Assembly (NCBI GenBank): GCA_010015655.1
Contig: ML976668.1
Location: 596,561-660,560 of the forward strand
Direction of reading: 5' to 3'
DNA length: 64,000 bases
DNA from: Bimuria novae-zelandiae CBS 107.79
Lineage: Eukaryota > Ascomycota > Dothideomycetes > Pleosporales > Didymosphaeriaceae
Of the stretch, positions 1 to 64,000 are shown in pieces; position 1 is the stretch's first letter, and every line of letters begins with the position of its first letter. Position numbers and translations under genes: made by a program. Under the pieces are notes generated by a model. That model saw nothing but the letters and a program-made list of their open reading frames with translations, had not been told where the DNA came from and did not search any database.

Positions 1-1
1 G

Positions 2-868
2 ATTGTTTCCTCTCCCATCGACATCGCCAAGGCCAATGCAGTAGATATGGATGTTGACGAGATTGATTCTGAGCGCTTTGCGACTACTCCTTTGCTTCCA
101 CCCCTACTGGTCAAGACTCGGTTCGAAGCGGCGCCTCCAGAGTCACCTCTCCATTCACCGGAAATTGTTTCGGTTGATCCCATGCACTCTTTGGTGTCAA
201 CTCCCGTGGAAACACCTGCAACTCGCGCCTATCCCACCCCGCCACTTTCGACCAAGGCTTCAGTCGCATCCTTCAAGACGTCCCGTATGAGTCCGCTCGT
301 ACCCTCGAATGAGATTCCCTCACTCGCACTGGCTGATCCTGATGACAAGTGGGCCCTGGTTCTCGGCCACAACAACTTTACCATCCACCCGGAGCCATAC
401 GTGCCTGAAGTTTGCGATGCGGCCGCTCTCCGGCAATTGTTTGCTGATTGGGAACTAGCGCGCTGCAACTTCACCAAACACCAAGTGCGCATGGCTGAGC
501 ACAACGGTCCCACGTCAAAAGCCTATCTGCTATGTGAGAAGAAGTGGTCGGAGATCGACGCCCAGTGGAAAAAGAATCACGACCTGGCCAACTCGCGTGC
601 GATCGAAAAGGGTGCGGAACCAGAACCGACGTCGCCCATGGAACCTGCCCCACTCAGCAAGATGCCGACGCTAAACGACCCAAAGAGCGAAGGCAAGTTT
701 CCAAAACTAGGCGACGAGGACATTGTCGGCCCCATGGTCCAAATCGCCGCGTCACCACTTCTCCAGCGCACTCCACCGCGCAAGCGCGCCTTCTTCAAGT
801 TCCTCAGCGACCTCAAATTCCCAGCTGCATTTCTTGGCAGGTCGTCCACCGGAGCGCGCGGGCCATGA
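2..868 (+). CDS. 3' part of an unrecognised fungal protein
   Basis: The frame is open from base 2, upstream of the first in-window ATG (47), so the gene very probably begins before the window; it stops with TGA at 866-868. The visible part (about 288 codons) is rich in Pro, Ser and Thr in its first third. A more regular middle section follows, with WALVLGHNNF and a charged, helix-prone stretch ending KKWSEIDAQWKKN. The C-terminus is basic (TPPRKRAFFKFLSDLKF). No signal peptide, membrane segment or catalytic motif is visible. I do not recognise a family; low-complexity proteins of this kind are common in Pezizomycotina. Codon use and GC content match the neighbouring genes. Confidence is for the presence of a coding exon, not for function. 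Confidence 0.6.
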   Translation: MVSSPIDIAKANAVDMDVDEIDSERFATTPLLPPLLVKTRFEAAPPESPLHSPEIVSVDPMHSLVSTPVETPATRAYPTPPLSTKASVASFKTSRMSPLVPSNEIPSLALADPDDKWALVLGHNNFTIHPEPYVPEVCDAAALRQLFADWELARCNFTKHQVRMAEHNGPTSKAYLLCEKKWSEIDAQWKKNHDLANSRAIEKGAEPEPTSPMEPAPLSKMPTLNDPKSEGKFPKLGDEDIVGPMVQIAASPLLQRTPPRKRAFFKFLSDLKFPAAFLGRSSTGARGP

Positions 869-3668
869 ACGCAGCCCGGCCCATTCTCCCTGTCCATATT
901 TGTGTTCTATTAAGCTTCTATTCAGTGTTTGTAACAATACCCTTTCGCCGGCGGCTCACGAGGTACGACCTGCACGACCCTTGTCTTTGACAGCTCATTC
1001 GAGCCACGACCGCTCCTTATCACGAGTTTCCTTTGTCTACAAATACCACGGTTTTAGAGGGTTATCATTTGCAGACTGGTCCGGGTATGGATGCATCTCC
1101 TTCAGAGGGAGCAGTCTAGCATTTTTCACGACGAATGCATGGCCGAGCGAGCGTTACGGCATGTTCACGCAGCGACGTCACAAGGCTCATCAGTCAAAAG
1201 TCTTTTCCTTCTACAGCATATTGTATCTTGTTTAGTATCTAATCTCTTTTGGCTGCCTTTACGCAAGCAAAGTGAACAGCAAGAGATTCTGTCTTACTTC
1301 GGCGGCTATGCCCCTCGTCCTCGTCTGGGACTGTAGGGGTCAGCGCAGCCTGGGTCTGGAGGTGGGACGTTGAAGAGACCCAAATCCAAGCAGCTCAAAA
1401 AAGTAATAGTTTACATTGGCCTTTTTTGTATGACTATGTTAATCACCATGATGGGGTACATAGATCTGGACACAACACCTAATGGGTTAGGTGGCACGCT
1501 CGGGTGCGCGTAAGTGGGCGCGCCGTGGCCAGGTTCTGGAAGCAGAGCAAAAAGGCACAATAACGAATCCAAGTTTGAAAGCTGCCCGTCTCGGTCTTGA
1601 CTGCTTGTTCGGTGAGGTTTCGATAGCGTTGTCATTCCGCAAGATGGGTGGTGTGTGGGGCAAGCGAGCTGCCAGTGTAGAGCGACGCGGCAGTGACGTG
1701 TGATGGATGGCGTGGCGCTCAACAAGCGTACCTACGTGGGATGGCGCAGCACAGCACAGCACAGCACAGCACTGTAGAGTACAGCACGGCCGACTTCGTG
1801 TCAGTCCCATCTATCGCTTCCTACTGAGACAACATATGACTCGAGTTGCAGGTGCGCGTGGCATCTTCCCCTCACCTCGATTGTCAGTGTCTGTCAGTGT
1901 CAGTCGGCATGAGGTGCGGTTGCACGCCCCGCCCCTGCCAACGATGCCTTCTTCCTCACTCGACCGTGGCGTGCTTCGCCCGCGCGCCTGGGTTCGCTCG
2001 CTCACCAGTCAGGTCTCTGACGAGGGCGCGGTCGTCTACGCGATGCGGCGGATATAGACATATGGTGTGTTGTCTCAGGCGCTGACCGGTGTTGGGAGGG
2101 AGGGGTGCAGCAGTGATGGATCTTTGTGCGAGGGTGATGAAGCCGTGTGTGGAGGGGGCAGGCTGGATGGGGAAGGGAAGGCGTTACGGTGCAGGGCTGG
2201 ATGTGTACGAGGGCGGTGGCGGGGACACGTTGCCGTGCAGAGATGGCGAGTGGTGGATGAGATAACAACGCAAACGTTGCGCACGTGTGGTGTGTACGTC
2301 TACGGGCACGGCGACTTCACTTTTACGCTCTCCCCGGGGAATATGGATGGCGTATAGTCTCGGGGCGTGTATGCGTAAACCCCGTGTATAGCACCCGTTT
2401 GGTGCTCGAAAAGTATATAAACCCTAATTACCTAACCCAGCATGTCTCGAAAGTACCAGTACAAGTACAAGGTATGGGTCCCATGCCTTCATTACCTCAC
2501 AGGCTCTCGTTCTATCTATCTATGACACACATTAGTCTTCACGCGCGTCTACATGCCCACAACACAGCCTCCACCACCTAACAGACCCCCCAGCCCACCC
2601 TCGCACCGCATCCTCGCCTACACCCGTCCCTCCCACCCGGTATCCGTCTCGCGCTCTGCCCACCGACCAGCGGCGCCTGCCGTGTACCCAGGCTGAAACC
2701 CTCCCCACCATGCCCACCCCACCTTCTCTTGCAGCTATATGTAACTGTTGAGAAGCAGGGCCTGCCCCCTTCCCTCCCCCTCCGAATTTCCTGAGGGGCT
2801 GTGCTGCAGCAGGCGGGGAGACAGCAAGGGGCCGGGAGGTCGAAGCCGTTGGCGACGGTGGGGTGCAAACTGCCGAGCGCGATGGGATCGGGCTCACGAC
2901 CGGGTTCGGAGCATGTGAGGAGGGTGTCAGGCGTCGCGGTAGCGCACGAGCTGGGCGACCGCACCGTCTCGTGGTGTATTGGGTCGGGAGTTTAGGGTTG
3001 GAAATAGTACGGGCTGCATGGTGTGGTGGAAGCGAGGGGTTGTCACGGGTATAATATGTGCGTGTGTGTATGAGGTGCGGTGGGGGAGAGGGGAGTGGTT
3101 GGGCGAGAGGCGTAGTTGGAGGGAGGTGGGTGCGTGGAGGGTGTGGGAAAGTAAGCAGGTCGCCGACCTTTTGTTTTGGAGGGATCGCTCTGGTATAGCA
3201 ATGTATGGGATCTGCGGAGCTACTGTGGTGTTCTGGCTGTTGGAAATTAGTGTGAGTATTGCGTCTTCTACGCTGTGGCGGTGGTGCTTAGAACCCCCTA
3301 ATGGAGGGCTTTCTCGGTCGTGACTCGACCTGACCTGTCTACGTTGAATGTCTTGCTTGGCTATGCGGTGGGCTATGAGTTGGGGTCGGGTTGTAGAGTT
3401 GCCTACATGGACTTCGTCCATGTTAGGGAGTCCCCAGACTCCGGCAACTGCTGGTGCTGCCGATGATAGATCAACTTCGATCGACTTTATGTCTTAGGGA
3501 TAGTTGAGAGACTGACCGTAGGTAAATGGAGAAGTCTGTCAAGACCGTAAGACTTCAAGCCTGTAAGTCTTCAAGACTTTTAGGGGGCTTATTGTCATTG
3601 CGCTTCTCATTTCTCGGTCACTATCCTAGCGTTTGCTCTCCTGCTAGAAAGGCTTCCTCATTCGAAAA
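869..3668. other. Long intergenic region, no supported gene
   Basis: This 2.8-kb stretch has open frames on both strands, but none shows recognisable domains, consistent splice sites or fungal-gene character. It contains a CACAG microsatellite near 1746, GT/TG-rich purine stretches around 2070-2300 and 3000-3160, and a TATA-like element near 2410 followed by a short ATG frame at 2441 that quickly ends. The first few hundred bases are probably the 3' UTR of the upstream gene. Confidence 0.4.
1746..1773. repeat. CACAG/CAGCA microsatellite
   Basis: About five tandem copies of a 5-bp unit (CAGCA) occur in an otherwise unannotated intergenic region. A simple sequence repeat with no visible function. 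Confidence 0.8.
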
Positions 3669-4872
3669 CTAATGCTCGTCCTCACTCTCGACTGTATTCA
3701 ACCTCTCCAACTCCTTGACCAACCGGTCAGCTTCATCATCGCTGTCTCCTTCCTCAATGTCATCCTCATCATCCTCGTCAGGATCATGATCCTCATCCGA
3801 GCTCCGATCACCATCCCACTCACCCTCCTCCACCGCAAACGCAACCTCCACCGCAAACGCAACTTCCACCTCCTGCAACCCATACAACACCTCCGCATTC
3901 CTCACCCGATGGAACAAGCAAGCCCCACACCACTCAACGCCCCAAAAGGATTGAGCTCCACAAGCTGCACCTCCCCTCCCTCCTTCACAACAACATCAAA
4001 GCTGAACCCATACTTATACAGCATCTCCCGAATCGCCGCACTCAATTCCTTCTCCGCAAACTCCACAATCTTTCTAAGAAGAAACTGGCACTCATCCAGC
4101 AGCTTTCCCGCCGTAGCCTCAACCCCCAAGCCCGCCCACGGTCTCAACAAAGCCTCGCACCAGCGATACTGACTCACCGCACTAGCCCTCCACTCCCTCC
4201 CACCCCTCGCCACCGGCGGCGGCACAAAACCCTAAGCTCTCTCTTCGTATCCATACCCCCATCCCACCTACTGACCACCAGCCCAACATCGACCTCTCTC
4301 CCCTCCTTCCCCGCGTGCTCAATCTTATTCTGCAGACCCCCATACGCCCGCATACTACTCCCCAATCTGAGTACAACATCGCGGAGTGACCTACACACCA
4401 CCGGGCTCAGTGCCGCATCTTTCGGACTCGCCTGCGCGAGGCGGCCGAACCATTTCGTTCCCTCGCCCCTGCCAGCATCGAGGAACGCGGTAAGCGCTTT
4501 CCCAGCGGAAGAGCATGTCCACACCTCGATGACATACTCGAGTAACGCTTTTCGTGTCTTTCCCGTAGCCACCCACACACTCTGGCATCGCTGTAGATCT
4601 TGCACGACGAAGCTGGGTATGCTAGAGATAAAGGTGTCGCGGGAGAGAGAGAGGCCCTGGCTGAGCGCGATGAGCGGGCGCCATAGTGTGTAGGCGTACG
4701 GGTCCCACGGAGGCGCTTCGTGCGTGAAGCCGGGGCGTTCGGGGATGACAGAGAGGATCTCTTCGCGCGTGTGGAACGCGATGTTAAAACGGGTGGATCG
4801 CGAGGCGCCGTGATGTGTTATCTCTGCGATGTCGGCGGCGATCTCGTGGAAAGGGATGGTGCGGAGGCGCAT
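3669..4872 (-). pseudogene. D123/Cdc123-like gene with two single-base frameshifts
   Basis: Three minus-strand frames read in order as one D123-like protein of about 400 residues. The N-terminal frame starts at ATG 4872 and contains WFGRLAQASPKDA, like the SPKDA motif of the ATP-grasp-type D123 family; it ends with RELRV, where the family has an EFRVFV-like segment. The next frame continues as VPPPVARGGREWRA, then SQYRW, then VQLVELNPFGALSG (family motif DxNPF). The third frame gives FHRVRNAEVLYGL and an Asp/Glu-rich tail to TAG 3669-3671. Each junction is explained by one missing T (coding strand) in a T-run, near 4226-4229 and near 3913-3917. No GT-AG intron fits either junction. Cdc123 is an assembly chaperone of eIF2; members this divergent may do something else. 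Either a recent pseudogene or two homopolymer sequencing errors. Confidence 0.55.
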
Positions 4873-5502
4873 GGTGGACGCGGTATGGGTGGGATGTTGT
4901 GAGCTGGACTGGTCACTTGTAGGTTGGAAGTGATAGGAAGCTCGAAGTGAGAGGATCTGTGTAGAAGGGACAATGGGAGGCAGAAACTGCCTGCCTCAAC
5001 AGTGTGTGAAGTGTGGGTAAGCGCTGTGCCTGCACTGCTCTTGCCTCAAATTCTGTACCGTGGTAAGCGGGAACTTGCCCAAGCTCTTTTATCCTTCACA
5101 TTTGATAGAGGTGCCGGCCGCAACCATAAAATTGTCTCAATGGTACAAACGAGAAGATAATGTAGTATAGTGACTGTCATTGCAATCGAAACAGTATAGT
5201 CGTATCCTTAGCCACAGCACTGAAGCCGGCCATCGTCTCTATATGCGAACCAATGAACCCCAAATGATATCACAGAACTGCGCAAGACCCATCAAGCCTC
5301 GAAAAAGAACGCCCGCCAAAGAATGTCTCTTGGACGCCGGATAGCCAAAACATAGAAAGAATCCAAAACAGTGACGAAGCAAAAAGAAAGCGCACAGAAA
5401 TACAGAAATGACTGCAAACAGTCCACTAGTGCCTTGCATATCGCGAGGTAACACAGCGTACCCACGGCAAAGCGTAGTATTCAAACACGTAGTCAAACAT
5501 GA
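4873..5502. other. Intergenic region
   Basis: About 630 bp upstream of the D123-like gene and downstream of the TCP11-family gene, whose stop codon is at 5503-5505. It should contain the promoter of the former and the 3' UTR of the latter. No RNA gene, repeat or conserved frame is visible. Confidence 0.4.
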
Positions 5503-8394
5503 TCAGTCGGACGAACTGCCAGCCGATGCCTCTGACTCTACGCTGGAGCTCCTCTCTAGTTCCAAGCCCTCAGCACCAAGTCTTTCCAGCTCGTCGGCAA
5601 TCTCCTCATACCATTGGCCATGTGCCTTGCGGTCAACATTGCTGACTTTGTTGAGCTGCTCACAGATATCGCCAACCTGCGACACGAACTCAGGGAGACC
5701 AGTTGTGGCAAGACTCTCGGTGGCCGTACTTGCGGCTTTGACCCTTTCGCCTGAGCTGCTAGCAGACACGCGGTTGAAGATGTGCGTTTTCAGGCGTTGG
5801 AAAAGGACTTTCGTAACAGGGTCCGAGAGTCTGCCTGAGTCGGCTTGGGTGAGAAGGCGGGTAACGATCGAGGCTAGCTGAGCACGGGTGGAGGGTGGCA
5901 TGGCGTGCGATGACTCGAGCAGAGAAGAGATCTTGGACGGCGTTGTGGGGTCTTTCAGATAACCCTCTTTCAGTGCCTCCCACATACGGTTCGCTTCGTT
6001 CTTCCACTGAGAGCGAACATCTCGCTTGAGAAGATTTTTGGCCGTAAGCAAGATGCCGCCAATGGTCGTGATGCGAAGAGCTTCTTCACGGATGCGAGCG
6101 ATGCGGGCCCGGTCGAGCTCCAGCGTTTCTGGCAGTTCAGCGTCTTTGAGTGGCGGTGTAGCAATAGCAAGGTCGATTAAGCCACGAGCGTAGATCTTTT
6201 GATGAGTAGGTCGATTCATGGGAAGCAGTTCGTTCCACGGATCGCGTCTGTCGGCTTCTGTATGCATGTTGACTGCTGCATTTCGCCACCAACGTCGCGT
6301 CCTCTTCAAAGTGATCCTGCCTTTCTCTAGGTCTTCGGCAAATTCACGTTGCTCGTACGTTGGAGCCTCCTTGATCAGAATCGGAGCTGATTGCATAAGA
6401 AGGAAGTTGGAGTAGTCCAGCGAGAGGAGGTCGATCGTGTGGAGAAGCTTGAACAACTTCTCAATCATCTCAGGCAATGCTCCTTCTTCTTGCAGCTCGT
6501 CCGCTAGAGCCTTGACCTCGGCATCCCGGAAGGGCGCGCAAAGTTTCGGGAGGATGTTCGCAATGAAGCCGAAAAACTTTGCATATGAGAACGTACCCTG
6601 TTTGGCCTGTTGACTGACGAGCTCGACATCCAGGGTCTCCGATATCAGCGTATACATGGTGTTGCCGGGTTTCAAGAGACGCAAAAGTTTCGCGCGGATG
6701 TTGTCGGCCATGGCCACAGTCCACATTGCTCCTTCTCCATTCTCGAAGCCGCGCCGCATAGCATCGCAGAGCTCGCGGTTCAGCGCATCCCGTAGATCGG
6801 CTGTTGGAGAAGCATCAACCCGGTACTCTTTGTCAACAGATAATTCATGGACCAAAATCCGATTGGTAGGAATGACAGTGAAGAGCTTCGAAAGCGAATT
6901 GGCTTGGTGTCCCTCAGACGGCTGTGGACCGCTCGAAGCAGCAAGCTGTGATGCTGCCTCTGTCTGCTCTTCCGCAATAGGAGAAGCCGGTGTGGGTGAA
7001 GCGACGCGTGGGCGTGCAACTTCACCGCTAGGACCTTTCTTAGGCCGCGCTCGCCTAGACTCACGGATGGCCTTCCTGATGAGGTGCAAGGCTCGATCGG
7101 GACCCGCAAGTCGCTTGATCTTGCTCAGCAAAATCGCTTGGTTATCCCGAATGCCGCTTTTGTACTCTTCCGCCACGACTTCGATCGTCTCATCCTTGAC
7201 GCTCTGCCAGATCGCATCAAGGCTCACAAATGAAGCCACCATGGTTTCGATCAACGCGGACGAGTCGCGCGCCTTCCAAAGGTTGAAGGCCGTCATGAAT
7301 GTACCGTGGGCGAGTGCGACCGTCTCGAGGCGGGTGGGCGATGGTGTGTAGTAGTTGAAGGTTGTGAGTTTGCTGAGCGCGGCCTCAAAGCATATAATCA
7401 AGTCTTTGGCCTTCTGGATGAGATCCTGCTCTTGGTCGCCGTCTCGGCTGAGGACGTGTGTAGGATGTCCTAGGATCAGGTAGGCAGCCAGAAATGTCCG
7501 CACCGCTGCGCTGCGTGAGGCGGCATCTTCGTCAGCAAGTAGGCCGAAAAGGGTCATAATCTGTTCTGTAGCTGCCAGCACCTTTTCCTCGTTCAGCAGA
7601 GCAGTCACCTCCTCAAAACCGTTGTCGTGGACCCTGTCGATGGACAACCCGAAGGCCAACCAAGCGTCCACGACGTTCTTTCTAGCTCTGGCTCTCCAAG
7701 CGGCTTGGATGCGCTTCGCAGCATCTTCGGGGCTGACCGGGGTACGTATTGCGATCTTCTTCGCGTCAGCAGGGGGCGAGCTGGCGGTCCTGGGCCGGCG
7801 ACCGTTGTTGCGCTGATACTCCAGCCTCCTCTTCTCGGCTTCGGCGAGCCTGTCTTCCATTTCCTGGCGATATCTCCGTTCTTCGGCTGCCTTGCGCTCT
7901 TTCATGTCCTCTGCGACCTTCTTTGCGCGCCGGACTTCTTCGGCACATGCTGCAGCTACTTGTGCCAGGTGGCGTTCGCGGGCCTGCTTCGCTGCCAACG
8001 CCCGCTCCTCACTGTTGGTGCCTCTGGGCGTGGCCTTGGCCAACGCAGCTCTCTGGCGCACCTGCTCCGCGTGAGCAGCCCGGTCTGCCAATCTTGCCTT
8101 GCGGGTTTCGATGATGGAGGCGCGTCGTAAGTGCTGGGCTATGTGGTGCGTCTGGGGCCTGCTGCTACGGAACGAGCGGGTCGACGTATGCGAATGCGTG
8201 GAGGATATCGAGTTGCGGCGGGAAGACGTCGCAGAGGACTTCCGGCGATTGTTCGAAGCGCGGTAGAAACGGGCGGCGATGCGCGGAGGAGGAGAGAATG
8301 GCTGGCTGCTTTCGGCCATGTCGGGCTCTTCTGGTATGTCGTCGTGGGGAAGCTGGCTCAAGTCGAGCTCGGGGTCTGAAAACGAGCCGTCCAT
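5503..8394 (-). CDS. TCP11-family protein (Sok1-like)
   Basis: A single uninterrupted frame of 963 residues. The first ~95 residues are Ser/Arg-rich and low complexity. Residues ~95-210 are a strongly charged coiled-coil (many Lys, Glu, Arg, Ala). An IQ-like motif, AAKRIQAAWRARAR, lies at ~225-240. From about residue 500 the sequence is helical and matches the T-complex protein 11 family: FGFIANILPKLCAPFRD, SLDYSNFLLMQSAPILI, then the typical YEQREFAEDL and TRRWWRN near residues 670-705. In yeast, Sok1 of this family acts as a suppressor in cAMP/PKA signalling; the role here is inferred from the family only. The C-terminus is acidic and Ser-rich. ATG 8392-8394 is the first Met of the frame and is followed by an acidic N-terminus, a plausible start. 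No introns are needed. Confidence 0.85.
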   Translation of the reverse strand: MDGSFSDPELDLSQLPHDDIPEEPDMAESSQPFSPPPRIAARFYRASNNRRKSSATSSRRNSISSTHSHTSTRSFRSSRPQTHHIAQHLRRASIIETRKARLADRAAHAEQVRQRAALAKATPRGTNSEERALAAKQARERHLAQVAAACAEEVRRAKKVAEDMKERKAAEERRYRQEMEDRLAEAEKRRLEYQRNNGRRPRTASSPPADAKKIAIRTPVSPEDAAKRIQAAWRARARKNVVDAWLAFGLSIDRVHDNGFEEVTALLNEEKVLAATEQIMTLFGLLADEDAASRSAAVRTFLAAYLILGHPTHVLSRDGDQEQDLIQKAKDLIICFEAALSKLTTFNYYTPSPTRLETVALAHGTFMTAFNLWKARDSSALIETMVASFVSLDAIWQSVKDETIEVVAEEYKSGIRDNQAILLSKIKRLAGPDRALHLIRKAIRESRRARPKKGPSGEVARPRVASPTPASPIAEEQTEAASQLAASSGPQPSEGHQANSLSKLFTVIPTNRILVHELSVDKEYRVDASPTADLRDALNRELCDAMRRGFENGEGAMWTVAMADNIRAKLLRLLKPGNTMYTLISETLDVELVSQQAKQGTFSYAKFFGFIANILPKLCAPFRDAEVKALADELQEEGALPEMIEKLFKLLHTIDLLSLDYSNFLLMQSAPILIKEAPTYEQREFAEDLEKGRITLKRTRRWWRNAAVNMHTEADRRDPWNELLPMNRPTHQKIYARGLIDLAIATPPLKDAELPETLELDRARIARIREEALRITTIGGILLTAKNLLKRDVRSQWKNEANRMWEALKEGYLKDPTTPSKISSLLESSHAMPPSTRAQLASIVTRLLTQADSGRLSDPVTKVLFQRLKTHIFNRVSASSSGERVKAASTATESLATTGLPEFVSQVGDICEQLNKVSNVDRKAHGQWYEEIADELERLGAEGLELERSSSVESEASAGSSSD

Positions 8395-9677
8395 GGCGAG
8401 AGCGAAGTTTAAGAGTCGCGCGAGTGTGTCGGAGGAGGTGTACTGTAGCAGCCCTGTAGAAGAATCTCCAATTCAGTCGAGCGTGATGATGGGTATCCTG
8501 GAGCAGCAGACTGAAACAAAGCACGGTCGTCGCACGTCACGTCGGGTTATCTGCGTCCGCAAGCAGGCGAGCAAGTGAGGCACAGGAAGAATAGGGGAAC
8601 GAGAGAAAGGACCCGATGCGCGGCATGAGGTGAAGGAGGATGACAAAAGCAACAGCACGTGAGGGGTTGGTGGCTGGGGTGGGGGGGGGGGGGGGGTCCT
8701 GCACCTGCCTCTTGGGCAGCGAAGGCTGCACGAGCTAGTGAGAGAGATGACATGCACCCGCCCCAGGAAGCGCAAAGAAGGCGATCGACATCGTTCCCGC
8801 GTCTGCTATTTTCAGCCTTACGCACCAACAGTGTGATGATCTCGTCCAGCCTCTGCACCACGCCGCACTGCATCTTCGGACTTTTTCCAGAGCCGCATCT
8901 TCGAGCCAAACCTCGTCACATGCTGACTCGGTCAAAACACCTCGAAACGCATCCGCACCCCTTCCGTCATCTTAGCATTATTGCACCATCTGTGCAGATA
9001 TCGTGCACGTCCGTCTGCTGATGAATCTTGTTCCCGGCGTCCGAAAGCATTGACGAGGGCATACCACTGCAAAATCCTGTGTTTGCTTTATCAGCTCCGA
9101 AAGCCACGGCGAAGGGAGGAGTCTTTCATCTTAGCCAAAGTTTCGTGACAATTAACAAAAGATGACGCATAGGCTGCGTAGTCATGAGTGAGTACGATCT
9201 GAACAACCGCTTACATACAACGACGTGAATCATTCTAATCATTAAAAGTCATTACCGTGATTCTCGCATGTTCTTCCTAAGTATTTGCCTCCACGATGAC
9301 CAAAATCCAGCCGGTACCTGGACTTGCTTGCATGATTTGGAAATGTCGTCAACGAAGTATCGGCACAAGAAAACCTGCCAATGCTGTGCATCCCCATCCA
9401 GTTACATGTACCTCCCAACCATTTTGAGCGAGCACATCGTTCCTGACATGCCAGATTCGAGAGCCATACGTTTTTCTTTATCGTCCCCAACCATCTGAAT
9501 TGATAATGCAACCTAGCTATACTACTCAACCCTTTTTGTTCTAACAGCCTGATAAAAAAGGAACGCTCTCTGTAGCAGCGTCTAAGGTGTGTCTGTATCT
9601 ACCTACTACAGGGAGCTTCGACACTAAAATTTTCACTTACTATAAATGAAATTAATCGCACAGTAAAAAGAATGCAA
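8395..9677. other. Intergenic region upstream of the TCP11-family gene
   Basis: This 1.3-kb region contains the promoter of the TCP11-family gene, a run of 16 G at 8681-8696, and AT-richer sequence from 9100 to the tRNA. No frame with domain character is seen on either strand. Confidence 0.4.
8681..8696. repeat. Poly-G tract of 16
   Basis: An unbroken run of 16 G follows further G-rich sequence (TGGCTGGGGT). Its length in the assembly is likely to be unreliable. Confidence 0.85.
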
Positions 9678-9751
9678 CTCCCCCGCGTGGGCTCGAACCA
9701 CGAACCTCCTGATTAACAGTCAGACGCGCTAGCCAATTGCGCCACGGAGGA
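9678..9751 (-). tRNA. tRNA-Asn (anticodon GTT)
   Basis: On the minus strand a 74-nt cloverleaf folds without an intron. The acceptor stem pairs TCCTCCG with CGGGGGA, followed by discriminator G. The D-arm contains GGCGCAATTGGCTAGCGCG. The anticodon loop is CTGTTAA with anticodon GTT. The T-loop contains GTTCGAGCC with a pairing stem. CCA is not encoded, as expected for a nuclear gene. A T-rich run follows about 25 bases beyond the 3' end on the minus strand, as Pol III genes have. Confidence 0.95.
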
Positions 9752-10489
9752 AAATCCAGTTTTTGTTCGGATAACAAAATCGAGTAGTTTTTTAATTATA
9801 TACAGCGAGTTGTGAGACGGCAGATACAATCTTAGGTTGATGGGAAGAAGGGATAACGCTGTGCGGCATTTGTGGGAAACGGGAACGCACGGGGAAAGGC
9901 TGATTGGAAGGAAGCGAGTGGTAAGTGCGTGGGGCCGGGCGGGGCGAGTTTGTACGTCGCGCACCTGAGAGCTAGTGCATAGAACGAACTACCCTCTGCA
10001 TAACATAACAGACTCACAGGTAATAATCAGATGAGCACGATACAGTAGAAATCCTAAGACTAGAAAGGAGTGATATATTCCAAAAAATTGGCTTTGAACG
10101 CTGTATTGCACGTATACAGAGCAAGTTTTGTTACTGTTTCAAGTCCGGAGAAAGCCACCCACCGCATTTTCTACCAGAGAAACTACAATATTTGGCACGG
10201 ATTTGAATTTATATTCTACTAGATTGATTACATACGGTATTGTCAAAGCCCAGGTAGAAGTGCGATAGAATGCTCAGGCGTGTTTTGCCAATTACGCAAT
10301 GGGATATCTGCCCGGCATAGATTCTACCTGCCACGCTTCCATGCTTTAAATGGGTCTATCCAGGTAATTCAGAGATACAACCGGGTGAACTTCTCTCACG
10401 CCGGTTGAGATAACGCCCTATCTCCACTTCTTCCCATTGTGATGGTATCGTCGGGAAGGCTTCCAGGTCTGTGTTCATTCTCGATGACT
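9752..10489. other. Intergenic region
   Basis: About 740 bp between tRNA-Asn and the stop of the Dabb gene. It contains AT-rich sequence and no convincing frame. No known motif recognised. Confidence 0.4.
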
Positions 10490-11091
10490 CTACAGCCCCG
10501 TCACAGTCCGCAGAAACACGCCATCTTGGAAGTCGAAGACGACCGCTTTCTCTATAAACGGGCCTGCAGTTTTTTTGAAAGCATCGTGGGCAGGGTCTTG
10601 GTTAACGTAGTAATCGCGATCTTCGTTGGAGGAAAATTGGACGACGTATCCGTGGGTGAGACCCTCCTGTTCAGAGTATCAATAAGCTGTCACAGAGACA
10701 CAGTACAGGTAGATTCAGTACCTGCAGACCCTCGGGCGAGTTGCCCTTGCCGCCAGTTATCGACTTGATGTATGGTGCTCCTGTAGTAGGATGCAAGCAT
10801 GACTTTTCGAGACCGAGCATTTGTAGCGTGATCTGATCGAAGTTCAGCACATTCTCTGCGTTTGCGGGGTTGGATTCTTACGTCTTTGAGATTGCCAGGT
10901 GTCACATTGTCATGGAATTTGAACAAGACGATGTGTGTCGTCGACGGTGAAGCAGCAACTTGCGGGTTTCTATCAAATGACGAGGTGTGCAAGATTGAGC
11001 CGAAGGTGCTCGTGCGCGCATGTGTGAGGAGGAAGATGAAGAGGGCGAGGAGGCCCAGTGCGGCGCCCACAAGAGAGCGGCTCCTGAACAT
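10490..11091 (-). CDS. Membrane-anchored stress-responsive A/B-barrel (Dabb) protein
   Basis: Three exons on the minus strand (11091-10882, 10832-10722, 10666-10490) join in frame to 165 residues. Introns are 49 and 55 nt with GTAAGA/CAG and GTACTG/CAG borders. The mature part is a classic Dabb domain: HIVLFKF at the start of strand 1, SCLHPTTGAPYIKSITGG, NSPEGLQ, then GLTHGYVVQF, RDYYVNQDPAH and the C-terminal VVFDFQDGVF. An N-terminal hydrophobic segment (LVGAALGLLALFIFLL, residues ~7-22) suggests a signal anchor, which is unusual for a domain that is mostly cytosolic. An in-frame ATG 30 nt upstream (11121) could extend the N-terminus by 10 residues. Dabb proteins are small ferredoxin-like dimers; some are enzymes (olivetolic acid cyclase), most have unknown function. 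The substrate here is unknown. Confidence 0.8.
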
Positions 11092-11644
11092 TATCGCCGC
11101 CAACGACCAGGAGACGAGCACTGCACCATAACTGGAGTTCGGTGATAATTGATTGTCTTGTGAATTGGCGCCCGCACAGCAACCAAATCCTCACACGACG
11201 GATTGGTGGTGCTGTCTCTGCAAACACTACACGCGTTGTTGCCCCAGCATGAAGTGGGCCCGCCCCAACCTCGGCTCGCAAGCTCCAGGGAGCTATGACC
11301 CGCCATCCTCAGAAAATTAGGAATGACGTTTTCCTCGCCGATCTCGCCTTGGCCATGCAATTTCATTATGGACAATCGAGGAAGCGCACTGATGCGCACA
11401 GAGCCCACTAAGCCGCATCGGCTACGTGACTGCGGGCCCCAAACCTGCCATTGAGATGTCGTCTTGGCACCAGCCAGTGACGCTCGTATGTAGCTATGAC
11501 GTAGCAAAACAAATGGGATCAGGTCAGGTGAAGCAACGGCGGTACAAAAGGTTCCTTGTCCCCTCGACTTCTCAACCACACTTGACGCTCTTCCATCAAA
11601 TATACCCGCCTCACACAATCTCCATCACACTCTAATCACTCACA

Positions 11645-12311
11645 ATGGCTACTCTTCACTGTAAGTTGCTCTGCCCGTGCCGGGAGAGCTGCGAGCAAAA
11701 CAAAGCAATGCGGAAGGCCACGATCGGCGATCGCGCGAGCTCTGCTCACTGCAAAGCAGCTCAGCATCAACAATGAGGTTCTAGAGACGTTCTAACATGA
11801 TTTCTATCAGACCTACCTCCCGTTAAGCCTTCGGCCATCGCCCTCGGCACTGCCTTCAACCACGCCGTCTCCCTCGCTGTCCTCGGACCCGTCTTTGGCG
11901 ACTCCTACCGCCGCGCCCAGGCTGCCAACAGCAAGGAGGAGTTTTTCAACTCCAAGGAGGCTGCCACCGCCGCTGCCTCGTGGGGATCTTCCCTCGCTGG
12001 CTCCGCCATCCAGGCCTACGGTGTTGGTGCTCTCATCAACGCCACCGGCACTCTTACCTACAAGGGCGCTGCTTACCTCGGCTCCTTGATCTTCTTCGCC
12101 TCTGCTGCTCCTTCGGTACGTCTCCACACTCAGTGGCCTGTTTGGGAACGTGAGAATAGTCACTAATGGTGCATAGATCGTCTCCCAGGTCGTAACCGAG
12201 AAGCGTCCCCTGGACACCGTCGCTGTCGGTGCCGTCGCCCGCGTCTTCGAGACCGTCGGTCTCTCCCTCTTCCTTACCTACTGGGGCACCCGGACCAACC
12301 CCTTCGACTAA
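11645..12311 (+). CDS. Small multi-pass membrane protein, DUF1761-like
   Basis: Three exons (11645-11660, 11811-12115, 12177-12311) give 151 residues. Introns have GTAAGT/CAG and GTACGT/TAG borders, and the first shows the branch-like TCTAAC. The protein begins MATLHYLPPVKPSAIALG, then a hydrophobic helix with HAVSLAVLGPVFG, a polar linker (RRAQAANSKEEFFNS), two further Ala/Gly-rich helices (AYGVGALINATG and LGSLIFFASAAP), and a last one around VGLSLFLTYWGT. The layout, with a Gly-Pro pair in helix 1, resembles DUF1761 proteins. No function is known for that family; the assignment is by pattern only. CT-rich sequence with CACACA blocks just upstream is a typical fungal core promoter. Confidence 0.75.
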
Positions 12312-12561
12312 ATATCACCTTTGTTAGCGGATATGCGATGTTAGTCTAGTTATTTCCCTGGGCATTGATTGCTTTGCCTGTTTGTCAATGGGATCGAACG
12401 AGATATGAGCCCTATGAGGCCTGGTGCCGGCATGATTGTAACATTAACTCTGAATGGAACTGCATAATACATGTTCTCGTCTCCTCGCGCGTGATGTTTC
12501 CCTGCTCGTATCAACTATGACATCATGACGGGAAACAAACCCTTCCGCGTGAAGCTGCAAA

Positions 12562-12595
12562 TCGGCCACTGTATGACTGATCCCGGGGTAACACG
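12562..12595. repeat. 34-bp direct repeat, copy 1
   Basis: Begins TCGGCCACTGTAT and ends GGGGTAACACG. It matches 13196-13229 at 30 of 34 positions. The pair may bound a small decayed insertion or duplication of about 0.63 kb. Confidence 0.6.
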
Positions 12596-13195
12596 GTAGC
12601 TATTAAATCTTGTCCTTGTTTCCACGCTTCAGCTTTACACGTGGGCGTCGAACCGTGCATGATTGCTTTTCTACCCACGATGTCGCTATACCCTACTTCA
12701 AAACCATACGGACACAGTCTAATCGGCCCACTGTCGGCCTAAAAAAACTGGTGCTCAGTCACCCCAGGCTCGGTATCTATGTCCAAGACCTCGTGCACCG
12801 ATTTCTACGTCGCATGGCTGGGTACGTTCACGCCTTCACAATTGCACCTGTCAATCCCAACGCTCGTAAATTTTAAAAAATGTTTGTCAACTCCAGTATC
12901 AAATCCCATATAGCACCATCGGATGAGGCCCATGCCAAATGTAAACACTTTTTGAATGCATGCGCCCACAATATGATCCCTCATGTTCCAATCCCATCAA
13001 CCACAGCGCCATGGCTCCATAGCGCGAAACATTCATGCCGCGTGGCATAATGAGCCACTGTCTGAACACCCCGTTCCCAAAAGGTACCCTGCGTGGTTCC
13101 TGCGTTGTCGAAATGTCGGTCCAAAGTGCTCATGCAGCCAGAAGGCAGAAGTCGTGGCGGTAATCGGCCAACGGCCGGGTACGAAGTAGATGCAG

Positions 13196-13229
13196 TCGGC
13201 CACTGTATTACTCGTCCTGGGGTAACACG
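13196..13229. repeat. 34-bp direct repeat, copy 2
   Basis: Second copy of the repeat at 12562-12595, in the same orientation, with four substitutions. It continues into the sequence just downstream of the F-box pseudogene. Confidence 0.6.
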
Positions 13230-13451
13230 AAAGACCAAGACAAGTCTAAACTGAGAGGTCTTACACGACGTTGTACCTTCTCGATTGAGATACAAAAGCT
13301 TTTCCCTTGTACTGTATGTTGAAACAGACGAAAATCCCCATTACGACGAAGTCCAAAAGCCCGCGTGCTGTTGAACAAGGTCTCCTGCATCCATGTAAGT
13401 CAGACAGTTGCGATGAATGAGCTCCGAGAACACGAACCACATATTTGAGAC

Positions 13452-15227
13452 CTAGTAGTGCTTATATGACAAGTAAAAGCCGTGTGCTGGATTCGGAATG
13501 GAGATGTAATTGCGGCCTTTGCGCGGTTTATCGATCTGAGCCCCGCGCGCTCGACCGAACTGGATCACTTCGTCGTCGGTGTTATGGAGCGGCAGAGTCA
13601 CGCTCGCTAGAGCTGGACAGTACTTCCTCAGGTCCGTGTAATCGGTTAAAACATCACGAACTCGAAGTCCGCGCACCACGAGTTGCGTCAAGTTGGGAGG
13701 TAAGTTGTGGAACGAACCGAGTCGAAGGGTGTCGATGGTCAAGCTCTCGAGCTTATCGAACATATGGAGGCTTCCGAAGTCGCGCTGACCGATACCAGCA
13801 TTAACTTCATCTTCGCCTGCGTGCTCGCCCTAGCCTCCATATGCATATGTACTATCATAGTCCAGTGCTCTGAAATCGACGTCCAATGACTTCAACCAGT
13901 CAGCTCGACATTCCACGGCAGTCCTGAAGGCCTAGGAGCTGATATATTCTTCGTATCACATGAATCGACTGTGATGTCCTCCCCTGAACCTAAGAAACTG
14001 CAGATTTGGAACCGAGTTCAAGAGCTCCTGGAGCTGCCTGCTTTAGATGAATGCGTAGCCTTCCAGATACAAATGTGTGAGACCCGAAATGGCTCCCTTA
14101 GGCTGCAGAGACACCTTGGGGTCATGAAACGAGTTCGTGAGGATAAAGTTACGAACACGGAACTTCTAGTGTAGGTAGCGTGAGGAATGCAGTATATCCT
14201 GACAGGTCATTATAGTCGGATGCACCAATGTTATGTCCATGTATTCCATGCGTTCCTCGGGGATGGATATTTCTTCCACCGCGAGGAAGAGATCCTGGAC
14301 GTCTTGCACTGAAGGGTTGGCAGTCGCAAACAAGCCGTGCATGTATGGGAATCCGTTGGAAACTCCTATATCTGTACTATCGGAGCTGCTTCCACGAGGA
14401 GGATTGAGGATTATGCATCGCAGCTTTCGGAGTCGGGCAAGTAAGATCGCAAGAACCGCAAACAGATGGCGGTTCCGGACCGTAGCTATCCACACTTCAG
14501 CTTGGGGAAAGAGCATGGTGTGTGCCTGCTTGAACACAGCGTGGTCGGCCGTCTTCAACTTTAGTAGATTCCCATTACTTGAACAGTGAAAGTTCAGATC
14601 GATGCTCGTAACCTTTGCCGCAAGATCGTCTTGCTTCAGAACTTCTCTAGTGAATTGAACGCAACTTTCGTGGTATTGAGGTTTATAGACCAACTTTCCG
14701 AGACGCTTGTCATACTCAAGTTCACGACGCAGGATGCTAAAGAGGTTGAACAAAGCAGGTTGCGCCACATTCCGCAGCACCCTCGAGGTCAAGCATAGGT
14801 TGTACAGCGCCTTTCGATCGTTATCCAGACGGAGTTCAGCGGCGATGCTGTGTAGAGTTTCCGCGGGCAGCTTGAGAAAGAGAGTGGAGCCTGGCCGTCG
14901 TCGATTCTCTTGCTGCACTGGCTGCTCTTTCAGGCCCTGACCAAGCCACTGCTGAAGGAACGTAAGGCCCTGAGATGTGGGCTTCGCTTTAGGGACTACA
15001 GTAGACTTGCGCGGTTTACCAACCGCATTGAACTTGCTCGGTTTTGCAGCAGCCGGGGTAGACTTTCTCGGTTTAGCAGCAGCATTGGACTTGCTCGGTG
15101 CAGCAAATGCAGTGGAATTGCTCGTTTCAGCGACTGCAGTGGAGCGGCTCGGTTTTGCTGCAGCCGGAGTGGACTTGCTCGGTTTTGCAGCGGGAGCGGA
15201 CTTGCGACCGCTGCGTGTGGTCACCAT
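13452..15227 (-). pseudogene. F-box/LRR-type gene interrupted by in-frame stops
   Basis: From ATG 15227 one frame of 592 codons runs to TAG 13452-13454. The first ~85 residues are a basic repeat of AKPSKST-like units. An F-box follows (FLKLPAETLHSIAAEL, then LCLTSRVLRNVAQPALF, residues ~115-160). Leucine-rich segments come later, including GLTHLYLEGYAF, LQELLNSVPNLQFLRF and LESLTIDTLRLGSF. The frame is broken by TAG 14166-14168, TAA 14043-14045, TGA 13956-13958, TAG 13932-13934 and TAG 13830-13832. All five can arise from Gln or Arg codons by C-to-T change. The first stop could be removed by a 60-nt intron (GTGCAT to CACTAG); I found no good introns for the others. If functional, the protein would be the 353-residue N-terminal part. 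F-box proteins recruit substrates to SCF ubiquitin ligases. Confidence 0.6.
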
Positions 15228-15642
15228 GGCAGGTCGTGGGTGAACTGGGTGAAGAGTGGAGGCGAAGGGTAACGAAATGTCGAAGGCGTGGGCGGCGCGT
15301 TCTTTATAAACGTTTGTCGCCCGGGCATCGGGTCGTCATGTGACGAGCAAACCGTGCGGGTGCTTAGGGCAGGTGCGCTTGAGACATTCAACCCAGCACT
15401 TGAAAGGGGCCCGGGCAAAGCGAGCTCACATGCCAACCTCTAGGCCCCGCGGTCGGAGGCAGCCTCTAGTTAGAAATTCCACCTTGATCACGAACGCGTG
15501 CATTAATAATCTCGAAATACCCTTTATACGCCACTGAGACATAACTCAAGCTACATTATCCCAGCATTCCTCTACATGAAACCCGTCACTGGAACAAAGT
15601 CAACATATTTGGAGCCTATACTCGCACCCTCCTACCTCTGGT
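15228..15642. other. Intergenic region
   Basis: 415 bp between the start of the F-box gene and the stop of the NLR gene. It holds the F-box promoter. No RNA gene or repeat is visible. Confidence 0.4.
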
Positions 15643-18600
15643 TCAGATCATACCCCTACCACCCCTCCACCCCCATACCAAGCCAGGATCCTCTCTGACC
15701 CTGTGCCCCCACCCCTCCTTCACAGCATTTAGTCCCTCGCTCAACTCCCGCATCCCATGCACCACCCACCTCAATTCTCTTCCCTCTACCGTCGCAGGTG
15801 GCGTCCTCTGCTTCACCGCCTCCAGCAACGGTACGAGGCGCGAGAGATTGGGAGGAAGATTGTACCGCCACGATGCTTCGACCCAAGTAGTGACGGCCGC
15901 GCGATCTGTGAGGAACGTGGACAGGGACGTGAGCCAGGGGTACTGAACTGCTGGATTGACATGGGAAGAAGGATTTTGGAGAGCGCGAGTGAGATGGATG
16001 GGCCAGCAGAGGGAGGCGTAGCGGAGGAAGGGTAGGTCAGCGTCCCATTCCGGCTGTGATATCGCTGGGGTGGACGAAGATGGCGTGGTGATTCTTCCCG
16101 GTGGAGAGAGGTAGGGCTCGGAAGTTGAAGCAGCCGAGTTCATCGATTTGTACTCACTGTCGCTTGATTTGCTTGTTCGCATGCTGGTCGCACTGCTCTG
16201 TTCGTGTGGTGCGGGTCGTGGCTGTAAGACTTGCGGGGTCCGGTTCCCGAACGACCGCTTCGGGATGTCGAACGCAAGGAACGAGATAGTTGTCGCAGCA
16301 AGATGCGCGTGTGCGAGGCTCTCGTCACGCAGACCAAAAAAACTCGTTTGAGGATCCACGGTTAGAAGGTACTCTCTGACCGACTTGTGCGTGAAGATAA
16401 TGTTGCAGGACGTGACTTCGACTAGCCCACATGTAAGAAAGGGTATTTTTTCATTCGTGATGAAGTTTGCTCCTGAATCGATCGTACGTTGACCGGGTAC
16501 GACGTTGAGAGCTTTTTGAAACCCTCGCATGCACGGATTGTGAATCCCAAAGGTCAGCAATCGGAAAACGCTCGCGACGAACCGCTTCTCTGGCTCCGAA
16601 CTGAATTCGAGCAACCCGAGAATGCGAGCATATATCATCTCCAAACCATCCAGCTCATGAGGCCTTTCCAGTTTTGAGCGCCGCTCATCTGGGGACAGGA
16701 CCGGCGACCGCAAGTATTTAAGGAGCGAGCTAGCCCAGAGAAAGTTGCCGTGGCACCTCTGTGCAATCATAGTAATCAGTGATCGGTCCATGGATATGCC
16801 GAAGTACCCTTGGTTGGCAAGCTCGTGAAAATTTTCGGTGACGTAAACTTCAACATCATGCTTGTTGCTCTCCCTGCTGAGTGATAATAGGTGGGGGGCG
16901 TCAGAGGCCCACTTGTGGTATTCATTTGGAATTTTGAGATGGGGTCTGCTGAATAAAATAACTCGAGTATCCGTCTTTCTACAGAGCTCCGATATGGATC
17001 GAAGGAGAAGATCAACGTCGCTGCACTCGTCGATGCCGTCAATAACGAGAAATGTGGGATGTTGGTGGAGAAGCAGTGCAAGGATAGACAGGACCTCTTC
17101 TGACGTTGCTTTTGCCCGTGTGGTAGCTTTCCGTACGAGCAACGATACCGCGTCCAAGGTAGATCGGTGGCGACGATGAAGGTCAAGAAGCTGGTCTGTC
17201 AAAGCGCGAAACGCATCATCCGGATGAATGCAATACGAATGGGCTGCATTGAAGTGGTAAAAGACCGTGGAAGGAGGCTCGTGTTCGTCATCAATGCTTA
17301 GATTGCTTGCTTCGGTGCTGAGGTCATCTATGACTGCACCAGAGAGAAAGCTCTTGCCGAAGCCCGATTCGGCTTTTTTTGGTTAGTCTTTTGATCAATT
17401 ACAGGATCAGTTCGAGATAGCCTGCCAATCGACCTTCTTTGATGGCAACCATAAAATGAAAGATTTTGGTTGTGAAGAGGGACTAACCTTGTACGAAGAG
17501 AACTCTATGTTGCCAACCAGTCTCGAGGTGTTCTGTGTCATTGGCAGTTTCAGTGTCGAATGGAACGTTCCGCCAACGACAGTACTTTTCTTCACTGAGA
17601 AACCAGGCGCAAGTGTTAGGGTGTCGTTGGTTAAGTCGATGTACGTAGGCGTCTCGGTAAGAGCAGCTGTTGCCGAGCCATGTCTTGACTCGGTCAACCC
17701 TTCTCACTACACAAGGATCAGCCTGAAAGCACTATTTGCGCTCCATTCGAAGGATACGCACTTCGTTTTGCCATCCTCTGCTGCTTCGATTCGTCACTCT
17801 CGCCCGCCTCAACTTGCCTGTTGAGGAAGTCGGTATACTTGCTCCGGTGCTTCAAAACCGTCGCGTAGTCTTCCTCGTTCTGTCCGAACTCTGTTTCTAT
17901 CCATTGTCTATGCTGAAGAAGTCGCACCTCAAGTTGCGCAAAACGGGAGTCAAGCGGCCGCCAAAAGGGAGCAGGCGATGGCAAGCGATAATGGCGTGAC
18001 GCGACCCCTGCAAACTGTTACTTGAGAACATACATTCTTGCCTGACACCTGGGTCAAGATGCAACCTGCGTGGAGGTCGCAATAAGCTGTGCGACTTTTG
18101 CAATGTGAAACCCTTGTTTACGTGCGCCAATTATTGGCCGTCCATTTGCGTACACGCCGCAGCCGTTATTCCCAATGTGGAATCGCCCACCGGTAGATAT
18201 GGACATAGGAATTGCGAATGCCTATGCCCGTGGAATTATTGTACGTAAAAGTCACATACCGTGGGATACTCTGCAGAACATCAGGTGAATTCCAATAAGA
18301 AATTGCGCAAGCTCTGAGTAGACGGGAGACAACAATCTCGAACGTGCCTCGTGATGCCGGTGTTCGGAATGTTTCGGTCTTGTGTAGACTGCTTGAAGCT
18401 CTGCATAGTCTGGCAAGAGATTGCCGATGCTCTCAAATAAGTCTGCGACTTTTTCGAGTAGCGCAATGTAGCTGTTGGCGGTCTGAACCAGTCAGCAAGT
18501 TTCTGTAAGAAAGGCTGCGAGAGCAGAACTTTAAACAAGAGAAGTATCAGTTCCCAAAGCTTCTGACGCCATTCCGACTTAACAGGAATGTGGACCGAGA

Positions 18601-18700
18601 GGAAGTCAAAGTAAGCTTCCAGCCTGCGTACTAATACAGTGAACCTCCGTTCACATCTAGTCGAAAGTCCTCCGTCTTGCTGGTCCTTCCTATTAGCCAT
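15643..18700 (-). CDS. NLR-like NACHT-domain STAND NTPase
   Basis: Five exons on the minus strand (18700-18530, 18482-18260, 18007-17762, 17706-17488, 17372-15643) join to 862 residues with all phases compatible. The 47-nt first intron (GTTCTG/TTCAG) has a perfect CTGAC branch point and joins WELILLLFK to TANSYIALLEKVADLFESIG, the continuous helix seen in fungal NLR N-terminal domains. The central part has a linker WLGNSCSYRDAY, a P-loop GFGKS (residues ~291-295), Walker B FLVIDGIDEC (~397) and RVILFSRP, as in NACHT ATPases. A helical winged-type region follows (FTHKSVREYLL). No ankyrin, WD40 or TPR repeats are visible at the C-terminus, which is Ser/Pro-rich then helical. Such proteins act in non-self recognition and programmed cell death in filamentous fungi. 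The start is uncertain: an upstream ATG at 18885 could belong to an extra exon. Confidence 0.7.
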
Positions 18701-19596
18701 CTTTAGGTTTTCCAAAAGTGAAGCAACGCTGTCACAATGGGATGCTAATCGGGTTTGGAGCAATAATGTGCATTGTATAGCTTGAGCGCTTCGGTCGTAA
18801 AGAGTCCTATTCGACCTATAAAATTAGCTCGGTGTGAATACTCGTCAATGACTACTGACGTTTGCTCTTCCACTGTCAGGCCCATGGTTGTACTCTTAGT
18901 CGACCGCGACATCGCCCCGAAGTACCCCGACTTGAATTATTCGAACCTCTGTGTATGGATCCTAACGAATGCATTGACTGTCGCTCAACAATAGGCCCGG
19001 ATTTGAGATCCATGGGATGACGGGGGATGGCACAGGCATAGTACTGTATGACAAAAGAATTCGCAGACGAAGCTGAACTGGGCCATGTCGTGATTTCAGG
19101 CGGATTGCATGCGACCAACCCGCACGGACGGCTACCGAAAAGCGATAGGCGTGGGGCTTGTGGCAGGATCAGCGGGACGATACGCGGGAGATGTACCTGC
19201 AGGCGCAAAAGCCGTGTGAGTTGATGTAAAACGGCTTAGCAAACAGAAGAAAGAAACATGGGGGGCGCCAAGTCAGGGCCGTAAAAGCGTGGGTGTGAGC
19301 AGGGGGTATACGAAGCGGGGAGAACGTCGAGTGGCCTTCTGGGCGCTGACCGGCCCGACGGAACGTCCAACGAACACAAAAGCAAGCATGAAGTGGGCGA
19401 CGGCCGCCGTTCCAAAATGTGGGACTGGAACGGCAATGTGTGCGATGAAAGGTATCTTGGGTATCTTCTTCTCTCCAACCTGCGGCTGCTCGGCTTTAGC
19501 CAACGCCGCCGCCTCTATAATACAATAAATATTAAACTGCTGCGTGTAGAGAATGCTGCAGGCCATGCAGCGCGGCTCTCTGGTGTCTCGCTTTCT
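18701..19596. other. Region between the NLR and NEM1-like genes
   Basis: About 900 bp. The part next to 18700 may hold a further 5' NLR exon starting at ATG 18885 (MGLTVEEQTSVVIDEY), which ends in a stop unless spliced. The rest is 3' sequence of the NEM1-like gene. No other feature seen. Confidence 0.35.
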
Positions 19597-21297
19597 TCAG
19601 GCGGACTGCGGCTGACCCAGCCGCAGAGCAAGCAATGCGCGGACATCGGTGACATACTGCAAACCCTCGAGGAGGGGTATCAGATGCAGCAGGCCATGAT
19701 CCGTAGGGTCATTGATCCAGCCTTCGATGGGGATGGCATTGTCTGACGTCGATCGTTAGCCCGCATTGTTCGGCATGTCCGCGCGGGAAGCGCCTCACCT
19801 TCGTGAAAGACGTAGCACATGGGGCTGTTATCAATGATCATGACCCTGCTGAGGTCAGGCTCCACCTGAGCCAGATCCTTGATGTAAGCCCCGTTGCGAA
19901 ATGTGCAGTGCTGCCGGTAGTACCTTCCTGCGAAGTATTTGCGCTCCGTCTCCAACCAGTCGATGACTGGGTCTGCATACTCCTGCACGGACGCGGTGAA
20001 GATTACAAGATTGTACCATTTACACACCTGTGGCGAGCTGGATTAGCGGATATCGCCTACTATCGAGAGATAGATATACCTTTTTGAGGAACTCGTCGCA
20101 ATGGGGTCGCTTGTGGACATAATACAGGATGGGAACCTGCGGGCCTATTATCTGGCCGCCAGCTCCTACTGGCTGTTGCAGCTTCACTTCGACCATGTGG
20201 CCGGTCGTATAGCGACCGCCCTTGGCCATGCTGTGAATCAAGGTTTCATCGAGGTCTAGAATCAACGTCTTCTGGTGCGGTCCGAGCGAAGCGGTATTCG
20301 CTGCAGAATACGACGGCTGGCGCCGCGGAACAAGGGGCCGCGGAGGCTGTGGCGCTCGAGGAAACTTCGTCAGTTGCTTGGACGTTATAGGGCCTGTAGG
20401 GGACTTCAAGGCGTTCGCAGCTTCGGTCGAAACTTGCGTCGCGCCGCTTTTCGCGCTAGTCTTCTTTGCTGCCTTGCGCTGCCTCAGCGCTTCATCGTTG
20501 TGCAGTTTGATACGTATCTGTCGCTTCGCGGGTGCGATCTCCTCGCTCGTTGAAGACGCGGTTGACTTTGATCGCGTGTGCCGAGCGGGCGCATCGTAAT
20601 CGCCGTCTCTCGTTGATGGCCGCTCGCTTTCTACCTCCGAGTCAGATGTGATCACCGTGGACGTCGTCGAGGCAACCGAGGGCGATCGCTTTGGAGGCTT
20701 TTTGACCCTCTGCGAGGCAGTCGTACTTCTGCTCTTGCGCTTTCCCTTCTCCTGGGTGTCTGATGAATACGACGCCTGCATCGTCGCAGCCCGCATCTTC
20801 CGACGCGATCTTGTGAACGGATGACTCATGTGGTATACAGGTGCGATCAAGGAGAATCGGCCATCCTCATAGTGGAAACATGCTATCAAGTACTGCCCGG
20901 TAACAACAATGGGTGTGACAAGGAACTTGAGGCCCAAGACGACCACGTCTGATATCCTCTGGGGTATCAACCATCGCTTCGACTTTTGGGCTGCTGGGAA
21001 GGGCTCCTCTGATCGGTGCAGAAGCGGCGTCTTCTCGTCATAGTCGGACCGCGCCGTGTCTGTCTCGGTATAGCTCGCCCGGTCCATCCACCGAGGGACC
21101 ATGTTGTCTGATGCGTTCGTCGATGCTAAGGGTCCCGCGCCCGCATCATTCGACTGGGCCAGAGCTCTAGGCCGAGGTTGGGCGTGAAAGATGTTGCTCT
21201 CGGATGATGCGCGCGATCGTGAAGGGCTCGCTGGCGGAGTGCTGCCGATGTGTGCTAGTACATTCATGCTCTGCGCGCAGCCATGAAAGGGGGACAA
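19597..21297 (-). CDS. NEM1: Nem1-like nuclear envelope phosphatase (FCP1/SCP-type HAD)
   Basis: Three exons on the minus strand (21297-20080, 20027-19799, 19742-19597) give 530 residues. Introns are 52 and 56 nt (GTATAT/CAG, GTGAGG/CAG). The N-terminal ~110 residues are low complexity. A membrane segment follows (VLGLKFLVTPIVVTGQY, ~residues 116-142), then a Ser/Lys-rich basic linker. The catalytic domain starts near residue 340 with LILDLDETLIHS, carrying the DxDxT motif of CTD-type phosphatases. It continues with KRPHCDEFLKK, YNLVIFTASVQEYADPV, YYRQHCTFRNGAYIKDL, MIIDNSPMCYVFH and DNAIPIEGW. In yeast, Nem1 with Spo7 dephosphorylates the lipin Pah1 and controls nuclear membrane growth and lipid synthesis. 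Membrane segment, motif order and C-terminus all match that family, so the assignment is firm. Divergently oriented to eIF2B beta. Confidence 0.88.
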
Positions 21298-21918
21298 GCC
21301 TGGCTGTGCTACAGAGGGAGCTTAATGGGGAGTCGCAGGGCTCTCGTCGCGCCAGCAGTCCGCGTTGTTGGTGAATGTTTGCAGGGGCCGAGCGACGTTT
21401 CTTCAGCTAGCTAACAGGCACCAGCAGAAGCAAGCACCAAAGTAGCTGGCAGCGGGAATGTCGGGTCGCGAACAAGGCCAGGAGACACAGGGCAAGCGAC
21501 CCGAGGGCCTGTGGGAGAAGCGAATGCGATGGGTTTGGGGTGGTGAGAAGGGTGAGGCGGCCCACCCGAAAGCAATGTGATGTCAGGCGCGGGAAGCCCA
21601 AAATGGAAACCTTTGAGAACGGAGCCGGGGAGTCATACAGCCGAACTAGAAGACTCACAAAACGTTGAAACGCACGACAGGTGAGCCTTTTCTTGTCCGC
21701 CACACGCGCAAACACGCTCTAGTGTATCCAGGACTCCAGCAAAGCCCTTAGAAGTCTAACGACAACGAACCCTTCTGGAACCCTGGTCCAGTAAGACAGT
21801 CTCAATTACACCCCGCCGCGCACCGCACAAAGGCCACACTCCATTCCACGATTGAAGTGTCATACGAGTACACTTGCCACAGCACGCGAACGCACGCCCA
21901 ACAGCGCACGTCAATACC
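21298..21918. promoter_or_regulatory. Divergent promoter region between NEM1-like and eIF2B beta genes
   Basis: This 621-bp spacer separates the two opposite start codons, so it must hold both promoters. I saw no clear TATA box. Regulatory sites cannot be assigned from sequence alone. Confidence 0.5.
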
Positions 21919-23457
21919 ATGGCACAGGGCATAACGCCGCTGGCCCCGGGGCTCACGTCCTTCCTCAAGTCACTGAAGAGCACCCCCGCCGACCCCTCGG
22001 TGGAGCATCTTATATCGTGGGTCGCAGCTTCCTTTTTCGCACCCACAGCTGTTGACAGAAAGCAGCCTCCTGAAGCGTAGACAGATCCGCAACTCGAGAC
22101 CATGCGCCATAGCCACCACCGCGCTCATGCTCCGCGTCGTGGGCGAGTTCAAAGGACGAGATGCTGCGAAGCTCGTGGAGCGCATACGACAGGTTGGCCG
22201 GCGTCTCACAGCAGCGCAGCCGCGAGAGGTGGTCGTAGGAAATATCGTACGTCGCGTGTTGGGCCTGGTGCGGGAAGTGTTGGACGACAACACCGGAGGA
22301 GACAGCTATGCTGGGAGTGACGCAGGTCACAATACGCCGTCGCAGCACGACTCGATGACCCGACCCACCCTACACTCCAGCATATCGACCTTCAGCCCTC
22401 TCCGACATGCGGCGACAGAGCTCATGGACGCAAGCATGACGTCTGACATGTCTGACTCCTCCGAGCTCTCCAGAAGACCGCCGCTTCTCACTTCGCATAC
22501 CTCATACGCCCCTACTTCGTCCGCGCCCCTGGTCAACTCTCTCTTTGGGCTCTTCTCGCAGCCTGCCGACTCGAATGCAAGCACACCGACAGGGCAGGCA
22601 TCTCCCGATGGCAAGACTGCACAGAGTCTGAATTTGGAGCGATTGGCAGATCTCAGCAGGAGCTCAAACATCGACCTCAAAGGCGAAGTCATGGATGGCA
22701 TCCGGGAGCTGCAAGATGAGTTGGATCAGTCAGACGAGCAAATTGCTAGCGTTGCGCTGGAACACATCCACTCAAATGAGATCATCCTTACGCACACCGC
22801 GTCAACCACCGTCCAGAAGTTTCTCCTCAGCGCAGCAAAGAAGCGCAAGTTTACCGTGGTGCATGCCGAGACGTACCCGCACGACAACGCCGCGACACAT
22901 GGGATACTGCTTACCGGACGAAAACGTGAAACTCGGCTGGATGAGGATGAAGATCCGTGGAAACCGCTCACTTCTGTCGGCATACCAGTCTACGTCATCC
23001 CGGACTCCCACGTCTTCGCTATAATGTCCCGTGTCAATAAGGTAATCCTGGCGACCCACACCGTCCTGGCCAACGGCGGTCTCGTCGCAGCCGCGGGCGC
23101 ACATATGATCGCAAAGGCTGCCAAGGAGCACCAGACACCAGTGGTGGTCCTCAGCGGCGTCTACAAGTTGAGCCCGGTATATCCCTTTGACATCGACGAG
23201 CTCATTGAATACGGAGACGCAGGCATGGTGGTCCCGTATGAGGACGGCGAGTTTGTAGACAAGGTCGACGTAGAGCACCCGCTGTACGACTACGTCCCAG
23301 CGGACCTCGTCGACCTCTACATCACCAATCTGTAAGTGCCTACAGCCAGCAGTCAACTTCACGAACTATCACTAATTATTGAAGTGGTGGCCACGCGCCC
23401 TCGTACCTGTACCGCATCGTTGCCGATCACTATCGCACCGAGGACATTACCCTATGA
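21919..23457 (+). CDS. GCD7: Translation initiation factor eIF2B subunit beta
   Basis: Three exons (21919-22016, 22066-23331, 23385-23457) give 478 residues. Introns of 49 and 53 nt are GTGGGT/CAG and GTAAGT/AAG, the second with a CTAAT branch. Exon 1 joins exon 2 as VEHLISLLKRRQIRNSRPCA, a hallmark N-terminal segment of eIF2B beta. A Ser-rich insertion (residues ~95-185) is followed by the conserved Rossmann-like half: SNEIILTHTASTTVQKFL, VVHAETYPHDN, GIPVYVIPDSHVFAIMSRVN, ANGGLVAAAGAHMIAKAAKE and VVVLSGVYKLSPVYPFD. The C-terminus is APSYLYRIVADHYRTEDITL. The protein is part of the guanine nucleotide exchange factor for eIF2 and is essential. Its stop codon lies directly at the edge of the AT-rich island; only 135 bp separate it from the first solo LTR. 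Confidence 0.92.
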
Positions 23458-23592
23458 GTACTCTTATAATGAAGCAACGTGAAGAGAAATTATTGAAGTT
23501 TCCTCTTCATCACATTAATTAGAATACTCTCAGGCTATTGACAGGTTTAGTGATTCCGCTTTACCTTAATATATACATTTGACTATGTTTAA

Positions 23593-23815
23593 TGTAATGA
23601 GGTAAGCGCCCCGCTTACTAAGCCAATACTATGTGACTTCCTCACCTGCACCAAAAGGTACGCACGAGAATACTTAAGCCAAGTATTACTCGTATAGTAT
23701 AATATATATAGGATATGCTAGGGTCAGCCACTAGCGCTAGTGTTTGATCCTAGCCTAGCCGGAACCTCTATAAGCGAGAGAAGGCCACGTGTTCGACCGT
23801 GCCTACCTCGTTACA
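23593..23815. repeat. Solo LTR 1 (223 bp, TSD TTTAA)
   Basis: Starts TGTAATGAGGTA and ends TACCTCGTTACA, so the ends form a 12-bp near-perfect inverted repeat. TTTAA at 23588-23592 is duplicated at 23816-23820. An LTR with an exact 5-bp TSD and no internal region is the product of LTR-LTR recombination. Confidence 0.8.
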
Positions 23816-23820
23816 TTTAA

Positions 23821-24224
23821 GCTCCTACCTTATCAGCTAGAATACTTATCTTATAACCTAGTTACTATGTGAATATATTTTATATAAATTTTACTTTATA
23901 TAGATCTTTTTAGTTAACCTAAAATAATATAAAATAGCTATATCTACTATTAGAATCCAATATAACATGAGGCGGGGTATCTGTACGCCCAGGCCAAGTA
24001 TCCTTACTTAGCCACGAAGTATGTAACAAATCACACGTTCTAGGATTATTAAGGGTCCTAAGGAGGCCTTAGTATCTAGGACTCTACGATAATATAGGAC
24101 TCTAGGATTTCTAGGACTATACTTGTATATAGGAGCGTAAATATAGACTTCTATCTTTATATTTAGTCTATTCATTAATCTATTGATTAGATTTAACTTA
24201 AGCTCTTATTAATTTAATATCTTA
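23821..24224. other. Unassigned AT-rich sequence
   Basis: About 400 bp between solo LTR 1 and Fot1-A. It has short repeated bits (CTAGGACTCTA-like) around 24070-24130. No element ends or gene recognised. Confidence 0.4.
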
Positions 24225-26070
24225 ACGTACATGTATAGCGAGTGGCCGGGCATAGCAAGTAGCTAAAAATGCTAAGACCCTATGAAAATATTTTATTAGC
24301 TATAGTATAACGCGATATCTTAATAATATAATAAACTACTTAAATTAAAAGAAGCCTAATTAAAGCTTATATTTTAAGCTATTAAAGGAAACGTGCTACT
24401 TTTAGTTTTATAGGCTATAATAGTTTATAGCGTTATTAACAGAATACTAAAATAAAAACGTGCTAGAACTATCTTTAAGCGTAATTATATATTTAACTTA
24501 ATAAGACTTATTATACAAGAGAAGCAGGTAATTATATAGTATATTTTTAATTTAAATATATAAAGATTTCTACCTTAACTTACCACTATAAAAGATATAG
24601 CTAATTCTTTACTAACTACACGCTATAATAAGCTAGTTAGTTAAAAGTAGTTTTATTATTTTATTAAGCGCTAGCTAGAGCTCTAAGTTAAGTTTAATTA
24701 AAAGTATAACTATAAAAGAGTCTCCTGTAAGAATCCTAAAGTTACACGGGCCTAGTACTAGCTTATAAAGAATACTAAAGCCAAGCATAGTATCCTAGAT
24801 AAAAATACCTATAACTTTAATAAAACTAGCTTTATAATAAGTATAATAATAAGAGTAGTTATTATAGGTTTTAAGCGTTAAGGTAAGCTAAAGGGTGTAT
24901 AGCAAGATAACTAAAAGTAAATAGTAATTATTTATAGTATTAACGCGGTAGGGTGGGTAATCCTACCTTTTATTATTTTTTAGGACAAGTACCACCTTTC
25001 TATTTAGTACTAGAAGAAGGGTCTACCTCGTAACTAGGTTTTTATAGTCTTTAAAAATAGCTAAATAATAAATAAATTTAGTCTATAGTACCTAATGCAC
25101 TTTAACGCGTATATAAAAAAGCGTACTATTAGTAGCTATTAGCTACTTACTATTAATAGTTATAAAAGTTATAATTTACTTAAATTTTAGAAATCCTATA
25201 AAAATAATAAGATTATTACTTTATATCTATCTCTATATTCGTCGTATCTCTTATAGCTACAAGATATAGGGTGTTTCTCGCTATTAAAGAAGGCGTATAG
25301 GCGCTAAGCTAAGGATTTAATACGTAATTATATTAGGTATATTATTAAAATTAAGTTTATATACTATTTTATTACTACTTTTAAAGCTATAATTACTTAA
25401 AGTAATATTTAATTTTTTTAAGGAGCTAGCCTTATTTCTCTTAACCTAAAGGTAATTATACTAAAATTTAACGTCTAACTACGTATATTATTACTACTAT
25501 TAGCTAATAGTAGCTTATAGTAGTTATGGACGCCTAGTAACACCTTAGAATTTAGGTTATAATTATTACTAGTAAAGGAGAGGTTTTAAAAGTACCTAAA
25601 TAGTTCTCTAAAAAGTATAGTTAAGGCCTTTAAAAAATAATAAAAGGCGCTATTAGAGTAGCGCATAAGCTAGTATTAGTATAAAAGTAAATTATTAAGC
25701 TTTAAGCTACTAATAAGGCTGCTACGTAATAGAAATTATATAAAAAAAAATTATAGTTGAAAGAAGTTCTTATAGCTTAAAAAGAGTTAGTAGCTAGCTA
25801 CCCTAAAGGACTTTATAGCGCGTAATAATAAGAAAAAGGTAAAAAAGAGGATGCGCGCTAATAAAGGGCAAATTAATTTAATAGCGCTATAGAGGCTGTG
25901 GTAAGGCTAGGTATAATTTACGTACGTATATAAAAGAAGTAAAAGTAGATTCTAAGTAAATTAGCCCACTATAATTTCTTATAACTATTTATGCACGTTC
26001 TGTACTATTGTATAGAGTGTAGGTTTTAATGGGGTCTTGGCATTTCCGGCCACTCGCTTGTGGAGTACGT
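24225..26070 (+). mobile_element. Fot1-A: RIPed Fot1/pogo-type element
   Basis: A 1846-bp element flanked by TA at 24223-24224 and 26071-26072. The ends are inverted: left ACGTACATGTATAGCGAGTG, right (reverse complement) ACGTACTCCACAAGCGAGTG, diverged by transitions and small changes. Internal sequence matches Fot1-E position by position, including the region that reads AKYGILDEDTYNFDET after allowing for RIP. All long frames are destroyed. Confidence 0.75.
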
Positions 26071-26737
26071 TATAGCTTAATTATAATGCTTTTAGAACGT
26101 TAGATATAATAACTATTTATAATAATTCTTATGTAAAATTAATAAAAACTAGAAAAATTTAATATAGATGCTAGTAACCTAATTCTAACCTATATATTAG
26201 GATAGCATTAGGTTAGAATTAGGTTAGGATTAGGTTAAGGTTAAGTTATTATATAATATAACCTAACCCTGACCTATTGACTGGACTAGTTAAAGTTATA
26301 CCTTATTTAACAGCCTGAAGCGTAGGCTATATACAAGCTTCTTTTAATTATAATAACTAAGGAAAAAGTTAAGATATCGAGTTATACAATTATTAATAGT
26401 ACGATTTAGTAGAGTCTTAGTAGAGTAATTAGCTCGCTTATATTATTAGCTCGCTTATAAAGCACGTTATATAAGAATCTAATAATTTTATACGTTTAAA
26501 AAAAATTGTAGGGCCTTAAGGTAAAGTGAACAGTTTTAACTAACTTTACTAAGTTAACACATTTTTCTTATCCTTACTAAGAAAAATATAAGTTTATAGC
26601 TAGATTGTGCTAGTCTTTCTCTATATTTTTGTGTATTAATTATAACTTTGTCATTATTATTGGTTAAGTTATTAAAGTTTATAAAAAGTACCAAAAAAAC
26701 TTTTTTCACTAAAGGTATTTTTAACGTTTTTAAAATA
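26071..26737. other. Unassigned AT-rich sequence with a palindrome
   Basis: About 670 bp between two Fot1 elements. It holds the palindrome and degenerate TTAGG-like repeats at 26176-26260. Near 26450-26474 lies a Fot1-type end (CTCGCTTATAAAGCACGTTA), probably a fragment of another element. Confidence 0.45.
26176..26225. repeat. 17-bp perfect inverted repeat beside TTAGG-like motifs
   Basis: AACCTAATTCTAACCTA at 26176-26192 is the exact reverse complement of 26209-26225, with a 16-bp spacer. Right of it the motif TTAGG recurs in a degenerate way. It could be a hairpin end of a small element, or RIPed telomere-like repeats. Confidence 0.6.
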
Positions 26738-26772
26738 ACGTATTTTATAAGCGAGTGGCGAATACAAGTAAG

Positions 26773-26945
26773 TGTCACGAGTCGTAGGTCGAGGGCCCTC
26801 GACGGCCCTAGTCCGCTCTAGACCAGCGCTATCCGGGCCTTCCGCCTATCTACTTCCCTCGCCGCAGCCCTTCTCTTCCCTCTCTAAGGAATCGCCTTAG
26901 TACTGTGAATAGACTAAGTCGCCCGTAGTCAAGGCGCTTTTTACA
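26773..26945 (+). repeat. Gypsy 5' LTR
   Basis: 173 bp, TG...CA ends, paired with 33785-33957. GC content is higher than in the surrounding island. Confidence 0.9.
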
Positions 26946-28499
26946 ATACGATCCCTTACCCCCTTATATCTAATTCACCTATACGATAGAATTGACACGA
27001 AGAGTTACCCGCTAGACCTTAAAGATAGTAAGAGACCCTTAAAGCAGGTTACTACTTGCAGGACCCTCTAAACAAAAGCCTCTAATAGTTACAACGCCTA
27101 TAGAAGACCTAACAATACTTACAGACCTAGAGAAAGACCCCCCTACTATTATAAGTAGTAATAATAACTAATAATTAGAGGAAGTTACCCTCTAAGAACG
27201 CCTAGGCGTGCTATAGCTCTAATAACGCATCTAGGAACTAGAGGCCTCTCTAATAGTAAAGCGTTACTAATTTAAAGGCAAGACCCTAGTTAGGAACAAG
27301 ATAATAACTACTAGTATCTCTAATAACTCCTTAGAGCCTAAGGAGGGTTACGGCAACCTAGACAAGGCTAAAGATATAAGCGATAACCTATTAAGTAATA
27401 GCTTAACAGAGGACGCGTCCTTAAGCTTAGATAATACTAGTTAAGACTAATCTAGGGCCTCTAAAAGCATCTAACGCCTATAAAAGAAGGATAGACAAGG
27501 CCAGGCCCGCACTAGCCGCGATAAAGACTATTAGATCTAAATAGTGGCTGCTGCCCTAGACGTACAGCTACTAAAGCCGCTAAAACCCTTTTAATTTAAG
27601 GGTAAGGGTCGCAAGAAACTAAACTTATAGAAGAAGGCCTATAAGGACTATATTAACTTCTTACCCGCCCTTAAAACTAACGAAGCGCAGGTTAGGTTCG
27701 TAGTAAAATACTTAGGAGATACATAATATAACTACTAAAACTAAATAGTCGCCAAGATCCTAGAGCGAAAGCGATATAGGAAAGTTACCTAGAACCTTCT
27801 ATAGCAGACTATAGTAGACTCCCTAAAATTAGCCTAGGAGCGAAAGAGTGCCGCTTACTAAAGGATTAACGTAGCTAAATAAGATATAAAGACCCCTATA
27901 GAACTCCTTAACTACCTTAAGGACTAATAGGAGGAATGCGAACTAGAGAAGGCCTTAGATAATAATAATAAAGACTATATTAATAACTTCTACATAGCAC
28001 TAGATAAGAAAATCTAAAAACGCCTTAAATAGTAGCCGCGCGAATAAAAGAGCCTCTTTTACTTAAAAGTAAAGGTAAATATATATTAGCGAGCGTTAAA
28101 ACCTTATAAGTTAAGGAAATAACGCATATATAATATTAATAATAACTTCCTTAATAAGCTAGTTAATAAAAGGCGCAATCGAAAGCGATCTAGGTTAAAT
28201 AACATAAAATTATACTAGAGACGCCACGATAGCGACTATCGCGACAAGGACAGTAAGAAGAAGGCTTAGGTAATAGAGAATAGGAATAAGGACTAATACT
28301 TCTACTACTACAAACTAGGCTATTATAAGGCGTCCTGTTTAAAGTATAAGGCCGAGGCGGGGAAAGACAAGCTGTAGACTAGGAGGCCTAATAGTTTATA
28401 GGCAAGATTAACTATAATAAGGGTTAATAATAACTAGTCGTAGCCGCAAGGACCCCTAGGGATAGGAGTAGTAGCTTACTAATCGCGCTAGATAGTGAA

Positions 28500-31400
28500 G
28501 TACAGCATAAGGGTAACTAATAACAGATTAAAGCCCTAGTAGACTACGGAGCTAAAGCGAATTTCGTTAGTAGTAATCTAATAAAGCAGTTAGGGGTTGC
28601 GGTAATAATAATAAAAGGCAAACGCTACGTGGCGCTAAACGGATAAGACTTAGGCGTTTTAGGCCAGGCGAAGCTCCCCTACACTATTATAGATAATTAC
28701 GGTAAAACCAAGAGCGGTAGTTGCCTGTTTATAGTTAGTAATATTAGTGGATTTAACATGGTCCTAGGAATGCCCTGGCTAGCAGAATAGAACCCTATTA
28801 TAAACTTCTATAATAAGACTATCCGCTTCGCCCATGGGAAGCGCAAATAGACTAAAATCTCTACTAAATTAGCAGAAAAGTTCGCCGGCACGGCTAAAGA
28901 TATAGTAAATAACTATTTTATTATATATACTATCCTAAAGGACACATTAAGAGGCCCACCCGGGACGCTACCTAAAGAATACCAGGGACGGTGGGAGGAA
29001 GCCTTCTCTAAAGAAGCCGCGAGCATTCTTGCTAACTATGGCCCCTACGAGATAAAGATCAATATCGAGGAAGGTAAGGAAGTGCCTTTTAGACTACTCT
29101 ATAGTCTATTAGAGTTAGAGTTAGTAGTTCTGCGCGACTATATCTAGAAGAACCTTAAATAAGGCTTTATTTAATTATCGCGATTAAGCGCTAGGGCACT
29201 AATCCTTTTCGTAAAGAAAAAGGATAGAGGCCTCCGCCTCTGCGTTAACTATAGGGGACTAAATGTAGTTATAATAAAGAACTAATACCTACTTCCCTTA
29301 ATATAGGAATCCCTTAACTAACTAGGGGATGCCTAGATCTACACTAAACTAGACCTAAGGGACGCCTACCACCGCGTCCGAATTAGGGCAGGAGATAAAT
29401 AGAAGACAGCCTTCTAAATAAGATATAGATAGTATAAATACACAGTAATGCCTTTTAGCTTAATAAACGCGCCTGCGACCTTCCAAAGCCATATTAATAA
29501 TATACTATTAGACCTTCTTAATATCTATTGTATTGTGTACCTCGACAATATCCTTATCTACTCTAAGACAAAGGAGGAACACATCTAGCACGTTTAGACA
29601 GTGCTAGAACGCCTTATTAAACGCCGGCTATACGCCAAACTGTCTAAATGCGAATTCTACACACGCAAGGTGGGATACCTAGGCTTTATAGTATCCCTAG
29701 ATAGCGTAGAGATAGAGGAGGACCGCGTCGCCTTTATAAAAGATTAGCCTAAACTAAACTTAGTTTAAGCAGTTAGGATCTTCCTTAGCTTTATTAACTA
29801 CTATTAAAGATTTATAGAAAGATTCTCTTAAGTGGCGGCACCCCTTTACGCCCTAACAAGTAGGCTAGAGGGAGCCACTAAGGGTAAATAGCAATAGAGA
29901 CTTAAGGAATTAATTATAATAAGCCTACTAAAGCAGGCTAATGCCTCCTTTTACTAGCTAAAAGAGAGCTTTATGCGAGGGCCCTTACTAGCTTACTTTA
30001 ATCCTAAAAGACCCTCGAGAGTGAAAACTAACGCTTTAGGTTTCGCGATCTTAGGTATCTTAAGCTAATTGTAACTAGATAAACATAGGAAGCTATAATA
30101 ACACCTAGTTACTTTTTATTCGCGCAAGATAAACTAGGCAGAACGAAACTATAACACGCATAATAGTAAGTTACTAGCGATTATTAAAGCTTTTAAGCAT
30201 TAGTAATACTACCTAGAGGGTGTTAGCGAGAAGGTTAAGCTTTTAACTAATTATGCTAACCTGCAAGGGTTTATATCTATAAAAGTCCTAACTAGATAAT
30301 AGGCAAGGTAGGCCGAATAGCTTATAACGTTTAATTTTAAAATTAAATACTATCTAGGAAGGACAAATCCCGCTAATAGACTATTACAGAGACCTAACTA
30401 CAAGTTAGAGAAGGAAACAAGCTTAGGCGGGATAGGCAGTTCCTAGTAAAGACTCCTTAAGGCCCTATAGCATAAGTTATAGCTAAAAGGCAACGCTTTA
30501 GACAAAGTAGGCGTAGCAGGTAGCCTATAGCCACTAAAGCAGGCAGGAAGCCCTAGACTAGTAGTAGTAATAAGAGTTACTAGACCTAAAACGTTAGTAA
30601 CTAAGGAGGTAGTGGTAAACAATTTAGCAAGCGCTTACTCTATAGTAGAGCTATTAAAGAGAAATAGCTAGGGGGACGAAACTGCAGAACAAATCCTTTA
30701 GTACCTCTAAGGGCTAGAGATGGCAAAGCCGGAATGGCTAAAGCGCTGGATAATTAGACTGGCCAACCTATTATAGTACGAGAATAGGCTATACGTGCCA
30801 CCTCTAGCGAGGGTACACGTCCTTTAATAATACTACGATAACCCCCTTACGGGCTATTTTAGCTTTACTAGAACCTTAGAGCTAGTGCTATAGGAGTTCT
30901 AGTAGCCTAGTGTCTAATAATACGTAAAGGACTACGTCTAGACCTATTAAGTGTACTCTAGGGCGAAACCTGTCTAACACGCGACGCACGGCTAACTTAA
31001 TAGCCTACTAGTTCTAAGGGGTATCTAGGAGGATATTACTATAGACATAGTAATAAATCTACCTAAGAGTAAATCTAGAGCCTATCGTTATAATAGCATC
31101 CTAGTAGTTATTAACTAGTTATCTAAGATAGCACACTACATCCCCACGCGAAAGGACCTAAAGGTAGTAGAGCTAGCTAAAGTTTTTAAAAGAGAGGTTC
31201 TGCGCCTATACGGCCCTTCGAAGTTAATAGTTATAGATAGAGGTAGCCTATTTATATTAGCTTATTAGAGCACCTTTACTTAATATTTAAAAACTAAGTA
31301 ACTTCTCTCTACTACCTTCCACCCGCAGACAGACGAACAGACAGAATAATAGAACTAAACGCTTAAATAGTACCTTTAAGTGTTCTATAACTATAAATAA

Positions 31401-32110
31401 TCTAATTAGGCGGACCTTCTATCTAAAGTAGAATATTCGTATAATAATAGCATTTATAGCTTTACAGGAGTGTTGCTATTTATTATAGTATACAGCCTAA
31501 ATCTACTAATAGTAGACCTGCCCCGAGAAGTACAGCTGCGCGGGTTGGTACTTACGGTAAGGGCCAGAGCGGCAGTTCTAGCCTAGACTAGGGCCTAGAT
31601 GACCTAAGCGATCCTTAGGGCATAGATATACTAGGCGACGTGGTATAATAGGAAGCATAAGGTCTAAACCTTTATAGTAGGGGACATGGTATACCTTAAC
31701 GTTCGTAACATATAGTTAATTAGGCCTAAGAAGAAACTTAACTACAAGTCCTAGGGTCCTTATAGGGTAAAACGGCGGATTAGTTAACAGGCATATAAGC
31801 TAGAGCTACTAAAGGACTTTAATATTCACCTAGTGTTCTATATGTCTCTCCTAAACTAGGCAGCTCTAGAAGAACTGCTATAACAGGAGCAAAGCCTGCC
31901 TAAGGTTATTATACTATAAGTAAGGGAGGATATATACCTAATTAAAGAAATTAAATCTAGGGTACTCCAGGACGGAGAATGGCTGTATAAAGTTAAGTAG
32001 AAAGGATACGATAGCGATAAGAACTAGTAGTTGTTTACGGAGGAGATCTCTAAAAGGGCGATAAAGCAGTTCCTAAAGGGCTTAGACAAGGAGACTAAAG
32101 GTCGCCCTAG
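28500..32110 (+). pseudogene. Gypsy pol remnant (PR-RT-RH-IN-chromodomain)
   Basis: Reading through stops gives, in order: ALVDYGAKANFVSSNLI (protease), a stretch with KLDLRDAYHRVRI and [17 protein letters not shown] (reverse transcriptase), then VGYLGFIVS. Integrase appears as NSILVVINWLSKIAHYIPTR, and the chromodomain as YLIKEIKSRVLQDGEWLYKV. The stops are mostly TAG/TAA in place of Trp and Gln. The element cannot encode a functional polyprotein. Chromodomains target integration to H3K9-methylated chromatin in this clade. Confidence 0.85.
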
Positions 32111-32479
32111 ATAAGAGCCTAAGAGGCGGGGTTGCCCCCCTAGAGAAGGAGGAAGACAGCACTTAATAGTAATTAGTAATAGATTACCCTAGAGAGTACA
32201 CTTTATAGGCTGCGAAATACTAGAATAAATAAGGTAAAGGATTCTTAAATAGAGTAAAGACTAGAACAAGCTATCTAGGCCTATTTACGCCTCTTAGGGC
32301 CTAATAAAGGCTTATAAGCCTATTTAGACTGTACCTAACGCGATTATAGCTAACCAAAACCTAACTAAAACCGCCTAAGGGTATAGAACGTAAATAAAAT
32401 CTAAATACTATTAATAGGGGCAGGAATCCCTAGATCGTACTAAATAACCCTCTTAATTAGTTAGGCGCTTAGACTTATA

Positions 32480-33500
32480 GGCTTACTAAAAAGTCTCCTA
32501 ATTACCCTTACTCTTGATTTTCTTCTTTACTTCCTCCGCAAGGAAGTCTAGCGTGGCTAGGATACTAGCCTTAAACGCTAACTATCCTAAATTAGCATTA
32601 ATAACCTAGGATTAGGGTTAAGGACTCTTACTAACTTAGGAGCAACCTTCTTGCGCCTAGGGGTAAAAGCACTAGTAGTAACTAGGGAGGTTAAACTACC
32701 CCCCTTTATAGTAAAAGCTTTTCTCTTCCGCTTCTCCTTAATAGAGAGGCCTACCACCAGAATAATCTCCTTAGGAGGCTAGGTGTTATAACCTAAGTAG
32801 TAAGGGGTTAACAGGTTTCCGCAGAATTTGGATCCGGTGGCCCTATGTAACTTAGTCTAGATAACCCTTAACTACACTAAATAATACTTATATAATAATA
32901 TTACTTTATTCTGTCTCTAGTACCTGCGTGGTGGCCTTTACTAATATCTTGTCTAATCTAGAGAGGTTAATCTCGTCGCATGTGTACGTATTAATTTGGC
33001 TTAAGCGTAGTATAAGGGTAATTAGGGCACTTAACACGTTCTCTAAGTTATTTTTAGGTATCTACTACTAATTAGCCTTAAAACCCCTACATAACTCTTA
33101 AAGCGCTAACTTACCTACTAATAATCCTTACCACCGCTGTAGCAGGCATTATAGCGGCAGATTAAATCGTAGTCCTCTAAATCTATTAGGCTAAGATTAA
33201 TATACACTACCCTAGACTAGACACGACGTATCTCCTTAACCTAAAACTAATAGAGCTTTATCTTCTTATAATCAGACTACTTAAGGCTATCTAGAATAAT
33301 AGGAAGGTAGATATAGTATAGGTTAATAGTACTAACTGCGCTCGCACGCGCCTTATTAACTAAGGTCTTAAGAATAGTATTCGCGGTACTTATAGTGCTA
33401 AATAGCGTAGGTATATCTAGATAAAGTCCGAAGGTTGCTAAAGAGGGTAGTAGAAAAGTAATAAGTATAGGGACGACTTAGCAGGCCTGCACTAGGTTAG
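32480..33500 (-). other. Antisense coding-like region in the Gypsy 3' part
   Basis: Downstream of the chromodomain about 1.7 kb remains before the 3' LTR. On the minus strand, long frames interrupted only by TAG/TAA can be read: TLFSTISTANTILKTLVNKA, then INLSLIDLEDYDLICRYNAC at about 33210-33130, and further on TPYYLGYNT and EKRKRKAFTIKGG in another frame. The pattern of stops at likely Trp and Gln positions resembles RIPed coding DNA. No family recognised. It may be an antisense ORF of the retroelement or captured DNA. Confidence 0.4.
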
Positions 33501-33784
33501 TCTACCTTTACGACCCCTAAATTTAGAGCGGCTGGGTACTAAAATAGGGGGCATCTAGGGTCAGGCACCCTAGACTGCTATAGATTGGCTAGGTCGTACT
33601 TACGGGTTAGGGAGCCTCCGGGATGAGGTAAGCCGCCGAGTGGAGAGTAAGAATAAGGGTTTTAGGCCTTAGTGTAAGCCTAAGATTTAGCTTACGTTAT
33701 TAGCTTACGTAATACGCGAGGCCTAATTAGGCTAGTTATTACGTACTTATTCTCGCGGTCGAGACCCTTAAAGAAAAGAGCCTT

Positions 33785-33957
33785 TGTCACGAGTCGTAGG
33801 TCGAGGGCCCTCGACGGCCCTAGTCCGCTCTAGACCAGCGCTATCCGGGCCTTTCGCCTATCTACTTCCCTCGCCGCAGCCCTTCTCTTCCCTCTCTAAG
33901 GGATCGCCTTAGTACTGTGGATAGACTGAGTCGCCCGTAGTCAGGGCGCTTTTTACA
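33785..33957 (+). repeat. Gypsy 3' LTR
   Basis: 173 bp, matching 26773-26945 except for five transitions. Confidence 0.9.
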
Positions 33958-35465
33958 GTAAGCGGTAAACCCTATTAAATTTTATAATGCGTTATCTATT
34001 AACTATAATAACTTAAGTAACTACTATTAATTATCTTATATAAAAGCAACCATTCTTCTTACTATATTAACTATTAATTAAAAGTAAATATGGAGCGTTA
34101 ATAGCGCTATTATAACATTTAACGTTTCTAGAACTACGCCTTGCCACTAACGCGCTAGAACTACTACGTAACGTAATTACTAGGCATATACTTAATCTAG
34201 ATTCACGAGAATTTCCGCCCACTCTAAGTGCTATTCGAGATATAATAGATACACTGCTTACTAAGCAAGGCGCTGGACCGGTTAGTAAATAAAAATTATG
34301 TAACTCTATTAAGTAAATTAATAGCCTTACTACACGATTTATTTAATTATATAATTAGTGGAGAGCTTTATATAAATTTCTAGAGGCTATTAGGACTTCG
34401 AGCTTGCGTCGCGTATAAGGCCACCTATAGTATCAATTATAAGATACCTATAACTTTAGTATGGTTAGCTTTATAATAGACAGGATATTAGCTTAGATTA
34501 TTATTATAGTCTTAAAGGAATAAGATATACTAAATGCTATTTAGTAAGTAATCTTATCTTTTATTATCTTTTTTAGCTAATATTACCTTTCTACCTCGTA
34601 CGAGGATAATAATATACCACATAATTAGGTTGTTATAGTAAGTAATAATAGCTAAAATACTAATAAACTTAGAGTAAAGTAATTAAAGTACTATATTAAG
34701 TATATAATAAAGCGTAGGGTAGGCGCGTGCTAGCTACTTATAGTTAATAATTATAGAAGCTATAACGTGCTTAAATTCTAGTAGCTTTAATAAAAAATTT
34801 TACTTTTTTATATTCTACTATATTTATTTTACCTTTTATAGCTAATTATTATTAATTACCTCTTGCTATTAAAGCGCGCGTATAGTTACTAGATTAAAAG
34901 CCTAATATATAACTATATTAACTATATTATAAAGTTAAAGTTCTTACTAACTTTTAATATAGCCTATAAGTAGGTATCTATAAAGAAGAATGTTTACGTA
35001 AGCTTTTAAGGTGCTAGCCTAGCCCTATATAATTTAAAGATAATAATATTAAAACTTAATATAAAGCTTTACACGTCTATACTACCTTCGCTAAAAGTTA
35101 CCCTTTAAATAGCTAAAATACTAAGTAACGCGAGTAACTTAGAGACTTAGTTAATATTAATTCGCGATAAGACTTTAAAGTATAGAAGCTTATTACTTAC
35201 TTTTATTATTATATTGCTTAATTAGCTTATAAGCTATGCTTATACGTGATTAGATTAAGAGACTTAAGAAGGTTAATAAGGCTACTAGAATATATAAAAA
35301 GCAAAAAAGATACCGTATAAATTAGTAAGGCACCTTAATAATGAGAATAGTAAAAGATATTATTACTTAAAAGGATATTAAGTTGTAGTTAGAGGCAAAA
35401 ATATGTTAAGATAAGGCATGATTAAGTGCTAATTAGCTAGCTCTAACATGCTATAGCCACTACAA

Positions 35466-35893
35466 TGTTAAGTCCCTAAGGGATAGCTAGTCCTTATAGG
35501 ACTAAGGTTAGTTCTCGGGCAAGAGTACTAGTAAGGCAAGGAAGGGATTATTAATAACTTACACATATTAATAGGATATTAAGATTAAAAGTAATACGCG
35601 GTTATGAAGAAATTAATAGTATTTAAATATAATCTAAATAATAGATTAATAAATAAGGTTAAACATAAAGGTAGAAGGTCTATCTTCCACGTTCCTATAT
35701 ACAAGTCTCAGACTACTCGCTGGCGAACGCTCTTCCCAGAGCGCTCTTTAACAAGCGCTCTCTGGAGAGCAGTCACGTGACTTCGTAAGTGCTGACAACG
35801 CGGCAAGCGAAGACAAGGGTGTCTCCACGTGTGCGCGCTGTGACTAAGTACAAAATGGTTCGCTGTTCTTATGTTGGATCGTGGATCCTAACA
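35466..35893. repeat. Solo LTR 2 (428 bp, TSD TACAA)
   Basis: Starts TGTTAAGTCCC and ends GATCCTAACA. TACAA occurs immediately before (35461-35465) and after (35894-35898). It interrupts the CCHC-like end of the Fot1-B transposase (CSHYK before, KTNYNS after). The right third is GC-richer and less mutated than the left. Confidence 0.8.
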
Positions 35894-36975
35894 TACAAGA
35901 AGACTAATTATAACTCGTAAATATATAAAAAGGATAGTATATGTACTATTTAACCTATTATAGTAATTATATATAAGTATTTTACTATATTATTAAGATA
36001 GATTGCTGTAAAGGTGTAAAACGTTAGTGGGGTTTAGACTGGTAAATGGGTTGGATCGCAAGGGCCACAGTTAGGTCTAACTAAACAGAACACTAAAATT
36101 TTGAAACTTAAACTCTTTATAACTTTTTAAATATAAGGAATATACGTATACACACTTAGTACGAGGTGTATATATATATAACTTATATATTTGTAAAAAA
36201 GAGTCTATGTTTTATATTTATTTTAGCGAGAAAGTTGTTACGATTACGAATCCCACAGAAATAATAGAACTGGACAATTGCGCCAAGAGAGTTATTATTA
36301 GCGAAATTACTAAGGCGAAGGAATATAAGAAAGCGCGGGGTAGCTTAGGTTAATAGTTACGTAATAAGGTCCCGCATAATATAAGATCTTATAGGACCTT
36401 AAAGGTCTTAAGAACCTTAGAGTCTTAGCAGGACTACGATAATAATTTTAATAATAACAAAAACTAAGATAAATAATATATAGTTTAATAATTTCTCTAT
36501 ACCTTTCCTACTCCTTATAGTTAACTTAATATACTACGAGTATATTTCTTATTATAGATTAGTAAATCTCCTAGTCAGTTATTCTATAGTCTATTATAGA
36601 ATTAGATTATTTGTATACCTTAGTATTGTTATTTTAAGCTTTTAACTACTAAATATATCTATAAGGTATATTACTCCAGACCTATCCACTCCTAACCTAG
36701 ATTAGGCTTATGTAAGTAAACCTTCTTATAATAAAAGTATCTATTTACTAATCTTTTATAATCATTTTTAGGATGCACGACTTAATATATTACGATTAAT
36801 ATATATATCTTATATTAAAATTGCAAAAATATAGGTCCTCTATTTATAAAGTTATAGAGAGTTTAGGATTTAAGATTTTAATATTCTGCTTAGTTATGAC
36901 AGATGAGTGGAGCTCAAAAGTGGAGAGAAAAGTCGATTGTATTATGTGTATGCTAAGACTAGCTATCTATAGTAC

Positions 36976-37248
36976 TGTCAGATTGGAGGGGTAATCTGAT
37001 GAGATGAAAAGATGGTGATTAATTAAGATAAATTGTGGTATAAATTGTTGTTGTCTGTTCCTGTAAGAATGTAAGGCTCTTATATCCTTACGTCTTACAC
37101 TAATACGCTAATCTATTTCCGTTGATTAAGGAGAGTTGCCCTTTGTCCCGCCCAGAATTGTGCGGATGAACCAGACTGCTGGCAATGTCTCTTTATGTAG
37201 GGTTGCGCTAGCTACCTTTGCGTGTGCAAAGGGCCATGTAATCGGACA
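36976..37248 (-). repeat. Copia-1 3' LTR
   Basis: 273 bp; partner of 42118-42390. Confidence 0.9.
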
Positions 37249-37577
37249 CACCCCCTTAGCTTAGGCTTATCCTTAAGCTAGACCTTCGCAGTTGTCTATT
37301 ATTCCACCTTAAAGGCCTCCATTCTTTGCTAGAGATCCTGTAGGGCAACCTCTTAATTAGTGATCTTATCTAATATATCTTCAAGTCCTAGTTTATGCAG
37401 AAATTTGCTCCATTTATTCACTAGCAGGGCCTTTATAAGTCTATTAGCGACTATGTTCTCTAAGCGTTAATAGTCCACCTTAATTGTCCCTAGTGCGACC
37501 TCTTGTCTCAGCTAATAATTATAGATATCTATATAACGGAGCTTAGTCTGCAACTTAGTAATTTCTTTAGTAATAAG

Positions 37578-37841
37578 TCAGATCGTTTGCTGATTATTAT
37601 AATTAATTGTAATAAGAGAATTGCTAAGGTTGATCTTTAGTTCCTTCAGCAATCGCGATGTGAATAAAGCCTCCTTAGCCACTTGTGATAGTGCTAGTAA
37701 TTTGGCTTTAGTTATTAATGTAGTGACTGTATCTTGCTTATTTACTTTCCAGGCGATCAGGCCACCAAACAGCTTAATAATGTATCCTTGCGAGCTCTTG
37801 CGGTTAAGTGTGTTGTTGGTAAAGGATGCGTCACTTGTCAC
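37578..37841 (-). pseudogene. Copia-1 RNase H fragment
   Basis: An 87-codon open stretch reads SDASFTNNTLNRKSSQGYI, then LFGGLIAWKVNKQDTVTT and LLALSQVAKEALFTSRLL. This is the RNase H domain of Copia polyproteins. It is open only by chance between stops; upstream pol is disrupted. The expected acidic residue of the STEAE motif reads ITKAK here, so catalysis would be lost. Confidence 0.8.
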
Positions 37842-40800
37842 TTCTAAAGTATCTACACCCCTAAGCTAAAGACCTAGTAATTTAGTGTTAGTAAGGTAGA
37901 GGAGAACTCGGTTGGTAGCTGCTTGGTGCTCTTTGCTTAGGTTAGACAGGAATCGTGATAATCGGGAGCTTACAAAGGCGATATCTGGTCGAGATATAAC
38001 TATAGCATAGAGAATTAATCCGACTTTGCGCTAGTATCTATTAATCTCACCCTTACTAGCTAGTCCTGTCCTTAGGAGCAATTCGATTAGACCTATTAGG
38101 GTATTATAGCGAATCTTATAGTGATTAATAAGGCGCGATATTTTGTTAATATATAAAGCTTATAAAAGCCAGATCTTTCTGCTTAAGCAGTTCCTGATAA
38201 TTTTAATTCTTAAAAACTACTGTAGGTCTTTGCCACCTATAAGTGTAAATTTAGTACTTATTATTACGAGAGCAGCTTTAGCAGCTTGCTTTTATAACTT
38301 GTTATACGTAATAATAATGTTATCTATATAAAAGAAGATAATAATGCCGTCCTTAATAAGGTAGCATAGCTCGTGGGATACTGCTTTAAAGCCAATATCA
38401 CGGAGTGTTAACGTGAACTCTCTTTACCAGAGTAATAAAGATATGCGCAGTCCGTATAGTGCTTTATGTAGTTTAAGGACTGTGCCTGCTCGCGAGTAGC
38501 CGCGAGGCATTCTTATATAGATTTCTCTATCTAGCTTCGCGTGGACAAACGCGTTAGTAACGTTGTGTTAGATAAGTTTTAGGTTAAAACGAGCTATAAT
38601 TGCTATAAGCATGCGGAATAATTATCTTATAAGTATTATAGCGTAGGTTTCTTGCAAGGTAAGGTACTACTATTAATTACCTCGCACTACCAGCCTTGCC
38701 TTGCACTTTTGTAATTAATAATACTTATTAAACTTATAGGTATATACCCACATGTAGTTAAGGATTTAATGGCCTGCCACTTTTACTAGAGCGGTTGCAA
38801 CCTCACTCCAGGACTTTATTTCCTTGTGGCTTTGTAGATGGGAACGTTCTGCTTCCTTCTATATATTATAGAGAGGGTGATCTTCGAGCTTGCTTTAGCA
38901 TGTAGGTGGCTCTAGAAGCACGCTTCGATGTGGCTTCTTGCCTAATATAATTATTTGTTAAAGCTACGCCTTATTAAGAGTCTTGCCTTTGTATTTGCCG
39001 CTACTGCTAGCTTTGGTGCCTGCTATAAAGGCTGTAGCCTATAGGCTTGTTTGCAACTACCCTGTTTACACTCTTTAAGGTAGTATAGCTTAATCGCCTC
39101 CTGCTATTAATTATGCAAGGAGTGTCACTAGTAGCGGCGTTAAGGGAGGTGTTAGATATTCGCACCTAACTTTCCTGCCTTACCTGTACTTAGGAGCTCC
39201 TTTAACCTCTTCCTTTGGCGCTTTACTGATTAGCTTATTCTTAAAGAAGGACTCAGTGGCATGCTCTTGTTAAGGTAAGGGAGGTAACTTTACTAATCGC
39301 ACCTAGGCCACTATTTCTTCTAATATGCTGTGTATAAGGTTTTCTATTAGGTCTTTGGTTTTGCCTAAGAATATAGTATCTTTATCGAATATTACGTCGC
39401 GAGTACTGATTGTCTTTGCTAGAGAGGGAATCCATATTCTCTAGATGTTGGTTAATCTGTAGCTAATAAGGTAGCTAATCTATGCTTTAGGGTTAAGCCT
39501 CTAAAGCCTGCTTTTACCGCGTTTTATATTGTTAGTTATCGCAAAGGCTTTGCAGCTATATGCTTTTAGGTAAGCTTAATTAGGCTTCTTTAGTTGGGTA
39601 ATAATGCCGTTCTAATAGGCTACTGTCGTAAAGAACACTTTATATAGAGATTGCTATTAATTGGCGTAGTTTGGCGTTTAATTGTATAAGTAAACTGCGG
39701 CTCAGGTAATCTCAGGCCATATTTACTAGGGTAAGTTAGAGTTAAGTCGCATCGCGCGCGCTTTCTCCTTAATTACACCCTCTAAGCGTTTAGCTCCTCT
39801 ATTTTATACTTAAGTATTAGGTGCTAAAGGCTTAATTTTAATGCCTTACGCTAAGCACCACTTCTTAACGTCTACCTTAATAGAGAAGATCTTGTTATTA
39901 GATTTAATTACTTTTACCGTAATGTTGTATTATACTTTTATAAACTGTACAAAGGTACTAAGTAATTTAATAATTAAACGTGCTAGATGGTTATCCTTAA
40001 AGTAGAAGTCCTATGCAAAGCCGGAGAATTAGTTAGTAATTAGTATTTAGCTCTTCTCTCTTATTAAGCTATCTGCTTTATAGTCGTGAAAATCGATTGC
40101 GACTCGCTCGCTAGGACCTTCTATTAGTTCCCTAGCTTGCTGGCGAATTTGCCGTTTTAGTTTTGCTTTGCTATAGGCGTTATATTTAACTATAAAGAGA
40201 CCTTTAATCCTTACCCCCTTAGATTACTACACGAGGTGTTTAAGGGCCTAAGGGCCTAGATAGCCTAATTATTAGTGCCAGGTCTACGCGTCTGCCTTCT
40301 ACAGTCTTTGTTTAGTGCGTGTATTAGTCTTGTAAGTGGCGTGCGCAGCATTAGTAGGAATACTACCTACTAGCCTTGTCCTATATTCTAAGACCTACTG
40401 TCTATGCAGCTCTTGGAGTTCTACTAGTATAGTATTATCTCTTCTTTTTAGAGTCGTTAGGTCTACTCTTATATCCCACCAAAGGCCTTGCCTCTAGAGT
40501 AATTAGAACAATACAAGGTTGCAGAGCAGATTAGGGCAATAGGCTATATTATCTAGCTATATTAATTAATTTCCGTTTGCACTCTATACGTTAAGATAGA
40601 CGCTCTTGTATTCTTTAATCCATATTTGTGTATTCCCTGCCCATATAAAGTCTCCTAGCGCCGGTGGCTGGTATAAGATAAAGCAATCGATGTCGTTAAA
40701 GATATAGCAGGTTATGCCTAAATCGAGTATGGCTAAGCGTCGCAATGGGTACGTGTTTAGGTTAGTGTAGAAGGATGCGGCGTTAAAGCTCGCTAGGATT

Positions 40801-42117
40801 TTAGTAATCTTACGTCTATCTAGTCATTTATTATTAGCCTTAGTGATTCGAGGTAGAGTAGGAGTGTATAATTATTTAATTTTAGGTGCCTATAATTTAG
40901 CCTTTTTTGTTCTTTTTAACTTCTCTTAGAAGTCGGTATTATGTTCTAGCCTAAGCTTGACTAGCTTTACTATAAAAGGGTTTAGTGTAAACTAGTCTAG
41001 CTGCTTGTCTAGAAAGGCATAGAAACAGTCTTAAAGACTATAGCGTAGTTTATAAGCAGGACAGTAATTGCCACTAACTACTATTAGCTTAAGACTCTAA
41101 GGTGACCGCTTAGTTCTAGTACGTTAATTATTATTTTATTATTTATAATTCTAAGGTCTTCCCTAACTTTTAGATAATACTGCTTTATCCACAAGAGAGG
41201 CGTCCCTGTCTGTGGCCTAGGTGGGTTTACCACCTTTAGCGAGAGATAACCCTGCAGTAGTAAAAGCGCCCTTTTATTTGCCTTTAGTTAGGTGCTATAG
41301 AATTATGTGGTCTTAGAAGAGTTTTATTATGTGCTTCCGTGAGATAGCTGTATCCTTGCTTCTATATTGCTAAAAAGTCGTTACCCACATAGGTGCGACA
41401 TGGATAACTGCCTTTATAAAGTCTTCTTTCACAGAGTCTAGCCTTTAAAGCTCTAGGACCTAATTAGTCTCTGCTTCTATAGCTGCGTAATCGTACTTAG
41501 AGAGCTATATAGCCTATAATCCGGCTATTCTCATTAGCTTAAGCGCTTCTTAATACCTTATTCTTAATTATCTATATTCGTCTTGCAGGTCAACCCTAAC
41601 TATAATCGTAAGGTTATTTATCTATTACTTAATTGTTTCTCCAGGAATGCAGCAGTTGTTCTACAGATACGCAGAAATTATTAATTAGAGAAAGGTAACT
41701 ACCTTATTAAGGTCTGCCTTTTCTTCCTAATAGGCTTGATCCATGACCTTATAGATCTCGAGCTGTCCTTTATAGTAGTCGCTATTGTCTTTGTATGCTT
41801 TCGCGCCTGCCAGCGATAGATAAGATAGTAATATTAGTGCGTTATTTAGGTTCGCATTCGTGTAGACGGCGTTTGGCTAGTAGTTACCTATTAACAGCGG
41901 TATCGGCATGGCAGGTTTCTGCTTTAGTTCATCTATCAGCGCTAGGTCAATAATGTTCCAGACCTTAAGGAATTAGCATCTTGTTTTAAGCTGTTTCAGC
42001 CATGGCGTGTAATTTGTGTAGTCAGTTAGGATTACTATAGGATCTCTAAGAGTTGATAGGGCCATTACGATTAGCTTGATTAATAGTAGTGTTGGTTAAG
42101 GCAGTGAGACTCTTAAT

Positions 42118-42390
42118 TGTTAGATTGGAGGGGTAATCTAATAAGATGAAAAGATGGTGATTAATTAAGATAAATTGTGGTATAAATTGTTGTTGTCTGT
42201 TCCTGTAAGAATGTAAGGCTCTTATATCCTTACGTCTTACATTAATACGCTAATCTATTTCCGTTGATTAAGGAGAGTTGCCCTTTGTCCCGCCCGGAAT
42301 TGTGCGGATAAACCAGACTGCTAGCAATGTCTCTTTGTGTAGGGTTGCGCCAGCTACCTTTGCGTGTGCAAAGGGCCATGTAATCGGACA
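42118..42390 (-). repeat. Copia-1 5' LTR
   Basis: 273 bp; partner of 36976-37248. Confidence 0.9.
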
Positions 42391-42460
42391 AGTACACGAA
42401 TAGAGAATCGATGACTAAGCAGGTGCACGGTGGACCGTAGGGTTACCGGGGCAACTGACA

Positions 42461-43403
42461 CCCCCCTAGAGTCTCTGTAAGCGATACTAGGGGAGCCATC
42501 CTCCAGCCTATATTGGCATAGAGACCTCTACGAGGCCTAAAAGAGCGATAAAACGCTTATAGGCCGGTCTAGAAAGGGGTTTTGTAAAGCTATTAGCAGC
42601 TATACTTATCCTAGAGATATATAAGATAAGTATATAATTAGCTTCCTACTCCTCGCGGACGTACTTATAGTAGATATGAATATACTTAGTCCGCGTATAG
42701 TAGCGCTTACTATTAAGTAGGTAAATAGTAGACTAGCTATTAGTATATATTTATATAGGTCCTTTATTAAGGACGTATAGTTCTATAAGTAGGTAATAAA
42801 GCTAGGCAGCTTCTTTTATAGCATAGGTTAGTATAACCTACTCTACCTCTATGGAAGACATTATAATAATCCGCTAGTAATAAGATTTATAGGAAATAGT
42901 ACTTTTAAGTATTTTAAAGGCGTAGCCTAAAAAAAATTTATAGGTACTATAATTATTAGCATATATAAAAATTATAAATCTAGTTAGTATTAGTAACGTT
43001 TAATTAGTGCTATTATTTTTAGCTAATAGTTATATACTAAGGTTAGGCTAGTACTTAAAATAGTAGGAAGACGTTTAAGTAAGCTATATTACTCTTTAGT
43101 AGGGTTACTCGCAAAACGCGCTAGAGTTAATATTTTATAAAGTATTAGGGCGTATAAGTCCTATTAGGTAGAGTAGATAGGTAATAAGTAACTAGTAGCG
43201 CTTTATAAGCTCTTCTAGTGCCTTTTTTATTACACGCTATTACTGTAGGGCAGATAATAATAGTAAAGTATTAATAGGGTAAATATTTTTAAGATTATAA
43301 TCCTTAATAAGGCGTTTAATATAGGGGTCTAGAGTATGTAAAATTATTTAATTAGGATTATTGTGTATAATATAAATACTTAAGTAGTAAGTAATTAGTC
43401 CTA
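42461..43403 (-). pseudogene. Copia-2 RNase H / pol 3' part
   Basis: Minus-strand reading gives the end of a Copia polyprotein: a variant of KEAAWLYYLL, IYTNS (for IYTDS), RTKYIHI, then VREE and ISIAANSFTKPLSRPAYKRF. Stops replace Trp and Gln. It lies directly next to the inner edge of the Copia-2 LTR. Confidence 0.75.
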
Positions 43404-45183
43404 CAATGGGTGGAAAAAAGTGGACTATCGCTCACGTGAAATTCCTTGGCTGAACACCGAAAATTTTAGCTACATCGTGAATTTACCATTAAAGTAGCTT
43501 TTAAGCAGCAATATACTAGATGTAAAGGTATTTAAATTATGCCGTAAAGTTGTTATTATAATTAGCTTTTTCACAAGCTTTAGCCACATCACGAAAGTGA
43601 TCAGGATAGAGTTAATAAGCTATATATTGCCTTATCGTCTTATCTTCCTGCTAAATAGATTGTACGAATGCCACTATATCGTTTTTAGCTTGTTTTAACG
43701 CGCTCTTTACTTCGTAGTCCTTTAGGAAACCCTTAAGCCTGCTAAAACAGCGCTTAATTAGGTGTAGATTAGGTAAGTTAAGGGAGTGTAGAGCGAAGCG
43801 TATGTCCTTCTCTTTAATTTTAGGTGCGCAATATTAGAGCCCTAGGCTATAAAGGTAGACATTATCTTGCACTAAGAACACTTAAGCATAAGGGTTGTTG
43901 GCGCGTATAGCTTTATAGTAGGGAAAAACAACGTCCTTAAGCACCTATTCAGCGTACCAGATCCCGTTTATACCCTTCCTACTTTTGTATACAAAGTCCT
44001 CGTATTTAAAGAACTTATTAGGAGTAATAAGGTTTTTATAACTAGCCTAGAGGGCTCCTCCCTTCTTGCTAGTAGCTTAATTAGTAGCCTTAGTAGCCTT
44101 ATTACAGTAAAGAATATTATAATTAATCTTACTAAGAGCGCGCTCCTCTTAGGTGCTAGCAACATCTACACGGGCCCTTTTATTATTAATTAATTTACGA
44201 GCCCTCTTATTAGCTTTACGTACGCGCTTAAGTGTCTCCTTGTAATTCTCCTCCTCTTCTGCCACCTATACTAAACATAGGCGTTTTAGACTACGAATAG
44301 TAGTATTAGTAGACGTAGCAGCGCAGATCGTAAGGCTAAAAGAGGGTAGGCAATATAGGAGGGCGTATTTATTAGCTAGAGTGCTACGTGCCCTTTAAAT
44401 GTATTACTTGCCTCCGCGAAGATTCCTGCGTCTAATTAATTTGCTAGTTTCGTCGTAGCAAATAAATATAAGCTTAGGAGCAAAGCGCTTATGTGTAGTA
44501 AGGATCTAGGCAACGTAGCGCTCTTGGTTGCGTATATCGTCGTTGTTAAGCTTAGGCTTCTTTGGGCGTACACCTCGTATAATAGCGTAGGTGTGGTCGT
44601 GATCGCGGTGCTCGTGAGCAATTTTGACTAGTGTAGGATAGCTTACTGTAATCCCGACCTCTTAGAGGACGTAGCAGGTCAATTCTTTAATATTATAAGT
44701 GCTAAATTATATAATAGCATTACGTATTTAAGCACTAAGCTTGCTGCCGTTACGTACCTTAGGTTTAGCTCTAGGGGGACTAATACGGGTAGCATAGACT
44801 TTGGCTAGCAAATTGTTAAGCGATAGGTTAAGCGAGGCCTCCGCACAAGCCTTTTTAACCTTCTTAAAGACTTTCTATGGTGTTGAGATGCTTAAACCCA
44901 TCGCGCCAGCGATATAGGCGTATTTAGTGTTCGAGAGCTTGCGTAGGGCTACGATAGCACCTTTCTGAGCCTCTGTAAGGTTGCGAGAGTCGTTCGGGCG
45001 GCCGCTAGTGCGTTGAGGTGGCATAATAGGTGTTGTTGGCGAAAAAAATCGCTATATACGAGGTGGTGATAGAGTCCTGGTGTTTAGTTTGGAGCTGAGG
45101 CACGGACCAAGTGCCCTTATTAATAAGATAACTAGCGCCTTGGCAGTTCACGTAAGCGATAGTCCACTTTTTTCCACCCATTG
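43404..45183 (-). mobile_element. Tc1/mariner-like element in Copia-2, RIPed
   Basis: A 1780-bp element flanked by TA (43402-43403, 45184-45185). Its 37-bp TIRs, starting CAATGGGTGGAAAAAAGTGG, differ by one transition. The minus strand from ATG 45024 reads MPPQRTSGRPNDSRNLTEAQ, then a helix-turn-helix-like region. Catalytic-type segments follow: ICYDETSKLI, VFLVQDN and LHLIKRCFSRLKGFL. Several stops and frame breaks make it inactive. It splits the Copia-2 frame between reverse transcriptase and RNase H. Confidence 0.8.
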
Positions 45184-45275
45184 TAAGTCGTGATTTTTAT
45201 AGTATTTTTTTAATTTTCTATTTAAGAGCAGTTATAGCGTCCTTTAGGTATATAATTAAAATAAGATTATTAATA

Positions 45276-47122
45276 ACGTGGTTCACCACCGAGCGGGCCA
45301 ACCCCACCAAGCGGGCCACTTTTTAAAAGTCAGTCTATTGCGAAGCGCCTCCTATAACACTACTATAATTTACTATAATTCACAGAACATAGAAATACTA
45401 TTTAGACTTATTACTATTAGATGTATCTATAATTTCTACTGCGCAAGTGCGAGCGTTGTGGCCAGCTTTGCCGCAACGTCTGCAGCGCCTCTGCCCATAC
45501 ACCCTCTTTACAGACTCTTCACCCTCCTTTTGCCTACTACTATCCTTTTTAGCTATTAAATTGACTACCTCTTTTACTATAAGTGTCTTAGCTGCCTAAA
45601 TATACTTCCTCTTTTAACTTTTTACCTTTATTACTATTTCTACTACCTTACGAAGCCCTGCTATTTCCTATTATATTAATACTATTTCGTGCCCTATTAA
45701 TGCAACACCTTTATTAAGCTACTTAATAGCTCTAAGAAGCGGAGAAACTAGTAAATCTCTATACTTTTATACACGCTTACGAACTAGCGTTAACTAAGCC
45801 TCTATCTTGCGGAGGTTACTTAGTGTTTTTAATTCCTATAGGGTATCCTCTACGTTAGGTGGAGTTAGCGTACAAAGAACCACATTAAGTCTTAATAACA
45901 CCACCTCTAGGTTGTGTAGGACTAATCTAGCGCCTCTAAAGCCTGCGTAGATATTCGCCTTTATTATTACTTTTTTAAAAGCTACTTTAAAAGCTAGTAG
46001 AAAGGCCTCCTTCTTAATCTACTTAGTACTATATCGTGCTAAGCTACTAATCTCATTACTGTACGCCCGCTTTAAAGGCGAAAAACAACCTACATTAAGT
46101 AGCTGCAAGAGGTGTGATGAGTGTAGAGGTATATAGAGAATAATAATCTTCTGTTCCTTATAGTATTTATAGAATTCGTGTAAGCAGTAGCTTTCGTAAC
46201 TATCTATAATTAGTAGCTAGTGTGCACCTAAACTACGCGCCTTAGTATAAGTATTAAAGTGCCTTAGCTAGGCAAGGCTAAGCTTGTTTAACGTCTAGCT
46301 ATTAGGACTAACTTTAATAACCTAGTCTTAGGGTAGATTGTGGAACTAAGACGTGATTAGAACCTTACTAAGGAAGATAAAAAAAGGTAGTAGAGCCTAG
46401 CCTTTAGCGCTAACACCTTAGATATTAGTAACCTACTTATAGTTATTAGGTTAAATCTTCTTTAGGTTGCTTCGCTTCTTAGAGCCTGTAAAGACTATCT
46501 AACCCTATATTACCCCTATTATAAAGCCTGTCTCGTCAAAGTTATACGTGTCGTTATTAGCGATACTGTACTTAGCCTTAGTATTAGCAACCAGCTCGAA
46601 CTAGGGCGTTATAATACGTAGATTTTTATTTAGGGCTTGCTAATAATTATATAGATAGCTTTTTTAAAGCTTGATTTCTAGCGTACGCGTCTTAAGCCTG
46701 TCTATCTAGTGCTTACTAATAGGCTATCCACCGCGCTTAGCAAGTAGATTATTAGCTATATCTTAGATTATATCCCTTGTTGCACCTATTCCTCGCTAGT
46801 TAAGCTTAAGTATACGTTAGACTAGAGCCTCCTCCTCTAGCTTAGTTAGCTTCTTTAAGTTAGGCTTATAATTGCGTCGAGAGAGGGCTTCTTAGCGTCG
46901 TTATTATACTATTATTTAAGGCACGCTAAAGGCTATAATAATACGTTTTTTGCTCTTATTATAATTTTTAATTATAGCTTAGATAGCAAGCTATAGTGCG
47001 CTTTTAGTATAAGGTTGTTGCGCGTTATATTGTAATGGCATTATAGTATAAGCTAGAGGTGGGCTGCATTTAGCAAAGTTGGCCCGCTCGGTGGGGTTGG
47101 CCCGCTTAGTGGTGAACCACGT
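45276..47122 (-). mobile_element. Fot-C: Fot1/pogo-type element in Copia-2, RIPed
   Basis: 1847 bp flanked by TA (45274-45275, 47123-47124), with long TIRs beginning ACGTGGTTCACCACC and containing GCGGGCC repeats. The minus strand from ATG 47041 reads through stops as a pogo-type transposase, with YNFDETGFIIGVI (first catalytic Asp) and HSSHLLQLLNVGCFSPLKRA (third catalytic region). Not functional. The TIRs are far less mutated than the interior. Confidence 0.8.
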
Positions 47123-47493
47123 TATAGATAATAATAATTTTACCTTTACGCATAAAGACGCATAGGTGCAACTTTAATAATTTAAATTTTAGGTTCTTAA
47201 GGGGGATCTTTAGGTTGTTATACTAGAGTAAGGCAGACTCTTTTAGTCTATATATACCTTAGAGGAGGTGTACTATCTAGTAAGCTAGCGGGCAGCCTTT
47301 AGGTAGTTTAAGGAGGATAACATGCTCTAGGGAAAAGTAAGCGTTTAAGTATATAATTATTATATTAACCCACTTATACTTTAAATCTTTAGTAGTAATA
47401 ATTATAAAGACTGCCTTTAGTATTATTATGTGCACGACATAACTATATACGTTTTAGTACTAAAAGGCTTAAGTTTATTAATTACTATAAGTA
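47123..47493 (-). pseudogene. Copia-2 reverse transcriptase remnant
   Basis: The minus strand reads AVFIIITTKDLKYKWVN, LKLPKGCPLAY, GIYRLKESALL and LHLCVFMRKGK. These correspond to the RVT_2 core of Copia polyproteins (A.DLEL.Q.DV, LP.G, KGIYGLKQS, CVF). It is bounded on both sides by DNA transposons. Confidence 0.75.
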
Positions 47494-49348
47494 GAGTCTC
47501 CCCCCCAGATTTGACCCAACCCCAGATTTAACCTAGTAAAATCAACTCTGCGTACGTGATTGCATTGCGCGTCGCGTGCGCTTTGCCGGCCCCTCTAATA
47601 AACTATCTACTAAATAATCCGAACCTTCCGCTTCCTCCTAACTATCTTCTTCTAGTACTACAACCTTTTATAGGCGCCCTCTTACTTATTTTATTATTAG
47701 CTTCGCCTCCTCCTCGCGGGCGATCTATAATACTTCCGTTATTATGTAGATTAATTAACCTTCTAGTTAAACTCTTTTTTCTTTCTTAGCCTTCTTTTGC
47801 TTTTAAAGAAGCTTAGACTAATCTGCGATCTACTTAGCTTAAATAGCTATTATAGCATTCTGCATTTCGCAGAGGCGTGTTATCCGCTCTACGTAGCGTT
47901 TTACTAGCAAGAGGACTGCGGGATCCTTGCAAAGTAACTCTATAAATTACTTATTTAATCTTAGTAGTTCTACTAGCTCTAGAGGAGAGCTCTATAGTAG
48001 AAAGAGATCTAAATTAGTCGCTTATTATAGTATAGCTAGGATAGGCAATAGCGGGGGCAACTTATAAGACAGGTTACTAAGGACGCGCATAGGTAACGCA
48101 GGCTATAAGCTAGCGGCACGCTATCTACTAAGTATATTTTTCTTTAATATTACCTTCTCTCGTGCGCAGGATAGTAATTCTATCCACTCTAATCGCGGAA
48201 TACGCTATAAGCTAAGCCGGGATATTATATGCGTCTTATAGGAGTGATACTGTTTAAACGCCGAAAAGATGCTAAGATTAAGAGATTAGAGTATATACAA
48301 GTAATAAGTAGGCATAATTAGAAGATTAATCTAATTTCTTATATAGTAGGCGATAAAATCTGCGCGTATATAACTTCCATGTCTATTCGCGATAAGTAAA
48401 CGCTAGCGCCCCGCAGCCTTGTCGCGGGTTAATAGATTAAATACTCTTTTTAGCCATTCTAGACCCAGGTTATTTAATGTCTAGCCATTCTTACTAGTAG
48501 CAAAATGCCACCCTAGAGGCGATTACTTATTAATCTATTATATATTAATGTTATTTCCTTTAAAGATTAGGAGGGAAGCTAGCGCTTCGCCTGTAGTATT
48601 AATATACTTAATATCTATAATCTATTCTTGCTTCCTAGCAATTACTTTGTCCTTTTAAGTAGTATTAAGGTATACTAATACCTTTATAATCTGCTCCTCA
48701 CCAACACCGAATCCTGACTTATCCATGTTTTATATATCTAAAGGGAGGTACGCATGCTCCTCCATTTTTAAAGCTACTGCGTTAAACCAGCGTTCTACAC
48801 GCGCGTAGGATGCTCCTTCCTTTCGTAAATGCTTAAGATACCTAGTAAATACCCCTTCTATTTTAGGGTTCCTCTTTTAGAAACGTGTAATCTATTTATC
48901 ATTAATATAGAAGAGTAATTATAAAAAAGAGGCTAGTTATAACGCGTGCGTAACGCGTGCGGCCCGTATAAGAAGGGTAAGCTTTTTTAGCATTAAGTAG
49001 GTAATTTAGGTTCTAGTAATAGTATAGTTCTTAATCTATTATATAAGAGTCTTTTCTTTCGTGTTTGACAGGATCTAAGCTATTTCGTGGCTTATAGACT
49101 GCGTTAAGCCGCTGTAATACCTGCGGTGTAAGGTGCGTCGCGAAACTTTAAAGAAGTCTATAGCAGAATTTAGAGAAGAAAAATCTTTATTTTAAAAGGC
49201 ATATAAAGCCTTCTGTATTTGAATTTCGCGATTTAATTGTCTTTTTAGTGTTTAGGGAGGCATTAGTGAAAATAACGCGTGATGCATGCGCGTCGCGTGC
49301 TTTTGCTGGGTTAAATCTGGGGTTGGATCAAATCTGGGGGGGGGACTC
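47494..49348 (-). mobile_element. Pogo-D: Fot1/pogo-type element with G/C-run TIRs
   Basis: 1855 bp flanked by TA (47492-47493, 49349-49350). TIRs start GAGTC, followed by a C-run and AGATTTGAYCCAACCCCAGA. From ATG 49263 on the minus strand the frame reads LKRQLNREIQIQKALYAF and NSAIDFFKVSRRTLHRRYY, a CENP-B/pogo-like N-terminal helix-turn-helix. Stops of TAG/TAA type interrupt it. Different TIRs from Fot-C mark a separate family. Confidence 0.78.
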
Positions 49349-51698
49349 TAACTATCTTAGTATTAACTTTTATTAATAGGCTAGTAGCGTCTCCCTTATA
49401 GTTATATACTTACTAGGTGTTAATAACTTCATTTTTTTTCTTATTGCAGGGCGCTAGGTGTTATTTAACATAAGTAATTAAAACTTAGCCTTTATAGGAT
49501 GCTTACTTAGAGCTCTATAATTCTATAGTTCCAGTAGTAATAAGGATAACTTTATACCTATTAATAACTTAAATATAGCTAGTGCTAAAGAGCGTATAAA
49601 CGTAATTACGCCTATATTAACGCGTTAACGCGCTTATTAAGAGCCTTTAAGGAGGATAAGGTAAGTAGCTAGGTTAGCAGAAATCTCTATCCTACGTAAG
49701 GCAACGTTACTATGTCTAGTTAGAGGTATAAGGCCTTCAGTAGACTTATTAGTAGGCTTGAAACTATTAAAATAGCACTTTCCCTTAGTAATTATAAGTA
49801 GTATCTCCTCTTCCTCCTGTTTACCCCCTATAATAACAGGATAAGGTGTTATTAGGCGCTTAATTATAGCTTATTTAGAGAGGACAGGAGGCATAATAGT
49901 AGTTAGTAGTAATAGCGTTAGTAAAGGCTTATTTTAAAGAGTAACTACGCGTACGTATCTATTATATAAGTTAAATTTAATACTTATAGTCGTAATTATA
50001 ATAGGTTACTCAGGGATTTATATCTTATAAAGGGAAGAGCCCTTTATACTTATAAGAAGGCCACGCTTAGCGTAAATAGTAAACTTTTTATCTTTAATAT
50101 AGGTGTTAGCAGGCCTATGTACGTATCCTACGTATTTAAAAGCGTAAGTTAGTCCTAGGTTAGGTACTAGGTTAAAAGCTCTAATAGCTATATATTATAG
50201 CTTATACGACGTTTTATCCTCTAGTACTTTGCTTATTAGGCTAAAGTTAAGTAAGCGGACTGTTGATTGGGCTCTCACAGCTAGCTGTACATGGGGTGAG
50301 CATGGTGTAGTAAGGTATAAGGTTTTATACGGTGTGCACAGCGTATAAAGTAATAGGAAGGGTAACTAGTTCGTGTAATTACTTTATCTCTCTATTATAC
50401 AAACGAAGGTGGCGATATTTCAAGAGGCGAGCTACGCACGGACATTACATAAGATAACCACGTGATCACGTGTTGGGCCTTATAGAATACCCTTCGCCGT
50501 ATCGCCCCTGCGTACGGACACGGACTGTATATACGGTATAATAAGGCTAAGATATTTTTAGTAGACCTAATGCTATTATTACTACTTAAAATTAGTCTTT
50601 AGTAATACTATTTACTTTGTAGTTTTATTACGGAAGGGATCGTGCGGTGGGGAATACTAAAATAGTGCACTCTTTTTATAATAGTATTCCTTTATATAAT
50701 TACTCATAAACTTACTAGCCTCGTTAAAATAGATAATAGTAACTATTAGCTATAGGCTTACTTTTATTTATTTTAGCTAGTTAATTAATTTAGCTATAAG
50801 AGTTATATATAAGTTAAACGTAAAAAGCTTGCGTTTACGCGTTAAATTATTTATATTAAGTAGTTAGTAGCGCTCTTTATCCTGTTTATTAAAAAATATT
50901 AGCCCTACTATATTAAGGTAGATCTTTTTTAATTAATATATAGAGCGTGCTTATTAATAACAAGTAATAAATTATTTTAATTTTAATAGACTATAGTGCT
51001 TATAATTAAATAGTGTAAAATTAGATAGCTCTATACTATTAATAACTTTTAAGAGCTACTTAATTATCTCTACGTCTTCGTGACCTATAATATGGTACTA
51101 TACATATAGTGGGCGAGCGATCTTAGGTGGCCGAGTAGAATGTAAGGCGTATAGAGTCACGTATGTAAGCGCGTGAGGTACCTTCTCTACTAAGTTAATA
51201 ACAAGAAAGTTAGGTATCCTATTAATCTCTAGTAAATAAGCAATCACTTCTTTATTACTTAGATAAAGCTTATTTTTACTACTATAGTAGTACGCGCCCT
51301 TGCGCTTAAAAGACGATTATAATATAATATTAATATTAAATTTTAGGTAGTATAGAGCATCTCTAAGTTATATATCTATAACCTTACTATCTAAGTAAAT
51401 AATACTTAGTTTAATAGATTTTCTCTATAGGCCTTAGCTATATAGATTACTCCTTATACTTCTAACATTATTTAGCCTCTAAAGTTAATAAACAGCTCTT
51501 ATATATTAATAATAATTTAGTTGGTGGCTATATTATAGTAAAAATATTAATAATAGGTACTATATATAGTAGCTTTTAAGTTAGTATTTAGGATACTATA
51601 GTAGTTAAGTAGAACGCTAAAGTGTTAGACACAATTAAAATACTAGTAATAGCTTTCTTATTATTACCTGTCTTATCCTTATCCTTATTCTTATTATA
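49349..51698 (-). pseudogene. Copia-2 pol middle part (integrase side), strongly mutated
   Basis: By position this must hold the protease-integrase part of Copia-2. Coding can be read only in scraps on the minus strand (for example EEEEILLIITKGKCYFNSF around 49750). It is interrupted by solo LTR 3. Assignment rests mainly on order and on the size sum of Copia-2. Confidence 0.5.
50261..50520. repeat. Solo LTR 3 (260 bp, TSD CGGAC)
   Basis: Starts TGTTGATTGGGC and ends GTACGGACA. CGGAC lies before (50256-50260) and after (50521-50525). An alternative right end some 90 bp earlier is also followed by CGGAC, so the exact end is not certain. GC-richer than its surroundings. Confidence 0.65.
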
Positions 51699-53536
51699 AC
51701 GTACTTCACAAGCGAGCGACTCACTCCACCAAGACCCCATTAAAACATTCTATTTCCTATAGTATAGCGCGATGTCTTAACTACCTTATTAGTTATTATA
51801 ATTAAAAAAGACTTAATTATAGCTCGCGCTTTAGGCTATTAAATAAAACGTAAATTTATTATAATAATATACAATAGCTATTTATAATATCTCTTAAAAA
51901 TTACTTAGTTAATAACGCGCTAGAATTACTTTTTAACGTAATTATACGCCTATCTTAATAAATCTACTTATAATAGAAGAGTAGATTATTATTTAGTATA
52001 TACTTAACTTAGACGCGCGAGGATTTCTACCCTAGCTTGCTACTATAAAGAATATAGCTAATTCCTTGCTAGCTAAGCGCTACTAAGACTTAGCTAGCTA
52101 AAACTAAGCTATAAAATTTATTAAGCGCTAGCTAGAGCTTAAAATAAAGTTTAATTAAAAGTATAACTATAAGAGAGCCCTCTGTAAGGATCCTAAGGTT
52201 ATATAAGGCTGGTTGTGGCTTATGGTAAATACTAAAGCCAAGTATGGCATCCTAGACGAAGACACCTATAACGTTAATAAGTCTAGCTTTATAATAGGCA
52301 TAATATTAATAGGAGTAGTTATTATAGTTTTTAAGTATTAAGGTAGGCTAAAGTGCGTATAGTAAAATATTTAATAGTAAATAATAACTATCTAGGGCGT
52401 TAATATAATAGGCTAGGCGATTCTACCCTTCCTTATCTTTTAGGGCAAGCACTGCCTCTCTACCTAGTACTAGGAGAAGGATCTACCTCGCGACTAGGTT
52501 TTTAGAGTCTCTAAAAATAGCTAAATAATAAATAAGCTTAGTTTATAGTAGTTAAAGTACTTTAACGCGTATATAAAAAAGTATACTTTTAGTAGTTATT
52601 AGTTACTTATTATTAATAGCTACGAGAGCTATAACTTACTTAAATTTTAGTAATACTATACGAATAATAAGATTATTACTTTCTATATGCCTTTATATTT
52701 GTCGCACCTCTTATAGCTACTAGATATAGTGTGTTTCTCGCTATTAAAGAAGACGTATAGACGCTAAGCTAAGGATCTAATACGTAACTATATTACGTAT
52801 ATTACTAAAATTAAGTTTTTATCTTACTTTATTACTACTTTTAAGGCTATAATTACTTAAAGTAATATTTAAAAAGACTTTTAAGGCGCTAACCTTATTT
52901 CCCTTAACCTAAAAGTAATAATATTAAAGCTTAACGTTCGTCTGCGTACGTCTTTGCCTTATACTATATATAATAGTACGTAGTAGTTATAAAACACTAA
53001 GTAATACTTTAGAATTAGGGTTATAATTAATACTAGTAAAGGAGAAGATTTAGAGGTACCTAAATAGTTCCTTAATAAGTATAGTTAAAGTAGTTAAAAA
53101 GCTTATAAAAGTCACTAAGCTAATAGCGTATTTTTTAGTATTAATAATAAAGTATAACGCTAAGCTTTAAGCTACTAATAAAACTACTAGGTAATAAAAA
53201 TTATATAAGAGAAAGTAACTATAGCAAGAAGGAGTCCTTATAGCTACTAATAGTTAGTAACTAGCTATTATAAAGGACGTTACGGCGCGTAGTAATAGGA
53301 AGAAGGTAAAGAAGAGGGTATGCGCTAATAAGGGTAAGCCTACTTAATAACACTATAGGCGCTATAGCAAGGCTAGGCATAACTTACGCACGTGTAAAAA
53401 AGAAGTAAAAGTAAATTCTAAGTAGATTAGACTACTATAATTTCTTATAACTGTTTATGCGCGTTCTGTACTATTATGTAGAGTATAGATTTTAGTAAGG
53501 TCTTGGCAGAGTGAGTTGCTCGCTTGTGAAGTACGT
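51699..53536 (+). mobile_element. Fot1-E: RIPed Fot1-type element in Copia-2
   Basis: 1838 bp flanked by TA (51697-51698, 53537-53538). TIR starts ACGTACTTCACAAGCGAGC on both sides. The plus strand reads AKYGILDEDTYN followed by a RIPed DET-like motif near 52245-52310, and a CCHC-like tail (CSKAR, HNLRTC) near 53370. Closely related to Fot1-A. Confidence 0.8.
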
Positions 53537-54919
53537 TACTATAAATATTTTAGGATTAGCTCTAGGTGCTTCTTCTAGTAAAGCTTCTTACCCCTATGAT
53601 ACTTACGTTTATAGTATATACAGTACTACTTCTTAGGACGTAGGCTCTAGTTATAGATCTGCTTTCTATTTTAGTTTAAGCTAGTTATAAGCGTATATTT
53701 AGGTGCGTTTAGTACCTTTTTATTAGTATTATAATAATAACTATTAATCCGCTTTTCCTTTTATTATTTTATTTTAATTATAAATACTTTAATAAGCTCT
53801 TTGTTTTCATATTAAAAATAATTCTCGATTACGATAGTGAGCTTATTAACTATCTACGTAGTTTTATTACGTAATTTTACCTATTCTAAGAGTACGCGCT
53901 CTAGACTATATAAAAAATAAAAAATAATTAGATTTTTAGCTAACACGATTATTAATGTGCTTTAAAGTTTTTAAGGACTAATCTTATAGTAAGTAAAAGT
54001 AACGCTTATTTATACTAATTATAAGTAAGTATCTTAAAAGTAATTAATTTAATTACATACTAAGTAGTAGGTATTAGCGTAAAAGTTAATAAAGTTAGAT
54101 TATATAGCGCGTAAGTTATCCTGCTTAATAAGTAAAATATAGTTAGTAATATAGGTATATATTTTAGCTAATAAATTAAAGCTAGTTAGTGCTAGGTATA
54201 AAGACTTATCAATAGAGCTAATAATAGCGTTTTAAAGAGAGGCATTTTAACTATCTTAAGCCTTAACGCGGGTAAGAGTTAGTACTTTAAAAGTTTATAT
54301 TTATTTATTTTTAATAATTTAGGAGTAATTAGTCTTTTTATATATATTAAACGTCCTAGTCTCTTCTTCTTTTAATATACTATTAGTAATAATAATTTAT
54401 ATAAGTGGATACTCTTTATAGTTGCGAGAGGCGTACGCAGGACATGCCTTTATGCCTAAAAGGATATATTTCGCGCTATGCTCTATAGTTGTATTAGTTA
54501 TCTATTTATTCTACTCCTTTTAGTTATAGCCTGTCGCGTTAAGCACGATCGCGCCTATAGTTAAAGTTAACATATTATAGATTAGTAAAAGCTTACTAGA
54601 GCTTTACTAGGTTACTATAGCTTTAGCAGTGCAGGATTAGCTCTTACGGTACTAAAAATTAGTGTAAGTACTAAGATCGATAGCAGGCTACGTGTCAGGG
54701 ACATTCTTGACCTCCACAAAAGGCGACCCTCGGAGATCCTCCGGATCTCCCTCAGGCCACATTTGGAGCACCCCCCGGCTCAGTCACGTGCCCTAGTCTA
54801 TATATGTCTCTATAGACCCTTCGATATCCCGTAAGGATTTGTCTAATATACACGTTTACCCTGATCCGAATTGCCTGCCACACAGTACCTCACACTACGC
54901 TTAGAAGGACAACATAACC
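53537..54919 (-). pseudogene. Copia-2 gag remnant and 5' leader
   Basis: The minus strand carries the CCHC knuckle CIYCKRKYHRGKKC at about 53600. The part next to the LTR starts GGTTATGTTGTCC on the minus strand, at the place of a primer-binding site. Solo LTR 4 is inserted in the leader. Confidence 0.6.
54693..54894. repeat. Solo LTR 4 (202 bp, TSD CTACG)
   Basis: Starts TGTCAGGGACATTC and ends GTACCTCACA. CTACG at 54688-54692 is repeated at 54895-54899. Contains CACGTG and a TATATATG element, as LTR promoters do. Confidence 0.75.
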
Positions 54920-55063
54920 TACTAGATAAGTAGGGCTCAAAAGTGGACAGAAAAGTCGATTGTATTGTGTGTGTGCTGAGACTAGCTATCTATAGTACAT
55001 GAACAGAGAATCGATGACTAAGCAGGTGCACGGTGGACCGTAGGATCACCGGGGCAACTGACA
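54920..55063 (-). repeat. Copia-2 5' LTR
   Basis: 144 bp. It aligns without gaps to 36897-36975 joined to 42396-42460. Most differences are transitions. Confidence 0.85.
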
Positions 55064-55141
55064 AGTTAGACCGAACTGTGATCCTTACAACCAACCCATT
55101 TACTAGCCTAGTAGGGTTCGCCGGTTGCTTATAAACTAGGT

Positions 55142-55607
55142 TAGCCTAAATTACTTTTTATTTTATATTTGCCATTTCTAGTGTATTAAGAAGGTTAAAA
55201 AAGCCCTTAGTACTAGTATTTACTACTATATAGCGCCTGATTACACTATAGCTACTTAGTATAACTCTAGTAGAAGCCTTAATCTTATTATATTTTTAGC
55301 GTGTAATAACACGTAAAGTAATAATTAAGGCTCTAATTGTAATAGAGTGGTTACTAGACCTATAGGGCTTTATTTTATAGCTACCACGCGGTATTATAGA
55401 CAAGAAACTAATATTTTAGTGAGTATTATAATTACTAAAAGTTACTTAAAATTCTAGTATTCTAATAGAATAGTGGCAGAATTAATAACTTCTTACTATT
55501 TTAAGCAAGCGGTAAAGGGAAAGTGACCTGTGCGGGCACTAAAATAGCGCAAAATTCTAATTAGCGGACTAAAATGGGATGACTAGTGCTAGTATAAACT
55601 GGCCATC
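55142..55607. other. Unassigned AT-rich sequence
   Basis: About 470 bp between the proposed end of Fot1-B and piggyBac-A. No terminal repeats or coding signature recognised. Confidence 0.4.
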
Positions 55608-57818
55608 TATCCCCCGCATGGCCAAAATCTGCCGTACACGGGCCACATTAAAATAGCCAATCAGGAGAGCTACCAAGTAAATACTAAATCTATATCATAA
55701 TATTAGTAATTTCTATTTACTAGCTAAATAACGCCTATTTTAAAATTACCTATACTTATAAATATGTTAAACGCTACTAGCCTATCTACTCATAATCCTA
55801 ATTTTATAAAATATATAAAATACAGAAAATCTAATGCTAAAAAGCCTTTTTTATTAATAAATTTACTACCTAATTAGAAACCTCTTAATATTAATAATTT
55901 ACGTATTTTTGGAGAGGGTAACTTACCTAACGGTGTTAATTATAGTAGTTTAATTATTTTATTTTATTTATACTTCTTTAATAATGTTATAGACCGTATA
56001 GTATATTATATAAATTAATATACTAAGGCACTCTAAGTAGCGATGCCTAGTAGCTATTATAATTAGAAACTAATATCTCCAGTAAAGTTTTATACGTACT
56101 TTTTAATTATTATTTATATAGGTGTCTACCGGGAGCCCTTGTTAGCAGAGTACTAAAAGAAGGACTACTAAAATACTTCTATATATAAAATTAATATGTT
56201 TATATCCCGCCAGCATTAGCAGTAGCTAGATTAGTACCTATACTATACTAAAGTAAAGTAGAGCTTTTACTCCCTATTTAGCTACGTTTAAAATCTCTTT
56301 TAGCTACTCTACGAGCGCTCGCTTTTATATTGGACGTCTAGTAAGTACCTCTGTATTAATAAAGTAATTATGAAATTTACTAGACACATGTTAAAGAAAG
56401 TAATAATTAAAATAAAGCCTATATTTAAGGGCTATAAGATCTAGTGTTTAATAAATAATAAAATAATACTTAACTAGCTTTTTTATATCCGCGATAGAGG
56501 ATCTATTAATTTAATTAAAATTACTAACGCTAACGCTACTAGTAGGTCTTTAACTTTAATAAAGCTTATTTTTATTACTTATATACTCGCGAAGGACGCT
56601 GCTAGAAAAAACCTTTTTTTTGCTAGCTATTATATTATCAAGGATAATAACCTTTTTAATACAATACTTACACTTAAAAACTTTAGATTTAAAGGCGTTG
56701 GCTACGCTAAGAGTATTAGGATTATAAAGATAATAATAAAGGAAATTTTTAAGTAGGCTATAGAAGTAAAACTCTAAGTAGCGTACTTATTATCCGTAAA
56801 AAGTTATCTAAAGAGCGCTTTAATAGTAATTTTATACGTCTTAAAATATACGCTTAAGAGTCTCTAAAGTAAAGAGAAATACGCTATGTGCTATTAGTAT
56901 TAAAAGAAGTATTAAAAATAGCTTAAAAATAATTTATTTCTCCTTTTTACTAGTATAGTTATAAATTATAAGTATTAACGTTATTTCTTAGCATAGTGTT
57001 AACTTTATATAGCTACTTAGTACGTTAAAAAGCTTTATTAATGCTCCAAAATAGTATTAAATAAGAAGAAGATCTTTATAGACGCTTTAGTAATAAACTT
57101 ATTAAGTTACTAAGTATACTAATACTAATAGATAATTATAATACCTATAAAAGCGAGGTTAATTAATTTAATTAATATAAAAGCTATTATTTTATTTAGT
57201 AGGCTAAATAGCGTATCTAGCGTCCTTTACTCTACTTTTTACTTAATTTAGCACTAAATAACACCTACAGGCTATTATTATACTTATCTTAGCTATTAGT
57301 AAAAAGGATAGGTTATAAAGACTTCTTATATACCTTAATTAACTAGCTTTTTAAGCGCGGAGGCCGACTTTATAATAGTAGTAACGAATGTTAGCACGTA
57401 GACAATATCGTCAGCGACGCTGGCAGCTCCCACACGTCTACAAGGCTATTTATAGAGACGAAGACTTGTGTATCTTATGCGACGTCTAGGCGTAAAAAGC
57501 ACAACTCACGGCCTCCACGACAGCCTCTTATAATAACTTCTAGTAATTGTAAAGCACCTCTGCATACTCCGCGCAGTACTTTTAGCTATAGGGCGTGTAG
57601 GCTATCTTTATATAGGCTAGAGGAGCGTCCTAAGTACTAGTAAAAGCACCTATAGTGCTATTAAATAATTATATTAAAAGACACCTCTTAAAACTTAATT
57701 ATTAAGAAGTTTTATTAAAATACTATAAGAAATTATATCTTTATATAAATTTATATATAACCTAATCTCCTTTAGTGTTTGTCAGAAGTCGGAGCAAAGC
57801 TCTAATTAGCTATTTTAA

Positions 57819-60092
57819 TATCCCCCGCACTGTCAAAATCTGCCACAAACGACGCGCCAATCAGCGTCTAGTCGATCTCAACACCAAATTTAAATTGTGA
57901 TAACGGCAATTTTTATTTTATAGCTAAAATTAACCTCTTTTAAAATTGCTAGCACATGCAAACATGCCAAATCCTACATCTACTATTAGTAACAATCCTA
58001 ACTTCGTAAAATACACAAAATACTCACAAAAACAAGGTGTTTTACCTGACTTACCGTCCACGCCGCCACCGCAATGGAGACCTCTTAAAATTAACAACCC
58101 ACGTACTTTTAGAGTCGCTAATTTACCTAAGGGTACTAACAGAGGCTCTCTAATTGCCCTCTTTAACTTATTTTTCGACGCTAAGGTTATGGAGCAGATC
58201 GCACACTTTACTAACAATCGCGCTGCTTATGCGCACCCTCAGCTGCCCTCCGCGAGAGGCTGGAAACCTACGTCGCTAGGAGAGCTGTATACGTACTTTG
58301 CAATTGTTGTATATATGGCCGTCTACAGAGAGCCGTCGCTGGCAGAATATTAGAGTCGCGGTCACAAAAACGCGCCTACTCACAAGCTTAACAACTTCAT
58401 AGGCTGTACGCGCTGGCACCAGCTAGATCGCTACCTATACACTGCGGAAGTTAGTCAGACTTTTCAGTCACCTTTTGGCAGGGTGTGGGATCTCTCAAAG
58501 CTCCTCCGCGCGCGCTCTCTGCAGTACTAGCGCCCTAGTAAGCACCTCTACGTCGACAAGGCTATTACCAGATTTACTAGACGTGCTAGCAAGGTGGTAA
58601 TCATTAAGACAAAGCCTACACCTAAGGGCTTTAAAATCTAGTATCTAGCAAATAATAGAGTCGTCCTAAACTAGTTATTTTATGCTAGAGGCAAAGGCCG
58701 CGGCCCTATTAATTTACTAACCTTTACTAACGCTAACGCGCAGGCTTTTACACCTATAAAGTTAGTACCTATCGCTCTTGTCCTCGCCATTAACGCTAAT
58801 GGTTAGCGCCTTTTTCCGTCGGGTCTCCACATTATGTGGGACGACAATCTGTTTAACACCATACCTATACTTAAATACCTGCAGCGGCAAGGCGTGGGTT
58901 ACGCAGGGACAGTCCAGACAATTAAGATAATAATTAAAGAGACTTTTAAAGACGCTACGCGCGTGGAGTTATAAGCCAAGGACGTTAGCGTCAAAGGGCG
59001 CGCCCGCCAGAAGGTGGCAAAGGAGCGCTTTTTAAGCAGCCTTATGCGTCTAAAAACGCAGTTTACAAAGCACATAGAGTGGGGAGAGATTAGATAGGAC
59101 TTATTAAAGAGCAAAGAAGTCCTACAGGCAGCGTAGAGAGATAATTAGGTCGTCCTTTTTGCCTCTACCGTCGCAGAGCGTAAGTTTGTCGTCTCAACAC
59201 TATGGCCTTGGCACGCTAACAATAGTCGCCACCAGCAATCCAGGTCATCATGAAGCTCCGCCAACGCTCTAAAATAAGCCAAAACAACAAGGGGATCTTT
59301 AAAAAAGCCTTTAGCAACAAGCCTATAAGGCTGCTGGGCATACCGCAGATAATTAACGACTATAATTATTATAAAACTAAGGTTAATTGCTTTAATTAGA
59401 CAAAGGCGTATTACTTAACCTAGTAAGTTAAGCGTTGTACCTAGCAACCTTTACTCTACTTTTTACTTAACTTAACGCTTAATAACGCGTATAGGCTATT
59501 CTTATACTCTAACGCTACCACCGCCAAAAGGAGCGGCCACAAAAGGTTCCTATATAACCTTATTAAGCAGCTTTTCGACCGCGGGACGCGTCTCTGCAAC
59601 GCAGGAGCAAAGCGCAAGAGATCAGACGACGTCGTTGTCGCTGAGGAGAGCTCCTATCGCTCCGCAAACCTGTATAAACAGGCAAAGACTTGTGTACTTT
59701 GTGCGGAGCGTGGGCGACGCCAGCACAAGTCTCAGCCTCCCAGGGTAGCTCTAGGTCACGTTTAAGGCAATTTACAGTCTCCTCAACCTCCTCAGCGTAC
59801 TCCGCGTACGCGCTTTGGGTGTAGTCTCTGCCAACTGCCTATGTGTAGGCCTGAAGTACGCCCTAAGTGCTGGCAGGAGCACCTCCGCCGACTGCAAACA
59901 ATCAAGTTAATTAACACCACCAAGAGCTTAATTATTAAGTAATTTAAGTTAAGTACGAGTAAAAATGCAGATTGTATAAGAATCTACAGCCAAACTTCAT
60001 AAATCTCGGTGTTCATGCAGAATCGGAGCTATCGTCCGATTGGCCACTAGCAAGAAGTCCGCCTGTGGCAGATTTTGACAGTGCGGGGGATA
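57819..60092 (+). mobile_element. PiggyBac-B: moderately RIPed piggyBac-like element
   Basis: 2274 bp with 28-bp perfect TIRs starting TATCCCCCGCACTGTCAAAA (57819-57846 and 60065-60092). TTAA lies directly left (57815-57818), the piggyBac target. The right flank lacks TTAA. Its mutation load is clearly lower than that of piggyBac-A. Confidence 0.8.
57964..59942 (+). pseudogene. PiggyBac-B transposase (DDE_Tnp_1_7) with stop codons
   Basis: From ATG 57964 the frame is open to TAG 58351-58353, then continues in the same frame to about 59250, broken only by stops, several at expected Trp positions. One frameshift near 59240 leads to the last part. Family signs: LYTYFAIVVYMAVYREPSLA, FIGCTRWHQLDRYL, HLYVDKAITRF (VDE-type motif, with Glu changed to Lys), IMWDDNLFNT (second Asp), and NDYNYYKTKVNCFN, where the third Asp appears as Asn. 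A cysteine-rich C-terminus follows (CVLCAERG, FGCSLCQLPMC, CWQEHL). All changes fit G-to-A or C-to-T. Inactive. Confidence 0.85.
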
Positions 60093-60128
60093 GCTCGTGT
60101 ATGGCAGATTTTGGCCATGCGGGGGATA

Positions 60129-60618
60129 GCCTCTTAAAAAAATTGACGCAAACGCCCGCCGCGTCTATTGTGAGCCCCTGCCTGTAGCTGTGCCGTGCCG
60201 ACCTGTACGAACTTTCCCCACTGGTTCACCACACCTTTCAGCCCTCCCGCTTCCCCACTCACCCACCCACTCCTCCCACCTCTCGCCCTCGCCCTCCCAA
60301 CACATAGAAACCAGTCACCCCGCCCGACGCCCTCGCCACCTCTACCTAATGCCCTCACCTCATGAGCCGCTGCTGATTCGTCGCCGCTGCGCACTTAGCC
60401 TAAAGGGGCTTAGCAAGTGCGTTTTGAGGAAGGGCGACAAGGCGCCGCTGCTTTCGACGGGTGAGGTTTCTCCGGTGCGGAGTTGCCGGATTGGGAAGGT
60501 TGGATAGGCGAGGGGCAAGGGCGATGGGGACTAGTAGGGAGATGTAGGTGAATACTTGTGTGGTGTGCGCGGGTGTCTGTCGGTAGAGGCGAGAGTATGA
60601 CAATGAGGGTGTGCGGCC
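60129..60618 (+). other. Normal-composition sequence, possible 5' part of an interrupted gene
   Basis: GC content returns to normal. A long CT-rich tract (60220-60340) precedes ATG 60349 (MPSPHEPLLIRRRCAL), the arrangement of a fungal promoter and start. Across the Tc1 insertion (removing 60621-62322 plus one TA) a plus-strand frame reads through as REYDNEGVRPTSVVRRRLWE. A competing minus-strand frame is open across the same joint. No family recognised on either strand. Confidence 0.3.
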
Positions 60619-60620
60619 TA

Positions 60621-60657
60621 CGAGGAGCTCGTAATAATTGAGGAATAGCGCCAACGC
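60621..60657 (+). repeat. Left TIR of the intact Tc1/mariner element
   Basis: 37 bp starting CGAGGAGCTCGTAATAATTG, inside which GAGGAGCTC is partly palindromic. Its inverted partner is 62286-62322. Confidence 0.9.
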
Positions 60658-60757
60658 GCATGGACCTCTCCACCTCACCTACGCATCAACACGACGAAGT
60701 CGTCAACTTCTCCACGCCTTTACTCCACCAAAACACGCCCAAATTTCTTCGAAAAAA

Positions 60758-62128
60758 ATGCCAATCGCTCGCAGAAAGCTCCGCAAGACGACTCCCGCGA
60801 AATCCCGACCCTCGCGGACCGCGCGTCGCGAATTACCGGCCGCGACAAAGGGATACGCCGTCGGCGCGATGGCGGCAGGAGTATCGCAAAACTCTCTCGC
60901 AAAACAGCTTCCCGTGGCCCAGGGATCCCTCAGCAAGCTGTTCGCCCGTACAAAGGAGCGCGCAGAGGCCTCGAAGCTCCCTCTCTGGGATTCACATCTC
61001 TACGAAACCGAACCTGGCCGTGGAGCTCCAGAAAAGCTCCTGACGGCGGAGCAAAAAGACGCGGTCATCGCTATTGCGACCCAGAACCGAGAAGCACGTG
61101 AAAAACAGAGCTGGCAGGCCATTTCTGACGGAGATTTCGATCATATACAGCTGCCCACGCGCCTCAGCGTCAGCAGCTTCGAAAACATCATGTATGAAGC
61201 TGGGTACGCCCGGAGAGCTCCAGGCTTCAAACCAACGCTCGACGACGCTCAGCGCAAGCGTCGCCTTCAATGGGCGATCGAGCACAACCCAGATAAACAC
61301 GAGTACGGCGATGGCCTAGGCTTCAATTTCCGGCGCGTTATATATACTGATGAGACACCAGCGCGTGTGGGCGAGCAGCGCGGCATGCTGAGGTCCTGGG
61401 CAAAGGCCGATGGGACGTACGCCCCTGACGTAAAACGGCCGAAAATACGCAACAATTGCGCCCTCCAGTTCTACGGCAGCTTTACGTACGATACGAAGGG
61501 GCCATATTACATATACGGCAAAGAGTCTCCGGAGGCCAAAAAGCAAGCAAAACAAGCTCTCGATGAGGAGAATCAGCGCAATAAGAAGCAGAGAGAAAAG
61601 CTCGTTCCTACGGCCCGCGCTGCCCTCGGAGAGCTCGGAGAAAGTGAGGCTAATAGTAGAGCGTGGGCATGGGCAAAACACCACGAATTAAAGCGCGGAG
61701 ATCGCTCTCGTGGAGGTGTAGATGGTTACCGCCATCGTGAGGAGGTCCTGAAGCCCTTGCTGGTGCCCTGGATCAATTCTCTATATGAAGAAGGCAGAGC
61801 GCCTTTGCTGCTCGAGGACGGAGCTCCTGTTCATACAGCAAGGATCTCAGTCGAATATCTTGAAGTTTCGCATATACAGAAGCTCCCCTGGCCAGGGCAC
61901 TCACCAGACGTCAACGCTGAGGAGCATGCTTGGCCCTGGATCCGGCGTCATATAACGCAGGACTTTCTGCCATCTACATGCGAGGATCAGTGCCGTTTTC
62001 AATGGTCGTATGAGTGGGAGAATCTCCCCCAGCATCTCATCAACAAGTGGATTGACGGAATTCCTGAAGTTGTACGTCAGATAATCAAGTATGGCGGTGA
62101 CAATTGCTTTCACGACGGAGGGGGCTGA
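60758..62128 (+). CDS. Tc1/mariner-type transposase (DD34E), apparently functional
   Basis: 456 residues from ATG 60758 (AAAAAAATG context) to TGA at 62126-62128. The same frame is open upstream into the TIR, but without an earlier ATG. A basic N-terminus (MPIARRKLRKTTPAKSR) leads into a helix-turn-helix region: GYAVGAMAAGVSQNSLAKQL and QGSLSKLFAR. The catalytic triad is present: Asp198 in YTDETPAR, Asp354 in LLEDGAPVH and Glu389 in SPDVNAEEHAWPWI, with exactly 34 residues between the last two. A Lys/Gln-rich charged insert (KKQAKQALDEENQRNKKQRE) lies between the first and second acids. The enzyme would cut at the TIRs and insert at TA. No stop or frameshift is seen. Confidence 0.92.
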   Translation: MPIARRKLRKTTPAKSRPSRTARRELPAATKGYAVGAMAAGVSQNSLAKQLPVAQGSLSKLFARTKERAEASKLPLWDSHLYETEPGRGAPEKLLTAEQKDAVIAIATQNREAREKQSWQAISDGDFDHIQLPTRLSVSSFENIMYEAGYARRAPGFKPTLDDAQRKRRLQWAIEHNPDKHEYGDGLGFNFRRVIYTDETPARVGEQRGMLRSWAKADGTYAPDVKRPKIRNNCALQFYGSFTYDTKGPYYIYGKESPEAKKQAKQALDEENQRNKKQREKLVPTARAALGELGESEANSRAWAWAKHHELKRGDRSRGGVDGYRHREEVLKPLLVPWINSLYEEGRAPLLLEDGAPVHTARISVEYLEVSHIQKLPWPGHSPDVNAEEHAWPWIRRHITQDFLPSTCEDQCRFQWSYEWENLPQHLINKWIDGIPEVVRQIIKYGGDNCFHDGGG

Positions 62129-62285
62129 AAAACGCCTTCTCAACACCATATCTCAGCTTCAAAATCGCCTAGATAGGTAATTAATTAATTCTCTATCGTC
62201 TACATGTCCAAAACCCCGAAGAAAATCGCTTTTGTATGAGGATTTGTACGGGGGAGCGATTTTTGACGGGGGGCCAAGAATGCTA

Positions 62286-62322
62286 GCGTTTGCGCTATTC
62301 CTCAATTATTACGAGCTCCTCG
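62286..62322 (-). repeat. Right TIR of the intact Tc1/mariner element
   Basis: Inverted partner of 60621-60657, one mismatch in 37, followed by TA. Confidence 0.9.
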
Positions 62323-62324
62323 TA

Positions 62325-62933
62325 CTTCCGTTGTGCGCAGGCGTTTGTGGGAGAGCATGGCTTGCACGGTGCTGAGGGCGATACGGACAATGGGTTTTGG
62401 ACGAGGTTGATGGACAGGTAATTGTTGATTATATATCATTATATAATGTGCTAGCTGGCGTTTGAAGAGGTTTGAGCGCGATGAGATGTTTGCGTTGTGG
62501 TGGATGTGGCGCGTTCGGTCACGGGTGCGACGGACACAGCATCCACATCCTCGTCTACAGCCTCACCGTTGTACTATCATTGCTGTCGCCAAGGTCAGCA
62601 ACACCGCCCGATGTATTTACTCTAGGGAAGCAGTTCGTACATTCCGCCTTGACCCGGCCTACCACGAGCCCGATACTACTACCTACATTGAACCACATAT
62701 ACGTAGGTGCGGACGTGCTATTTGACCAGTTCGCAAACTGGAACTCAACGGATATTGGAAGGATCAACGAGCAGACGAAGGCCATCATGCCAGCGGGCAA
62801 CGTGTTCCAGTTTACTAGCTTCAAAGGCGCTGCGATCCACTCATTGAACAAGGTACCAAATGCGGATGTTTGAACGTCGCATCCTCTGAATTGGATCCGA
62901 CAAAGTTGTTGAAGGTATGGAACACAGCACGTA
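62325..62933 (+). other. Unassigned sequence with one open frame
   Basis: The first ~90 bp may continue the interrupted exon left of the Tc1 element, up to a GTAATT at 62418. A frame at 62472-62873 (133 codons) ends with NSTDIGRINEQTKAIMPAGN and FTSFKGAAIHSLNK; it looks coding in its second half, but I do not recognise it. A GGTATGG donor-like site is at 62913. Confidence 0.3.
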
Positions 62934-63235
62934 TTGACAGACTATAGGAACTCATGGACCTTCAAGGCTCACATCAACGAATGCTTAAGGTGCAATGTTC
63001 AGGCCGCATTCCTCGGTCGACCATCCGCGGACACTCTCCTGAGATCCGTTGGTCACATGAGCCGTCACATTGATCCGCGTGCTCCAACTCGCCTCACAGA
63101 CGTGCGATTTGGCAGCCTGACAACGGATTATGAATTGTACAGTTGAGGCAGCGGCGTGATGAGTTAAGAGAAGAAGCGCGGCATATCTACGGCACGATGT
63201 AAAGTGCCCGAGCAGCTGAGGCAGGCAGATGAGAT
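62934..63235 (+). pseudogene. C-terminal remnant of a DUF3435-type tyrosine recombinase
   Basis: The plus strand reads YRNSWTFKAHINE, then NVQAAFLGRPSADTLLRSVG and HMSRHIDPRAPTRLTD. After a shift it continues as LRQRRDELREEARHIYGTM, and in yet another frame as KVPEQLRQADEMN. This is the C-terminal layout of fungal DUF3435 (FluG-domain) proteins, which include the captain recombinases of Starship elements. Stops at 63144-63146 and frame breaks show decay, and the catalytic core (R..H.RY) is not present. The family call is from remembered motif layout, not from a search. Confidence 0.5.
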
Positions 63236-63376
63236 GAACTGAATCGCTAAGGCAGGCCTACTCCAGGGCTTACCCCTACCTGACACGCGCGCGCCGAGCA
63301 GCTGGTGCCGAGATATCCAACCTGTATATAGACATCACTTGACCTGGAGTGTACCAAAAAACATTGGAATAGAACA

Positions 63377-64000
63377 CAGCGCTGCCAACGAATCGAACAG
63401 GATCCGAACAAGGTGCTTGTTCGTTCGTTCGGCCCACATACAAATGTTCGTTCGTTCGAGACGACTCGAACAGGAGCATCTTCGAACAGTCTAACGAACG
63501 TTCGGCCGAACGTTCGTATAAAACTTTCCTAATTAGGAAGCAGGTTGGTGTTGTGGTTAAGAAACTAGCTATTGTCCACTAGCTAGATGTTTTGGCCGGC
63601 ATCCTTCTTGACGACGTGTTTTGACAACGCCGTGAGGTGACTCGATACGGCGTCTCTCGTGAGCCAGTTCTTCTGCAGTTGTAGAGCTTCGACGACGGCT
63701 GGCGATAATGAATTGCGATCGCACGTGATTGTTCTCCTAGCGGACGAGAAACACCGCTCGCAGTCGCATGAGGTGGCTGGCACAGAGAGATGATCCATCG
63801 CCATCTTGTATACAACTGGGAAGCGTTTCTGACCTACGTCAACCCACCAGCGGTGTGGATCCTGCATCAATTTGTACATGTCCGGGGACGCGGAGCTCGT
63901 CAGTCTGTCGTCGTAGAGACTGTCAAAGTATTCGTCGAGCTGCGACGTGCGTTTCTGCCGCTTATGTGCCTTCTTGCCTGTGAGAAGGTGATCGTCCACA
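63377..64000 (-). mobile_element. 3' end of a hAT element, running off the window
   Basis: The transposase C-terminus is followed by a terminal region full of GTTCGTTCG and CGAACGAAC motifs (63400-63525). A plausible terminus is CAGCGCTGCCAACG at 63377, since hAT TIRs often start CAG or TAG. The other end and the TSD lie outside the window, so the border is a proposal. Confidence 0.6.
63583..64000 (-). CDS. hAT-family transposase, C-terminal part
   Basis: The frame is open from the window edge to TAG 63583-63585, giving the last ~138 residues. It holds the hAT dimerisation domain: DPHRWWVDVGQKRFPVVYKM, AMDHLSVPATSCDCERCFSS and TCDRNSLSPAVVEALQLQKN. The consensus (DPL.WW......P.L..MA...LSIPA.S...ER.FS) fits well. 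No RIP-type stops are seen. The N-terminal zinc finger and catalytic residues lie upstream, outside the window. Whether the element is complete cannot be judged. Confidence 0.85.
   Translation of the reverse strand, partial: VDDHLLTGKKAHKRQKRTSQLDEYFDSLYDDRLTSSASPDMYKLMQDPHRWWVDVGQKRFPVVYKMAMDHLSVPATSCDCERCFSSARRTITCDRNSLSPAVVEALQLQKNWLTRDAVSSHLTALSKHVVKKDAGQNI

What the first reader, a model, noticed from the sequence alone, without database searches (positions are those of the whole stretch)
26738..55141. Transposon nest at least four levels deep, resolvable by target-site duplications
Within 28 kb: Fot1-B holds a Gypsy element (TSD GTAAG), a solo LTR (TACAA) and a hAT-like MITE (GTRGGGTT). 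The MITE holds Copia-2 (AGTTA). Copia-2 holds Copia-1 (AGTAC, inside its LTR), four TA-flanked DNA transposons and two more solo LTRs (CGGAC, CTACG). The ends and TSDs of the inserts inside Copia-2, of both Copia elements and of the Gypsy are visible in the sequence; Fot1-B's right end is weaker. This gives a relative order of insertions for at least ten elements in one place.
Basis: seen in the sequence. Interest (0 to 1): 0.8.

Follow-up and report, generated by a model that had tools for sequence, protein, structure and literature searches.

The report
Nested transposons with mutation-spared ends
The pile of jumping genes inserted into one another is real but of an ordinary kind; what is unexpected is that the fungus's mutational defence (RIP), which has wrecked their interiors, fades towards the ends of several of the element families, which is probably why the nest can still be read.

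Summary
The nest is real: thirteen elements in 28.4 kb, four levels deep (Fot1-B > hAT MITE > Copia-2 > Copia-1). All seven 5-bp target-site duplications are exact, the 8-bp one matches 7 of 8, and all five TA pairs are present. Other copies of the host families are uninterrupted at the insertion points. Such nests are known in fungi, so this part is ordinary.

The surprise is elsewhere. The interiors are heavily RIP-mutated, but in four of six families compared across copies mutation fades over the outer ~120-250 bp. LTR pairs give an internal control, since both LTRs of a new insertion start identical. T/A alleles sit mostly in the LTR whose base lies further from the element's end: Copia-1 102 vs 25, Gypsy 39 vs 11 (18 of 20 elements inward, 2 ties). 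Copia-2 leans the same way without significance (30 vs 20). Two families show no fade. Published passages report the opposite trend in Zymoseptoria. I read this as RIP needing homology on both sides of a site. LTR-divergence dating is unsafe here.

The parts
26738..55141 (.). Level 1: Fot1-B, a Fot1/pogo-like DNA transposon interrupted by Gypsy, a solo LTR and the hAT; TA on both sides
   Evidence: ends and TA; 14 family copies L025-L038 aligned
26773..33957 (+). Level 2: Gypsy element, LTRs 26773-26945 and 33785-33957 (173 bp), TSD GTAAG
   Evidence: RVT_1 on piece 29433-29585; 40 copies scored of 112 candidates, window included
35466..35893 (.). Level 2: solo LTR, TSD TACAA
   Evidence: 14 of 14 Fot copies uninterrupted
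36035..55110 (.). Level 2: hAT-like MITE (391 bp of its own in three pieces), TSD GTGGGGTT/GTAGGGTT
   Evidence: 439-bp copy in L011
36236..36733 (.).
36897..55063 (-). Level 3: Copia-2 LTR element (about 4.94 kb of its own), LTRs 36897-36975 + 42396-42460 and 54920-55063 (144 bp), TSD AGTTA. Superfamily not confirmed; strand inferred by eye from a G-run next to the left LTR
   Evidence: 16 loci L039-L054
36976..42390 (-). Level 4: Copia-1 inside the left LTR of Copia-2, LTRs 36976-37248 and 42118-42390 (273 bp), TSD AGTAC
   Evidence: RVT_2 piece 38427-38567 (just below cut-off)
43404..45183 (.). Level 4: T1, TA-flanked DNA transposon in Copia-2
45276..47122 (.). Level 4: T2, TA-flanked DNA transposon with a DDE_1 piece
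47494..49348 (.). Level 4: T3, TA-flanked DNA transposon; 40 copies scored of 63 candidates, 91-100% (window included)
50261..50520 (.). Level 4: solo LTR, TSD CGGAC
51699..53536 (.). Level 4: T4, Fot1-like DNA transposon, TA
54693..54894 (.). Level 4: solo LTR, TSD CTACG

Best explanation
Shown: a Fot1-like element was hit by a Gypsy element, an LTR element now a solo LTR, and a hAT MITE; the MITE was hit by an LTR element (now solo) and by Copia-2; Copia-2 was hit by Copia-1, four TA-target DNA transposons and two LTR elements now solo. [quoted passage not shown] Inferred: RIP recognises homology by pairing that needs matching sequence on both sides of a site, so the last ~200 bp of a dispersed repeat, which border unlike DNA, are poorly mutated. 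That would leave LTR outer halves and TIRs readable, let short solo LTRs escape, and erode away as an element passes through more sexual cycles.
For: Nest. Window profile summed over 8 elements longer than 1 kb: (CA+TG)/(CA+TG+2TA) is 0.61 in the outer 40 bp, 0.27 at 40-80, 0.24 at 80-120, 0.14-0.24 to 250 and 0.12 beyond 300 bp. Copia-2, 16 loci against the window copy: transitions 2-6% in the outer 120 bp, 15-18% beyond 200, ends lower than inside in 16 of 16. With five other copies as reference (13 of 15 copies usable each): 1-4% in the outer 120 bp, 9-11% beyond 600; transversions 0.3-0.4% beyond 600 and 0-1.1% in the outer 120 bp. Gypsy left end, 3 copies: 0-0.8% in the outer 80 bp, about 8% beyond 600, transversions 0-0.8%. 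T1 left end, 5 copies: 0% in the outer 40 bp, 9-14% beyond 250. LTR polarity: Copia-1 102 inner vs 25 outer in 10 pairs (p 3e-12; 10 of 10 elements inward); Gypsy 39 vs 11 in 10 pairs (p 9e-5; 8 inward, 0 outward, 2 ties). CpA context: 98 of 127 Copia-1, 31 of 39 Copia-2 and 22 of 47 Gypsy LTR transitions. The highest level seen is reached at roughly 120-250 bp from the end whether the LTR is absent (T1), 144, 173 or 273 bp long.
Against: The FotB family shows no end fade (three references, 13 copies each), nor does the 498-bp LTR family (14 copies); both have more transversions (about 1-8%) and may be old enough to have saturated, which I did not test. Copia-2 LTR polarity is not significant: 24 vs 14 in 8 loci with exact LTR limits (p 0.14; 24 vs 15 with one base too many), and the window's own Copia-2 pair is 6 vs 6. 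One element, L042, runs 10 outer to 1 inner; its RIPped flank does not explain it, because L044 has RIPped flanks and spared LTRs. Against the window copy, Copia-2 transversions too are lower at the ends (about 0.4% in most loci against 2.8% inside); this difference largely vanishes with other references. In FotA and T4 the spared zone is only 40-80 bp. Gypsy and T1 were measured at one end only, in 3 and 5 copies. Passages of PMC10294615 report de novo RIP highest in the distal windows of LTR elements of Zymoseptoria tritici, and PMC2621366 a slight rise towards the ends in one Stagonospora family. Fresh pairs meant as replication could not be fetched. RIP itself rests on the mutation signature only.
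Confidence: 0.7

Rival explanations
1. Leak model: RIP recognises only the internal region; LTRs are too short to be recognised and receive mutations that leak outwards from the inside.
For: Also predicts inner-biased LTR differences; leakage out of repeats is described in print (passages of PMC7296669 and PMC10294615).
Against: T1 has no LTRs and shows a ramp of similar length. In Copia-1 the share of mutated cells jumps at about 200 bp, inside the 273-bp LTR; in Copia-2 the rise goes on past the 144-bp LTR border to about 200-250 bp. The Copia-1 interior beyond the LTR was not profiled across copies.
Confidence: 0.16
2. Functional constraint or base composition: ends look spared because LTR and TIR sequences are conserved or poor in target sites.
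For: Ends are binding sites for integrase or transposase and are shared by active copies (general knowledge).
Against: The LTR test compares the same positions of the same sequence at the inner and the outer place within one element. The window copies of Copia-1, Gypsy, T1, T3 and T4 have no stop-free stretch above 105 aa, so selection on each dead copy is unlikely.
Confidence: 0.07
3. Gene conversion by the many short, little-mutated solo LTRs restores the outer parts of LTRs after RIP.
For: Solo LTR families are numerous (41 matches, 40 of 55 candidates scored).
Against: Conversion tracts should restore LTRs as a whole rather than only the half next to the flank, and cannot explain T1. Not tested directly.
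Confidence: 0.07
4. The nest is an assembly artefact or a cluster of adjacent fragments rather than ordered insertions.
For: Reads were not seen; the region is repeat-rich.
Against: All seven 5-bp TSDs exact, the 8-bp one 7 of 8; host copies elsewhere uninterrupted at the same positions.
Confidence: 0.02

Closest known systems
Nested TE clusters of Mycosphaerella graminicola (PMC4522978)
   Same: RIP-affected insertions within insertions with TSDs; 78 putative clusters, one shown of 47 kb (abstract and passages); clusters with a DNA transposon as base exist there too
   Different: The cluster shown there holds class I elements only, the nest here mixes class I and class II; the passages read do not treat RIP along the element
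De novo RIP along TEs in Zymoseptoria tritici (PMC10294615)
   Same: RIP measured as a function of position along elements; no leakage into flanks reported there
   Different: There the distal windows of LTR elements are mutated most (passages); here the ends are mutated least
crapaud LTRs in Podospora (PMC10787394)
   Same: Short solo LTRs mostly escape RIP
   Different: There LTRs of full copies (339-443 bp) are RIPped (passages); here LTRs of full copies are spared in the outer part
Repeat constructs in Neurospora crassa (PMC4858203)
   Same: A distal ~130 bp of one interspersed-homology repeat escapes RIP (passage)
   Different: An engineered partial-homology case, not ends of natural full-homology repeats

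Membership tests
Repeat-induced point mutation (RIP) | C-to-T / G-to-A transitions, strongest at CpA, in repeated DNA | tested here: met
   CpA+TpG observed/expected 0.22-0.41 in Fot1-A, Fot1-B, Gypsy, Copia-2 and T4 bodies against 1.11 in the gene region; 98 of 127 Copia-1 LTR transitions in CpA, but only 22 of 47 in Gypsy
Repeat-induced point mutation (RIP) | mutation over the whole extent of shared homology | tested here: not met
   outer ~120-250 bp spared in 4 of 6 families compared; flat in 2
Repeat-induced point mutation (RIP) | needs a RID-type methyltransferase and the sexual cycle | tested here: inconclusive
   five C5-methylase domain matches in the genome, the best three in open frames of 585, 1278 and 2276 aa; none assigned to RID; no cross possible
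Gypsy LTR retrotransposon | LTRs, 5-bp TSD, reverse transcriptase | tested here: met
Copia LTR retrotransposon (Copia-1) | LTRs, TSD, RVT_2 | tested here: inconclusive
   LTRs and TSD met; RVT_2 piece 30.6 bits against cut-off 31.6
Copia LTR retrotransposon (Copia-2) | Copia-type domains | tested here: inconclusive
   no Pfam match in the two pieces tried; LTRs and TSD met
hAT MITE | 8-bp TSD, short TIRs, no transposase | tested here: met
   7 of 8 TSD bases, TIRs visible; 391 bp of its own
Fot1/pogo (Tc1-mariner) elements | TA target and DDE transposase | tested here: inconclusive
   TA met for T1-T4 and Fot1-B; DDE_1 only in a piece of T2

The most novel reading that the evidence does not exclude
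RIP has an end zone: in this fungus the last ~200 bp of a dispersed repeat is nearly exempt, because homology must be matched on both sides of a site. Twice this zone equals the ~400-bp minimum repeat length quoted for RIP, so threshold and end zone would be one property. Ends needed for movement are then preserved while coding parts die, which favours solo LTRs and MITEs, and the width of the spared zone (wide in T1 and Copia-1, narrow in FotA and T4, absent in FotB) measures how many RIP rounds an element has passed through.
Probability: 0.33. Interest if true: 0.75.

Novelty: new variant of a known kind. Interest (0 to 1): 0.5.

Why it matters
If RIP fades at the ends of repeats, LTR divergence cannot date insertions in such genomes (127 of 128 Copia-1 LTR differences are transitions and 102 of 127 point inwards), RIP indices of short elements are misleading, and the open question of how RIP finds homology can be approached from existing genomes: the ramp gives a length scale, and LTR pairs give a built-in control that needs no ancestor or consensus. 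The nest supplies a partial insertion order to calibrate RIP against. The nest by itself is an ordinary example of a known thing.

Tried and rejected
FotA and T4 as references for FotB copies: different families, 61-65% identity for most, uninformative. A fifth outer level around Fot1-B: its left flank matches mostly short repeats (about 1-204, 218-397 and 396-633 of 665 bases), so no single host element was seen; loci for it were not cut and the right flank was not searched. Protein domains for T1, T3, T4 and Copia-2 from stop-free pieces: none convincing. RIPped flanks as the reason for the L042 exception: L044 has the same. LTR pairs: 11 Gypsy and 11 Copia-1 pairs were looked at (10 fetched and the window copy each); L61/62 and L93/94 were skipped because the right LTR was not found; L69/70 has masked bases in its left LTR, is in the Gypsy count and dropped (36 vs 11, 9 pairs). 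Copia-2 pairs: 8 of 16 loci had two LTR matches of 120 bases or more. In one search their limits were one base too long; one search repeats the count exactly (24 vs 14) and adds the window pair (6 vs 6) that one search had left out. Of six T1 loci one (L058) was the other end of its copy and unused. Of five FotB references two (L033, L032) had no recognisable ends.

Paper searches: for end-spared RIP; for nests. None listed a report of end-spared RIP that I recognised, but only passages of eight papers were read, so absence from print is not claimed. The names RID, Didymosphaeriaceae and the general RIP biology are partly recalled.

Full report
WHERE. The window is C13:596561-660560 of a 77.4-Mb, 191-contig genome. 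A Tcp11-domain protein at 5503-8472 has its best named relatives in Didymosphaeria (87%), Paraconiothyrium (87%) and Kalmusia (86%); some unnamed metagenome proteins are closer, up to 89% (120 of 1603 hits listed). From recalled taxonomy these are Pleosporales, family Didymosphaeriaceae. Genes fill 1-23.9 kb (GC 0.54); an AT-rich, transposon-filled stretch follows.

THE NEST. End motifs, LTRs and TSDs were located exactly. Order that can be stated: Fot1-B first; then Gypsy, the TACAA solo LTR and the hAT MITE in any order; inside the MITE the AAAGT solo LTR and Copia-2 in any order; inside Copia-2 the elements Copia-1, T1, T2, T3, T4 and the CGGAC and CTACG solo LTRs in any order. That is 13 elements on four levels. 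Neighbouring pieces overlap by the TSD at the Copia-1 and CGGAC sites (5 bases) and at T1 and mostly T3 and T2 (1-2 bases). At T4 they meet within about 8 bases. At CTACG the BLAST match breaks off with about 75 bases unmatched left of the site, so continuity there rests on the short-flank test (12 of 16). The empty Copia-1 site is also in the window itself, in the right LTR of Copia-2 (D10 and D11). L011 holds a 439-bp MITE uninterrupted at both the AAAGT and the Copia-2 sites. Fot1-B's right end, called weak, matches its own left TIR at 18 of 23 bases and L038 at 18 of 23 (by eye).

RIP. Bodies of Fot1-A, Fot1-B, Gypsy, Copia-2 and T4 have (CpA+TpG) observed/expected of 0.22-0.41 against 1.11 in the gene region, with TA/AT up to 2.1. 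Of the five inserts over 1 kb in Copia-2, four (Copia-1 interior 0.66, T1 0.63, T2 0.52, T3 0.48) are less depleted than Copia-2 (0.22-0.41), as expected if younger; T4 (0.26) is not. Short elements: 202 bp 1.00, 260 bp 0.93, MITE 391 bp 0.65, 428 bp 0.69, 498 bp 0.31.

THE END FADE. In the same profile most LTRs and TIRs are not depleted (Copia-1 LTRs 1.07, Copia-2 LTRs 1.19, but Gypsy LTRs 0.42). Over the eight window elements longer than 1 kb, (CA+TG)/(CA+TG+2TA) is 0.61 in the outer 40 bp and 0.12 beyond 300 bp, with an uneven descent between; in FotA and T4 the spared zone is only 40-80 bp. Composition could explain that, so copies were compared. Copia-2: transitions 2-6% in the outer 120 bp against 15-18% beyond 200 bp, ends lower in 16 of 16 loci; against the window copy transversions are lower at the ends as well. 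With five references other than the window copy transitions are 1-4% in the outer 120 bp and 9-11% beyond 600, transversions 0.3-0.4% inside and 0-1.1% at the ends. Gypsy (3 copies, left end): 0 to 0.8% in the first 80 bp, 2.5% at 80-120, 6-10% further in. T1 (5 copies, left end): 0% in the first 40 bp, 2.5-3.5% to 160, 5.6-6.5% to 250, 9-14% beyond.

THE LTR TEST. The two LTRs of a new insertion are identical, so later differences show where mutation fell. For each C/T or G/A difference the T/A allele was called mutated and the distance of that base to the element's outer end was compared with that of its partner. Copia-1: 10 pairs, 102 inner, 25 outer, 1 other difference; every element inward; p 3e-12. 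Gypsy: 10 pairs, 39 inner, 11 outer; 8 inward, 0 outward, 2 ties; p 9e-5. Without the pair that contains masked bases: 36 vs 11, p 3e-4, 9 pairs. Window copies alone: Gypsy 5 vs 0, Copia-1 7 vs 2, Copia-2 6 vs 6. Copia-2 in eight other loci: 24 vs 14, p 0.14; 6 inward, 1 outward (L042, 1 vs 10), 1 tie. All three families, 29 pairs: 24 inward, 1 outward, 4 ties. Sites within an element are not independent, so the element counts are the safer figures. In Copia-1 the mutated share of C/G cells is 1-6% in each 20-bp bin up to 200 bp from the end and 10-18% from 200 to 280 bp.

LIMITS. Two families show no fade: FotB (three references against 13 copies each) and the 498-bp LTR (14 copies). Both have more transversions, so an older, saturated state is possible but untested. 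Copia-1 rests on the LTR test alone, Gypsy and T1 profiles on few copies and one end. RIP is inferred from its signature; five C5-methylase domain matches exist in the genome but none was assigned to RID.

MECHANISM. Best reading: RIP tests homology over a stretch on both sides of a site, so the outermost ~200 bp of a dispersed repeat is under-mutated. The leak model is the main rival and is disfavoured by T1 (no LTR) and by the ramp position in Copia-1 and Copia-2 relative to the LTR border. Twice 200 bp is close to the ~400-bp size quoted in print, where repeats of 150 bp are also said to be hit at times (passage of PMC10787394); that link is inference.

LITERATURE. Nested clusters in fungi are known (PMC4522978, abstract and passages). 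Z. tritici de novo RIP is highest in distal windows of LTR elements (PMC10294615, passages), opposite to this. PMC2621366 (passages) gives both a slight rise at the ends of one family and central RIP in non-tandem rDNA repeats. PMC10787394 (passages): LTRs of full crapaud copies are RIPped, solo ones mostly not. PMC4858203 (passages): a distal ~130 bp escapes in one construct. PMC7296669, PMC12543289 and PMC13041039: passages only.

The Copia-2 polarity count was corrected (24 vs 15 to 24 vs 14) and the window pair added; confidence was lowered from 0.72 to 0.70 and the novel case from 0.35 to 0.33 for the added 6 vs 6.

Noticed in passing
window 60638-62128: Open 496-aa Tc1/IS630-like transposase frame (DDE_3), not RIPped (composite index -0.63), with two further copies in the genome at about 100% identity; the other matches are at 67-83% apart from two 36-base fragments at 97%. 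Recent movement that RIP has not yet touched.
   Followed up: partly
window 54693-54894: The CTACG solo LTR family has same-strand pairs 8.3-8.7 kb apart on C6, C20, C28 and C68, probably its full-length parents.
   Followed up: no
window 36236-36733: The 498-bp LTR family is very common (654 first-look candidates, 40 scored) and shows no end fade.
   Followed up: partly
window 26073-26737: Between Fot1-A and Fot1-B lie short dispersed repeats (about 200 and 180 bp) found many times in the genome.
   Followed up: no
window 56503-59508: Degenerate repeats about 2.2 kb apart (57085-57284 with 59309-59508, 70%; 56503-56536 with 58706-58739, 85%, D5 and D12).
   Followed up: no
L042: Copia-2 copy near the end of contig C17 with T/A alleles in the outer part of one LTR, against the trend (10 outer, 1 inner); unexplained.
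   Followed up: partly
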